Assembly: GCA_029641185.1 (NCBI GenBank)
Contig: JAPWGK010000008.1
Coordinates: 992,001-1,056,000 of the forward strand
Direction: 5' to 3'
Length of the DNA: 64,000 nucleotides
From: Pseudofabraea citricarpa
Lineage: Eukaryota > Ascomycota > Leotiomycetes > Helotiales > Dermateaceae
This document shows positions 1 to 64,000 of this stretch, piece by piece. The notes beneath the pieces are model-generated. The model was not told where the DNA came from. It made no database searches and worked only from the letters and a program-made list of their open reading frames with translations. Positions within the stretch are counted from its first letter, which is position 1. Each line of letters opens with the position of its first letter. Both the position numbers and the translations under genes were made by a program.

Positions 1-749
1 TTGTATCCCCAAGAGCAATTTCGTCAGCACCCATCTCCAGCAAGTCCGTTGCTATCTCTGCAACTCTTCGTGGATCGACATCGTAACCTTCGAATGGGCA
101 ACCCAGAACTACAGAGATGTATGCCCTCACGTTCAATCCTCTTTCTTTGGCTCCTTGTATAACAGGTTTGAATTTCTCTAAGCTCGTAGCTATACTGCAG
201 TTCAAGTTTTTTTCACTGAAACTCTCTGTGGCTGCTGCAAAAACAGATATTTCGATCTGCGGCGGATCGTCCAAGGCGGACGATGAGGTGGGATGTTTTT
301 CAAGAACGGAGATTGCATTCTCAAACCCTTTCAAGTTCGGTGCCAGGAAAGAATATCGTGTGGCAGTGGGAGAAGCCGTGTGTTTTTGAAGAAGATGGGA
401 AAGAATTGCATCCGAGTCGGCCATCTATAGAATCGTCAGTTAACAGCTCCTGAGAGCTACGAGAATGGCTTACCTGTGGTACCCATTTGGGAGAAACGAA
501 GCTTCCAGCTTCAATATCTTGCAAGCCTGATTTTGCAAGCCGCTCGATAAGCTCTAGCTTTGTCGCCAGAGGGATAGTCTTCTTCTCATTCTGAAGTCCA
601 TCGCGTGGGCCAACCTCCACAAGGCGGACCAGATTATTGCTCGCGGCTGGCTGTTGCTGCTGTTGTGTAGTGTCACTGGCCGTAGCCAGACGGCGGATGT
701 GTTTTGCTTGGAACAGCCCCCTACGGAGAATGGGCCGCAATTGAAACAT
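1..749 (-). CDS. 3-hydroxy-3-methylglutaryl-CoA lyase, 5' part (runs off left edge)
   Basis: Cleaves HMG-CoA to acetyl-CoA and acetoacetate in mitochondrial leucine and ketone-body breakdown. Exon 1 is 474-749 and exon 2 is <1-424, with a 49 nt GT-AG intron (425-473) in phase 0. The N-terminus is basic and hydroxylated like a mitochondrial transit peptide and contains a short Gln run. It is followed by the HMGL/DRE-TIM metallolyase signature [10 protein letters not shown], which carries the catalytic Arg-Asp pair. Exon 2 keeps barrel segments up to an IALGDT strand at the window edge. The C-terminal half with the catalytic His and the lid Cys lies outside the window. The match is strong; only its completeness is unknown. 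Confidence 0.93.
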
Positions 750-1031
750 GGTTATCTGTCATTGCTATGCCATCGGAAGAGAGCTGTGATGTGATGGAGT
801 GATATTTCTCGAATGCGGGGAGAGCTCGGGCCTACAGTGCTCCCCGGGGGAACCTGAGTTCAGGAACAAGTAAAAGCCGAGGATCATCAACACATACACG
901 CGCGAACTGTATGAACTTCATACGCTTTGCTGAGATCCCATGACGTGATTTTATTTACTCTACAGTACATATACCAGAATATAGATACCAAGACAAACCC
1001 CGATAACTCCACGATACCATGCCCAAATCTA

Positions 1032-2126
1032 TTAAAGTCCCTCTTTCAGTGCTCGGTCAAAGTCCACAACTTTGCCGAGCTCCCCTGTCATCTCCTCCCA
1101 CAACTTCTTCTGAACCACTTTTCCGTTCTCAGACTCAACATATGGGACAAAGGGGACGACTTCCTCGTCACTGAGATATCTGCCATGCGTCTCTACACCC
1201 GCAATCGCACCACCGTGGGCCAAAGTTCTCGCACCCACGTCTGTCTGCCGGCCAATAATTCGTTTTATGCTCCCCAGAACAGTACCGAGCACACCGGGAA
1301 CGGTCCTGTGAAGCTCGGTACCGTAGCAGAATCCAGGATTGACGTTGTTGATAATAACATCATTCTTGATACTAGAGAAATGCGGGTCATATGCTCCCAT
1401 GCGTTCAGAGAACTCCCGGAAGAAGAGCAGGAGCAGCAGTTTGGAAAGATAGTAACGATCGTCAGGTTTGTAAATCTTCTCATCTTTGAAAATTGATAAA
1501 AAGCTCGTCTCCTTCTCCTCTGCCAACTTCGCTTCCGTGAACGGCGTCCAACCAGCTGTCTCACTTCCGACAATCGATATCACTGGTGGTTTCTGAGCTG
1601 CTTTGGTATCTTCGTATTTCTGCTGAAAGATGGATCGCAATAGGATAGTGAGCAGGGCATTGCCAAGCCAGTTGACTTGAACTGATGTTTCGATGCCGGT
1701 TGCTTCTACTGTGCTCCAAGTGAAGTTGAAAACACCAGCATTGAGTATAGCGAAATTGATATAGCCAGGGAATTCCTTTGCGCGCCGAGCAAAACCGATA
1801 ATACTCTCGTATGACGAGAGATCAAGCGGCCAGACTTCGATGGTAGGATTGTCCGAGGGTTTAAGATTGCTCTTGAGTTGTGCTTTTGCTGCCTCTCCTT
1901 TCGATTCAGATCTGACAGCGAGAATCAGGTGACTCAAACCCCTCTGTAGGAGTTGAAGAGCTGCTGCGTAGCCTAAACCGGTGTTGGATCCGGTGATAAT
2001 AGCTGTTTGGCCTCTGAGCGAGAGACTGGTTGGTAAGGGAGCTGGGGTAATCCATAATTGCCGATAAATGAAATGAAGTTGGCTATTTCGGCACTCCATT
2101 TCTTTGAGATCCTTTTTGGAAACCAT
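1032..2126 (-). CDS. Short-chain dehydrogenase/reductase (classical SDR)
   Basis: Single-exon NAD(P)-dependent oxidoreductase of about 364 residues. From the ATG at 2126 it shows the cofactor motif TGSNTGLG (about 45-52), the NAG motif (about 129-131), a catalytic Ser near 188 and the Tyr-x-x-x-Lys pair (Y225/K229). The frame stays open upstream to an ATG at 2222, which would add 32 mostly hydrophobic or basic residues. I prefer 2126 because family members usually begin close to the Rossmann fold and the ATG has an A at -3, but the longer form could be a targeted version. The substrate cannot be told from sequence. It lies head-to-head with DPH1 and tail-to-head behind HMG-CoA lyase; no pathway link is evident. 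Confidence 0.88.
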   Translation of the reverse strand: MVSKKDLKEMECRNSQLHFIYRQLWITPAPLPTSLSLRGQTAIITGSNTGLGYAAALQLLQRGLSHLILAVRSESKGEAAKAQLKSNLKPSDNPTIEVWPLDLSSYESIIGFARRAKEFPGYINFAILNAGVFNFTWSTVEATGIETSVQVNWLGNALLTILLRSIFQQKYEDTKAAQKPPVISIVGSETAGWTPFTEAKLAEEKETSFLSIFKDEKIYKPDDRYYLSKLLLLLFFREFSERMGAYDPHFSSIKNDVIINNVNPGFCYGTELHRTVPGVLGTVLGSIKRIIGRQTDVGARTLAHGGAIAGVETHGRYLSDEEVVPFVPYVESENGKVVQKKLWEEMTGELGKVVDFDRALKEGL

Positions 2127-2665
2127 TTTGGAAGCTGAGGTATGTGACCTTAGGTATTTAGAAAGCAAAGGTAGATAGATACCCGAATAAGAAAGACGAA
2201 GAAGAGTTGATGAAAGATGCAAATTGATATCATGGTCAAGGGGAAGATATTGGAATTGTATTTATACTTACATCCTCAGACCCAGCTACCTTTGAGTAAC
2301 TTGTCCACGGCGATGAGATATCCACGGACATAATGGCGACAATCGCTGAATCCGAGAGGTAACCTCTGGGCTTTATCACCGTTTCACTTAGCACGTAAGC
2401 CATCTACGCAAAAATAGTAAGCCTCTCGGTCCTTCCTATACTGCTCTCCGTCATCACCGGTGGAAGACTTGTACGGCACATCCGACAAAGCATAGATATT
2501 TCTTCAAGGTCCGGGGAGAGCCAGTTTGAGAAGATGCCGCTCTCGCTTAGTGCATTAGACAATGTTCGGCGCTGACGACGGCGGTCATGGTGGGGTCGCG
2601 TTGAGAATGCGACATGATTTTTCAACCAAATTGCGACACACCATTTGCCTCCTCCCAACTTTGAA
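2127..2665. promoter_or_regulatory. Divergent intergenic promoter between the SDR and DPH1
   Basis: About 540 bp separating two divergently transcribed genes. No ORF here resembles a protein, and I see no specific regulatory motif I can defend. Confidence 0.4.
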
Positions 2666-4046
2666 ATGGAGGATGATAGAGCAGAGGGGAACTTGGGGAT
2701 CGCTGCAGATATCGAAGAGAAATCGGAGAATGCACAGAGACAACCCAAAAAACGCTTCGTAGGAAGAAAGCAAGCCGCAGAGGCAGCCCTGAAAAATGGA
2801 ACGAACGGAACTATGGACAGTGCGGGTGCAATCCAAGGTACTTTAACGGCAGCATATGGCGAATACTTGAACTTGCTAAGATTTGTATCTAGTTGCAACT
2901 CCGCGCCGAGCCCCACGCACGTTGAACCAAGTTCCACCCGAGATTCTGAATGATCCAGAGATCAATGCAGCCATCGCTCTTCTTCCACCCAATTACTCCT
3001 TTGAGATTCACAAGACCATACACCGGATCCGTACGAATGGGTCCAAGAAGGTCGCGTTGCAGATGCCAGAAGGTCTGCTTCTCTTTGCTACTACTATTTC
3101 CGATATCCTTACACAGTTCTGCCCCGGCATCGAAACACTTATAATGGGAGATGTCACATACGGAGCGTGCTGTATCGACGACTATACCGCAAGGGCATTG
3201 GGTTGTGATATTCTGGTGCACTATGCGCATAGTTGTCTGATCCCAGTGGATGTTACCAAGATCAAGACGCTCTACGTGTTTGTTGATATTAGTATTGATA
3301 CTGCACATCTTCTGGCAACCTTGGAGAGAAACTTCTCCACAGGAAAAACCATTGCCATGGTGGGAACAATCCAGTTCAATGCCACGCTTCATGGTGTCAA
3401 GGCCCCCTTGGAGAAGGCTGGATACAAAGTCCTGATCCCGCAAATTTCTCCCTTGAGTAAGGGAGAAATTCTAGGGTGTACATCTCCCCGCTTGACATCG
3501 ACCGATGGTGTCGACATTATACTTTATCTTGGGGACGGTCGTTTTCATCTCGAGAGCGCTATGATCCACAACCCATCCATACCAGCATACCGTTACGATC
3601 CCTACTCCAGGAAACTCACGCGCGAGACATATAACCATACGGAGATGCACACCCTTCGCCGGCAGGCCATCTCATCTGCAAAAACTGCGAAGAAGTGGGG
3701 TCTGATTCTTGGTTCGCTGGGTCGACAAGGGAATCCTCATACCCTCGGCCTCGTGGAAAAGAAGCTTGAGAGTGAGGGAATCCCCTTTGTCAATCTGCTA
3801 CTTAGTGAGATCTTTCCTGGCAAACTTGCTATGATGGCCGATGTCGAATGTTGGGTACAGGTCGCTTGTCCCAGGCTAAGTATTGATTGGGGTTACGCTT
3901 TCGAACGGCCACTTCTGACGCCCTACGAAGCTTTGATTGTCCTGGGCGAGAAAGAAGAATGGGGCAAGGCAAATGGAGATATCTATCCGATGGATTACTA
4001 TGGAAGAGAAGGGCTAGGAAGAACGAAACCGGCCATTGTGGGGTGA
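2666..4046 (+). CDS. DPH1: Diphthamide biosynthesis protein 1 (radical 3-amino-3-carboxypropyl transferase subunit)
   Basis: With Dph2 it transfers the 3-amino-3-carboxypropyl group of S-adenosylmethionine to the target His of elongation factor 2, the first step of diphthamide synthesis. Exons 2666-2837 and 2893-4046, with a 55 nt intron in phase 1, give 441 residues, normal for the family. The three cluster-binding cysteines are visible in their family contexts: YGACCIDD (Cys150/151), GCTSPR (Cys253) and VACPRLS (Cys383). The block from LNQVPPEIL to HKTIHRIR is near-invariant in fungal Dph1. The N-terminal 55 residues are a charged, low-complexity leader. The start is the first ATG in frame; an upstream in-frame TTG is ignored. 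Function is known from yeast and animals. Confidence 0.96.
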
Positions 4047-4975
4047 TTGGGCGGAGAAGAAAGTCGAAAGAAAACCATGCATGTTCTTGATAGCATTCGA
4101 AGCTATCACTAGTTCCCGAGAATTACCGCTGGGCGCTCGGCGCTGGGTATGCACACCAGGTCATTCTGATCCAGGGATACAAGATGATGCTAGCAAAGCC
4201 GCAGGCGCAAGAGAGCTCGCCAAAGATGGGAGTTGAATGGAGTTAGACAAGACGGCTCCTACCAAGCAGAGTGGTCCCGTGGTAGGTCTCAGAGTAATAT
4301 GCCAACTAGCTATACACGTAGAGCCCCGGTATTGATTCACATGTCCCCATTCCCGTCCGATCTGCAGTGTAGATACCAAGTTGTGATGGTTGCCAGCCGC
4401 GGTACCCCCAAACTCTAAGGTCACGTGTAGGTTTTCGGTGAGGTGTCACTCCTGGATTGCGCGAATCACAAGCACAATCGATGACACGCCCGCATGTTAG
4501 AACACCATCAAAGTCACTTAGTCCTGAAACCTCTCGCTGCCGTGCGCTACGTTGGTCGAACTGTCTGTCGCATTTGCATTATTGGAGAAAGCTGTGCGGT
4601 CCGACTCATGCTGTGCACTGGTCCGGGAACAATCCCGGGCTAGGTAGGTAGGTACTCGTAGAGGTAGGCAGGTAGCTGCGTCCACCGATCAGGGTCAGCA
4701 CACTACCGTACACCCACTTTGACGTGCTACCCACCACAGCCGTCACGATAGCCTCGCAGGACTTTCGCATTGCACATCCCTCCTCTTCCATCCTTGATCC
4801 ACGCACAATTACCACCATCACGGACGCACTACAGCGGGACGGAGGAGGGACGTCACAAACACAAACTCGGGACGACGAAGAATTCGAATTACTCGACTAC
4901 CGTCCTATCCAAGAGCGCGCCCAAAGAGAAGACAAGAGGGCAGAGAAACGGCGGTGGCTAGAGGCGCAGGACGAT
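4047..4975. other. Intergenic, 929 bp
   Basis: No convincing gene. It contains a run of TAGG/GGTAGG-type short repeats (about 4640-4675) and the 5' leader and promoter of the phosphate transporter, with one perfect CACGTG (listed separately). Confidence 0.5.
4422..4427. promoter_or_regulatory. CACGTG E-box, possible Pho4/NUC-1-type site
   Basis: A perfect palindromic CACGTG about 550 bp upstream of the SPX-domain transporter. In yeast and Neurospora the bHLH factors Pho4/NUC-1 bind CACGTG to induce phosphate-starvation genes. A single hexamer is weak evidence; the gene it precedes is what makes it notable. Confidence 0.3.
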
Positions 4976-7772
4976 ATGAAGTTCTCGCACAGTATTCAGT
5001 TCAATGCGGTGCCCGATTGGAGCAGCAACTACATTGCTTACAGCAATTTGAAGAAGCTGTAAGCAGAGGCGCATACTTGCTATCATCTTGCCTACAAGCT
5101 AACCATAGTACAGGATCTACCAACTCGAGAAAAGCGTACACCGACCAACTGCTGGAGACGACGTAGAAAGATCACCGCTCATAAGGCCCATCGAAGATCC
5201 CGACCAAGTCTTCCAGCGGGCATTGGACGTTGAGTTGGAGAAAATTTCTTCGTTTTATCAACTAAAAGAGCTAGAAATATATGGCGAAGTGTCGGAGTTC
5301 TTGAAGGATGAGGAGTTATACGAAGCAGATACCGCCGATCAAGGCGATGGGCAAGACAATGGTGCGAGACCCAACACGGCAGGTAGAAATTCTGAACGAC
5401 CACGCCAAGGCAGTGTATTTCGCAGCTTTGTCACCAAACCACGTAGGCCAAGCACTGTTAGTAGGAGTATAGATGGAGGGGTGGAAGATAGTGACGAAGA
5501 AGACGACGATGAAACCACAGCTTTTGTCGGAAACAGGCGACCTACCAATGGAAAGAGAAGCAAGAGCACACCGTACGATTCCAATCTGGGCGACTCAAGC
5601 ACCCTCGATGACATGCGAGCTAGCACCGAGTTTAGCAAGAGTATACGGAGGAGTAGTCAAGCTTATGATGACTACGCGGAACAGGCTTTTTCGACATTGT
5701 ACTCTTCAGGCATTACCTTGAAGAAAAGAGCTATCAGCCTCTATGTCCAGCTTTGCGAATTAAAGTCGTTCATCCAGCTGAACAAGACTGGCTTCACCAA
5801 AGTCCTCAAGAAATTCGACAAGATCTTGGATCGGAACTTAAAATCCAAATATCTTGAGTCGACTGTGCATCCATCATACCCATTTAAAGCAGAGACGATG
5901 AAGCATGTCGAAGAAAACATTGCAAAGATGGAGAAGGCGTACGCTGACGTTGTCACCCAAGGGGATGTAACTGTAGCGAAGAAGGAGCTTCGTCTACACC
6001 TAAGGGAACATGTGGTCTGGGAACGAAACACTGTCTGGAGAGAAATGATTGGTATCGAACGCAAAGCCCAAGCAGCGAACATGGGTCTCAGAAGAACGTT
6101 GCTTGGCGCTGACAATGATCCTCTTACTGCACGTCTTCAAGGTGATGACGATGAGGTTGCAGGCATGAAAGAACTTTCTACGCCGATTGGAAGGATCAGA
6201 TGCCCCCCGTGGCTCTTCAGCTCCACGATGCTAATGCTCATGTTTATTGTGGTTGTATTCTTCATATTGCTGCTGGTGCCTTTCATGAAGAAGCCTGAAC
6301 AACAGAATTGTCTGGCAATGTTAATCTTCGTCAGTTTACTTTGGGCTACCGAAGTATGTTTTACCTTCTCCACACCATCAAACAATGCTAACGAGTATAG
6401 GTTATTCCCCTTTTTGTTACCTCGTTGATGATACCCTTTTTATGCGTCGTGCTCCGAGTCGTGCGATCAGATGACAAGCCTCATCACCGGCTTGATTCGA
6501 GCGGAGCAGCAAAGTATATCTTTTCTGCTATGTGGACTCCAGTCATCATGTTACTCCTGGGTGGTTTTACAGTGGCAGCGGCACTCTCAAAGTACGATAT
6601 CGCCAAGAGAATTGCTGTCTTTGTCATTAGCAAAGCTGGAACAAGACCACGAACTGTTCTCGTTACAAACATGTTTGTAGCAGCTTTCGCAAGTATGTGG
6701 ATCAGTAATGTTGCCGCGCCAGTATTGTGCTTTTCCATCATCCAGGTAAGAATTATCAACACTTAATGGTATATTCTTGCTAATCAACTATTCAGCCTAT
6801 GCTTCGCAATCTTCCATCTGACTCACAGATGTCAAAAGCATTGATTCTGGGTATCGCACTGGCATCCAACATCGGTGGAATGCTCTCCCCTATCGCCTCG
6901 CCACAAAACATCGTTGCACTTCAAATCATGTCACCTCAGCCATCCTGGGGTGTTTGGTTTTTCGTTGCTATTCCAGTTGGCATTATCTCGATTCTTGCAA
7001 TCTGGGTTGTGCTTCTGCTCACTTTCCATCCTTCCCGTGGTACCACTATTATTCCAATCAGACCTGTCAAAGATCGCTTTACTGGAGTTCAGTGGTTCAT
7101 TTCAATCGTCACTCTTTTTACCATAATACTATGGTGCGTGACTCATCAACTCGAGTGGCTCTTTGGAGACATGGGCGTGGTTGCAATTATTCCTATTGTT
7201 CTATTCTTCGGAACAGGTATTCTCACCAAAGAAGATTTTAACAACTTTCTATGGACGATCATCATCTTGGCAGCTGGTGGTCTCTCCCTTGGCAAGGCAG
7301 TCAACTCATCCGGCTTACTTCACACCATTGCGCGAGCAATAACAGCTGAAGTAGAAGGAATGAGTCTTTACGGTGTGATGGCTGTGTTTGCCACGCTTAT
7401 CCTCGTTGTGGCTACGTTCATCTCTCATACAGTGGCGGCCCTTATCATCTTGCCTTTGGTTTATAGTGTCGGTGCAAATATGGAAGAGCCCCATCCTAAT
7501 TTGTTAGTCATGGGAGGTGCATTGATGTGCAGTGCCGCAATGGGATTGCCCACTTCTGGCTTCCCAAATATGAGTAAGCTTTTTTTTAGTCCAACATACA
7601 TATTTAAATTACTGACTCTAAACTAGCTGCAATTATGATGGAGGACCCACAAACCGGTCAAAGATACCTCCAGGTCAAACACTTCCTTACTCGTGGTGTC
7701 CCCTCCAGTATTCTTACGCTCGGGATTGTACTGACAGTTGGGTATGGATTGATGCTTATTGTTGGAATGTAA
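4976..7772 (+). CDS. SPX-domain low-affinity phosphate transporter (Pho87/90/91 family)
   Basis: Moves inorganic phosphate across the plasma or vacuolar membrane. The SPX domain senses inositol pyrophosphate and restrains uptake. Exons 4976-5058, 5114-6353, 6401-6745, 6796-7573 and 7627-7772 keep phase throughout and give 863 residues, typical of the family. The start is set by the conserved SPX opening MKFSHSIQFNAVPDWSSNYI. The SPX domain spans roughly residues 1-330 with an acidic, Ser-rich insert (about 100-165). It is followed by a divalent anion:Na+ symporter-type (DASS) membrane domain with many hydrophobic helices and motifs such as NIGGMLSPIASPQN. Which of Pho87, 90 or 91 it matches best cannot be decided by eye. 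Earlier in-frame codons upstream of 4976 are not conserved. Confidence 0.94.
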
Positions 7773-8664
7773 ATGTGTGTTGAAACCACATAAGACGTGC
7801 ACGTACACGTATAAGTTATGTTTATGTAACTGCAAATTTTATAGATTGGAAGAGGAGTTTTGGAGTGTGCATACGGGCGATGAAAGAAACAAGACTTGAT
7901 TGTAAGCGTGTAGTTGTACTTGAATTAAATTTGATTTGAACTTTATCTTCTCAAGCCGTTCTCGAGAAGTCGGCGTGTTTATTCTTATTCTGCTGCTGAA
8001 AATTGGCTTTGGCTTGAAGATGTGATGGTCTTGATGCGGCATACTTCTCGGTTTCTCGTTTTACTACCTATCAGACAAGCTTGTAGATATGGGCATATTA
8101 TTACACCGAACACAGCTGTTTCGGAAACTATCTTACACCCAGTTTCACATACTAACCAACAAGCAAAGAAAGTCGGAAATATCTGGTTCTCCGAGTCTGC
8201 ATCACGTTCTGATTCGACTAGTTCTAATCTAACTAAGACGCTTGGTATTGTTCGTTCCCTTGGGAGGCAAAAGAGTTGATGTACGAGGAGAGGCATGCAA
8301 TGGACATTAATATCTCAACCAGAAATACTGGTTATTCTCCTTCTTGGTGCTCTTTATTAGAAGATACAACTATCGGCTATATTACCTCCTCCTATGATCT
8401 AAAGTCTTAGTTTTAGGGGTTTACCGCTGCGAGATAGCCGAGCCCCGCCAAGGCGAAGCTTACGCGAGCACTATAAGCAGAGCAGAAGAATCCAGTGCTG
8501 GACAAGTGCGGAGTGGCCTAAAATCTTACTGTACGTGAACCAACCCATATCCGTCTCCTGATTTCCGGACGGAGTCAAGTATAAAACAACTTCACCCCCT
8601 CATCCCTCGGGTTTCACACATCACTCTTCTATCTCCAAGTCTAACACTGAGTTTACCGACCACA
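7773..8664. other. Intergenic, 892 bp
   Basis: 3' region of the phosphate transporter and promoter of the acetyltransferase gene. A TATA-like TATAAAA lies near 8580, about 85 bp before the next start codon. Short ORFs here have no protein-like features. Confidence 0.5.
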
Positions 8665-9524
8665 ATGCCTCGCGCTACCCCTACGCTCGCGCCGGGTTTT
8701 GAATTAGCAACAACGACCCCTGAGGATACGGATGAGGTATTCCGTGTCCTTGCTGCCGCGTATGGTAATGATGAGGTTTGGAGGCCTATGGTTAGGAATT
8801 GCAAGCCGGAGGTTCTTCATCCTTGGTTGATGGAGAACTTGGCACCGCGCTGGACGTTTCCTGACATTGAGACGTTTAAGATCGTCGAGAAAAGCAGCGG
8901 GTAACAACGTCTTTTATTTTTTTTATTTCAACCTATAGCCGGTTCTTGACTTAGGTTCCCCCTTCATCTCTCCCATCGGTTTGGAAATCACAAGTTGCAA
9001 ACAAACACTGATGCCAAAATCCAGTAAAATTGTGGCGTGGACCGCCCTCGAGTATCCCTGGGAAGACAGGCCCCTCACGGCTGAAATGAAAGAAATGGCC
9101 ACCTCGCACGATATGCCACCGCTAGCAGAGGGCATCGATGCCGAAGCCGCCGTCGAACTGATGGGCATGTTGTCGTGCACACACGGGCACGGCTACGATG
9201 CCGACATCCACTTCCGTAGCTTCTCCCTCTTTTTATGTTGACAGTAGAAAAACAACTAACCAGAGCACAGATCGCAAAGGGACCATGGTCCATCCTGATT
9301 TTCAGAAGAAAGGCTTTGGGAGCGTGCTGACGCATCACTGTAATCAGATCTCAGACCGGGCTGGGAAGAAAACTTACCTCCCAGCTAGACCTACCAGCAA
9401 GAAGATGTTTGAGAGCTTTGGCTACAAGGGGCTGGGGACTCATGATGCTCATGTTGAGAGGTGGGGTGAGGATCATGAGAGAGGCATTACTTGGGCTATG
9501 GTTAGGGAGGTTGGAGGGGTTTAG
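8665..9524 (+). CDS. GNAT-family N-acetyltransferase
   Basis: Acetyl-CoA-dependent transferase of unknown substrate. Exons 8665-8900, 9025-9215 and 9271-9524 join in frame to give 226 residues. The acetyl-CoA binding motif A is intact as HPDFQKKGFGSVL (Q/R-x-x-G-x-G). The first part begins with a fungal GNAT pattern around FELATTTPEDTDEVFRV. The C-terminal KMFESFGYKGLGTHDAHV matches the last helix and strands of the fold. It looks like the common stand-alone fungal GNAT group that acts on small amines. The second intron was chosen by phase and may be off by a few bases. The gene is convergent with the next one. Confidence 0.85.
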
Positions 9525-9869
9525 TTTAATTTACACCCTGGTTTGTAGTTGCGGAATGATTAAATAGCATTTACGAGTCTTCGAAGAGGTACTTGCGTGA
9601 GAAACAAAGTTACATACTGAACATTCCTAGCAAGACTTTGGGGTCTTTTTTTTTTTTTTTAGAGAGATGTTAATGGGAAAGTCTGTCAATCCGTTTTCCG
9701 GCGTCCAAGTTTTATAAATCGGTACCTTCACATAACTGAATTGACTTGAATGTAAAACTCGAAGTTGAGGATTATTACTTTATATAACGGCGCTTTTTAT
9801 ATAATGAACTAGTTATTCCACCCGAATATATGTTAACTTGACATGCTATGTCTACTGTATCTATGTCTG
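9525..9869. other. Intergenic, convergent 3' ends
   Basis: Terminator region of two convergent genes. Contains a 15-base T tract (9646-9660). No gene seen. Confidence 0.5.
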
Positions 9870-12312
9870 CTAGCCTTGTCGTGTAACATTATTATTCAAA
9901 TAATTAAATCCACTATAGTCGCTCGGTAAAGAATCAAACACGAAGCTCAAGTCATTACTGACGAGATATGGTTCTGTGGAAAAATCAATATTCATGGCTT
10001 CCAGATCCTCGAGCCCGCCACCTGTCAATCTGCTCTGACTCTGGGTAATGCTGGAACCTGATTCCTGTGACGCATTACCAAGAATCTCATCTGGTCGCAC
10101 CACGGAAGAGTTTTCTCGCTGAATATCCTGGTCTGGGCTACCATCACCTCCATAGGTGCCTTGTGGCGAGATCCGCAAGACGAAATCCGAGTTCCGCAAT
10201 TTCAGGATATTCCTTAGGAGCCGACCAGCGGGATTCCATGATTCGGATAATTCCTCAAGCACTTTTGCACATGTGTCGAATGGGCTCTTCTTCTTTTCTG
10301 TTGCTCGTCTTGGTCTCCGTAAGAAAACAAGAGCCGCCATTAGATTGCAATGCGTGGCTGTCAGCGGGCTCCGCCGAAACCCTCCGAAAACCTCGCGGTA
10401 TTTCTGGGAAATGGAGCAGATTGCTTTGGCCGCTTCGTTGCATGCAGAGTTAGCTTTGGCAACAATAGCTTGACTTGTAGGCTCAGCATCAGGTGAACCA
10501 GATGGGTTATCGTTGCAGTCGCTTGGGGCCAACTCGTCTAAAAATGGTTTGTATAGAAGTATAATCGCCGTGTGGTATACCATGTGTGTTATAAAGATGT
10601 GTGGAATACGAATCGAGGACAATACTGTGTCAATACGTAGCTCCGTCGACAGCTGGTCGCACCAATTTTTAAGTTCTGATGCGCAATGTGTAAGAAAAGC
10701 GAATCTTTGCTGTCCAGTACTCGCTGGCTTGGGTGCGTACCTAATGGGTAATTAACTCACTGAGCGGGGAAAGAGCGAATGCTCATACATACAGATTCAG
10801 GAGGATCTTCTCAAGAATTTTGCACCACGTGATGATAGCACAATGCAACGATCCGTAGCTTGTTCTGACAGTAAACAGCGGGTGTTCTTCATCAGCATTG
10901 AACGACCAAGCATCCTCTCTTCCCTTATGAGATAGATCGACAGTTGGGATATTGACGACACCTTGAGAATCCTACCTCGAATCTCAGTAAAGCCTTGTAT
11001 CAGAGGGGACGGATAATATACTAGGAATGTGCAGACACGGCCGGTATAAGCCGCTGAGAGTTTATCTACGCAATACAATGCCCAGTATATCTGCCTCCTA
11101 AGATCCACCTCCTCAGTTGACATTGTATTGTCCTGTTTTAGCGAGGCTGCATCAAGGTTGAGGCCCATGTCGATGGCGAGCCGATTGGCCATGCCTTGGT
11201 GAAGCCAACCTGCAGCATCGGCACCTTGTGCCTTGGAACTCGTTAGAATACGTTGGATTCTATACCGAAATAATAGGACTAACTGACCACATAGATAGTT
11301 CCCATGATAGAAAGTGCTTGAATGGTAGTGATAGTGGGCCATTTCAAATCATAGTGAAGAAGAACTTCCGCATTGTCCAAAAATAATTTGCCGGCTGTAT
11401 TAGGATCAGAGGCATTAGAGCGCACGCCAATCTGGTCTGTATATCGCGAAGCGATAGCTAAAATGCAATTAAGTAACAACGGGCTGCAATATCTACCACC
11501 ATTTTGTTTGCTCTCACGGAAAAGACGTTCGTTGACAACCCAGCACCAGGGTTGTTCCCAAGTGAAGTACATATCGACTAAATGGGCTTCTAACTCTTGA
11601 GGGATGTTACTATCTTCCATAACGGATTGGATCAGCTGGTTCTGTCTGAGACTAATCCCGACTGAGTTTTGACTACCAGCAAGAATAGATTCAGAAGGGG
11701 GCGGCCCAACAAGGCCAGTCTCATTCTTATCAGCCTGAAATTGTAGTCGCCCACTACTGGGGCCGAAATACCGAACATCACCATCTTGATCGAAATTCAA
11801 GGACTCTTCTTTAGTAAGGGTTCCTTCAATTGATGCATGCAAAACTTCATGATTAGGAGAGTTCGTTCCATTTCCAGATGATGTTCTATCAGCCTGTAGA
11901 TAGGATGTGACATCCGGTGATGTGAAAGTTACACTCGGCGAAGGATCACATGAGTTGGCTCTCTCATTCGAGGAGTCTTTATCTAAGACATGCTCAACTG
12001 CTTCCTGGATGTTAATTCCATGTAGTTTTAAAGCTCCCTCGAGGACGCTAATTCTTTCCCGCATCGATTCTACATGCGCCTTTGAGCGTTGTGCTCGCCG
12101 ATCCATCTCGGTTCGATACTGGCACGACAGAGATCGGTCGATACAGCGAGAGCAGCGTGGTGTTATTCCGTCGCACTGTCGCGTGTTAGTCGAATTTAGT
12201 TCTCGAGGGTAAAAGCAAGAGGCAAGAGTAGACATAGAAAATGACGTACTTTTGTTCGCGTTCTACGACATTCCTGGCATGCTTTGCTGGTATTTCGCCG
12301 CCTGGGTTGCAT
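9870..12312 (-). CDS. Zn2Cys6 transcription factor with fungal_trans domain (TF1)
   Basis: DNA-binding regulator of about 736 residues. Exons on the minus strand are 12250-12312, 11288-12175, 11022-11231, 10793-10971 and 9870-10740, all in phase. The binuclear cluster (spanning the first intron) has Cys spacing 2-6-6-2-6, from ACQECRRTRTKCDG to CSRCIDRSLSC. It is followed by a basic linker and a heptad-like dimerisation stretch. The middle region, with QALSIMGTIYV and DLRRQIYWALYCVDKLSA, is the PF04082 regulatory domain of the XlnR-like class. It sits only about 100 bp from the truncated dehydrogenase and may have regulated the 12.4-16.6 kb genes. Target and ligand are unknown. Confidence 0.93.
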
Positions 12313-12415
12313 CTTATTGTAATCTAGGATTACGAAGATGCAAAAAGTCTCAGGGTATCTATAAACTTGGTGCGTGAGACCTAGTTGTTGCAATGTTATG
12401 ACTGCTACTAACCCT

Positions 12416-13347
12416 TTAGGGAACTGAAATAGAGACCACTGCTATGACATCGTAGCCAAGAATACAGGCAAATTCAATTGCCATGTGGCCAATAGAACCC
12501 CCAGCACCAATTATGACAATAGTAGCTTCTTCGTTGGTATTAGCGCTGCTAGTTGCTGTATATCATGTCAGTGCCGTATTTCTCAAAGACTATTGACGAT
12601 ACTTACATTAACAGCAGTGTGCGCCGCTGATCCAGCACACATCATAGCAGCAGCTTGCTCAGAAGCAACTGTTTCTGGAATTCGGACTGCACAACTTGTA
12701 TGTACTCGGCAGAACTGCTGAAAAGTACCATGCTCATGAACACTAGTTACTCTCTGAAATGCGCACATGTCACCTCTGCTAAGTTGGCAATATGTGCAGT
12801 TTTCACAAGTCTTGGACATCCATCGAATCCCTACTCGCTGGCCGATTTCAAAGGCCTTGATGTCTGAGATTGTATTATTGATCCTTAGTGATGGGTCTTC
12901 CGCTCTCCCACTGCCAATACTAACAATAATGCCAATCCCTTCATGACCACCGACGTGAGGGGTCACAAACCCAGCCACTCCATCGGATTCTCCCAGAATA
13001 CCATTGTGAGTAGCATAATCGGTTGCGCATACCCCACTATGAGAAAGACGAACTAGTAATTCTCCAGAGGCAAGTTTCGGAATTTCTTTTTGAGCAAACT
13101 CTGCTGGAGTCTGTCCTCGAACGTGGACCTGAGCTGCAAGACCTTGCTTCGGAATCTTCTGGTCCTTTATTGATGACGTAAAAGTTGTCTGGAATTTTGT
13201 TGTGCATGCTTGGATTGGATTTTGAAAACTTGAAGTAAGATTAGATACATCATTCCTAGAGAAAGATAGTAAAGGCGTTTGATGTCGATGAAAAGGATTC
13301 CATTGTACCCAGAGCGGCACTCGAATAGCGGATACGTGCTCAGACAT
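12416..13347 (-). pseudogene. Zinc alcohol dehydrogenase, C-terminally truncated
   Basis: Medium-chain, Adh1-like zinc alcohol dehydrogenase. Exons 12603-13347 and 12416-12555 give 294 residues. The N-terminal catalytic domain is well preserved: catalytic-zinc Cys in SGVCATDY, His-Glu in GGHEGIG, and four structural-zinc cysteines in CENCTYCQLSRGDMC. The cofactor domain starts normally (VIIGAGGSIGHMAIEFA) but stops after one beta-alpha-beta unit, about 110-120 residues early. The next gene's 5' region follows directly, as if the 3' part had been deleted. An N-terminal extension of about 65 residues precedes the conserved fold and may be a targeting sequence or mis-assigned start. Without the rest of the NAD-binding domain it is unlikely to be active. 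Confidence 0.8.
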
Positions 13348-13834
13348 TCGAAATCTTTTGTTGCTTTTGAGCTATAGTAATTTCCATTGCCTTCTCTTTA
13401 TCAAATCATGACTGGGCGTAGATGAGCTGCAAGATAGGGAAGATACCATCTTTCTAATTTCTTACATTTCATCAGACGGAGAATGTGGAAGAACAGATGC
13501 GGAAGTTATGTTCCGGGACTAAATTCCGCTAGACAATCTTTGTGATTTGAAATTACCGATTGTATGAATAATCTATGCGTCATTGGCATATGTAACACTG
13601 TCAAAGGTACGTGATAGCCTAAAAAGCCAAGCATGGAGACGCAAAGAACAAGGTTTGAGATATGTTTGAAAATGGATACTTGAGCGTGGCCAACAATTTA
13701 CAATCCATAGGGTAGCCATTTGCCCGGAACTTAAGGGGATAGTCTGGGTGTAATTCACCAAGCATTAAAGATAATATTTAAAATAAATGGCACAGAATAA
13801 AAACTTTAATTTCCACTTAATATCAAGACTGGTT
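13348..13834. promoter_or_regulatory. Intergenic with inverted CGGAA...TTCCG repeat
   Basis: Upstream region of the dehydrogenase. At 13500-13515 lies CGGAA-6 nt-TTCCG, an inverted CGG-type repeat as bound by Zn2Cys6 dimers, inside the longer motif GCGGAAGTTA found again in neighbouring promoters. Nothing else recognised. Confidence 0.45.
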
Positions 13835-14318
13835 TTAAGTCGACGTGACTTTCCCAGTCAACTCCGGCCCATCATAAGCGGAGACCTCAATTTCAACACG
13901 CATATCATCTTCTCCCAATCTCGTAACGCCAACACAAGTCCAGATCGGCTGATGATCAGGCATCCATTTCGCAAAGTTCCTCACCATAGCCGCCAATGCC
14001 TCGTTGTTGATAGGAACATGGTATGAGTTCACTCTGAATACCTGTGACCATCCTTTTCCTCCCGCATCTTTCAAGTTAAGGTCAATGTTTGCAAATGCCT
14101 GGTCAATCTGCTCGTTGATTTCTTTGTAGAATTCGCCGGTGATTGGGTCCCATCCTCCTATAAATATTCAGCAATTGAACTTGAAAACTGGGAGATGTAC
14201 TCGTACCTTGTCCGGCACATTCAATACGTTCACCGACACGGACTGCTTGTGAATACCGGAAATTGGCAAGCTTTTCCTCGCCCTGCCCTTTATAAGCGTA
14301 ATATCGAAGGCTTGACAT
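13835..14318 (-). CDS. RidA/YjgF/UK114-family protein
   Basis: Family members hydrolyse reactive enamine/imine intermediates released by PLP enzymes or act in small-molecule breakdown pathways. Exons 14207-14318 and 13835-14157 (intron in phase 1) give 144 residues, the usual size. The core is visible as SQAVRVGERIECAGQG, then a WDPITGE segment, and near the end MRVEIEVSAY, which carries the conserved Arg that binds the substrate carboxylate. Spacing and strand pattern fit the trimeric RidA fold. It lies between the truncated dehydrogenase and the dead transporter, and may be a surviving catabolic gene of this block. GCGGAAGT-type motifs lie 125-230 bp upstream of its start. Confidence 0.88.
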
Positions 14319-14797
14319 GGTATATCTAGGTACAGGTAAATTTATCAGAAAATACAAGGTCGATGTCGAAGAACAAAAAAGCGGAAGAGAGGAAGTACCA
14401 TTCAATGTGACAGAGAGAAGTGTTATGTATGAATGTCGCTGAGGCGGAAGTTATTTTCCCCCATCACTTGAAGCGAATAAACTTCTGCTGAGGCGACCTA
14501 CTTAAGCGAGTAGCCGGAAGTTACTATCAAGCGGAAGATATTTCCCGATGGCTTATCACGGTTGCAACTTCGGCCCACGATTTTTAACTTACTAAACTGC
14601 ATGACAGCTAGCATTGGAAATGCCGTAAAAGCATATCTTATCATGGATCAAAGCTTTCATAAAGGGCACTCTTTCGCATGCTCAATGCTCCAGCAATCTG
14701 ATTCAGCAACAAGCATTCTATCCATTACCTTTTGCAGCCATTCTTCTTCTCTTTGAAAGTCTCCATAGTAGCCTTGCCACTAAGAATTTGCCAAAAT
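14319..14797. promoter_or_regulatory. Divergent promoter with three GCGGAAG-type motifs
   Basis: Between the RidA gene and the MFS pseudogene. It holds GGCGGAAGTTATTTTCCC (14443-14460), GCCGGAAGTTAC (14513-14524) and AGCGGAAGATATTTCCCG (14530-14547). Repetition within 105 bp and recurrence in the other promoters of this block suggests a shared regulator site. Confidence 0.5.
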
Positions 14798-16602
14798 ATG
14801 ATTTCCGTCAAGCAACTTGTTAGCTACGGCGTGGTGGCCAGCTCTAGTACGCGAGGTCCATCCTCAACTACCTCTACCTTTCTGACTTTTGCTTAGGCAT
14901 CTTGATTGGATTCGATTCGGGGTATCTGAATGGCGTGCTAGGATCTGCAGATTTTAACAATCGATTTGGAGAGACCCTTGATGGTGGAAAAACATACGCT
15001 CTAACATCTACAACTCGTGCGTTGTTTACTTCTATGCTGGCTGCTGGGACCCTCATTGGTTGTGTGCTTATAGCTTTCATTCCTATTAAGAGTAATTCGA
15101 TTCCTTACATACCATTATCAAACTAGAACTAACCGCCTCGTAGTTGGCCGAAAAGGTGCACTCGTTCTTGCGTCGATTATCTATAGCGTTGGAGTTGCTT
15201 TGCAAGTTGCGGCACCAAACGCAGCCGCCTTCATACTTGGCCGCGTTCTTCTTGGCCTGGCTCTTGGAATAATTTCAATCGTGGTAAGTTGTTATCACTG
15301 CAAGGGTATGACGAATAACTAAAAGGAATTATTTTCTAGTCACCAGCATACCTTATCGAAGCGTCTACTGTCGGGAATCGAGGATTTCTCATCTGCCTTT
15401 TCCAACAATTACTCAGTACTGGAAATGTGCTTGCTTGTGGAATAAGCTTAGGTACAGAGAGTCTCAGTGGAGATAAGACCTGGAGTCTGTGTTCTTGATG
15501 GTTTAATCGAAATGAAAAAGTGCTAACCTCTGTGTAGGAATTACTATAGCCATCCAGTTAGTCCTTACTCTGATTATATTTGTTGGCGGTATCTTTGCAG
15601 TCGAATCTCCAGTGACGTATCTCAAACTCGGCAAGCCAGAAGAAGCCCGCGTTGCAATTTCAGTTCTTCATAACCTGAATGAAGGATCAGAACAGATCGA
15701 AGAAAGCATTATGAGGCTCATTTCTGCATTGGAGGGCAATGGGAAGGGCAATGCAACTATTCTTGAGTATTTTCAAGGGATTGAAAGAAGACGAACTATG
15801 ATTGGTGTTGCCATGGGTTGGTTCACCATCGCTACTGGCATCACTTTCTGGTTTGGGTATGGCACAACGTTTTTCCAGGCCGCTGGTGTGGAAAACGCAT
15901 ATCTGGTATCTCTTGGTCTGGCTCTTGTCAATGCTGCTTTCACAGCTGTCTCCTTTTTTATGGTTGAGCGTGTCGGCCGTAGAGCAACTCTATTTTACGG
16001 CTCTACTGTCATGGGTATCACTCAGCTTGTTGCAGGCATTGTCCACACCAGTAAACCCGGCTCGTCTTCCGACCAAAATTGCCTAATTGTTTGTTCGGTT
16101 CTTTTTATTGCTGCCTATGCAAGTACCTGGGGACCTATTGGTTGGCTTACCATGAGTGAGCCTTTCTCTGCAAGAGGGCGCCAGAATCAGCAATCAATCA
16201 CCATGTTCGCATATTGGACAGCAACATGGGCCGTGTGATTTTGTACCCCTTATCTAGTAGACGATACTAGTAAAGGAGGAGCTGGTCTCGGTCCTAATAT
16301 TGCATATATGTGGTTTGGCCTCGTGATTGTTACTACGATATGGGCATATGTTTGTCTTCCAGAGTTGCGCAGACTTTCTCTCGCCCAGGTGTGTTTACCT
16401 TAAGTCCTCCCCTCGCATCTTTTTGTTACTAATATTTCTTGAGGTTGATATGCTTTTTGAATCTCACATCTCAGCATCGAGGACTGTCGCTTGGCAGCGA
16501 AGCCTTGCTGTGGAACCGAGGCATGAACACCACACTGGTGAAATCATCGTTGGGGAGGAAATGCTTTCTATATCAAAACCTGAGTCTTTGGAGAAGATAT
16601 AA
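14798..16602 (+). pseudogene. MFS sugar-type transporter with frameshift and in-frame stop
   Basis: Twelve-helix major facilitator (sugar porter) relative. Recognisable exons are 14798-15091, 15144-15283, 15340-15484, 15538-16388 and 16444-16602. Family motifs include ILIGFDSGYLNGVLG, VGRKGALVL, GRVLLGLALG, ERVGRR and a C-terminal SLAQ...LFE tail. Two lesions are seen. Near 14893 the frame needs one extra base to join the N-terminal piece to the first helix. At 16236-16238 a TGA interrupts the conserved segment between the last helices, after which the frame continues with normal transporter sequence to 16602. The intervening introns are all intact in phase, so decay looks recent. Truncated expression is possible but full function unlikely. 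Confidence 0.82.
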
Positions 16603-17791
16603 AATAATTTCGAAGTATCTAATATTGAACAATGTGCTTCCGGGCATCAAATCTACATTGTTGAACTTAATTTCCATCGACAGTACTGATAGTAGGGCCG
16701 ATATCAATATCGTTATACACCAAGAGTCAAGTTCAAAGAACTACTTACGTAAAATTTGTTCACTTCTTGCCTTAGAGGTCGCAATAATTGTCTAAGCTTT
16801 TTAACGGTGTTTATTGCTGCTTATTAAAGTATACAACAACTATTGCTTTGTATGATTATGCGTTTCCTTTTTAGGGTGTCTTGGTAAACTGAATGGATTC
16901 TGCTTATTCCAGTGATCAGTAAGTAACCAGAAATCAGAGGAGCATCCCTCATGGTAAAGCATGGATTGTGAAAATTGCCCCAATATGCGTAGAAATATGA
17001 TTGGTAGAGGTCTATCACGTTGCTATGATGCCTAAGTACGGTAGGTAGATTGGAATTTAGCAGCGTAAATATGTCACTACGTTATCTAGGTACCTATATG
17101 CATTAACTGGCTAGAAGAGCCTTGTACAGTTTGTTCAAACTGTGGAATGTTTCCGCATTCGGTGATGTAAGAGGCAGTTCCAGTGCAATAAAACCTGGTG
17201 AGTCTTAGCCTGAGTAGATAAACACCATTTCTTGGCAATGAAGTTTCGCCGCATTGGCGCTGCTTCTTGGCAACCCCATGTTTGCCGGAAGCTTCAAAGC
17301 GGTTGGGGCGGAAGTAAAGTTTCAGCTTCTGCGCATTTCATAGGACATCTAGGAATGCGGAGGGGAATAGTTTTGGGAAGGTAGTTCATGAAATTCCGGC
17401 CAGTTAGGATTCAGACAGAGCTTATCATGTCAGGCTTACTGTGCGCCTCATGCATCCAGATGGCGAAGCTCACATGCAGACAGCTGGCAAAGCTATGGAG
17501 ATATCTAGGTACATGAAGAATAGGATGGAACGCTACATTGCCATCATCACAATCCCATGTTTATGCATTAGCATCGGGTGGTCTGTCCGTGTCCGACCAA
17601 CAGGAAGAAGTAAGATGCCAATCTGGCTGATTGATCATGTAACAAGGCAATTAAATGCATGGAGTGGTAGCGATATCATACAACATGGCGCGATTCGTAA
17701 GGCAATCCTGTATAGCTCGTCCACAAAGTTCATAACACACACCAGCCCATGAGTTGATGGTTTGTGGCTTAACGTAATCCAACCGTACTAA
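16603..17791. promoter_or_regulatory. Intergenic, 1.19 kb, promoter of TF2
   Basis: No gene found; short ORFs lack family features. GCCGGAAGCTT (17284-17294) and GGCGGAAGTAAA (17307-17318) repeat the motif seen upstream of the dehydrogenase and RidA genes, about 480 bp before the TF2 start. The rest is AT-rich and unremarkable. Confidence 0.45.
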
Positions 17792-19763
17792 ATGCCGGAC
17801 ATCAGAAGTACACGAGGCTGCTGGACTTGCCGTCTCCGTCGGAAAAAGTGTGATGAAGTTCACCCACATTGTACTGTGTGTATAGGTTTGGGGATTTCCT
17901 GCGATGGTTATGGTCCCAAACCTGATTACATGGAAGGAGAAGAGAGATCACAACAGTGGCTGGAACATTTGAAAAAATCCATCAGGCAGACCCGTCCTCG
18001 AAAACGCAGAACTAAATCCGCTTCAAACTCATTATCGTTGGTTGGAAGCGAGATTACTACGAGACCTCGGTATGATCTGGAGATGCAGCATCAGCCAATA
18101 GATCTTACTCAATTGTCGTCTAGAAGCAATAGCCTGAGCATTGCATCTGAGGGCGATCAGCTAGAGTTTTTCACTGATTCGACTTTCGATGTCCAAATGG
18201 AGATTGGGCTGGATGAATCTATCTTCAAGCCAACAATGCAGTGGAACGCTCACAATTTCCTGTATCTGTCAGAAGAAGCCAGCTTAGCCGAATCCAACTT
18301 CGATCATCACTCTACTTCTAATCAACAAATCTTAGATCTTACTTCTCTGGATGCATCGGATGCTTTTCATCCAGCTGCTGAAACGCCTCGACCCCAAGCA
18401 ATAAGTGATTGGCGTCTATCAGCTGCATCAAACCTGGCGCCAACTTGGGAGAGCGAAGAACATGGCATGATACTTCTTATGTACTATTTTGACAACGACT
18501 TTTATCATGTGTTTCCCTTCTATCAGAAGGGTCTTCATACGTCAGGACGAGGTTGGCTATTAATGTTGGCTCTTCGGTCACCTGCCATGTATTATGCGAT
18601 TCTCAGTCTTAGTGCCTATCGTCTGCATCTTTTACGCAAATCAAATCGAACTGCAAATTACAGCGAGAGTGATCAAATGCTTTGGAGGCGTTATCATAGT
18701 TTGGCCCTCCATGAATTTGGGAACCACATTGAGCGACTTCGGATGCGGGATAGAACCAATAAGAAGGAGCAATTCAAAATGCATCTCGAGGCCATAGCAT
18801 GTGCTCTTCATTTGATTTCATTGCAGGTTAAGTTGTACAATATTCTAATGCTTGAATTAAACTAACAAGTTTTATCTCTAGATCATCAAGGGCCAGTCAG
18901 AAAATCTGCTTCTGCATATGAAAGCAGCAGCGGATATGATCATTTCAATGTTAGAATCTCAAAGGGACTCGCAACAGTCCCCGATAGGGAGCCAAGCAAA
19001 TGCAATCGATGAAATTCTGGTCGAGGCCGATAAGGATTCGCTAAAGTTTCTTGCAGGTGCAGTTATATTCATCGACATTCTCAGAGGTGTGTCAATACGA
19101 ACCATTCCATTTGTACATGGACATATTGAGGAAATTATTCAGTTGTATGAAGTTGATACCGAAAAGCTCTTCGGCTGTCAAACTTGGGTTTTGCTGTCAA
19201 TCAATAAGATCATGGAACTGGAACATTGGAAGCGCGAGGCGGAAAAGAAGAAAAATCTTAGCGTGATGGAACTTGTGACACACGCCACTTCAATTAAGAT
19301 CACATTGACGGATAGTCTTAAATGCTCCTCATTATCGGTTGGGCTGTCAGCAAGCACTAGTGATGTTTCTTCCAGTCCACCTTTATTAGTCACTGAAGCC
19401 TTTGCCCGCTCGGCTCTGACTTTGTTGCATGTCGTTGTTTCTGGTCCACATCCTAGCTTGAAAGAAATTCAGCAGAGTGTAGCTGCGACCATTCGAGTGT
19501 TCGATGTTTTCACCGATCTACGACTACTTCGAAGCGTAATATGGCCGTTATGTATCACCGGCTGCTTGGTGGCAACTGAGGAACAGAGGTTTTTCTTTGA
19601 AGAGCTTGCCCGTCGAGAAGGCTCTGAACAGGATACAGATGAGAGGCTGTGGAAAGCATTTGAGATAATGCGAACGTGTTGGAAGCTGAGAGATGATGGG
19701 AGAGGTGATGTTGATTGGACTACAGCTATGACGGATTTGGGATTTGAAATCACACTCATGTAA
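17792..19763 (+). CDS. Zn2Cys6 transcription factor, Fungal_trans_2 type (TF2)
   Basis: Regulator of 638 residues in two exons (17792-18826 and 18882-19763, phase 0). The binuclear zinc cluster is at the very N-terminus, GCWTCRLRRKKCDEVHPHC followed by CIGLGISCDGYG, with Cys spacing 2-6-5-2-6. A basic RKRR patch, a Ser-rich linker and an all-helical C-terminal domain of the PF11951 (Acr-2-like) type follow. It ends convergently with the first UstYa-like gene, only 272 bp away. It could control the peptide cluster to its right or the decaying catabolic block to its left. The shared CGGAAGT motif in its own promoter favours the left block. No stop or frameshift was seen. Confidence 0.9.
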
Positions 19764-20035
19764 GATGATATACCGAGGCCGAAACCCTTGAGTACAATAA
19801 TCAGTAAGAAGTGGAATTCGGTGCTCGGTAGCTGAGAATGGCTTTGATGGGTCTTGCGGTGTGCACCAGACTGACATAGTTGCGAGGATCTTTCTTTTGC
19901 CTTACAAATTACCAAAGTTATAATTTTCTCTTGAAATAAAGATTTTGACATTCATTTGAACGTCAACTAGTTCTATATCTTGAACTTCAAGAAACACCCT
20001 CAGCAATTTTCTTCCAAATTGACTCTTGTGCTCCC

Positions 20036-21166
20036 TCACCATGCGACATATGTCTCCCACTTCAATACCCACGGTTTGTTGGCACACCAAAGTTCGTCTT
20101 TCATAGCAAATTCCTCCAAAGCATGCAAGCAGTGATTTGTGTGACCAATGTCCATGTCTCTAGGATTAACATGAATCCCCTCTAATTGAGCCTTGTACAT
20201 TCTTCTCAAATGAACAATACAATGTGCTATGTGAAATCGATCGCCCATTGGAATACCATTTACTTCCTCTCTATCAGATCCAAGAAATTTTGCATTCAAA
20301 TGAAGGCCTTTCTGATAAACATTGAGTAGTGCTGGCCATCGTTTAATAAACCATTGCCGAACCTCCCTCTCAAAATCAGTAAATGATGTTTTCGGGATAA
20401 GTGTTTGATCATCAAGCCGGATGGTAAAGTCCGTGGGATTGAGATGGGACGGGAACCATGAGGTAATATTCTCAGATGTTATCCTTTCTCGGAGAATGGG
20501 ACCTATGTTACCCTTTGGCACCGGGTGCAGAATAAAATGGCCGTGATATATACCATCGGGTCGGGTACCTATGAAGTGAACAACGGAGATCATCAAGAGA
20601 AATGAGAACGACAATATCCCGGCAACAATGACAAGATATCGGTACCGAAGATGATGAGCCCAGAAAGATTGTATCCACTGTCGTCGAGGTGGGTGCTCGT
20701 GCAGGTCCTCAAGAAGAAACTCTTCCTTTTGCGAAAACTCAATTCCAGGTAGATGATCTGCAGTTCTAGCAAAAACTGCATAGCTCTTCGAGTTTATTGG
20801 TCCATTCCTAAAGAATTCAAGGATGCTATGCCTGCCTTGATGAAGGCCTTCAGAGATATTGATTGCAGCTTTGCGGACGTCAAAACAAGCATTCATTTCC
20901 ATTGGACTAACACAAATAAGATATGACCTGTGTTGTTCTTTTCTTCGAAATAGCGGTATAGCCTTCCATGGTGAATTTTCTTGGGGAAGGCAAGAAATAA
21001 TCAGAATATCTCGGTAGTCGTGTGCACAAAGGGTGAGTATAAGCTCTTCTAAACTGACAAGTTTTTTGTTGAGTTTTAGATGCCGAGAAACCAAAACTTT
21101 AACTTGCATTTGATGAAAATTGGAAGTGGCTAGCTGATAATTGAAATTCAAAGAAGCCATCTCCAT
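20036..21166 (-). CDS. UstYa-like (DUF3328-type) oxidase 1, long N-terminal extension
   Basis: Single exon, 376 residues. The C-terminal half has the UstYa layout: one transmembrane segment (about 178-198), then a lumenal domain with paired metal-binding type motifs HIAHC (312-316) and HTNHC (342-346). UstYa proteins in dikaritin pathways oxidise or cyclise core peptides. Unlike ordinary 230-280 residue members it carries about 170 extra residues before the membrane segment, with no domain I recognise. The first motif departs from the usual H-[QH]-L-H-C, placing it with protein 2 in a divergent subfamily. It is divergently transcribed from UstYa-like 2. Family assignment is by motif, so catalytic activity is inference. 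Confidence 0.72.
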   Translation of the reverse strand: MEMASLNFNYQLATSNFHQMQVKVLVSRHLKLNKKLVSLEELILTLCAHDYRDILIISCLPQENSPWKAIPLFRRKEQHRSYLICVSPMEMNACFDVRKAAINISEGLHQGRHSILEFFRNGPINSKSYAVFARTADHLPGIEFSQKEEFLLEDLHEHPPRRQWIQSFWAHHLRYRYLVIVAGILSFSFLLMISVVHFIGTRPDGIYHGHFILHPVPKGNIGPILRERITSENITSWFPSHLNPTDFTIRLDDQTLIPKTSFTDFEREVRQWFIKRWPALLNVYQKGLHLNAKFLGSDREEVNGIPMGDRFHIAHCIVHLRRMYKAQLEGIHVNPRDMDIGHTNHCLHALEEFAMKDELWCANKPWVLKWETYVAW

Positions 21167-21753
21167 ATTATCTCTGGTTCGTTAAGGAAAATAACAAAGT
21201 AAGGCGGGGTGTTGAAAAATTGCTTCGAGGCGAAGATGGCTAAATTTCTTTTGTGTATGGTGTAAAGGGTACATGCGAGGCTGCGTAATTCATAACATCG
21301 AGTGTAGCTTGCCAGACAGAATCAGGCAGATGAGCTAGCGAAGAAAGCCAATATATAAAAATGGCCAATTATCTTCGTTAACGCGGAGAACTGTTGTCTT
21401 AAGCGAGGCAGCTCTTTTTTCTCTCGTTACGCCGCTGCAAGATGTTTTTAATTTTGCAATGGTGAATACATGAGCAAACCCTTTCCTATAGTTCTGGACC
21501 AGTAAAATTAGTTAACGCGCAGTTTAACTAGCTGACAGGATTTTCAAACTAGAGTGAAAGACCCACGGATTTCTCATGTCAGCTTTTGCAACCTCTATTT
21601 GATTGACCATTAGAACAAAATATTCACCACTATTATCTTTGCATACCTTACACAGATTTGGCACTGGAGAAATACTCAGAGATAACATTGAGACATAGAA
21701 AATTCCTAACATGTCCCCATTTAAGTAAGCCACCATACGAAACTTCTTGTGTC
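21167..21753. promoter_or_regulatory. Divergent promoter between UstYa-like 1 and 2
   Basis: About 590 bp shared upstream region. Contains TTAACGCGGAGAA (near 21378) and GTTAACGCGCAG (near 21511), similar to each other, but too few copies to call a site. Confidence 0.35.
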
Positions 21754-22535
21754 ATGAAAACTCTGTTTTATCATTTTGTATCTATATTATTCCGTGCTTC
21801 AGATTGGTACAGAAATCTCTTCTAATATATCACAGAGTCCCAGAGCTTTCTTCGCAGAAATACACAGAAATTCCAGTCACAGAAACTTCAGAAGTCAAAA
21901 ATCCTTTACGGCAAAGAAACTTCGTCTCTTCAATTCCACTTCGGTGGCAATCCCAGAGCCAATTTCGTCGCTTAGTGATATTTATGATCGGCTCTGTCCT
22001 GCTTTTCGTCACTCTCATTTCTGTTGCTATCACACTGCCACAAAGAGGTCAATATCACCCTGCTCAAGTAAATTCTCATCAACGCCTACACTGCGGAAAC
22101 ACAACAGCTGAGGCAATCTCACTTGGTTGCGAATTCGATCTCCTAAGCTACAGCTGGACACCCGAACCATGTTTTGATCGAGAGACATCATCAGATTTCA
22201 AAGAATGGCTGCTCCGTGAAGATCGTCTGTTTTCTGCATGGCCATTCTACGCCGATCAAGCAGGAACTGAATGGATTCCAGACGAGACTGCATTATCTTT
22301 GAGGACTGGATCTACGACTTGGACTACACAAGAGGAGCACCTGGGTCATTGCATATTCCTGATGAGAAGGCTACATAAGGTAGCAGCGAATGAGGCGCGA
22401 ATGAACTCTCGATATGGAAATTGGGATCATACTGTTCATTGTACGAATGAGGTTTTGAAGGGATTGAACGGACCAACGTTGAAACAGAAAACTCTACTCC
22501 GATCTTATTTTGGGGTTTCCTTCGAAAAGTGCTGA
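21754..22535 (+). CDS. UstYa-like oxidase 2 (divergent subfamily)
   Basis: Membrane-anchored lumenal protein of about 247 residues. The frame from 21803 to 22535 is secure: a transmembrane segment encoded near 21969-22035, then a lumenal part with paired motifs HLGHC (22338-22352) and HTVHC (22425-22442). It has extra cysteines in CGNTTAEA, GCEFD and PEPCFD that may form disulfides. The start is uncertain. The frame lacks an ATG before the membrane helix (ATG at 21984), and the best guess is a tiny first exon at 21754-21764 joined across a 38 nt intron with a poor donor. It shares the R-[RM]-x-[HY]-K-A stretch after motif 1 with UstYa-like 1, its divergent neighbour. Confidence 0.68.
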
Positions 22536-23449
22536 GTTTGCCGAGAATTACATTGCTCAAAATCAGTCACTACAGTCTCATTCAATGGGTCTCCTGCAAA
22601 CCCTGCTTCTAAGTTCTAATTGTAAAAATTGTCATGCAAACAAAATAAATCACATCCATGTCATAACCGTGTACCCCGGTACTTCTTTCCTGCTTGTATT
22701 TGTGGATTATTCATGAATAGAAGGTGGAAGTATAACCTTGCATGATAACGACGCACAATTCAAGTTAATGTTGCTATCGCAGCGCATATCAGGAAAGCCT
22801 AGGAATGACTGCCGCATAAATTTGTGAGGGTTTTTTGTTTGCATGTGTTCGTGACCCGTTGAGTCTTTGCTCTAGCGAGCCGCGAAGACTTCTGGACTCG
22901 CCTGTTCCCATTTTCTTTCATTATGGTTGCCTAAATGCGCTGTCGATCTGCCATGAAGTCGCGCGGAACCTCGTCACGTCGACTTACCTCGCCTCGAGCT
23001 TGCCTCAATCACATCCAAGGATCTCTTGCAGCCCTTTCTACCTACCGACGCCCCACTGTTTGACCAAAAGACAGGTCAAAGGATGCAAGCTTATTTTCCA
23101 GCCAACCCATATTTCCATATTTTTCTAGTCCGACAGTCGAGAGCACATAACATAGAATTTGTCAAGTAAAGTCATGATCACTCTCTTGTTGGCAAGAATT
23201 AAGCGAATATCACAGGGGTAGATAGTAGGGCACTGGTGGTGGCTAAGTAATGTCTTCTAAAATGACGACGCAATTTTCATTTTAATGAATGTCTATTCAA
23301 TCGGACGGAAATTGAATTTTGTTCTTAAAGGCACTCTCTTCCCAAGACCCATTCTCCAGGGAAAACAGAATTACTAGTCAACGACATTATAAAGAGCTTG
23401 TGAATCTTTGCAGACATGTTCTATCCCCTCTCCATCAATATCTCCATCC
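22536..23449. other. Intergenic, about 0.9 kb
   Basis: Between convergent UstYa-like 2 and 3. The segment 23374-23449 still encodes, in a shifted frame, a C-terminal tail typical of UstYa proteins (see UstYa-like 3). Otherwise nothing recognised. Confidence 0.45.
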
Positions 23450-24104
23450 TTATCCCCTGGAAGTTCCAGAGTTCCATCTGCGCAACAAAGTACCCCCTTG
23501 AAAACAATAAGCTTTCATTATTGCAGCGAGAGAAAAGAACCAAGTATTAAATACTTGCCTGTGCTAAATAATCCAAACAATGGAATAAATGACCTTCAAA
23601 GCTCTTAATCGGGTGGCCCGTATGGCCAGAATTTCCTGTGGTGGCCTTTTGGTGATCATGATGATCGGAACTCCGTCTCCGTTTCTCGTGTGGTGGATTC
23701 GCCTTTATCGCATCTCGAATCATCTGCAAGCAATGGAGCTGATGGAACATAGAAACACCGACTTGAGGTACGTCGTCTGGAACTTCGAGGTGAACACCAT
23801 TTGTGAGAAAATACGATGAATCAACATCTAGAAACCCACCCCCGGGAGGAACAAGCTGTTTCCACTTTTCTTCTTCGTTAGAAAACGAAGCATTGAACTC
23901 AATGCGATGTTCATGGATCAGTGACTGTCGGTAATTGAGAATATATTCAACGTGGTCGTAGATTCTGGCTGGTGTCCGGCCGGTAAATAGAAGTGTGATA
24001 AAAGAGGATGTGAAAGCAACCAGAACAAAGAATAGCACAGGCCTATCTGAAATAGAAATATTTCGAAAAGTTGGTTTGCCCATGGCTATGGAAAGAATGT
24101 ACAA
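23450..24104 (-). CDS. UstYa-family oxidase 3 (canonical motifs, frameshifted tail)
   Basis: Compact UstYa/DUF3328 protein, 197 residues. Exons 23559-24104 and 23450-23497 are joined by a 61 nt intron with a GC donor (GCAAGT) and AAG acceptor. This is the only splice that restores the conserved YLAQ-GVLCCADGTLE junction. One transmembrane segment (about 22-40) is followed by HQLHC (121-125) and HLFHC (172-176), the classic pair. Between them is an unusual His/Arg-rich loop (about 138-165). After TLE the frame hits TAA at 23450, yet the next frame continues to 23374 with a typical tail containing an EHVCKD motif. One extra C in a CCC run would explain this. The start may be the second ATG at 24083. 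Confidence 0.82.
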
Positions 24105-24485
24105 AGTACTGAGTACGTCTCGTGAAGTTTGAGATGCTTAAGCTTAATTAAGACGCGGAAACGTTTCCCATAGCTCCGTATAAAACCTTACCAGAACACG
24201 ATGACAACAAATTTGATGTCGAATATGCTATCAATTTTCTACAAGGGGTGGGAAAAAACATACCTGGGCCAATGATATGCATAACCGCCAGCGGTAAGTG
24301 GAGACCATGTTCACATAGCATCTGAACAGTAGAGTCCAAACGACAACACAGTTAGCCTGCATATACAGATATCTCATTTTGACCGAAATCTACTGCTTGT
24401 CTGATAAATTGATTAATTTTCGATTTGTCTCTCATTCTCAGATTCCATACCAATTTTATGCCATACACATCACAAAATTGATACC
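24105..24485. promoter_or_regulatory. Divergent promoter between UstYa-family 3 and 4
   Basis: 381 bp shared upstream region. Includes TTAATTAAGACGCGGAAACG (24145-24164). No clear repeated element. Confidence 0.35.
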
Positions 24486-25645
24486 ATGGAGAGCTTTATA
24501 AAACTAATCAACTTTGACCTACGAGACGCAAAGGCAAAGTTCATGCACCATTCAAGTTATTTTCACAACACCTCGGCTGAAAGCTCGAAAGCCTTGCTGT
24601 CATCTGCTCCAAATGAAGAAGCATTAGAGAAATTGCAAGATTTTGACGACGAAATCCCAAAAAGGAAGCGGCATCAACATCGGCCTTCATCAATTATACA
24701 CGCCTTTTTTACAGCTTTTTTATTTCTCTCCTCTGTTGTCTTGTTCTGGGATTATCGGAAGTCAAGAAGTAGCTTTCATGAAAAATGCGTATACAGTCTG
24801 TCGACACCATGTATGTACACCTTGAGATTTCTAAACTACAGAACGAGAGCTTATATAATACCGTTTTAGCTCCTGGGCTTGAGGCAGCTGCTGCAGCACC
24901 ATATGTCAGCTACTATTTCAATGGCTCATTCGGAGGTAATAAAGATTGGCGAGGACCGCCGAGTCCAGAACTGGATCAGCTGTGGAAGGAAAAAACGGGA
25001 GACCGTGAGTCTTTGACAATGATCTCTTGAGAAAGTTAATCACTGACATAAGTAGCAACATATGTTCCATTGACAGACGAGGAAGTAAGGGCAATAGGTA
25101 AAAACCCAGAACAGATGCACCGTGTCCCAGCAGAACTCCGACACGAATACGGAGATGGTATAATGGGCGGAATGGAGGTCTTTCATCAACTGCATTGCCT
25201 GGTAAGAAGAAAACCTTCGGTCGCTAATTTTAAACAAAGAATTGACGAGGCAGTAGAATATGATCCGCAAATACACATACATGGACTATTATGGAGAGGA
25301 ATTGCTTTCCTACGCCACACCTCGTATTCTTCGTGTCCATATAGGTGAGAACTCTCACAAGTCATGCCATATGTTTTGTTTTGCTGATTTCTCCTAGATC
25401 ATTGTATTGATATGATGCGCCAACTCATCATGTGCACGGGCGATACAAGCATGGTACTGAGTTATTGGATCGAGGGACGAAGACTGCCTATGCCAGATTT
25501 TTCAACGATGCACACTTGCCGTGATTTTGATGCACTGGTTGAGTGGCAGAAGGACCATAATATTAAGGAGTTCAAGTTTGTGGGAACCCCGTCTCCTGAT
25601 GAGATGGTTTTTACGCGACCAAATCGCCCAGATACTGCTCAGTAG
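24486..25645 (+). CDS. UstYa-family oxidase 4 (canonical)
   Basis: Full-length UstYa/DUF3328 protein of 313 residues. Exons 24486-24810, 24870-25004, 25056-25201, 25257-25344 and 25398-25645 keep phase and rebuild every family motif: transmembrane helix about 69-88, HQLHC (197-201) followed by NMIRKYTYMDYYG, then HIDHC (230-234) with DMMRQLIMC. The introns fall directly after the first motif and inside the second, the usual positions. The C-terminal extension ends with a conserved CRDFDALVEWQKDH block. Family members act in the secretory pathway on RiPP precursors, forming ether or C-C crosslinks or oxidising side chains. It lies immediately upstream of the precursor gene on the same strand, so it is the best candidate for the first modification. 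Confidence 0.92.
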
Positions 25646-26508
25646 ATAATGAATAGCATCCACTGCCCTATTCACGTAGCATGAATTACAACAACTTTTA
25701 TTCCCAAAGGCTATTACTATTTTCCGAGGGTCAAGTCCTTATAGACCAATTAGCCGAATTTCAATTTATATCTTTCTCGATTTCTCACTTGCTACCAACA
25801 TCACCATATTGTCAAAGAAAGGTTCAATAATCGTCTTAGTATCTATGAATTTCCCTATGAGATAAGCAGCGTTGCATGTATGGAGTGGACAATTCAAATT
25901 ATCTGGCCAACCGCGCGGCCAGAAGTTGCATTGCATTGTGTCATGAGCGTTCCGCTGAGTATGCAAGCAAGCCTCTGGTTGCCAAATTGTCAGTTCGTTT
26001 GGCGTGATCAGAGGCGGGTCCCGAAATAACACTCGCGCTCACTTTTGATGGATTATCTTGCTGTGCCACCCGTAATACTGATTCTAGAGTCACTAATTTC
26101 TCAAAATTAGCTCCACACGACATTGCTTATTTTTGAACGAAGCTAACCATTATCCTCCATCTTCCATCTGTCACACGTTAGACCTTCCGCCATTGAATTT
26201 CGCGTGTCGCGGCGATATTCCGTTTAAACATTATTTCATCTTAACGAGTACTAAGCAGGTACTGAAATCTAAGAACAAAGCAGCTTTACCGGCGGATCGC
26301 TGCTCGAACAAAATCTATACTCGCTTAACATAGAGATTCAAAAAATACTTGGAGCAAAATATCACCGCATTGAGACGAAGTTTATCGTACTATAAGATGG
26401 ATATACTACCCAGAAGCAAGGAAAAAGAGACAGCCTCATCTTTAGTTTCAAATTGTGCAATCAAGTTCACTCATTCCAAGTCTAATATTCTGCCAACCAC
26501 CTGTCAAG
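25646..26508. other. Intergenic, promoter of the precursor gene
   Basis: About 860 bp with no convincing gene. Contains GCGGCGATATTCCG (26210-26223). The 5' leader of the precursor mRNA probably covers the last 50-100 bp. Confidence 0.45.
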
Positions 26509-27222
26509 ATGAAGTTCATCACGGCCTCAGTCCTGATCACCAGTCTCGCCAATTTTGTGGTCGCCTCTCCCGTCCCGGTTAACCAGCCTGTTGCAATTGC
26601 CCGCCGAAGCCCCGAAAGTCTCGGTCTTCATGAAAGACAGGCAGGCTACGACCAAAGAGCTCTTTATGTTGATGACGACGAAGTTCTCAAGAAGAGACAG
26701 GCAGGGTATGACCAGAGAGCTCTCTACGTCGACGACGACGAGGTTCTAAAGAAGAGACAAGTAGGTTATATCCAAGTTGTCGCGTACAGTGATGACAAAG
26801 TCGTTAATAAGCGTCAGATCAAGTACGTTCAAGGGGCAGAAAAGCGTCAGGTCGCATATAGCCAAAGAGGGTTGTATAGCGAGGATGATGTTGCTGAAGT
26901 GGAAAAGAGGCAAGTTGCCTACAGTCAACGGGGATTGTACAGCGAGGATGATGTTGCCGAGGTCGAGAAGAGGCAAGTCGCATACGACCAACACGCTGCA
27001 TATGACGACCCGGATGAGCCCATTGTAGTCAAGCGACAAGTTGGCTATGACCAAAGAGCACTTTACACCGACGACGATGGTGAGACTCTCAAGACCAGAC
27101 AGGTTGTCTATGTCCAGCGTGCATTGTATGATGACGATGATATAGAAGCATCGGTGGTGGAGAAGCGTCAGGCTGCTTACGATCAAAGAGCCTTGTACGC
27201 TGACGAGGACGAAGAGTCCTAA
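26509..27222 (+). CDS. Secreted repeat precursor peptide, predicted RiPP (dikaritin-type) precursor
   Basis: 237 residues, single exon. The N-terminus opens MKFITASVLITSLANFVVA and is a signal peptide (cleavage near 19-20). A short leader with an RR site (32-33) follows, then ten tandem repeats from residue 44. Each repeat starts with Q-(A/V/I)-x-Y-x-Q and in nine of ten has a second aromatic at position 10, as in RALY or RGLY. An Asp/Glu-rich follower comes next and most units end in KR, the Kex2 site. Repeat starts are 44, 64, 84, 103, 114, 135, 156, 177, 198 and 221. This layout, with UstYa genes on both sides, is that of ustiloxin, phomopsin and asperipin precursors. I do not recognise the core. 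The true core could be the QxxYxQ end, the whole ten residues, or less. Confidence 0.9.
   Translation: MKFITASVLITSLANFVVASPVPVNQPVAIARRSPESLGLHERQAGYDQRALYVDDDEVLKKRQAGYDQRALYVDDDEVLKKRQVGYIQVVAYSDDKVVNKRQIKYVQGAEKRQVAYSQRGLYSEDDVAEVEKRQVAYSQRGLYSEDDVAEVEKRQVAYDQHAAYDDPDEPIVVKRQVGYDQRALYTDDDGETLKTRQVVYVQRALYDDDDIEASVVEKRQAAYDQRALYADEDEES
26638..27219 (+). repeat. Ten in-frame tandem repeats encoding the candidate core peptides
   Basis: Repeat units of 33-69 bp. Units 1 and 2 encode identical 20-residue peptides with 9 synonymous codon differences. Units 5 and 6 encode identical 21-residue peptides with 12 synonymous codon differences. Unit 4 is shortened to 11 residues and lacks the second Tyr and acidic follower. 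Unit 8 ends TR instead of KR. Confidence 0.92.
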
Positions 27223-27816
27223 ACCATCAATATACCTGCGGTATGTCGTGAACTCTCCATAAGTTACTCTGTAATACTGATTGTCTTCAGCAGCTTAATA
27301 TGTCAAGAAGAAAGGGATTTCATCCAACTAGTGACATGGTTGACGAAGACGAAAGGCAAGCACGAATATTACACGAGATTGAACAAGGGATGGGTTGGAA
27401 CTAGGGAACTTGATTTTATGATTTTGGACTTTTGAACAGGGCAACAGGAAACTGTACGTAGACCTAGTACACTCTTTTAAGTATTAGTCACAATTGCACG
27501 GAGAGATTTATTTTGATTATCCTCTAACCAACATGTGAAACCTTCAAATATATCCTTCTCAGTTGTGATTTAATCACTATCCCAGAAGCATTGGAAGTCT
27601 CTTTGTCGTCTTGGCTTCTGCTACAAAACTCATCGCAATAGGGCTGCTAGTTTTCTTCTCGCCAAGCCACATCTAAGGCAAGCTTCAGTGTTGCTAGATA
27701 TATTGAGCTTATGAACTGAGCTATTTAGGTTGTCATTCACATTGCTTTAATTGTCTGTCTATATGCTTTTGTATAAAATAACCGGCTTCAACAAGCACTC
27801 TTGTCCTGTCCTTGTA
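27223..27816. other. Intergenic, 3' region of the precursor gene
   Basis: A GTATGT...CAG stretch (27241-27290) just after the stop could be a 3'-UTR intron. Otherwise no gene or structure recognised. Confidence 0.4.
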
Positions 27817-28656
27817 TCAAATATTTTTCTTCATGAATACAGCATCCCAAAACCATGTTTTCCCGGTTGAGTCAACTTTCGAGAACAAATTATCCACCTT
27901 GTTGTAAACTTGATAGCCCCTTCTAGCATACCAACCTTGATTAGAAAACTAAACGGGGTTAGCACATTCATTCTTGAAAGCAGTTCAGAAAAGCTTGCCG
28001 GCGGAATAGTCAACCCAAGAGCTTTATATTTCTCTTCTCTTTCTGGATCATCCTTGCTAATTGCGTTCAAGGCTATGATCTTTGCACAGAGCGGTTCTGA
28101 AATCGCCAAATTCTCAACCGTATCCATAGCTGCTCTTCCCAACCCGCTTCCTTGGAGTGCACGTGAGACATAAAAGTTTGAAATCCAGTAGGCCCCTTCA
28201 TGGTTTCTCGTCAATCCCAAATATTCGAACTGGGTGGGCACAAGGCCCAAACAAATATGTCCAACGGCGGAAAAGGTTTTCTGCGGCAGTGGGATTATTC
28301 GTGGTTTTCCCCCAAAAGAAATTGCCGAATCGACCAGCGGCTCTTGTTCTTGGGGGTACATTTCAGCATGCTTGAGTAGTTTTACGTCTTTCTCGGGATC
28401 GGAGTCTTCCAGAACCTAAGAAAATTAAGCTTTTAGAGATAGGACGTAAAGCTGGGGTACTTACAATCCATTGTAGATTTAACTTCCCGCTTTCTTGACT
28501 CGCTTTCCATCCTTCAATGTTGTCATAATCCCACCCACAAGCAATGCGCTGTTGAACCAATCGCTCGAAATGTTCAGGGGAAGTGGGATCCCAAGGGATT
28601 AATAGGACTTGGGGTTTTGGGGATTTGATAAATGGGGTGGGGACAATGGAGGCCAT
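27817..28656 (-). CDS. GNAT-family N-acetyltransferase in the peptide cluster
   Basis: Acetyl-CoA-dependent transferase, 246 residues. Exons 28465-28656, 27999-28415 and 27817-27948. The second intron (27949-27998, 50 nt) uses a GC donor (GCAAGC) with a CTAAC branch-like site and TTTAG acceptor. It is the only join that carries the frame into the family's closing block, SNQGWYARRGYQVY. The acetyl-CoA motif is VSRALQGSGLGRAAMDTVE (Q-x-x-G-x-G). Lying 0.6 kb from the precursor, it could acetylate a modified peptide, but the protein resembles widespread fungal GNATs and has no signal peptide. A role in the pathway is therefore conjecture; it may be a bystander. Confidence 0.85.
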
Positions 28657-30289
28657 GGCGAGTACACTTCTAAAGGAGAATAGGAAAGTAAAGGGTCGAT
28701 AATATATATACTTGTAAAAAATATTCTCAAGTCTGCGGCACATGTCGTTTGCGACCCGGTTTCTAACGATGACTCATTTAATCTTGTCAGGAGATGTTGA
28801 AGGGCGCGATACAACGACCAAAGGGCGCGATACAATAATAATTAATAGCTCTTAAAGATCGCTCTGCCGTGGCGCCGCCAAGACATCAAACGATTGTAAG
28901 AGTGTACTGTATTGTCTACCTCCAATACGGTAATGGTAATGGGTGCTGCTTATTTGTCGTTGGCTTGTATAAGCTCGGCCATTGCTCAAATCTACCAATA
29001 GGAGAACTTCATGTCTCCACACAAATGTCAAACCATTATCGCACGTTTAGCCACCGAGACCTTCACTTGCCACATTGCTCTTTCGAACCAACATAAATGT
29101 AGGCATTAATCGTTAACACGATGGGTAGGTCGAAGGGCGCGGAGCCCTGAAATTGCCTCCCTTCAACTCCAAGAGTACCTCGATAAACTTGCCGGGAACA
29201 AGAACCAGCCTGCCTACAATGGTTAATGTGAATGACTCACTACTTGGTTATTGGATCCGTAGCCCGTTAATTTGTTGAGATAGCAATTAGAGAACGAGCG
29301 GGAGCAGGTACACAATGTCTTATGGCTATGCTGTTGTACCAAGGGGGGGATCCTTCACTTATGATATCTCTCCGCTCGAGCCATAACTCCACGCTAGTCA
29401 TAGTATACTCCAGTCAAAAAATTAGCATTTTGGTACGGATTCTTTATTGCGGAAAGAGTCAAGAATATTGTAGTCTTCTCTTTATCGGCGATTCCGGTTT
29501 GATTCGCTAGGTATAACTTCGTTTCCTCCCAGTTTCCCAACGCTAATTATCCGCACCTGCCCTACCCTTTGACGACCTCCAGCAAATATGACACAGCGAA
29601 TAGTCGTGGGTATTGAGGTAGACAGATCGTTCGAGGTCACCGAGGCACACTTGTGCAAGTGTGATAGCTGGTAGAGACTTGGTGCTGGCTTTGAGGAAGT
29701 TCGCCCTCTGCTGGTCGTCTTCAATGACTTGCAACGAATATCTCTACCCGTGTTTGACAAACGGAAGAGGAGGTATCGGTGTGGGGCATTGGTTGGAGTA
29801 CGAGCGAGACAGGAGGCATATAAACAAGTAATATTAACCCAATGGGCAATGATATGAGGCTGATGGAACGCGGGGGAGTGATCACTAAGATAACTAGGAA
29901 AACACGGCGCTGGCATTGTGCATGGCCAAAAGTAACAGAAATACCTCCGAAGGTAGATAGGTATCGCAATGAAAAGGGCGAGGGCGGTTGACTCGAAATC
30001 AAGGTATTTATGCCTAAGGCCCAAAGTATATAGTTCTACGCGCACGTGATACTTTGCCCCTCCACAACCTTTGCAACCATCAGACTATTGAACAAGGCCA
30101 GCTTTTCTCAAAGATAAACTATCAAATACTGCTGCCCAATCCATCGCGTCGACTTCAATACTGACAGGCTGATTATTCTGTTCGAATTTCTGCAGTATTC
30201 CCCATTCATTCTTCGTAAAGTGGTATGTATGCTAACAAGTTGTACCTGTAGACCATCTGGCTGGACGATTGATCCACCCGTTTCCAACA
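28657..30289. other. Intergenic, 1.6 kb
   Basis: No gene I can support; a 187-codon open frame on the minus strand (29482-30045) has no domain, poor composition and no homologue I recognise. A 14 bp direct repeat, AGGGCGCGATACAA, occurs at 28801-28814 and 28822-28835, about 150 bp upstream of the GNAT start. Confidence 0.45.
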
Positions 30290-30843
30290 ATGATTACCGT
30301 CGTTCGAGGGTTTAAAATGGATCGTGTCAAACTCAATGATTTTTTTGCGACAAACGGAGGTCCTTGGATAGGAGACTATGTCATGTCAAGGTCGGATCAA
30401 GAAAGCATTTCAAAGCTGTTTGCCGGCCTTGAATGTGACTGCGAAGTGAAGATATTCCTACCCTATGTGAATGGGATTCAATGCCCAGATTATCTTTTCA
30501 TCTGCTGTCAGTGGATAGACGTCTTGGATTCTATAGACCTCGATCACATCCTTCAAGATCCAGTGCCAAGCACGTTTGAGGCGTTGCGCAATATTCTCCA
30601 ACCTAAGGTGCCCATTTCGAGGTACGTTGTGTATAACTCGGAGATTGAGTCGGAGGAGCGATCACCTAGAGTATGTCCCATCGTCTACATTATGCTCTGC
30701 AGTGAAGGCTAGCTGACTCAGCGTAGCTTGATCCTCCGGCATATCCCTGTGGACAGTGCGATGCTATTTTCAATCGAAAGGACCTTCTTCAGCGGCATCT
30801 TGGAGGTCGACATAGCGTACTTGTACATAGCACGGATGAGTGA
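30290..30843 (+). CDS. Small C2H2 zinc-finger protein, otherwise unknown
   Basis: Exons 30290-30670 and 30727-30843 (56 nt intron, phase 0) give 165 residues. The first 125 residues show no known domain: a mixed alpha/beta stretch with several aromatic and Cys residues. The second exon contains a clean classical zinc finger, CGQCDAIFNRKDLLQRHLGGRH, with spacing C-2-C-12-H-4-H. A single finger near the C-terminus suggests nucleic-acid or protein binding. Without the second exon the protein would look like an orphan, so the splice choice matters and is supported by good GTATGT and TAG signals. No link to the peptide pathway can be shown. Confidence 0.65.
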
Positions 30844-31202
30844 GCCCCTGGAAGGCTGAAACCTCAAGAATTGCAAAGTCAGCAGGTCACTCACAAAGGA
30901 GAATCGCTGTGGACCTTCTTCAAGCTATTCCCGTTGTTTATTTATATTTTTGTTCAATGGTTTGAGGCTGCATGGCAATCATTCATTTCTGTATCTCTCA
31001 ATGAGCGGTGAATATCGTCTTCGGCGGGCAAATGATTAAAAAAGAGGATAGTGGATCTCATAGTGGGATATGACAACATTAGCATTTGCCTAAAGTCTAC
31101 TGTTCAGGCCCTCAGGGCCTGATTAATTAACTAAAGGGTGACGATAACTCCAAAACAAAACAACTTCAGCATTCACTCAACAGCATTACCTACACTATCC
31201 CG
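30844..31202. other. Intergenic between convergent genes
   Basis: About 360 bp, AT-rich, with a short GGCCCTCAGGGCC palindrome (31108-31120) that could be a hairpin. Nothing else seen. Confidence 0.4.
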
Positions 31203-31953
31203 CTAATTCTCTCCGGGTAGTACGACAGCTCTGATCGCAAGGAGCGTGGTTTCGACGATTTGCCGATTAGTTACGTTGTCATGGTTGAATGACGGCGCAT
31301 TGCGATGATTAATCTCTCCTGTCTGCGGATTCACCCAGGGCCCCCCAATTTCGCGGAGACGTATATCGAAATCTTGTCGACCGCTTCGGCCCTGCATCCA
31401 TAAAGGGTTCTGGAATTGGCCGTTTGGGCACCACACAAAAAACATGAAGTGTCTACCAACTGCGATGCATAAGAATACATCCTGCGTCTGGTAAGCCGCT
31501 AGCCGAGATTCTGTCGCTTCGATGATAACATTCCTCCAGCCACTTGCTGTGTGGTGAGACGCTGCTTTGCATTCAATGTTCAAGTAGTCGCGTACGATAC
31601 GGTCATCGAAGTAAGCACCCCCGCCTTGTACTGGTGTGTATTTGATGCTTATGATATCTGGCCTGATACGAGATGGCCGATCAGTGCCACGGTATGGTTC
31701 CCTATCAATGGACCAAGACTCCCCAGTGGCGGTTCGGGATGGAAAATATGTCCTAGCTATCTCTGTCCACGCATGCTGAACAACATCTTCCTGATCATAC
31801 TGGTCACCGTATGCAATCACATCTCGGACCTTGTTGAATGCAGCACAATTCCCATCCCAGTAATGGTCCACTTGCTGTTGTTGAGCAGCCCTGCAACGTC
31901 GACATTAGCCTTTGTTTAAAATACTTATAAACATTAAAACAGGAGAGTTACAT
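31203..31953 (-). CDS. PD-(D/E)XK nuclease-like hypothetical protein
   Basis: About 229 residues from 31203-31890. There is no ATG at the head of the long exon. An AT-GTAACT donor and TTGCAG acceptor place a two-base first exon (31952-31953), so the start codon is split as AT|G across a 61 nt intron. A TATA-like TATATAAAAC lies just upstream. The protein contains RPDIIS, then about 25 residues later LNIECKA, followed by a helix and strands ending in FMFFVWCPN. This D...ExK order on a beta-sheet is that of the PD-(D/E)XK phosphodiesterase fold, including fungal hypothetical proteins of this class. Nuclease activity is inference. It shares a promoter region with the Tyr-rich protein. Confidence 0.6.
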
Positions 31954-32644
31954 TCTGTGAAGTTTGGTCTGATCAAGTGACGTTTTATATATAGGTAAAC
32001 TCGTATTGGTTGATACTACCACTGGTGGATTGCTACATTCTAGATTAGCTTCTCTAAGTTCTCTTCATGGTCAGTTGCAATTGAGTAAACCTCACCTAGT
32101 GTACGTTTTCCGCCTTGACACAAACTTTCAGTATCACCATTGGATTGAACCAGATGTTCTTATATGTGTAGCACACCCATGTTGGATCACATTTCGTAAC
32201 CGCCCAGGAGGGGATACAGACCAACAACCTATGTAAGGCAGAGAACTAACAAACTATGTAAGGCAGAGAACTAACAAACTATGCAAGGCAGAGACGCGAG
32301 ATTTCCTTTGCTTTTGTAAATTCAATTCAAACGTATAGACTCTGACTCAACAATGTCTACTGACTCATACGTGCCACCCGTGCGGCCGAATGGTCGATAT
32401 AAAAACTTACTACCGCGATGAAGAGCGGCTAAAGGAAGCTACTTTTACAGGAAATGATTGGTTACAGGAGAGGCAACACTCACTGGCGCTTAACTGTCGC
32501 TTATAGTGCAGAGATGATTGGTCCTACTTTGAGCGCTTACTAACTCCACTTTGTCTTTGGAATCACTCCACTTCCAACATTCTTCGTTGGAAACACACGA
32601 GGCAGATAATAGACCACGAGGCAGATAATTGATTGCGAGACAAC
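31954..32644. promoter_or_regulatory. Divergent intergenic region with 25 bp tandem repeat
   Basis: Upstream of both the PD-(D/E)XK-like gene and the Tyr-rich gene. Holds a 25 bp unit, CTATGTAAGGCAGAGAACTA plus ACAAA, in two full copies and a diverged partial third at 32229-32295. Confidence 0.55.
32229..32295. repeat. 25 bp tandem repeat, about 2.7 copies
   Basis: Copies at 32229-32253 and 32254-32278 are identical; a third diverges after about 16 bases. Confidence 0.8.
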
Positions 32645-33420
32645 ATGGACAATATAACAAGGCGTTCGCCCTCTTCGAGCCCAGACTTCAAAGCAGAGGT
32701 CCCATCTACAACATCCGAAGACAAAGAAGACCGCAGTCTTCCAGCATCTACCAGCGACATGTTAGTTCATCCCTCCTCTTAATAGAAGTCAATACTTATC
32801 ATTTTCCCAAGGTCTACTACCATCACCGTTTACTATGTAGCCAGTGATAACGCGTATTATTCTACTGATGGATCTGGGCTAAGCCTGTGAGTTTGTCCTC
32901 TTCTGTTCAATTTCACATACTAATCTGACCCTCGTGGAAAGAGACGTGCAGCTGTATTATTGGGACGAGCAGCGGAGGTACTACTATGCTTATCCAGAAA
33001 ATCAGATACCAGGGTTAGTTTGTCATATTTTTACTCAAGCTCCGAATTTTATAGCTCACCCGTGTGCGAAGGTACACTCGAGCCTCAGATGGACGATTTT
33101 ACCCAGAAGCCAGCGTGGCGGGATCATCATCAAGTTACGCTCAGCCATCCAGCAATACTAGTAGTTGGGGAACATCGGGAACTACACTCTCGGCGTCATC
33201 AAACGCTGCCCAACTCTTTCAGATGGCTTCAAGCAATCCTAACCTAGGCTCTACGGGGGGAGGTTCTGTTCTTAACATGAATTACCCGAGGGGTCGAATA
33301 TCCAGTTCGCGGGCTTTCAGACTGTCGCCTAGATATATTGCCTTTGCAAAACACCGCGGATCGGACCCGATACATGCCAAATTTGCCAAAGCAGTCGCCC
33401 GGCTGCAGGGAGGAGTGTAA
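32645..33420 (+). CDS. Tyr/Ser-rich hypothetical protein
   Basis: Exons 32645-32760, 32812-32886, 32942-33013 and 33072-33420 join in phase to 203 residues; the last acceptor (GAAG at 33071) is the only one that keeps the reading QIPGYTRASDGRFYPEA open. The first 37 residues are acidic and Ser/Thr-rich. The centre is strongly Tyr-rich with repeated Y-Y-x-(S/A)-D or D-x-x-Y-Y patterns (VYYVASDNAYYS, LYYWDEQRRYYYAY). The C-terminal half is Ser/Gly-rich low complexity ending in a basic stretch. No signal peptide, membrane segment or known domain. I do not recognise it; the short exons make the model tentative, though phase is consistent. Confidence 0.55.
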
Positions 33421-34251
33421 TCGTGTTGGAAATCAGATGCCCGTTAAGAACAGAAATGTGGCTTGGCTGATGTGTGGAGGTAATGGAATCCATGAGTCTT
33501 TTCTTTTCCTATATCACCTTTCGTTTCTGGCTCTGCCACCAATGCTTAGCTGGGTTTGAGTTTAGTGCGCCTTGGAAGGATGGATAGGTAGATGATGGAT
33601 ATGATAGAGACAATGTAGGGGCACAAACAGACGGCTGAGAATATTGCGTAGTCTTAGGGAGTTTGACGTTGACCGTTGTGAATTTAATCATTTGTCCAGT
33701 CGTTTCCTCACTAAGTTCACATTTCACAGAAATATTGATATGGACAAACAAATATTTTATATTTTTTATCCTGCTGGTTCCTTTCGTTATTCGATACCTG
33801 CTATGTCCTCCTACAAATGCTGAACATGACGAGGAAAATTGAAGGCGGATAGAGTAAACGAGTACAACTCTTGGCCTTGTCTGGTGTTTCTGGCAGGGGA
33901 GCGGGGATACCCTTTTTGGGTGTTAGGTATGAAAATTTGAGCTTAGGCATATATTTAGCTACCTGACTTACTGTATCTTTATCCTGACTTGACGTTATAT
34001 TTTACCAAACCAGGCTGTGGCTGAAAATAACTAACCAGTTTCTTGTTGCAAGAAACCTATCAATCGTCGTACGACGCACCTAAAGTCTACGTTTGTAAAT
34101 CTGAATAATAATCGTATCTAATATAAAGTAATTTGTTCTTAATTCTTACGATTCAGTCTCCTAGACAATCTAAGAGACTTTGTTGGATGATCACTGCCTA
34201 GCTATACCTTGTATGCAAAGATATATAAATACAAATAACAGATGGCCTGTC
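33421..34251. other. Intergenic, 0.83 kb
   Basis: 3' region of the Tyr-rich gene and upstream DNA of the 5S gene, AT-rich. A TATAAATA lies near 34224, about 30 bp before the 5S gene. No protein gene seen. Confidence 0.45.
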
Positions 34252-34370
34252 ACATACGACCATAGACTGAGGAGAATTGGGCATCCCGTCCGCTCTGCCA
34301 TACACAAGCCTCAGATCGGTAGATTAGTAGTTGGGTGGGTGACCACCAGCGAATACCTACTGTTGTATGT
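34252..34370 (+). rRNA. 5S ribosomal RNA gene (possibly a divergent copy)
   Basis: 119 nt starting ACATACGACCATAGACTGAG and ending in CTACTGTTGTATGT followed by a T run, the Pol III terminator. It contains the invariant segments GCATCCCGTCCGCTCT and AGTAGTTGGGTGGGTGACC of ascomycete 5S rRNA. The two ends pair (ACATACGAC with GTTGTATGT). The helix III/IV region and the stretch AGATCGGTAGATTAG are less typical, so this may be a variant or an ageing copy. In Pezizomycotina 5S genes are dispersed singly like this. Confidence 0.88.
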
Positions 34371-34843
34371 TTTTGCCATTTATTTTTGCCATCGTTCCAA
34401 GTCAGCATAGACCTGGAGAACACGATAAATGAAAAGCTACTAACGTCCATATAATTTGAAACATGATCTCAGATATTCTATTTCTTCATTAATTTTCTAT
34501 TTTCATTTCAGAAGAAAAAAACCGAATTTTCATTTCGGAGTAGAGATGCTAGATATACAAATACGCGAGCGAGCACATTTTTCCGTGGTTGAACCAATTC
34601 ACACAAAAAGGACTAGATGAATTCCCCCATGTGGGAAGTCCAAATTTCATTTCTCAAGAGTTCATTTCAAGAACGAAAGTGGGCCTAAATCTTCTCTTTC
34701 GGCTGTATTTGTCGAGTTGGAAGGTGATTTCCAACTTTGTTTCAACCACAAGTCCCATGATAGTGTACCTTTCACACAACAATGAAAATCCATTCGCGCT
34801 GCCTATCAATAGCCATTTCCAGGTGTTTCATTTTTTATTTATT
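34371..34843. other. Intergenic, 470 bp
   Basis: AT-rich DNA between the 5S gene and UstYa-family 5; nothing recognised. Confidence 0.45.
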
Positions 34844-35794
34844 CTATGGAGGAGGAAAATTCGGTAGAGCCTCGATTTTCTTGCCTCCAATTGATGCCCA
34901 TTCGACAATTCTATTCCAATTTCGACAAGTATGTGGAACATTTGTTTGCGCTTCGTAAGCTCTTGGAACACCTGACTTTGTCCACTCGGTATACTTGAGA
35001 GGATACAAGGTCGTATCTGGCATGCACATAATAGCTTTCCGTAGATCTTCAATGCAGTGAGCTGTATGCTTGATGCTCACGTACTCGTTTTCGTTTTGAG
35101 GATTCTCGCGTCCCCATGCGATTCGCCGTAGACGTGTCAAGCACTATCAATATATCAATAAAAGTCCCAGATTAATTCGTGAGAAGGGATAAATACGTGG
35201 AGATGATGAAATACAGAAACAACAACCGGGTACACAGTGTCGTCGTCTACCGAAACGACGCTCGGGGGACTTAAGCGTTCGTTCTCCTTCGCAGTAATCC
35301 CAGCTCGCATATCTATTTCATTGTTAGATCAAATACATTTGAAAATCACAAACTTATCGCTCACATCTAGTTAAATCATCCCAATGTGCTTCCGACACGG
35401 GAGTTAGTGGGCCCTCGTAAGGGCTGACTTCTCTATTCGGATCCTCATCCCAGAACATGGTCAAATTGAACTGGGTATCCTCATATTCAATATAATCTTC
35501 CACCGACTCTGAATAAGTTGTCAGTCCGTGGTTGCTAACCGCCAAGAGACAAATCATACCTGGCTCGGTTGGCCATTTCTTTACCACAGGCTGAGCATAG
35601 ATGGCCCGAAGAATTGTAACATACGCAATAAAGCAAGTGGTATGAAAAATCAGGAAGAGGATATGCTTTCGAAATCTTTGAAATCTTGACCCAGTATGCC
35701 TAGCTAGAGCATGCTCAATGTCATTATCCAGCCCCTCGTCGTCAGAAAGGAGGATTCTGTCGCTATCCTCTTCTTTGCTGGAGATAGAACTCAT
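34844..35794 (-). CDS. UstYa-family oxidase 5
   Basis: 264 residues. Exons 35560-35794, 35365-35508, 35197-35312 and 34844-35143, all in phase. An acidic cytosolic tail is followed by a membrane helix (about 44-63). The lumenal part includes SVVSVDDDTVYPVVVSVF leading into HHLHC (162-166), split by an intron before its Cys. Then HTAHC (191-195) is followed by IEDLRKAIMCMPDTTLYPL, which matches the C.(A/P)DTTL block of UstYa proteins. It ends with HTCRNWNRIVEWA, the CRxWxxIxxW closing motif. It is divergent to the S33 peptidase across 430 bp. Likely acts on peptide substrates in the secretory pathway; the exact chemistry is unknown. Confidence 0.88.
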
Positions 35795-36224
35795 ATTAGA
35801 GAAGCCTATGACCGCACCAATTATTCATTAAAATTCCAGTATGTACGTGGATAAATACCACATGGAAACATACCTTTGATAAGCCTAAATTATGTTCTTC
35901 TGGCGGCCCGCCTGGTTGGCAACTTCTTGTTTGGGCGTTTCGCTGAGTACCCTTGTTCCGGCCTCCAGTCCATACAGAACCTTGCCGCTTATCATGCACA
36001 ATCAACAAACCCATCATCGTCATCACCGCCCATCTCACAATTCCATGCCTCAAATTTCTTGTTCTTCAATCTCCACCTCCATATGCTGCAGAGCGGAACA
36101 CAACCTGACTTGCAGTTCCCCACATGTGCCATTGAAAGCACAGAAGTTCTCTGAGTTGGTTTCTTGGCACGCCTCTTCGTCTTTAGAGCCAGGTGACCGG
36201 CCGAATTCAATAGACAAACTCGAC
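35795..36224. promoter_or_regulatory. Divergent promoter between UstYa-family 5 and the S33 peptidase
   Basis: 430 bp shared upstream region; overlapping short frames are not protein-like. No specific motif identified. Confidence 0.4.
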
Positions 36225-38500
36225 ATGATGGACAAGGCAATTCGAACATCCCAGTCAGAGGGAAGTCAATCCCGGCCCACGAGTCAGAAACCGTGTCGAA
36301 GTACTAGCTCACGTCGCTTTGTAATTGTATTTGCGATTGGCTTGGCATATCTTCTTTGGTGGTATCGAGACATCATTCTGCCAGATGCTAAGGATGTATT
36401 GGACCATGGGTTGAATAGCAACAATGATGTGGATTGGAATACGGTAGAAGAGTACATTCCCTCTTTCGTGAGGATGAAGAGCTGATATTTCGTAGATTAA
36501 GCCTAGTGAGAACCTTCAATGGGCACCATGCCTTGATGAATTTCTTTGCGCTCGACTTACTGTGCCTATGGATTACGCCAGACCTTTGAAAATGTCAAAG
36601 AATCACCCAAAAGTACACATCGCACTCATGATGTTCCCGGGTATCAATCATACAACTTCTGGAAAGTTCTCGGCGTCCCCGTTGCTATTGAATCCTGGCG
36701 GCCCTGGCTCATCTGGAGTTCGTATGATACGAACCTGGGGCAATCGAGCTCGAAAAATGACCAGTGATGACCAAGACGTGATTGGTTTTGATCCCCGAGG
36801 AATTGGAGAATCAACACCTCAAGTGGATTGCTTTTCATTCCCGTCTCATGAGGCACCAGACCAAGAAAACGTCTCTCAAGGAGCCTTCAATCGAATGACT
36901 TGGGAAGCAGCAGGATTAAATACCGGAATTATCAACTTGAAGAGTGATGATGCTTTGATCAACCTGGACGATCGTACCAAGTCATTAGCGAAGCTCTGCA
37001 ATTTAAAGGATGCCTTGCATGGAGGAAATAGTATTCTCAGGCATATCAATACTATGAATGTCGTCAAAGATATGCTAAGTATAATTGATGCTTGGAGCGT
37101 GTGGACTTCTTCGGGTCATGCCCCGAAAGCTGTGACAATTGATGATGAGGTTGTCGACCAGCCGATTAAGCTCAAATATTGGGGATTCAGCTACGGCACT
37201 TTGCTTGGTTCAACATTTGCAGCTGTTTACCCCGAAAGAGTTGGCCGGATTGTTCTTGACGGGATCCTTAACGCGAATGACTACGTCAATTATTCTTGGA
37301 CTAGTCACACAAAACACATCGATGCAGTGCTGGCATCTTTTTTCCAGTATTGTTCTCTTGCGGGGGAGTCTTGTCATTTATACCGCCTTAACGATTCAGC
37401 TTCGGATATTGAAGTAAGATTTCATAATCTTATGGAGAAGGTGAACCAGAACGCAATCACTTTGACTTACCCAAAGACAATGATGCCCGCTGTCATAACT
37501 TTTGCTGATGTCAAGGACTATCTTTTCCAGGCTATGTTCCGTCCAATGGAAACATTTCCACGCTTGGCTCAGCTTCTGAATGCAATTGACAGAAAGGATG
37601 ATGATTTTATAGCTACCGAGATCAAACCCGATCCCTCACTCGACTCTATAGGTGTGTGCAATAAGCAGAAATTGACATTCGATATTACAGAAGCTGGACG
37701 AGCTGTATCATGCAGCGACAAGAGATATCCTGTATGTAATGCAATCACTCATTTTGAGAATCAAGTAGTCGCGCCCTACAGGTATCCCTGCTTACAGCTT
37801 CTGTGTTTTAATAGTTCAATGCATCCATCACAGATTTGAAGGATATTTATCGCGACTTCTCCAAGACATCTTATTTTGCCGATGTTTGGATGAGTCAAAT
37901 GATTGGTTGTCGCCACTGGAATATTTCAGCAATGGGACCCAGCATTCCATTTCAGCCTCGCCCAAAGACTATAAAAGATGAACCAATCACGACCTCGTTC
38001 CCCCTTCTCTTTGTATCTACTTCTGAGGATCCTGTCGGGCCTATCCAGTAAGGATATTTTACCACTCAACATAATTATTCCTATAGGATGACGGAGGCTA
38101 AGTCAATTGCAGTGGTGGTTTAGATATGGCACTTAGATTTCAAGATGCTGGCTTCATTGAACAAAAGTCAGAAGGTCACTGTTCTTCATCAGTTCTCTCG
38201 CAGTGCACAGTGAACAAAGTGCGATCATACTTTCGAGATGGCATCGTGCCACCTCCGCCTGTGCTTGGGAAAACCCTGCCTGAAGGGAGATGGGACCGGT
38301 GCGAAAGAGATGAGTGGCCATGGAAGCCTTTCGAAAAGGATCAGTGGAAGAAAGATAAGATGGCTATCCAGAATGAGGGAGAGACAATTGCCGATCGTAG
38401 TGAATATGGTGCGGAATCAGTTGAGGAGGAGGCTACTCTTTTGCAGACTTGGAAGGAGATGCAGCGCGACATTGGGCAATGGAAATTATTCGCAAGGTAA
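36225..38500 (+). CDS. Membrane-anchored S33-type alpha/beta-hydrolase (tripeptidyl/prolyl aminopeptidase-like)
   Basis: 691 residues. Exons 36225-36443, 36496-37731, 37815-38047 and 38113-38500. An N-terminal anchor (about 32-47) is followed by the DWNTIKPSENLQWAPC entry typical of this fungal family. Next come the oxyanion motif NPGGPGSSG (about 139-147), the nucleophile GFSYGT (Ser305) and a C-terminal TAP-like domain. That domain carries STSEDPVGP for the acid and GHCSS for the catalytic His. Relatives remove short peptides from free N-termini. Placed among UstYa genes and divergent to UstYa-family 5, it is a good candidate for trimming Kex2-released peptides in the secretory pathway. All catalytic elements are present. 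Confidence 0.88.
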
Positions 38501-38688
38501 CATGTTTCATAGTCGAAGTAGTCTTTGTACGAGTTTTAAATTAGATATATTTATATGCAAGAATTGACATGTGTCTATTAAGCTAATCAGGAAGAGAAAG
38601 GTTGACCTTTGGCGCCGAAAATAATGACGTGGCCATCGTCGTTTTCTCGCAAAAGACACTACCTAGTTTATGAAATCCGACCAGATGT

Positions 38689-39723
38689 TCACGGCATGTT
38701 CTCATAAACGTCTTCGGGATTTGGCTTTTTCCAGAAATCTACTGGCAGTTTTTCCGGTCCTTGATGATCTTCAGCCCATTGCCTGACCTCGTCAAAGTTG
38801 CGGCATTTGTGCTGCGTATTAAAGTCCGGAAAGGGTTGCGGGTCTGATGGTTTCCACCAGACTTTCCCGAGCACACTGACATCAACGGTACACATCAATT
38901 GCTGACGCAGTATATCAAGACAATGTGCTTGCATCAAGGTTAGTTTTCAGTATTGTTCCAGGAACGATAGGAACTTGACTCACAAACGTGGTAGCGGACG
39001 ATGGTATCGTCGTTTTGAAAAGCCCCTTTGCCGAGAGCATGGTAGTAGTTATAATTGTAATATAGAGATTGTCGAAGGAGATTCTGCCCATCAGTCAGAA
39101 ATTGGTCGCAGTCTATTGACTTCCCATCTCATACCAAGCAGTGGAGGTGGTGGAGACCTTCCACATTTACCGGAAAACCACCGCCATACTTATCGGCAAC
39201 TTGCACCTGTGATGATCGAAGGCCTGACTGCGATGATAGTTTAGCTGGGATTATTGATGCTCTGTCTATTTGTCTGTTAGGCTTTATGAACAGTTGATCA
39301 ATTGCCACTTCACCTACAATCTACACCCAAAGCTTCCCATGCGGCGTCAACTTCAGGACCAGCATTCTGCCGATAGATATTCTCATACATCAAAGATCCG
39401 TTATAATTGACCATCTCGTACTTGACATTCATGTCTTTCATCAACGGTGCTGCAGATATTAGCCAAACCCCCTTCCTCGGTAAACTTCACTCACAGTATA
39501 AGAGATTTGACTTCGAGCCATCTTGGCTACTTATCCATATCCCAAGAGTTATGGCTACAGAAAAACATGCTACAAAGCCCAGAAATGTATACAATTTTCC
39601 AGCTAAGCCATCGCGGGAGGATTTAGAGTACGAAGTTTTGCTTGACGGTACGGTCAAAGACTCGCAATCATCCGTCGGTACTGGTGTGAATTTGATTTCT
39701 TCGTCAATCTGATTGCCATGCAT
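38689..39723 (-). CDS. UstYa-family ox­idase 6
   Basis: 276 residues. Exons 39495-39723, 39318-39449, 39135-39265, 38984-39083 and 38689-38927, phase-consistent throughout. Membrane helix about 46-64. The lumenal domain has NYNGSLMYENIYRQNAGPEV, then DAAWEALGVDYR, then KYGGGFPVNVEGLHHLHCLN. HHLHC is at 159-163, followed by NLLRQSLYYN; HVSHC is at 196-200 and DILRQQLMC after it. The closing block HKCRNFDEVRQWAEDH is conserved. This is the best-conserved UstYa member in the window and matches the widespread UstYb-like type found in many ascomycete clusters. It marks the right-hand limit of the predicted peptide cluster. Confidence 0.92.
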
Positions 39724-40813
39724 TGCGCATAGCTTTGAAAGCTAGGATAGAGAGCAACAAAATTTCAATTCCAATATTGTGAGGGGTCCTTGTAGACAAA
39801 AAGTTCTTGCCGGGGCGTTCCACAATATGCACATGCTCTCAGCTGAGGGGTTAGAGTTGGAAGCTGCCAACAATTAAGTTAGATTTCAACTCAGCTGTGG
39901 CGCGAAGAATTAAAGGTTTATGGTTTGTAATCAAGGGGCTTAGTGCCACAACTAAGCCACGGGAAGAAAGGCTTCTTTCGACGAATCCGGGAAAATCTTG
40001 GCCAGCTGGGCATCAAGCCTCTCCACACAATCCCATGCACGACCCTGGCTAAAATGTTGTGGCAAGAAGAACAGCAAGCAAAACCCAGGCAAATTAATTC
40101 TACCAGAGAGGGGTCGTGGCTGTATTGGGTCGTCTTGGAGAGTACTAGACATATCAAAAGTGCCAAAGTTATAAATTCCCGCTTTCTCGGCTGGAAGCGA
40201 TCAAGTCCACGTTAAGCTTTCGCAGATCCCCACCCCACACTATCATGCAGCCCATCGGACATGTGCTCTTGGTACGGATTATGCCATTTTGGATTAGAAG
40301 GAATCCCCAAGCTTTAGAGGACATTCTCGTGTTGAGAGTTCACCATCCCCAATGCTTTCAGCCATGTAATCGAACGAGAAGAACCACGATTGGTCCGGTG
40401 TTCTCAACCTTGATGTCCGATCCACTTGTTTCTCAACTCATATCTCATCTGAGTAAGAATTGCCAACTCACAAGTCTCTGTTGTCATTTGCATCCAATGG
40501 CAATCGTTATCCGGATTCTGTGTCGTGGAAATGATGGAATCACTCCCCATGACGGAAGCTATAGCCTTTCAATAGCACAATCCTCTTTTCGAGATACCGC
40601 TTTCTGCTCATCTTCCGGACCGTGGTAGCTTCCAGTGAGATTCTTGGAGAAAAGCTGAAAGCTTGGATCCGTGAGCCAGCATTACTTATAAAGCATATGC
40701 CTCTCGCCCCAACGGACAACATTCTCTTTCATCCTCAATCAAGCAATCTCACCAGCTTCTCCTCCTCTTACTCTTATCCCTTGCCTTCAGCTTGAAAACA
40801 GTCCATCTCAACC
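39724..40813. other. Intergenic, 1.09 kb
   Basis: Several short frames on both strands, none with family features. The last 100 bp has a CT-rich leader and a TATAAA (40686) before the small secreted protein. Confidence 0.45.
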
Positions 40814-41107
40814 ATGAAGTTCACACCAGTTCTTGCCGTCCTGGCCTTTGGCTCTATGGTCGCAGCTGCACCTGTCACCGAGGAAGCGAAGCGTGATGCT
40901 CAGGGATATGGAAACTATGGCGACTATGGTTCTTATGCCGGTACACCAGCCCCAGCTGGAGGATATGGAACCTATTCAGCAGCTCCAGCAGACCCAGTTC
41001 CTGCTCCAGCAGGTGGTTATGGATCTTACCCACCTCCCGAGGGAGGTTATGGAGGCTATGGCACCTACAGGAGAGCTCTCGAATACGTGAAGAGCCTGTG
41101 GTCTTAG
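40814..41107 (+). CDS. Small secreted Gly/Tyr/Pro-rich protein
   Basis: 97 residues, single exon. Signal peptide about 1-18, then a short propeptide ending in KR (26-27), a Kex2 site. The mature part is built of short Tyr-Gly repeats of the forms GNYGDYGSY, GGYGTY, GGYGSY and GGYGGYGTY, separated by Ala/Pro spacers. It ends in a basic-hydrophobic tail (YRRALEYVKSLWS). There is no cysteine. Similar Gly-Tyr secreted proteins are common in ascomycetes and are thought to be wall or surface associated. Its place 1.1 kb from the last UstYa gene raises the idea that it is a second tyrosine-rich substrate, but the repeats are not Kex2-separated, so that is weak. Strong translation context and TATA support a real gene. 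Confidence 0.8.
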   Translation: MKFTPVLAVLAFGSMVAAAPVTEEAKRDAQGYGNYGDYGSYAGTPAPAGGYGTYSAAPADPVPAPAGGYGSYPPPEGGYGGYGTYRRALEYVKSLWS

Positions 41108-41631
41108 ACTTGTGAGTTTAGTTCTTCCATGTGGTCAATTGACACAAGACTAACTCGTCATAAGTATTCTCGTGCTTCCAATCAGTACACAGAGCCACAA
41201 GGCTGCTCGAGGATATGATAACGAATACTTTGTTGGGAGAGATATTAGGGCTGGATGTGTGGTTTGCTGTCAATGGGACAGCATTTAGTATCATATTGCC
41301 ATAATTCATTAATAATTGTCAACCTAAACTCGTCTTATTCCTGTCATTCCTGATGAATAGATTTGATTAGTGGAGATTGGTGATTTTATTTCTTACATGA
41401 AACTTTCAGACGCCTGGAACTTTAAAGTACTGGATGAGATTTAATTACGCGACGTTATTATGCATACAGTGCTTTCTCCACCTTTGTGTATGAGTGACTA
41501 AACAAAGAACTGTGATATGAAGGTCTCTTTAATTTTTCAAACTATGGTTAAAGATCGATATTTGGTTCGGAGACGTATAAATTCAAGTACTCTCTTCAAA
41601 AGAACCCAACACCAATTCCAATTCCGTATTT
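41108..41631. other. Intergenic between convergent genes
   Basis: About 520 bp, AT-rich 3' regions; nothing recognised. Confidence 0.45.
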
Positions 41632-43850
41632 TCAGATGATGCTTATCAAGTGCGGTTGTCCCCATTGGCAAACGTCAAAGCGTCCTACGCTACTTCTACC
41701 TAACCCCTGCGATGCGTCAAACTTCCTACAGGAAACCTGGAAAGAATCCACTGGATAAATCTCAAACTGTCCTTCCCTAGTAAATTCAAGGTGCTTCTCA
41801 TTGCCTGTTCGCCGAAGAACTATTCCAACAGCTGTAGGTGAAATCTCATAGCTGTCATTGGTAATCTTTTTTGAGGGAGGATCAGAAATGTATCTGATGG
41901 GAAGGTAGTATAGATCATTATGGACCGCAGGCTCTGTGAGCATATTGTCGACATCGAGAAGGCTATTCCCTATTCTTGTACCGTCGATGATAAGGTCATA
42001 TAACCCTCGATTATCTTCACATTCATTCAAGATGATATCTTCCCTAGCCAGATATCCTTCTAGCCTGAGAATGCCGCCTTTTACTTTGCTAAAGGGATTT
42101 CTTGTGACAGTTTCGATGTTAACATCAACGATAAATGCAATGATATCTCGTTCATCAGCATGATAAATTTGGCAAGCGTTTTCGATGGAGCCAATTATCG
42201 AGGCCCATGACCACGTAGGAGCTATGTAGTCATGTAGTCGAGCTCTAGGTGTCAAGGGATTTTGTCTACGTGCTTGCCATAGCAATTGATATGCCAAATG
42301 TTTCCGCCACATGCCAGCTAAATATTGGCTCTCAATATATTGCTCCATCTTATTCGCTAGTCCTGCAACAGCTATCAGCTTGTCGTTTTCGTAAGTTAAG
42401 GCTCCCGCGGTATATCGTCCCACGATCATGTCCCAGACATTGAAGGCGTCTAGACTTGAATCGGCCACCATTTCTCTATTCCTGCGTAATTCAGCACCGT
42501 GAATGTGGGGCATGATACCCGACATTACACGAAGACCAATTTGGTTGGGCAGGCGATCAGGGAATTGCTCGCACAGCGAACTCTCTCCGCATTCCCAGAA
42601 TAGCTGTGTGCGTCCAAAGTGCAATGTACGAGGAGGAAGAAATCGCTCTTGACACACCCAGCTCCGGCGTTGCAGAGGTGTCTCAAAAACGTTCATTTTC
42701 CAAAAATATGCTTTGACGCAATAGTAAATCCCCTTTTGCGGGCCCCAATCGAGATTGACCTTGACTGGTGATATCAATTCGGGGTTTCTAGAGGAGAAGC
42801 AGCCCTGACGACCGTCAGCAGCGTGTGTGGCTGCGATATTTAGATATGAATTTGAGTAGAACTGGCTCATGAGAGTGGCTTGTTCTTGCCAATCCGATTC
42901 AGAGTCTTGAATAATACAGAGTGAATCGATCCAAACATATCTTATGCCAAGGCGTTTTGAAATTATCATCGATTCCTGGAAGGTTTTGGAAAGCCGAGAG
43001 AACGGTATGCTTTTCTCCATGGATGAGAAATTGTTCTTGAGAAGTCTCAAGGGCATATATGAACCCCAACAGTGACTAAGAGTCAAATATTCTGCGTTGT
43101 GTGTGTCAGGTCCGGACACATGCAAACGGGGTTCTATTCTCTCATTTAGCCCTATGTCGATTATTCTGGTAGGCAGTGGAGGTGCTGCTGAATTTCCACT
43201 GCGGCAATTATAATGGCCGGAAGAGCATTTATAAATCCATTGCGATACTAAGTCCCAAGTTGAGTTTGAGGAAGTGCTATCTTCAATCGGACCACGGTTC
43301 ACAAACTCATGAAGTTCTGATTCAAAATAGGGATTTTCAGCTCTGAATTAATAATGATAGGACATTGAGAATTCTCACCAGATTCTGGAAAAAGCTGCAC
43401 CATTGCTCTTACTTCTCTTCCCCTTGGGGCGAATTCAAGTTTAGGCGACTCGTATTCCATACCCAAGAATGGTGGAATATCACCATCGACATATAGATCA
43501 TGTTTAATCTGGAAAGGGTGAGAATGTGGGGTTTCTTTACTCTGTTGCCAATGCTCTCGCATAGCACGGACGTCATCGTCTACCAGGCAGTCTAAAAGGA
43601 GTGAACACAATATACAGCCATCAGACATAGTGACTTCCATCAAGTCTGAAGTCACGATCTCCCGCGACTCGTCTTTTCTGTCTGGCCGCCGCTTTAGTCG
43701 GGCGGCAGCATTCTCCTCGAACTCCTTGCTGACAAGCTCTTTTGGGTATCGAGAACCAAGAAGAGCCTCACATCTATAGCACAGCTGTGAGGTTTCTTGA
43801 AACATTTGCTTTACAAATAAACCTTCCGGTAGTGCCGCGGACATGGTCAA
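41632..43850 (-). CDS. HET-domain protein (heterokaryon incompatibility type)
   Basis: 718 residues. Exons 43379-43850 and 41632-43316 (62 nt intron, phase 1). The HET domain (PF06985) begins at about residue 233 with EYLTLSHCWG. It continues through FSRLSKTFQESMIISKRLGIRYVWIDSLCIIQDSESDW and a LMSQFYSNSYLNIAATHA block, all signature positions. The N-terminal about 160 residues hold a Cys-containing region (CYRCEALLG, CILCSLLLDC) that often precedes HET in such proteins. HET proteins trigger cell death on nonself recognition in fungal fusion. The allele partner cannot be inferred, and no NACHT or repeat domain is attached. It neighbours another recognition-type gene. Confidence 0.92.
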
Positions 43851-44591
43851 TCTGACAGATGGAGTCTTGAATCAACGCTGCTGCCTGACTGTGATCATGC
43901 GTTATCTGTGTCTTTGTTATGGTATGAGAAAATAGGGCTCAACTTGCAGTATATCGAAAATGAATTTGGGGTCCAAGTTTTCGAATTCTGGTCAGTTGAT
44001 GTACGATGGTACAGATTCTACCTGAGTTGTGAGTATATGCATGGGCGAGCACCAGGTGAGAGAAGTGAGCGAAGAGGCTTCGCGTCACGTGTTGCTTGGC
44101 TTTAAAAACATGGGCAAGCTCTTGAGATTGAGATCGAACTAAAATATCTTGTTTTTCTGACTGTAATTCTCCTATATTTCACATACTAGAGTGCCTAAGA
44201 TTTCGCAATTAAAATAATAAACTCCAGGCAGAAAAGAGGTCCGCAGCTTCAGTTTTTAAAGTGTGCCTCAGACTTTAATTACCTAGTAGTCGGCGATACT
44301 CGAGATATCATACACTCGTCTATCAATGATTAACCATACATGGTTGGATCCTGATAATCCTTACTATTTAACTTTATAGTCTCGAAATATACTCTGCCTA
44401 TTCTAATAAATTACCAGCAACTATCAATGCAACTTAAGACACTTCGCCATATGAAATTCGGATGCGTGATTCGATATAAACTGGTAGTGAGCCGCCAAAG
44501 TTGCCTAACACTAGTCCTTAATTAAACAGTGAGGCTCGGTCTGGAGATCTATCCGGAACACCAAGAGGTTTTGCGAGTTCGCACAGTATTA
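43851..44591. other. Intergenic, 0.74 kb
   Basis: Promoter of the HET gene and 3' region of the hydrolase fusion, AT-rich; a CACGTG lies near 44085. No gene seen. Confidence 0.45.
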
Positions 44592-47500
44592 TTAGTTTTC
44601 TAAATATTCAAGAGCCTCTTCATATACCGAGCGGCTACCAGTACTGCTGATCGAATTCCTTCTGCTAAGGTTATTGATGATATCGAATTCTCTGAGATTA
44701 TTCCTCTCACTGTCGACAAAGCTTGGCATCTCGAGTACTTTAATATACTCAGGATTTATGGCATTCGCCGCGGCCTCAACAATCTCAGACCTCGTTGGAC
44801 TCGTGAGAAGAACTTTGAAGATATACTTAGACTTCTGGAAGTCGCCAATAAGTGTTGCAAGATCTTCCACTAAGTCTCCTAAACTCTGGGCACGATCGTA
44901 GTCCTCATAGAATGATACTCCATCCAGAATACAGAAGACGGAAGCTGATTTTAATTGTTGTTTGAGAATCCTTTTGAATAACTCGAACAAAACAGTCTGG
45001 TCATCCGGTACAAAGTCTGCATACCACACTTTCTTGACAGATTTCAATGGCGACTTGTTTGCTTCGATCAAATCTAGGAGCTGGCCGATCAGGTTTGTTA
45101 ACATCCCAGCAATGTTTTCGTTGACGTTCAAACCACAATACCAGTACAAGACAATTCTTGGTGCTTGAGACTGTAGGGCTCGAGTGAGCATTCCGCAATA
45201 CACTGATACGGGTGATGTGCGTTCGTGTCGCGTTTCGTTGCTGTTGATTAGGAAAAGATCTGAGTTTGGAGAGCTAATCCAGTCCACGAGTCTTTCATCT
45301 TCTACCAACCATGATACTCGTGACTTTTCAGCCACGGAGAATACGAACCGGTAGCGCATGGTTTCTTTAATGTCCTGATGGCACAGTAGGTGGTCATATT
45401 CCAGTGCCTTGTAAAGTTCTGCGTTTATACTCGTTTCTTGAACTGTACACGTTGGTCAGGACTTTAACTCTAGTTACACCTATTCATTTGACGTACGCTC
45501 CTGTTTCTGCTCTTCTAATTCTTGGTCATCTTGTATCTCAGTCAACTGCTCATTTAGAACTGTCTCATGTCAGCGTGGTACTTTCGCAAGTTGTGCAAGC
45601 TCACCAGTAAATATAGCGTCCCATTTCTTATCTCCCATCGTCTTAAGAGAATTGAGTGCTTCAAGTCGAATATGTTGATCAATTACGACTTGCTGCTCGA
45701 GCACAATCAAGCGTTGATATCGCCGAATAAGCTCGAAGTCTTTAGTCCGTTCTTTGAAGTGGACATGATGCTCAATGACTGCGACTCTAGTATAAGTACG
45801 AATAATATGACGAAGCATATCGAGAATTGCGCAGTACAATTGAACCACATGCTCAGTTAATGTTGGTTGGTCGTATCGAGGTGTTAAATCTTGTGCGTGA
45901 GATATTGTTACTGGTATTTGTTTCAGTGCGTTGTACGTCCGAGATGACAATGTTTTCGACCGCCAGATAATCTAGCATTAATTTAGCTATATGCAATAAT
46001 ATAAAGCTTTGACTTACCACCAAAATCATTCTCAGGCCCCCACACAGCCGTGAGGCACAAGATGATGTATTCGGGAGCAAAGCCAACCACTGTTCAACTC
46101 TTGGCCTAGCTGTTTCAAATGTCCGCAAACCGTTCTCAAGTGCTGCTATTGAATTAGAGCCTTGTAGTGGGCTATATCTCTTCCGTACCATCTCAGCCTC
46201 CTCTAACACATCACTCCAGTCATGTTGAGCAGCCATGCTAATACCCGTAGATAATCCGGGATCACTGTCTCCAACCCTTCTCTCATATATATCCGCAGCC
46301 TCCAGTAAAGAGTTCTGATGCTCTTTCATACTTTCAGTTTCTTCTATACTCCAAGTGTCTTCGACAATAGTATGTTCTGATTTTGCTTTGTAAAAATCTC
46401 CTTCTGGATCATAAAGCACATCTGGTTCACCCGAAGTGAGATGGATCTTATCACTAGGCTTGCTGTCACTCAAATCTGCAGCAGCATAAGTGAGACGTGA
46501 GACCAGTTCAAGACGCTCTTGAGCAGAAAGGGGTTTATTGACGGCCAAGTGAATGACTAGAAAATAGCTAGTCAGCCGACTGAGCTACAAACAGAAACAT
46601 CTAAGGATTATCCGCACCGATTTCACGTCCTTCTTCTACTGCCCAGTTTGTCTCAACTTTTGCTTCTGCTTCACGTGCCATAATAACAAGTTTCTTCCAC
46701 ACTTTTCCATATTCTGGATCATCCTCTCCAGTAAATTTCACCATGGTAAGGTGGTTGGCCATAATCTGAACGGGTTCAGCATTGTGTTCCCATCCGATTG
46801 CGGACCAATCGGGCACAACCTAGATCAAATAAGGTTAAACAATTGAATTGGTAGCTTGAATCTTCCACAAGTAAACTTACCACCATACTGCTTACTCCAC
46901 CAAGCAGCGGAGTAGGGTAAACTTCCCAGCCAAACTTAGTTACAAAGTCCTCGCAGATTGGCGCATATTGAGTTTTCTGCTGAGATAACCACTCAGACTG
47001 TTCTTTGAGGTGGTTGAGGACCTTGTCATTTGTTTGTACAAACACAGAAGCAATGTTCACAGCTATCAGCCCTAGATTTACTCCTTTGCCTCCTGAATGA
47101 GGAGTCCCCATGAAGAAGATACCATATGTAGAGACTTTAATAGCCCTGTGTTCAGCTAAATGGCCTTTGTTCGCGCCGTACGAGTGTATGAGAGCCTGAA
47201 AGAAAGCTTAGCAGATATATATATATATATATATATTGTTATAGTCACTTACACTTTTGATCACAATACCACCGAGACTATGTCCAATAAATAGAATAGG
47301 GCGCTTATCTGTACCGTCAATCCTACGCTCGTCTGACAGGTCTCCCACAAGTTGAGCCCCATGCTGGTGGAGGTAGGCCCTAGACAGATAATCTTTGCTG
47401 TGTGTATTTGCATCATAACCCCATACGAAGATTCTTGCATTTGGGATCTTTTTTGGAAGCATGTTCACATCTGCCAACCAGTTGACGCCATTAGTTGCCG

Positions 47501-48050
47501 TCCCTGTAATAATTAGCGAGCTGAGTGAGATAAAAAGTATGTTGTTTGAAGAATATCCAAACTAGCTCGAGAAAGTCTTGAACTGGAGAAACAAATTTGG
47601 TAGTTCTTTTATTATATATTCAATATGCAAATAAGCTGGCTTACAAGTGTCCTCGCGATGACCATTTAGTCCATGAACTGCTACAACACTAAAATGTTGT
47701 TAGAATTTCATTGTTTGCGACGTATAAGAACGTACTCAATTGTAGGGTTTACTCCAGGAGCCACAACCTTCAAGCCATAAGGGCGATAGACAAGAGGTTT
47801 AGGTACAGATGATTGTTGAACAATCCTCTCATTCTAACCTTTGTAAGTAGATAGTAGTAGTAAATATTTTTCTTTTTCCTGGATCGGGAAAAATGACCAA
47901 GGGAGACTAGAGTGTAGGCCAGTCTTCGAGGAGAATCGAGGGCACCAGTCTGGTTCTACACACCTTGTCATTTTCTTTATCGCCTTTCTTTCCTTTTGAC
48001 CTAAAGAATGTCCTTAGTCGGCTCTTCTCTGGGCCTCCTTGTTCTGTCAT
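44592..48050 (-). CDS. Alpha/beta-hydrolase (SesB-like) fused to STAND-like domains
   Basis: Ten exons in consistent phase: 47964-48050, 47736-47833, 47645-47688, 47253-47503, 46881-47195, 46618-46819, 46018-46556, 45605-45971, 45497-45559 and 44592-45442, giving 938 residues. A basic N-terminus is followed by a serine hydrolase domain with AVHGLNGHREDT (His67), GYDANTHS and nucleophile GHSLGG (Ser152). The middle part, with ALENGLRTFETARPRVEQWL and CGGLRMIL, matches the DUF7708-like region of fungal STAND proteins. The C-terminal part looks like a degenerate NTPase region (ADFVPDDQ..., SVFCILDGVSFYED) without a clean P-loop. The intron with donor GTGCGG (46557-46617) decides whether this is one gene or two; phase and continuity favour one. 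A nonself-recognition or cell-death role is inferred from family. Confidence 0.7.
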
Positions 48051-48874
48051 TTGGAAAGCAAAGACCGCCTGATATCAAAGCTGTAGCCTGTAAGCTATAT
48101 GAACTTAGAAGCAAAAGGTAGAAGGAGTTTTAGGCTTCTGGGTATATCAACAAACGTCAGGATAAAGCGGCTGAATGATGAGGGGTTAACAGGGGGATGT
48201 ATAGGTCAGAGATACGAGGCGGACTAGCGAGTGCGTTGGGGTCTATAATCTCCATATGGCGGCTCTCCTTGGACAAAATACGAAGAAGGTTTTAGTATAT
48301 AGCTCACCACACCAAAAAATTATATTCTAGTATCGGGTTACTTCCTTTTCTTTATTATGTACCTACATATATAATCTATTATATTATCTCTATATTATCT
48401 TTTTTATATTCTTAATAGATATATTATCTATTATATTATCTTTTTATTATATATATACTCTTTCCTATATTATTTATCATATATATATATATGTATTAAA
48501 TCTTATAAATACGTCTTATACTTGTATATAAGTAATAAAATAATTATTTTCTTTGCTTTTGTGAGGGGTGATTGGGGCCTCAGGCAGTAATCTGGGCAGG
48601 CTCCGTGAGCGTTCTTCGAGGACTCTGGGAGCCATATATAGTTATTTATGCTTCACCGCCATAGTCAATCACACGCTTCTTTTGTCTCCTACCTTTATAA
48701 CCATTGAATTGATCCTCGACATGCCTTGTGCGTAGTGTTAGTGTAATATCGGTTACCAGTTACGTCCTGCAGCACCGTGGATTCGGATGCGCCCAATATT
48801 TATCGCCCATCACAGTAGTAGCTACTGAAGAATCCTTATTTCAACCTCAAGATATTCAATACTCGCCTGCTGCT
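48051..48874. other. Intergenic with AT-rich tract (about 48300-48560)
   Basis: Divergent upstream region of the hydrolase fusion and AAA genes. 48340-48560 is almost pure A/T with TATATA-type and TATTATCT repeats. Just before the AAA start there is a GTGCGT...CTGCAG pair (48728-48770) that could be a 5'-UTR intron. Confidence 0.5.
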
Positions 48875-51725
48875 ATGGATAATACACCATATAATGCATC
48901 GGACACAATCTTCAAGCCAGAAGTGGCGTCTCATTCTGTCAGCCGATATTTTCATAGCATGGAACAACGCGTCAAGGCTCTTGAAGCCCAGGTAGCAAGA
49001 CTGACTGGTTCTACTGCTCTACCTACCGATGAAATGACAGGCGCTCTTCATGGCACGTGGAAATCTCCTTATAGTACCACGAGCACTATGGCAATTCCCG
49101 AGGTATTGAGACTAAGCCGAAACGAGTTTGAGAGCCTTAACTCTGATTCGAAGGAAATTTATGCTATCGAGCTTCTTGTTCGTGACGGTGCCGTCTTAAA
49201 GATTCGCATTCGCTCAGAACAATTAGTTAGAGTGCTCGGCGATGTGATGGGTCCAGATCTCGCCCCAGATCCGTTCAAGAGCACGGTTATGGTTCGGCCA
49301 TTCAGATCCTTGATGAGATGTAATAGTCTCCTTACGGAGAAAAGAACATCCTTGATACAGGAATTTTCAAACTCTGAAGGCAAAAGCAAAGAACCCATTG
49401 CAGCCGACAGGTTTGACATCGCTGCAAAGAAAGAATACCTCGATCTTTTGTTCCGAGCCTTCGAAGTTGATCTCTTTGACGACTTCAATGCGTACACAGC
49501 CTTGACGGAACGCACAGCTGAAACTGTCTCGTTTCTGCACCTAGCTTTCCTGTTTCGAACTGGAGACGTTATTGTAGAAAGGGATGGAGAGTCCACCCAA
49601 GCATATCTGATTCAGAATGTGTATGAAAGCAACATACAAAGTCGTCAAAATCCAGCACAGAAGCTATTAGAAGATATCAATGGCGCCTTTGTATTGGATT
49701 GCTTCTCTATCGGATTTGACGGGAAGGTTTTTGGGCCAGTGCAAAAGGCCTTTACGATATTGAGTTTCGTGGGAGCAAAGAAAATCACCAACTTACCTGT
49801 CGTACCAATTAGGTATTTGGGAGGTGACGAGCTAAAAGCCAAGCTTATCCAAAGAGGAAGAATCTTTTGGTCGCTGAGAAACCCAAGCCACAAGAGTTAT
49901 TCTGGCATGAGCCTTGACTACATTAGTGAAGAGGTATGCATCTGTACTAAAGACTGAAACATCTAAAAGCTCATACTGGTATCTAGATTGATGGTCAGGT
50001 TGTTATAGACTTTGAGCTCTACTATCGTCAGAATCCCGGCTCGGCACCTACGATAGGTCTTCTAGATTATACGGCAAGCAATGAAGGAGGATTGCACACA
50101 GACGCTTATGCAACGTGCTATATTCCCGGGTGCAACTGCCCAGAGTTAGTGCAGAATACCAGTGTTTATGACGAAAGTAAGGCAGACAGGTATCTCATGG
50201 AAGCATTCTTGAAATCCAACTCCGAGTGTTTAGAAGTATCCTATTTCAAAGAAGATACAGATCCAGACCGACTATCCGAGGTTCAACTCATGTTATTGCC
50301 AAACAGCGTTTGGGCATTTCATTTACGCGGTCGCAAGTGGCGTAAGTTTGATGTTCAACACGTAGTACAATAAGCTGATATGCAATAGACCCACTTGATA
50401 TCAACAGAGTTCAGGATATCATGTATGCTGGAGATGCGTTTGACTATCTTGTGCTGCCTGCTGGCCATAAGAAGATGCTTGCTAGTTTGGTCTCAATGAA
50501 TGTGTCTAAAAGTCAAATGAAAGGCGATTCAACGAATGACATGGACCGTAGAATTAGAAAAGGTACGAACAATAATACTTAATACTCCGCTAGAATGATA
50601 AAGTCGTATAGCATGCTGATACTGCAGTTTTGAAAAACAGAGAAGGGATTAGTTATTCTTCTTCATGGTGGTCCAGGAGTCGGGAAAACGTCTACTGCTG
50701 GTTAGTACTGGCCATATCCTAATGATTCTGTTTTCTTGTTTCCCTGAAAGTCTTGTTGACATATAATCTCAGAGTGTTTGGCAGACAGTGTCCAGAAGCC
50801 GTTACTCTCCATCGCAGCGGGTAGGTCGTAGTAAATGCAGACAATTCCTAGTGCTGACTTGGGATTTAGCGGATATCGGCGAGACCGCCTATCAAGTCGA
50901 AGAGTATCTCGAAAGGTTTTTCACACTCTCCCGTAGATGGGGGTGTGTTCTTCTTTTTGATGAAGCCGACATTATTCTTCAAGCTCGTGACCGAGCAAAT
51001 ATGCAACGCAATGCAATTGTATCCGGTGACACAACCGCTTCTAGTCCTTTCGGCTTGAAACTAACATGCTTAAGTCTTTCTTCGGACCTTCGAATACTAT
51101 TCTGGCATTCTTCTACTAACCACGAATAGAGTTGGGATAATTGACGAAGCATTCAAGTCTCGGATACACATCAACCTTCTCTTTCCTGCGCTTGACAGAG
51201 ACTCGTGCATGAAAATATGGGAAATGTCTTTGCACCGACTGAAAGCTCAAGATACCATAAAGATTGATATGTTTTCAATCATGGAATTTATTCGCTATTA
51301 CCTCGAGCGGAGTACAGGTGGGGACCACAAACTACCAAATGGCCGCGACATTCGTAACACGCTTCAGAGTGCCGTAGCACTTGCTGAGTATGAGCACAAA
51401 GAATATGACTACGGAGATGATATAAAACCCAAACTGACAGAAAACCATCTCAAAAGGATCCTGGGGACGTCAACCGCGTTTGACAAGGTAACATGGATTC
51501 TCTATCAGGGAATTGAAAGTAATTTGAGGCTAATTTTGTGTTCTTCAGTACATGGTTGCTGTACATGGAGGATCAGACGACGTTCAAGCCAAACGTATGG
51601 GGGAGCGTAACGACGACTACTGGGATAAACCCAAGTATGTCAGTCGTGCTGCAGCAAAGCCATTGTATACCACCTCTCGGTATACTGAGAAGCTTGGTGA
51701 GGCAGATTCGGGTGACGGCTTTTAG
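48875..51725 (+). CDS. AAA ATPase with N-terminal DUF7025-type domain
   Basis: 813 residues. Exons 48875-49933, 49987-50341, 50389-50562, 50641-50700, 50773-50820, 50870-51025, 51075-51487 and 51549-51725. A short coiled-coil-like segment (SMEQRVKALEAQVARL) is followed by a long fungal-specific N-domain (about 100-500), then one AAA module. The module has Walker A HGGPGVGKTS (538-547), Walker B CVLLFDEADI (591-600), sensor-1 LLLTTNR (Asn635) and a C-terminal helical lid. The acceptor at 50869 was preferred because it gives AADIGETAYQVE; an alternative at 50851 would insert about six residues. This gene type is abundant in Pezizomycotina and its role is unknown, possibly protein remodelling. 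The start ATG is the first in frame. Confidence 0.87.
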
Positions 51726-51792
51726 TAAATTCTGAGTGTATATTCTCTCTGAGCTGTGAATTCACAAACATCTATAAAGACGGATAATTGTA

Positions 51793-52401
51793 CGGATAAC
51801 TGCTCAAATAGAACCCCAAACCGTTTGGAATTACTCAAATATCACCCGCAGGGTGTTATATAGGTGCTATACCCTGTAGAATCTTCAGATTCTATACTAA
51901 TACCCGATCGAGGTAGTCGCCTATCTTAAATTAGCTACTAATCCACTAAAACTAGGATATCCTAGTACCTGAATCTCATAAATATAGGAGTCATAAGTTT
52001 GATTAATGCTCTACTTTTTCGCTTTATTCAAAATATTACCTTAACTTATTCCTCTTACTACTATCTATTATAATTATTACCATATATAATAGTTATTATA
52101 GCTAGTAGAATATACGGCAATTAGCTAGTCCAATCAATTATATGGAACGTCTAAATAACCTAACTTCTTATAAAATATATAGGTAAGTAATATTACAAGT
52201 TGGTGAGTGGATTACATAAGCAGATATAAGGCTCCCGGAAATTATAATCTTATTTTATATAGGGTAACACCAAATCTAGGATAGCCAACTTTATACTAAG
52301 GGCTTAGTACTATACCACGGGCTATAGCACTTATATAATACCCTACGGATACTATTTGAGTAAATTCAAACAGTTTGAGTTATTATTTGAGTAATTAACG
52401 G
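51793..52401. mobile_element. Degenerate MITE-like element with ~80 bp terminal inverted repeats
   Basis: Left end 51793-51872 reads CGGATAACTGCTCAAATAGA onward and passes CAGGGTGTTATATAGGTGCT. The right end 52320-52401, reverse-complemented, reads CCGTTAATTACTCAAATAAT onward and passes TAGGGTATTATATAAGTGCT. By eye about 75-80% of positions agree, and many differences are C/T or G/A. The roughly 450 bp interior has no ORF. No clear target-site duplication was found. Non-autonomous DNA transposon is the best reading. Confidence 0.6.
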
Positions 52402-52771
52402 ATGATTTTAGCACCAGAAGCAAAGATCTTGAGTCCGCAACATCTGGTGCTACTACTAATCAGCTGGCTATTGAGATCCAAGTGTTTGATGCGAGCAGAT
52501 AAAGAATTCCAGGGTGATTACTTGTTATCTTAGCCCTTTAAAGCTTCCAGTTAGTTAAAATCCACCAGTATTATAATATCTTGAAGCAGTGTGTAGAACA
52601 TCCTACTTGAACAAGTTTTTCTTGGCTTCCTTTTTAATAAAAGCTTAACTTCTGTGCTTATTAATCGATCTATAATTTCCCAGGTGTGTTACACAGCATA
52701 AGATCGGATATGCAGACAGGGATATAACGGCCAGCACATGCGGGTTGTAGTAAGCTTCAGCCGAAAATAGA

Positions 52772-53080
52772 ACACTTCCATGCCACCACACAACAGTTAA
52801 ACCTCTCTAGCATAGCCTATTTATTTGCTAATACCTCGAAGGCTATTTGGGGTCTTCTGATATCGAGACACTAAAAGGCTTGCATAACGGAAGACCCAAA
52901 AGCAGGGAAATCAAGACCCGATAAAGAATCTAGTAAAAACAATACTTCCACGTCATCACACCGCAAGATGGCCCCTCTAGCTTAGCCTGATTGTTTGTTA
53001 ACGCTTCAGATGTTATTTTGGGGTTTTAGTCAAGATTTTGAAACGCTTGTATGATGGAAGATGTAAACACAACGAAATCA
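52772..53080 (+). repeat. Two diverged direct copies of a ~140 bp sequence
   Basis: Copy A 52772-52914 and copy B 52942-53080 share blocks such as ACTTCCA(T/C)G, CCTCTCTAGCATAGCCT / CCTCTAGCTTAGCCT, GGCTATTTGGGGT / TGTTATTTTGGGGT and GAAATCAA. Identity by eye is roughly 65-70%. Origin unknown; probably remnants of a dispersed repeat. Confidence 0.5.
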
Positions 53081-53519
53081 ATATTCTATAGGTCATGCGA
53101 CCATGTATTACGTATGTATATAGTGTATACATTGTATATAGTGTATAATACTGATAGATAACCAGAACTAGTCAGTTGGTTGTTATGCTAGCTTTTGGGC
53201 ATTCTGGCTGGTATCTACTGGCTGGGTTCAAACACCACCAGTACATAAAGACTTGCGGACTATCAGCCGCAAGATGACAAGATCAAGACTTCACCGAGAA
53301 TTTAGAAAAATGACATGAAGATTCCATTGCACCAGGGGATATTATGCGAATCAAACCGCCTCCCAAAAACGCCCACGCAGGCCTACTTTTTGAAAATTAA
53401 TCAGACAGCCGGCCCCCAATTAACGACGCCGCAAGAAGTGAACCACGATCCAAATTACATATCCAAAACACCGTCAACGATTGCAAACCTGATGGGTAAG
53501 CGACCGAAGCAGGGGTTTT

Positions 53520-54296
53520 CTACTTCTGGAGGAAACCTTCCGTGACGCCCTTCTCTTGCCCTCTGCCCTTCTTCGCGGTAAGGAACTCCTTAACACAGAG
53601 GACAGCAACGACAGAGCCGATGAGGAAGAGGGGGATGAGGTTCCAGCGCCAGCCATCCATGATGCGCAGCCAGTAGCGGAGCATATCGGCATTCCCATCA
53701 TCGGTGACGGGCAGGCGCAAGAGGGCTCTCGTCCACGTTTCCGGGGTCCAGTCTTGGTCGGGGTATTTGCGACCCGGTCGCAGCGCTGCGGCGATGGTCT
53801 GGGAAATGTCTTGATCGTTAGTCTGGTACGTCACGGTGAAGGTATATACCAGCGCTGCCAGCGACAGCAATGCGGACAGGATCGTGAGAACTGTGTAGAC
53901 GAGGAAGATGATGGATGGCTTGTATGAGAGGCCCTGAACAGGAAATCGTGTTAATACCTTCCTTCTTTAGATACAGTTTAAAGGGGGGAGATCATGAATG
54001 GATGGATGTAACAGTACCTTTCTTTCTCGTTTCCGCTCAAGGAAAAGTGTGATGAACCCCCCAAAACATATCAGTACCAATGCAGTACCCGCAGCTCCAT
54101 TGCTGGTGTGACCTTGGTTGACCAGTATATTGACCGGCTCTGATCTGATTGTTGACGTTGTGCCTTGGAATTCGAATGGATATTCGTTTTTGGCTGTTCG
54201 GTGAAGATAGCCGACCATGCTGCTAATGAAGGCCAATTCGATGGCGGAATCGATCATAAGCACGACCAAAGCCGCGGCAAGCGGAAGTAGGGCCAT
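53520..54296 (-). CDS. Four-helix membrane protein, unknown function
   Basis: Exons 54018-54296 and 53520-53933 (phase 0) give 230 residues. Four hydrophobic segments are visible: N-terminal (about 3-25), TALVLICFGGFITLFL (about 72-88), SIIFLVYTVLTILSALLSLAALVY (about 98-122) and NLIPLFLIGSVVAVLCVK (about 200-218). A hydrophilic loop between helices 3 and 4 contains KYPDQDWTPETWTRALL. The C-terminus is basic (KKGRGQEK). The layout matches small fungal tetraspan proteins of unknown function. The start is the ATG at 54296; an in-frame TTG just before it is ignored. No neighbours suggest a pathway. Confidence 0.75.
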
Positions 54297-55196
54297 GATT
54301 ATCAATTATCAAGAGAGGTCAATTATGTGCAGTTCAAAACGGAATCCGAACACGGAAATTTATTGTACAGGGCTGAACGAATGCCAGATACTGGGTAGGT
54401 GGGGAGAAAAAGAAAGCAAATGAAAGACAACGAAGAGGGAAAATTGGGGCCCATTATAGCAAAACAAGTCTTGCTTTACGCACAACAATTGAACACATCC
54501 ACACTATACATCTAGTTCTACGCCTCAGTAAGCAACTGGGAAGCTGAGTTGCCAACGCGCAGCTCCTAGTGTAAGCTTACAGCCCTGTTCCTAAACTAAG
54601 ACTGATCCACCCAATCGTGGCCTCTTAGCGAGCACTGCCATGCGAAGATGCTGACAAAAGTGGCGGGGCCGGCTTCCAAGGCGTGCCCGTGAGCTAGCCA
54701 TCAGACTACAAATCGTCTTTTGGGCTTGCCAGCTCAGCAGTACGTACTGCTTGAGGGCGACACATGTCAATTGACTTTGGAAGGCCAAGGGACCAGGGCG
54801 AGAGGCCAAGGCCGAGTTCTGATGGCGTCGCTAAGCTGATGCGATGCTTTCGTTACTTGTGGAAGAGATCAGAGACCAGCCCCCATAATTCATGCGGAGA
54901 AGAGCCTCAACTCAAGATCAAAGATAGAAATATCCTCTAATTTTGGACCGTGAGGATAATGGTGGATTAGGCCAAGAGCATCTTACGCAGAGTGATCAAC
55001 AATTATGTCTCATTTCGCAAGTCTCGTGATGATCAGCAACATCAAATATCTTTCCACTTTTTAAAACCCAGAATCTATCCGAACGCCAAAAATGCTACAG
55101 GCTAAGGGACCATTCGCTCATTATGTATTCGACGTGTGTGCCATTGGTACATTAGTTTGGCGAATCCACTTCGCCGCTTACTTGCTTCCCTTGAGG
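54297..55196. other. Intergenic, 0.9 kb
   Basis: Promoter of the tetraspan gene and 3' region of ARG8. No gene or motif I can support. Confidence 0.45.
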
Positions 55197-56728
55197 CTAT
55201 TCTCCTGGAGTAACAACAACTCTGATTGCCTCGTCCAGAATCTTGATTCCTTCCTCGATCTCAGCCTTCGTAATGGTGAGCGATGGAACAAATCGTAGCG
55301 TGTTGGTTCCAGCCGTGATGACCAATAATCCCCGTTCTCTAGCAGCGGTTACAATGGGTGTTGGATCTTGAGTAAGCTGCAATCCTAACAGTAGCCCCTC
55401 TCCTCGAATCTCTTTCACTAAATCCGGGTACTTGCTTCGAAGACCCTCAAATTGCTTGCGGAAAATATCTGACTTGACCAACACATCTTTCTGTAGCTCG
55501 GGCGACGACAGTCGAGATACAATGTAATGCGCCAACCTACTTCCTAGCGGGTTTCCACCAAATGTAGTACCATGGTCTCCAACCTTGATCTTCTCAGATA
55601 CGTGGCCGTTGACAATTGTCGCGCCAATTGGGAAGCCATTTCCAAGTGCTTTGGCGGTGGTAATAACATCGGGATGAGCTTCCTTTGGCAAAGAAGCATG
55701 TGCCCAAAGCTTTCCTGTCCGGCCAAGACCACATTGGATCTCATCATAAATCAAGACAGCACCGACTTCCTTGCAGCGCGCAGCCAACGCAACCAGGAAT
55801 TCTTCCGTAGCAACGATGACGCCTCCTTCGCCCTGAATAGGCTCCACAATAACACCACATGTATTTTCTGTTACCAGATTCTTAATAGCCTCCACATCAT
55901 TATACGTTCCGTATTTGAACCCAGGGAGCATAGGGGAGAATGGCTTTTGATATTTGGGGTTTGGGGTTGCAGACAAACTGCCCATTGTGCGACCGTGGAA
56001 GGAATTCTGGAAAGACACAACCTCATGCTTTGTTCCAGATGGGTCCAGAACCTTTCCAGTCTTCCGCGCAAACTTAATGGCGGCTTCGTTCGCTTCGGTG
56101 CCAGAATTGCAAATAAAGACTGCTTCGGCATCGTGCATGGCACCGGCTTCGAGGGTCTTTTCGATGAGGAGTTTTGAGAGGGCGCCAGTCCATGGGTTAT
56201 GGTACAGATTGGAGGTATGAATGAGGGTTTGTGCCTAGCATCGTCAGCAATTGCAACTCTGTTGTGTGAGTAGTTGAGTCATACCTGCTCTGCGATTATC
56301 TTGGATATCTCTGGGTCACAATGTCCCAAAGCATTGACAGCAATTCCGGCAGTGAAGTCCAAGTATTTTCTATTCTCCACGTCCCATAAATAGCATCCCT
56401 TGCCCTTTACAAACATTGGCGGCGGTCGAACATATGTTGCGACCATGAAAGGAGCTTGGTCGTTTACAGCGGCAGTGGTGGGGGAATCAGCAGATGGGTC
56501 GGCATTGGGCAATTGAGCTCCCTTCTAGATAGCCACATATCAGTCATATGTTGGAGGGTTATATCATCTGGTAAATACCTGGTAATCGCTCTTGAGTGCC
56601 TCGGAGACATTGGTAGCCGCAGCGGTAGCTTGCGATGCATTCCTCTTGACGATGCAATTGGCAGACGCAGAAACATTGCAAGACTTCAGAGTAGCCGCCA
56701 CTCGCTTTGCAGATATACGGAACGCCAT
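55197..56728 (-). CDS. ARG8: Acetylornithine aminotransferase, mitochondrial
   Basis: PLP enzyme converting N-acetylglutamate semialdehyde to N-acetylornithine in arginine synthesis. Exons 56579-56728, 56285-56521 and 55197-56234 give 474 residues. A basic, Ser/Ala-rich mitochondrial presequence (about 1-45) is followed by the class-III aminotransferase fold. Motifs include FTAGIAVNALGHCDPE, FICNSGTEANEAAIKFARK, the cofactor-ring Asp in LIYDEIQCG (Asp293) and the Schiff-base Lys in TTAKALGNGFPIG (Lys324). HTSNLYHNPWTGALSKLL favours acetylornithine over ornithine aminotransferase. A TGACTC (56919-56924) lies about 190 bp upstream of the start, as expected for CPC1/Gcn4 general amino-acid control. 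Confidence 0.95.
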
Positions 56729-58566
56729 AGTAAAGAGTGTGCTGCGGGTGAAATGGCAGGAGAGTGGCGAGGAGAGAGGGGAAGAGAGACAAGTTTATGT
56801 CGAGCTTTTGTTTTCCTGAGTGAGCTGGATGGACTGGCTGAGCTGGTCGGGTCTTGTCTTATCGGGGTCCGATGACGGCCTCGCGCTAGTGATGCGTGAA
56901 GAAGAAATTTTGGAAGTGTGACTCGTCTGGGAATTTTGAATGGCTACACGTGAACTTTGTTATTCCTCTTGGGTTTTCACTTTGATGGATCTCTGTGGAC
57001 TCAAAAGTTGTGCTTCCCACTTTTCTGTCCTAAAACAAGTCATTGCATACTTTCCTTGCATCAAAAAGAAAAAAGTCTGAAGTTTCGTGAGTCTTTACCG
57101 CCTGGCAGAATTCCTAGATCTTCCACACGTGACTAATGGCCCCTCCAGCTCGCGATATAAATATTCCGCCCGGCACCAGAGCTACTTCTACACCTTGCTC
57201 AGACCTACCTACAATCAGCTTTACGCTTTGAGTAATCGGAGGCAAGTGAAGGCGTGATTTAGGATTCTTTACGCCGGTCAAATCTCTCGCAAAGTAAAGG
57301 AGTACCTACTTTCTACTCTGTTCTGCTTGTTTATTTTGTTCTGTTGCCAGTTGAATTCTTGTTGTCATTTTTCTTGTTAGATGACCTGAGCTACCTAGGT
57401 GCTTCAGGTAACGCCTTCACAGGTCCGGCCGGCCGGATAAGCGTTGCAGCGAAATGAATTGTTCCCTCTGCTTGTTTTCGCCGTTCTCTCTGACGTACTA
57501 TCGGGAATAAATAAGACCGGCCGACAGATAGAAGCACCTATCATGGAGTTAATATTTGATCAGAAAGGTTTTGTTCTTATTAGAACCTTTGCTGTCACCA
57601 TGATTTCGGTTGTCATTGTAATTTTCGTTGTCAGTCATATCTAGGTACCTTAGGAAGGCAGCCAAGCACGCAAGAATTTCGCTGTAAAGCTTATCCGCCA
57701 GACACCTGACGACACTGCTGTCTTATATACCCCCCTTGAGTTGTATACATACAGGTGGTTTGGTTGCAGAACTTAGGTACCTGCCATGTAACTTGTTACA
57801 GGTGGCTGGTGTATCAAGGTGCCAAAAGGCTTAAAACATAAACTGGAAATATTATATGAAGGGCGAAATTAGTCTATTTTGACAGAATAATAAGATAATA
57901 AGCAAATAATATGTAAGAACTTTCGTTCAAAGCTTTATGGCATGTTTTTAGGGAGGCGGAGAGGCTTTCTTTCATATGAATATTAGTATGACTTGAAGAG
58001 CCAGCTACGTATATTATTACTTGTCTTAATTTCAAATGATTATAGCATAAGTCAAGCAAGCTGGTTGACATGCAAGTATATTAGACTTGTTTGTCTATCT
58101 GCAAATGAGACCACTTGATCGTAAAGATTTTGGCATAAAAGACCAAAGGTAATTATATTTTAGTGATGAGAGAATTAAAGTAAAACTACTGTAGAAGGTG
58201 ATATAATAAGAATATATTCAGCAGGACAGATGATACGAGAGGATCTTCTGATAACAACATGGTATAAGTACTTCGCAGAAGATGATGAAGTAATCCGAGC
58301 TCTTGCTCGCTTAACTGCAATGTTCCGCTCAGCTATCATTCAACAATCGAGAAGAATGCTTCCGGAACAGTGCAAGTCCTTCCAAGACGTTCCGGAATGT
58401 TTAGAATCGTGAAAACGTGAAACTTGCACGTTTTCATTTTCTTCTTTCATAAATCTGAAACATAAACCTTCCCACTCCATCCTCAACTCGCTCCTTCCTC
58501 AAACGCAACCACAACCCGCAATCACAACTTCCCAACATCCCCACGTCTCAACACCCAACCATCATC
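56729..58566. other. Intergenic, 1.84 kb, with regulatory motifs at both ends
   Basis: Divergent upstream region of ARG8 and the hypothetical gene at 58567. TGACTC at 56919-56924 is a possible general-control site. A TATAAATA at 57156-57163 and a C/T-rich stretch after it may mark a separate transcript, but no coding frame follows. Heat-shock-like elements and a perfect 10 bp inverted repeat lie at 58352-58436. Confidence 0.5.
58352..58436. promoter_or_regulatory. Heat-shock-like elements and a 10-bp perfect inverted repeat
   Basis: GAATGCTTCCGGAA (58354-58367) and TTCCGGAA (58390-58397) have the TTCnnGAA geometry of heat-shock factor sites. At 58410-58436 the arms TGAAAACGTG and CACGTTTTCA flank a 7-nt spacer. 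They lie 130-215 bp before the start of the gene at 58567. Confidence 0.45.
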
Positions 58567-59130
58567 ATGGAGGACCACGCAGTGAAAGAGATCAAAGGCG
58601 ATCAAGCTGCCGCCCCGGCCCCTCAGGTCCCCAAGGTACCCCGAGAGCAGTACGAGCTGAAGGTGCGATTCTTCCTGGACGGGCAGCCAGTTCCAAACAT
58701 GTACAAAGGCAAAGGGGGAGTACTATGTAACTTCCGAGAGCGAGGGGCAGTGAAAGAACAAGAGCTCAGCCCCAAGTTGATCAAGGTTGGCAGTTCATCT
58801 GTCGACACCTACAGCCGGCTCAAGACAATCCTAGCCAACTTCCCTCCCGAAATCGATCCCAACATCCCCGATGCGGCCCTGATCAATGTCAAATTCCACA
58901 AGATCAAGCTCAACGTCAAGATCCAGACGGACGGCACCACGTTCCATGAGCTGGATTTGGCTCATGCTGATGGATCGGGAATCAAGACGTCGGCTGAGGA
59001 TAATGATGGTTGGAATCGCCTCTTCGCACGTCTCACTTCAGACCACCGGGCTGGTATCCATGTTCACTATCTGTCCTTCATCCCCAAGATCGAGAATACG
59101 GTCCGCTATTATGAACCCTGGACTTTTTAG
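58567..59130 (+). CDS. Conserved-looking hypothetical protein, 187 aa
   Basis: Single exon. After a charged, Ala/Pro-rich N-terminus (about 1-27) the protein is a predicted beta-rich domain. Examples are ELKVRFFLDGQPVPN, GGVLCNFRE, KLIKVGSSS and the run ALINVKFHKIKLNVKIQTDG. It ends GIHVHYLSFIPKIENTVRYYEPWTF. No signal peptide, membrane segment or motif I can name. Codon use and a C-rich 5' leader with short unspliced structure are those of an expressed gene. Heat-shock-like elements upstream hint at stress induction. I cannot assign a function. Confidence 0.7.
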   Translation: MEDHAVKEIKGDQAAAPAPQVPKVPREQYELKVRFFLDGQPVPNMYKGKGGVLCNFRERGAVKEQELSPKLIKVGSSSVDTYSRLKTILANFPPEIDPNIPDAALINVKFHKIKLNVKIQTDGTTFHELDLAHADGSGIKTSAEDNDGWNRLFARLTSDHRAGIHVHYLSFIPKIENTVRYYEPWTF

Positions 59131-59676
59131 ATCAGGCGTGGATTGTGCGAGGATCTGGTGCCGATCTTTATGATGGAACTGGATCAATTTCAAAAAGGGC
59201 AGCATGGTTTATGCTTCGAGCTGAGCTTCTTCGGCAGAAGCAAACGAGATGTAAGTTTTCTCTCGCAGCCAATGTTCGATAACCTCTAATCCCGAAGCAC
59301 CTGCAGGTTTCGATGATTTCTTTATTAGTGAAAGATCAGTGCGGATGGATTCTGAACTTGGGGTTTGCGGTGTTTATGGGGCTGGCTTATGCTTCTGGCG
59401 TTGTGGGGGAAGGAGCATCTTTGATCAAACGCTGCGGCGAATCTGTGTCTGATCCTTGCGATAGAGAACTTCCAGAATAGAGAAACCAATCTTCTGAAAC
59501 CCAAATTGTACTTCATGGTGAAATGAGATTTCCTTCCTGGGAGGATTGATTAGGTGAGTCACAATATCAGGTGGCGACGGATGACAAGAACCACTTCCTA
59601 ATTAGTCCCTACCGAGTAGGCAGAGGATTTATTTAATATGTTAGTCCAATATGCTTCAACAAACCTGGCAAACAAG
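59131..59676. other. Intergenic, 545 bp
   Basis: 3' region of the hypothetical gene and upstream DNA of the tRNA. No further gene seen. Confidence 0.45.
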
Positions 59677-59832
59677 ACTCCAGTGGCGCAAGGGTAGCGC
59701 GTCGCTCTTATATTTCTCGGGTGACCTTGAGTAATATGGCGAAGGCTGTGGGTGTAAGTACCCTCTCATCCTGAAGTGGTAATCATGATGACAGTTAACT
59801 AATACGAGTTTAGTCAACCCCCACCTGGAGTA
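59677..59832 (+). tRNA. tRNA-Ile (anticodon UAU) with two introns
   Basis: Acceptor stem ACTCCAG (59677-59683) pairs perfectly with CTGGAGT (59825-59831), with A73 at 59832. The D-arm is GCGC-7 nt-GCGC (59686-59700). The anticodon stem is TCGCT/GGCGA with loop CU-UAU-A (anticodon 59709-59711). A 24 nt intron after position 37 (59713-59736) is in the normal place. The variable loop is AGGCT. The T-arm reads GTGGG-T | TCAACC-CCCAC only after removing 59754-59813, a 60 nt insert beginning GTAAGT and ending TTTAG. A T run (59839-59848) after the gene is a Pol III terminator. The A box (TGGCGCAAGGG) is intact, but the B box is split by the insert. Confidence 0.85.
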
Positions 59833-59964
59833 AGGTACTCTTTTTTTTTGCATTTTTGATCTGTGCAGTTTTCTTTTTGTTGTCCTTCATGGGTGGTGAT
59901 AGCTTTCTTTGTTCACTTCTTTGTTTGCCTCGACTATTTGGCGAAAGCACAAGTACCTGCTTCG

Positions 59965-62516
59965 TTAGGCAGCTACATGGCTTGTTTGCTCCTTCTCTCC
60001 AGCATACAGGTTACCAATAATAGGCAGCTCAACGTGCATACTCGTAAAGCAACAGTGGCCTGCAACATCGCCTTGCTGGTGAATTGTTGCACCCCACATA
60101 ACGGGCAACTCAGCAGCATCTACATCGCTGTTTGGTGCATGGCACGCAGCACTGATAGCTAAACTATTACTCGCAGCTAAGGGTGGCCCAATATCAAACT
60201 TCCGAAAACCCATCCCCACGACAAATAGAAATATCACAGCCATAAAAGATAAGCTTGTAAGTATGGCTGTGGCTGAGTATCCCAAGGCATTGTTGAGAGG
60301 ACCTCCAGCACCAAAAGCATCACCTCCACGGATATTTCCTTGCCAATCATAGATCCACACCCGGACTAAGAATAAGGATTGAGAGATGAAGAAGTGTGTT
60401 AGGGTAGACACAACAAGCAGGGGGATACTATACGTGTATGGGAGATGGAGCCAGTATGTACTTCTTTGTTGTCCTGTCGGATAGCTGACTCGAAGGGCGC
60501 GACGTCGAAAAGCAAAGCGTGTCCACTCGTCAGCCCCGAACATGCAAGTGAGTAGTCGATTAGTCATGTAATAGAAGAAGACAAAAAGCACCTGCGGCGA
60601 GTTGGCAGCCATGGCCATTTGGATCGAAGACCGAAAGTCTCCGGCTGAATCATAATCACCCGTCGTGATTGAAAAGGCAGAACTCGGGTTTATGGCACCG
60701 AGCTTTGAGTTGAGCAGTTTCCGTCTCTCATCTGAGCTCATCGACGCAAGTCCTTGTCCTATTCCCCCACTGAGTACCATGAGGCTGACTAAAGACCTAT
60801 AAGGTAATTTTAGCAAAAGTAAATCCTGCAGTCAAGTCACTGTGTCTCTTACCCCATAAAATACCAAAACCAATTACTTCTGGGAGCTGCAGAGAACCAT
60901 CGGGCTTTGGTTGCCTTCCATTCAATGGGTTGTATATCGCCATTATCCTTTCGAAACAGGCTGCGAATGCGCTGGAAGACGGTCTTCTTGAACATCCGAC
61001 CAGTCCAAAGACACTTATTGGCAGTTTGCTGAACCGGGTGGCGTAAAAACGATGCTGCTGCGTCTCCGATTACAATGAGCGGCTTATCACCCATAAGAAA
61101 CGTCCCGTATACCATACAGGCTAATTTGCAAAGATTAAGAAAGGTGATTCCGAGTAGTAAGATGTTCGCAGATTGCACCTTGCACAGCTCTGGGAGTTTC
61201 TCGCTCAGACAATACTGAACAGGAAAATCACCCGATGGATGCTTTATCCGCCATTCTGCAGCATGCGAAGCGATCACCGAAGACGAGCAACTCTGCCCTG
61301 GTTCCAAAATAGAGTCAAGAAATTCTGAGCCCGCATATTTGCAGAGCCATCCATCTGCGAGCCAATCTATGCTGTCGAGCCCGAGCCTTTGGTCCCAGGA
61401 TGAACTCTCCAAGGCTCCGAATGTTGAGCTTTCATTATCGTGGCTAGATGAAAACGCCGCCTTTGTGATATTCGATACGAGTAACAAGTTCCTGCGACCA
61501 CTGATAAAGCCAGCGCTGTATTTTTTGATGCAGGCTTTGTTCTCGAGCCTCTCCCAGTTGCTAGAATTCTGCGAAGCAACCGCAAAGTCATTTGCCACCG
61601 GGCAGCCAATAATGCCGGTCCTATGCATACTGTCACGATCAGACCATGACATGTACTCTGAATTGCAGGTAAATGCCGTCGAATTAAAGTCGCTCGCCAC
61701 GGTCACAGCAATGAACTGGTTTGCTTGCAGTGTCGAGAAAACCACGGAGTTCCAACTACACAAATAAGTGACGGGGCGGGGGAAGATCATCGGGTAACTT
61801 ACAAAAAATGAAGCGGAAAAGAAGAGATCCACAGGACGATCCAAAGCATCGCACGTCTCCATCCAACTCTGAACATATTTCCGACACTTGGAATACCAAT
61901 ATCGAATGACTTCTCTACATGGTGAGCTTTGTCAACCTGCTCTCGAGTTGGAGCACCAAGACACTGCATCACATAATTGCTGCATCCCAACAGGGCAGTA
62001 CTCAAGATATTGATGAAGACATGGGCTACTGAATTAATCCTCGAAACCTTCTTGCAGTCACCAGTGTATATGGTTCCGATTCCTACGAGATTGCGAGATG
62101 TCGAAATTGCCACAATGGTAAGGGTCAGGTTAACGACAAAGCATACTACCACGACGTAGATGGACCAGCGAATGCCGACTTTCCATCCTGTCTCGCTGGG
62201 ATTGTTGCGAAAGGGCAGTTTGAGCTTTTGGAGAGATTTCGGTACGTATTTGTGAAAGCTGTCTTATGTCAGCCTGTCTTCATTATTCAAACCTTCTCCC
62301 CCACCTTAGTGCTTTTTCCTGCTCATTTTTGTTTGGATCCTCTTCTCCTTCGAGGATCTGCCAACTTTTAGATTTGATCCGTTTGCCCTCATTTGAGGCT
62401 GGTAGCGAGTTCAGCTCCAGCTCCAAAGGCTGCGAGTCGGTCTGCGTTTGCACTGTATATCGTGTAGAACTACCCGACCCATCTCTCGTCGTCGGCAAAA
62501 AGGGAATATGGCTCAT
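59965..62516 (-). CDS. Large DUF6536-type membrane protein
   Basis: 800 residues. Exons 62305-62516, 61803-62258, 60853-61755 and 59965-60796. A hydrophilic N-terminus of about 70 residues leads to GWKVGIRWSIYVVVVCFVVNL, the first membrane helix and the conserved opening of the DUF6536 family. NVFIN-like helix 2, the block GCSNYVMQCLGAPTREQVDKAH and NSVVFSTLQANQF are also family landmarks. A long, Cys- and glycan-site-rich external loop (about 235-430) follows, then several further helices including LMVLSGGIGQG and RLLTCMFGADEW. Function is unknown. The first intron is taken with donor GTGGGG at 62304 because the alternative donor would leave only a 34-nt intron. Confidence 0.85.
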
Positions 62517-62874
62517 TCTGATGAGACTCTACACTACAAACCATACATATTATTTTCCAGTGCAACTCCTGACCATCTCTTCTCAAGATGAAGGCAACAG
62601 CTTCCTAGCCGCCAGTTTCAGCCCCAATGCTGTGCCGCACAGCTATGCTCAGTGTGGCGTAGTGATGCCGTCGGGTAGGGATGATTCCCCTGGTCCTGGA
62701 TCCCTACAATCCCCCCTGCCTCACTTTTCGACCAAAGCGGATAGAATCCAAAAGGTGGAGAGGGGTCACATGACAGCAACCGTGCGGAGACACAGGCACA
62801 CGATGGGCGGACGGAGTGATTTGAATTCGCCATTCCCGACTCCGTTTCGGTGCATCATATCAAGTCCCCCCAAT
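62517..62874. promoter_or_regulatory. Divergent promoter between the DUF6536-type gene and TF3
   Basis: 358 bp; overlapping frames on both strands are not protein-like. No specific site identified. Confidence 0.4.
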
Positions 62875-64000
62875 ATGGATACCAACAACAACATCCCCGC
62901 TTCCTGGGCCGATACAACATCTTCTTCGGACCCGAGAGGCTTTCATGGCTTGCAAGAGGCTTCTGCCCCGAGTTCCATGGGACCAGGCCCCCGAGCCTGC
63001 CAACCATGTGCTGCAGCAAAAGCCAAATGTATCTTCTTGCCGGAAGACGTAGTCACCAACGGGAAGTGTCGACGGTCTGTGGCGTGTTATACAAGCTTCT
63101 CAAATTAGCCGTAGGCTGACTGATGCCCAGATGCGACCGTTTAAACAAGGACTGTGTCCTACAAGTTCCCACCGCTCGCAAGAAGAAGGTCCATAAGATC
63201 ACGTGGGTTTCTGTTTCCCCTTTGCCATGCCTCTGCCCGCTGACGGATCTGTAAGACGAGTGGCCCAATTGGAGGAGAAGTTGGATGGCATTGTGTCACT
63301 TCTCAAGTCTGCACAAACGAAGGAGCCTGAACACCCTCCGGAGAGCTCTTCAAGCGGGAGCAATGGTCCCAGCCCTCCAAATCTCATGGCCCCAGACCAG
63401 AATAGATGGCCAGTTACTCCCCCAACCTCGACTCCGCAGTCTTTGGAGATGGACTCCAGGTTCCAGATCCCAAACCTGGCTGTCCCTTCACACCAAGAGC
63501 TTTTCCGGACCGACCCGGACTCGCTTCTCACGCTGTATCGATGCTACATGACGGACCAGTTTCCTTTTGTGGTTGTCCCGATGGGCGTAACTGCAGAGGA
63601 CCTTGGTCGGACCAGGCCATTTCTTCTAAAGGTCATTCTAATGGTTGCGAATGTCAGAGACATGCAGAAAGCGACTATGGAGGAAGAAATCATGGAATAT
63701 CTTGCGACACATATGATTTTGAAAGCGGAAAAAAGTCTGGATCTACTCCAAGGATTGTTGATCTTAATAGCATGGTTCGTTGCTACTAACCAATCACCTC
63801 CCAGCTTTTGTACTGGCAGATCAACAACAGCTGACTCTTGAACTTTTAGGTATCATTTTCACATCCATCTGGCCCGGAGGTTGACGACTCTTATGCAACT
63901 AGCTACTGCACTTCTTATTGACCTCGGTCTGAATTCCGAACATGTCACAACGCAAAAGAGCGATAGCAGCACTTTGAAAGCCTTCCCTGAAGATTTGCCA
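62875..64000 (+). CDS. Zn2Cys6 transcription factor, 5' part (TF3, runs off right edge)
   Basis: Exons 62875-63074, 63131-63202, 63256-63774 and 63850->64000, all in phase. After a Ser/Pro-rich leader the zinc cluster is ACQPCAAAKAKC followed, across the first intron, by GKCRRCDRLNKDC. The Cys spacing is 2-6-12-2-6, with an unusually long central loop. The basic linker ARKKKVHK and a coiled coil (RVAQLEEKLDGIVSLL) come next. Then begins the regulatory domain, with YRCYMTDQFPFVVVPMGVTAEDL and HIHLARRLTTLMQLATALLIDLGLN. The remainder lies outside the window. This group often sits beside secondary-metabolite or transporter genes, but no target can be named here. Confidence 0.88.

Follow-up and report, generated by a model that had tools for sequence, protein, structure and literature searches.

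Dikaritins are defined by UstYa/DUF3328 genes beside precursors with Kex2-processed repeats, and only five had been reported by the count of a 2022 review (PMC10512285), against 1758 predicted precursors with DUF3328 neighbours (PMC7329392). In the published accounts drawn on here, Tyr occurs in 65.6% of the repeats of UstYa/DUF3328-linked precursors and in 38.2% of those elsewhere. The asperipin-2a cluster (aprA/aprY/aprT/aprR) resembles the locus studied here in its multi-Tyr core and its UstYa-type oxidase and, as described, in having no tyrosinase; its description also includes no peptidase gene of the S41 or any other type. It differs in its core, FYYTGY, and in having a single UstYa gene along with a transporter and a reductase, whereas our locus encodes six HxxHC proteins, an S33-type hydrolase, a GNAT protein and variable Q-x-x-Y-x-Q-x-x-x-Y cores. 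Phomopsin and ustiloxin clusters share with it a signal-type N-terminus, Kex2 units, at least two UstYa genes and a regulator gene, and are distinguished in their descriptions by a Y-x-I-x core and a tyrosinase, to which phomopsin-like clusters add S41 peptidases. Y-x-I was found in none of our ten units, so the core of that subgroup is absent. In the epichloecyclins, one precursor (GigA) yields varied cyclic peptides, as might be the case here, with a Tyr-based, oxidatively formed ring; GigA has four repeats and hepta-peptide rings, and we set it apart on these features rather than on a comparison of core letters. Lichen RiPP clan R2 likewise combines a UstYa gene with GNAT acetyltransferase genes and, as reported, lacks the characteristic dikaritin tailoring enzymes; unlike our locus, it has a single UstYa gene, and no repeated precursor was found there. 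The cores named in these accounts all differ from ours. The initial annotation had held that the core matches none known: six core strings were absent from the 5.39 million papers searched, and an earlier listing in the protein database or in the supplementary tables of KEP surveys (7878 KEPs in one) is possible.

The window, that is, the whole stretch of DNA analysed, comprises 64,000 nucleotides of Pseudofabraea citricarpa. The cluster limits proposed before are matched by our gene models, in which gene A stops at 20036 and gene I starts at 39723; the features in and beside these limits are as follows.

17792..19763, + strand: Zn2Cys6 regulator (ORFs 17792-18865 and 18882-19763; Zn_clus and Fungal_trans_2 in the first ORF); adjoins the cluster, membership uncertain
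20036..21166, - strand: gene A, UstYa-like, 376 aa (start codon uncertain), HIAHC and HTNHC, hydrophobic window 178-196
21711..22535, + strand: gene B, UstYa-like, 237 aa, HLGHC and HTVHC
23374..24083, - strand: gene C, UstYa, 210 aa, two exons, HQLHC and HLFHC (Pfam UstYa, 36 bits)
24486..25645, + strand: gene D, UstYa, 315 aa, five exons, HQLHC and HIDHC (Pfam UstYa, 184 bits)
26509..27222, + strand: precursor (Kex2-processed repeat protein), 237 aa; uninterrupted ORF with its ATG at 26509 and its TAA stop codon closing at 27222
26638..27219, + strand: ten repeat units, from unit and codon analysis, starting at 26638, 26698, 26758, 26815, 26848, 26911, 26974, 27037, 27100 and 27169 (units 1-10)
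27831..28656, - strand: GNAT-type acetyltransferase (PF00583, 27.2 bits, cut-off 20.7); adjoins the precursor, membership uncertain
34844..35794, - strand: gene G, UstYa, 264 aa, HHLHC and HTAHC (Pfam UstYa, 125 bits; one splice junction hand-set)
36225..38500, + strand: gene H, S33/TAP-type alpha/beta hydrolase, 686 aa, GFSYG nucleophile motif (Pfam PF00561, PF08386; splice junctions hand-set)
38689..39723, - strand: gene I, UstYa, 253 aa, HHLHC and HVSHC (Pfam UstYa, 156 bits)

The precursor starts with the hydrophobic N-terminus MKFITASVLITSLANFVVAS, followed by a short pro-part and the ten units. Its best hydrophobic 19-residue window (residues 4-22, mean hydropathy 1.72) is of the secretory type as judged by hydropathy and inspection, a weak test of a signal peptide. 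Two introns proposed by the DP gene finder were set aside in favour of the open, intron-free frame. A unit is made up of a core (residues 1-10, in nine units), an acidic spacer and, save in the last unit, a Kex2-like site; KR precedes eight of the ten units, ER unit 1 and TR unit 9. The ten-repeat, mostly KR-separated precursor of the initial annotation is confirmed, and so is its conserved frame: in the pattern Q-x-x-Y-x-Q-x-x-x-Y, Q1, Y4 and Q6 are present in 10/10 units and Y10 in 9/10, the exception being the short unit 4, from which Tyr10 and the greater part of the spacer are missing. Units 1 and 2, and likewise 5 and 6, have the same amino acids and differ by silent changes alone (9 and 13, respectively), which argues that the array is not due to chance. 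Across the nine full cores, pS was 0.785 and pN 0.228 (pN/pS 0.29), and selection on the protein sequence of the precursor, as read from such codon comparisons, is supported. A whole-genome search with the precursor returned only the precursor itself.

Two HxxHC motifs are present in each of the six neighbours A, B, C, D, G and I (6/6), together with a 19-residue hydrophobic window (mean hydropathy 1.92-2.78); a hydrophobic segment is thus found in all eight proteins, counting the precursor and the hydrolase. The earlier count of six paired-HxxHC proteins holds, but only C, D, G and I pass the Pfam cut-off for UstYa, and A and B are better called UstYa-like. Gene A scored 15.9 bits against PF11807 (cut-off 25), and gene B had no match to PF11807 at E <= 0.1. 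With B as the query that defines it, an HxxHC family missed by Pfam was obtained; A is related to a member at C23, and the other loci of the A/B family lie near UstYa genes in 4/6 cases. Seven B-family proteins aligned with five UstYa proteins in hhalign with a probability of 18% (E = 0.0014) and with both HxxHC sites in register; fold models were weak. By sequence, A and B appear to belong to this family.

Between the end of gene D and the precursor there are 0.9 kb, and none of the four UstYa genes is more than 12.5 kb from the precursor, although the 16 loci to which the listed UstYa matches reduce cover, with 15-kb margins, only 1.3% of the 44-Mb genome. This proximity, together with the anatomy of the precursor and the selection on it, leads us to read the locus as a dikaritin-type RiPP cluster (Kex2 repeat precursor plus UstYa), with a probability of about 0.72; the pairing of precursor and UstYa genes as in dikaritins was thus rightly recognised before. 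A Kex2-repeat precursor was found at 6/12 UstYa loci for which 8 kb of sequence or more was covered, each 1.1 to 1.6 kb from the start of the UstYa match, in scans of single-exon ORFs that miss intron-split precursors. The precursor would enter the secretory pathway and be cleaved by Kex2 after KR, giving peptides with an N-terminal Gln whose C-terminal basic and acidic residues would be trimmed off. The fixed Tyr4, Tyr10 or both might then be the targets of the UstYa oxidases, through an ether or C-C crosslink or through desaturation. Gene H could serve as the peptide trimmer, possibly removing the N-terminal Gln-x-x tripeptide to leave Tyr-x-Gln-x-x-x-Tyr. H is above the Pfam cut-offs for Abhydrolase_1 and the TAP-like Abhydrolase_4, has an N-terminal hydrophobic window (33-51, mean 1.65) and aligns in its GFSYG motif, SEDP aspartate and GHC histidine with the solved Carboxylesterase A 5uoh. 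These features agree with the proposed membrane-anchored S33-type protein, whose peptidase activity is a prediction from sequence; the solved chains matched bear both esterase and protease names (Carboxylesterase A, Protease, Hip1).

Several observations count against the dikaritin-type reading. Neither a tyrosinase (PF00264) nor an S41 peptidase was matched in the window by an exon-wise search whose counts are lower bounds, the nearest matches being about 55 kb (C42:1074557) and 41 kb (C42:1060570) from the precursor, although asperipin-2a also lacks both. Five promoter regions had no 7- or 8-mer in common. They share six 6-mers, a number that the best of 200 shuffles reached as well, and these words are also present in 1-5 of 10 control promoters. 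Unit 4 is incomplete, ER and TR stand before units 1 and 9, and the gene finder placed introns in the precursor. Finally, a gene-poor stretch separates G, H and I from the precursor, 7.6-12.5 kb away, and the three may have another function.

If the last point holds, A-B-C-D and the precursor would form one pathway and G-H-I another or a leftover, a variant of the dikaritin-type reading that does not exclude it and that we consider possible, with the odds leaning against it. The two sides are separated by roughly 6 kb that hold a 5S rRNA gene and four ORFs lacking a Pfam match, and the closest retrieved relative of gene I (52% over 156 aa) lies at C23:569743; a 3.4-kb slice of that locus showed no precursor. 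However, H is flanked by the UstYa genes G and I, and single-exon ORF scans found no second precursor in the window for them. Alternatively, the products could be plain linear (pyro-Glu) secreted signal peptides like alpha-pheromone, the UstYa genes serving another pathway. Gln directly after a Kex2 site suits pyroglutamate. In the survey data available, 6120/7878 KEPs have no DUF3328 neighbour, as is true, three exceptions apart, of KEPs with a mating-factor or pheromone annotation. Another UstYa gene set is also present 41-58 kb away. However, this phomopsin-type set, which starts about 4.6 kb to the right of the window, has its own precursor and UstYa genes, and four UstYa and two UstYa-like genes within 12.5 kb, with D so close, make linear peptides quite unlikely.

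Among its ten units, the array has eight different cores, with 6/10 core positions varying around four fixed residues; this diversity, like the GNAT and regulator genes, was not part of the initial annotation. For seven cores as linear decapeptides, the computed [M+H]+ values are 1184.5695 (QAGYDQRALY), 1184.6058 (QVAYSQRGLY), 1212.6008 (QVGYDQRALY), 1198.5851 (QAAYDQRALY), 1165.5273 (QVAYDQHAAY), 1238.6892 (QVVYVQRALY) and 1139.6095 (QVGYIQVVAY), and for two trimmed heptapeptides 928.4523 (YDQRALY) and 886.4417 (YSQRGLY); oxidation would lower a decapeptide mass by 2.0157 or 4.0313 and a heptapeptide mass by 2.0157, and pyroglutamate formation would lower a decapeptide mass by 17.0266. The units of five other UstYa-linked precursors of the genome hardly vary (pN 0-0.028 versus 0.228, at similar pS), but the unit patterns were picked after inspection and leave few residues of the control arrays free, so that the choice of pattern alone reduces the control pN (units compared: 9/10 here, Y-V-I-P 14, FPFPTYAG 8, WIYPPP 6, QGIQGL 3, STALYSY 2/3). 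A pattern-free split at Kex2-like sites gave a pN of 0.282 here, 0.072 for Y-V-I-P, 0.042 for WIYPPP and, inflated by retained non-repeat leader stretches, 0.117 for FPFPTYAG, 0.135 for STALYSY and 0.380 for QGIQGL. The units by eye agree with the pattern-based result: near-identical blocks in the controls, varied cores here. By comparison with a few control arrays of one genome, which is not a rate test, the array appears diversified. That it is instead decaying, its product no longer made, as the high pN, the truncated unit 4 and the two non-KR junctions could suggest, is highly improbable in view of the open 237-codon frame, the pN/pS, the two silently diverged unit pairs and the retention of Q1, Y4 and Q6 throughout, at least four fixed positions having arisen in 2% of trials (a post hoc figure) when changes were placed at random in the seven distinct full cores.

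Since the non-fixed core positions vary, a dikaritin-type precursor of this kind would yield a product mixture with as many as eight related members. The fullest version is a combinatorial pathway in which one precursor yields as many as eight peptides that keep Tyr and Gln in a fixed frame and are free elsewhere, the S33 protein removes Gln-x-x as a tripeptidyl peptidase, UstYa closes a Tyr-to-Tyr ring on Tyr-x-Gln-x-x-x-Tyr, and the Pfam-missed UstYa sister family (A, B) contributes some of the reactions at this locus and in further RiPP clusters of fungi; all of this together is unlikely. Because Pfam misses this HxxHC family, proteins of such clusters may be undercounted in surveys based on DUF3328 only. 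With six of its ten core positions variable, the precursor would be a natural test of oxidase substrate range, and the varied cores around four fixed residues hint at the positions that the oxidases tolerate.

The repeat precursor, in the window C42:992001-1056000 of a 44-Mb genome of 43 contigs, is encoded by a forward-strand ORF of 237 amino acids (ATG at 26509, TAA at 27222), and a genome search with it revealed no second copy. Ten units were counted, as the initial annotation had described, and their separation mostly by KR was borne out, since KR precedes 8 of them. Q1, Y4 and Q6 are fixed in 10/10 units and Y10 in 9/10. The spacers behind the nine full cores comprise 7 to 11 residues (counted without the Kex2 residues), 2 to 6 of them acidic.

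Units 1 and 2: core QAGYDQRALY
Unit 4: QIKYVQGAE (short)
Units 5 and 6: core QVAYSQRGLY
One unit each: cores QVGYIQVVAY, QVAYDQHAAY, QVGYDQRALY, QVVYVQRALY, QAAYDQRALY

Units 1 and 2 are identical over 20 residues with 9 silent changes, units 5 and 6 over 21 residues with 13, and neither pair has an amino acid change; pS and pN of the nine full cores were 0.785 and 0.228. From the silent-only unit pairs and these values, we infer that the repeats are old, that the frame is translated and that the peptide is under selection.

The genes around the precursor are as follows; A to D, G to I and the GNAT gene are given as modelled.

17792-19763: Zn2Cys6 regulator
20036-21166, reverse: gene A, UstYa 15.9 bits (cut-off, 25)
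21711-22535, forward: gene B, no Pfam UstYa match
23374-24083, reverse: gene C, Pfam UstYa 36 bits
24486-25645, forward: gene D, Pfam UstYa 184 bits
27831-28656, reverse: GNAT gene
34844-35794, reverse: gene G, Pfam UstYa 125 bits
36225-38500, forward: gene H, Abhydrolase_1 and TAP-like domain (Pfam)
38689-39723, reverse: gene I, Pfam UstYa 156 bits

The paired HxxHC motifs ascribed to six neighbours were indeed present in all six (A to D, G and I), and every one of these also has a 19-residue window with a mean hydropathy of 1.92 to 2.78, but only C, D, G and I exceed the Pfam UstYa cut-off. A-B, C-D and G-H are divergent pairs. A 5S rRNA gene (34252-34371; Rfam, 74.7 bits) lies in the gene-poor gap between the cluster halves. 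A study of lichens describes GNAT genes beside a UstYa gene (PMC12048977).

The reading as a RiPP locus, with a Kex2-processed repeat precursor and UstYa genes, is sound: the sequence points to a dikaritin-type cluster, a kind already known, whose core did not turn up in the literature searched. Six strings taken from the focal core gave 0 papers in a text search of the papers themselves, the scope within which the claim of an unmatched core stood. Several such clusters per genome are not special, since nine are described for Venturia inaequalis (PMC9632046).

The anatomy suggests that the precursor would be secreted and cut by Kex2, the released peptides trimmed by an exopeptidase and the fixed Tyr oxidized by UstYa proteins. 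Among solved structures, gene H matched chains that bear the names Carboxylesterase A, Protease and Hip1. If it were a tripeptidyl peptidase, it would take off Gln-x-x and expose Tyr4; the invariant Gln1 would then need another reason, for example that Kex2 or the oxidases recognize it, or that as pyroglutamate it protects the peptide until trimming. An S33-type gene looks unusual in a dikaritin-type cluster, and a word search of the literature found no paper with "S33" together with "dikaritin" or "DUF3328," which does not prove absence. It speaks against a special tie of H to such clusters that, among its further relatives in the genome, only the C39 one adjoins genes related to gene B (the B family) and that the closest (48 to 55%) is on C12, which has no UstYa match.

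Among 3,446 six-frame ORFs of at least 45 amino acids from the window and 31 fetched loci, six Kex2-repeat arrays were found beside UstYa matches, the focal one and the following five.

C42:1064209-1064853: Y-V-I-P array, 14 units
C18:65723-66289: EFPFPTYAGVEKR array
C28:353811-354161: WIYPPPDRK array
C34:180044-180274: STALYSYIVADSE array
C22:58370-58798: QGIQGLHNYVTLKVKGS array

All six arrays lie 1.1 to 1.6 kb from where a UstYa match starts. The genome has at least 16 UstYa loci; an array is present at 6 of the 12 covered by at least 8 kb, and none was found in 3.3- to 3.6-kb slices around three further matches or in the 3.1-kb slice neighboring C23:1769828. With eight different cores in ten units, the focal array is diversified compared with the five near-invariant ones at similar pS (pS, 0.59 to 0.82; pN, 0 to 0.028), although the unit patterns were picked after inspection and fix most control residues, which by itself lowers control pN. 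Cutting the arrays at Kex2-like sites instead, a less selective count, gave pN values of 0.282 (focal) and 0.042 to 0.380 (controls), the three highest control values being inflated by retained leader sequence. When core changes were placed at random over the 7 distinct full cores (unit 4 and duplicates omitted), at least four fixed positions arose in 2% of trials, a post hoc test.

In the C22 precursor, as in the focal one, Gln immediately follows KR and an acidic stretch comes after the core. The large UstYa cluster at C22:56894-91924 (L015 to L019), with four B-family matches, a gene I relative and a three-unit precursor, is the closest in-genome parallel among the loci examined. On C18, two UstYa exons of equal score (5604-5849, forward; 54258-54503, reverse), ~49 kb apart, could be an inverted duplication.

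The Y-V-I-P array belongs to a gene set to the right of the window, at C42:1060570-1077118 (window positions ~68570 to 85118; L011 to L013), with an S41 peptidase match (C42:1060570), UstYa matches (C42:1063129, 1072684 and 1076831) and a tyrosinase (C42:1074557-1075200). By its predicted content this is a phomopsin-type set, close to the focal cluster yet separate; the DNA that separates the two carries genes for HET-domain, NPHP3_N (NLR-like), DUF7025 and AAA-lid proteins (window positions 41632-51610).

Gene B as the query gave 13 further matches at six other loci, and gene A matched one B-family member on C23. In an alignment of ten sequences, 8 share, fully or nearly, two blocks, CG...EA...GC and W.P..C, of which gene A lacks the first. 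Both HxxHC sites are visible in most rows; two rows stop at a slice edge before the second site, and in L037:1809-2651 both sites are reduced to the Cys. No Pfam match above the cut-off was obtained for five members, a profile comparison with UstYa was no more than suggestive, and the family appears unnamed as judged by Pfam and NCBIfam. A UstYa locus lies within 15 kb of 4/6 B-family loci (chance, ~4e-7 under random placement, with the limit chosen after the matches were known). As for the remaining loci, a tyrosinase match (C39:959658) lies 2 kb from one, and the other adjoins an S33/TAP-type gene (C39:532541-534034). The latter locus, C39:532541-536786 (L035 and L040), has two B-family genes; no UstYa match is listed on C39, and no KR-rich ORF (at least 3 KR) was seen in the two slices. 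This locus may represent a cluster of this type that lacks UstYa. For a specialist, the features to pursue would be the diversity of the focal array, the S33-type gene and the HxxHC proteins that Pfam misses.
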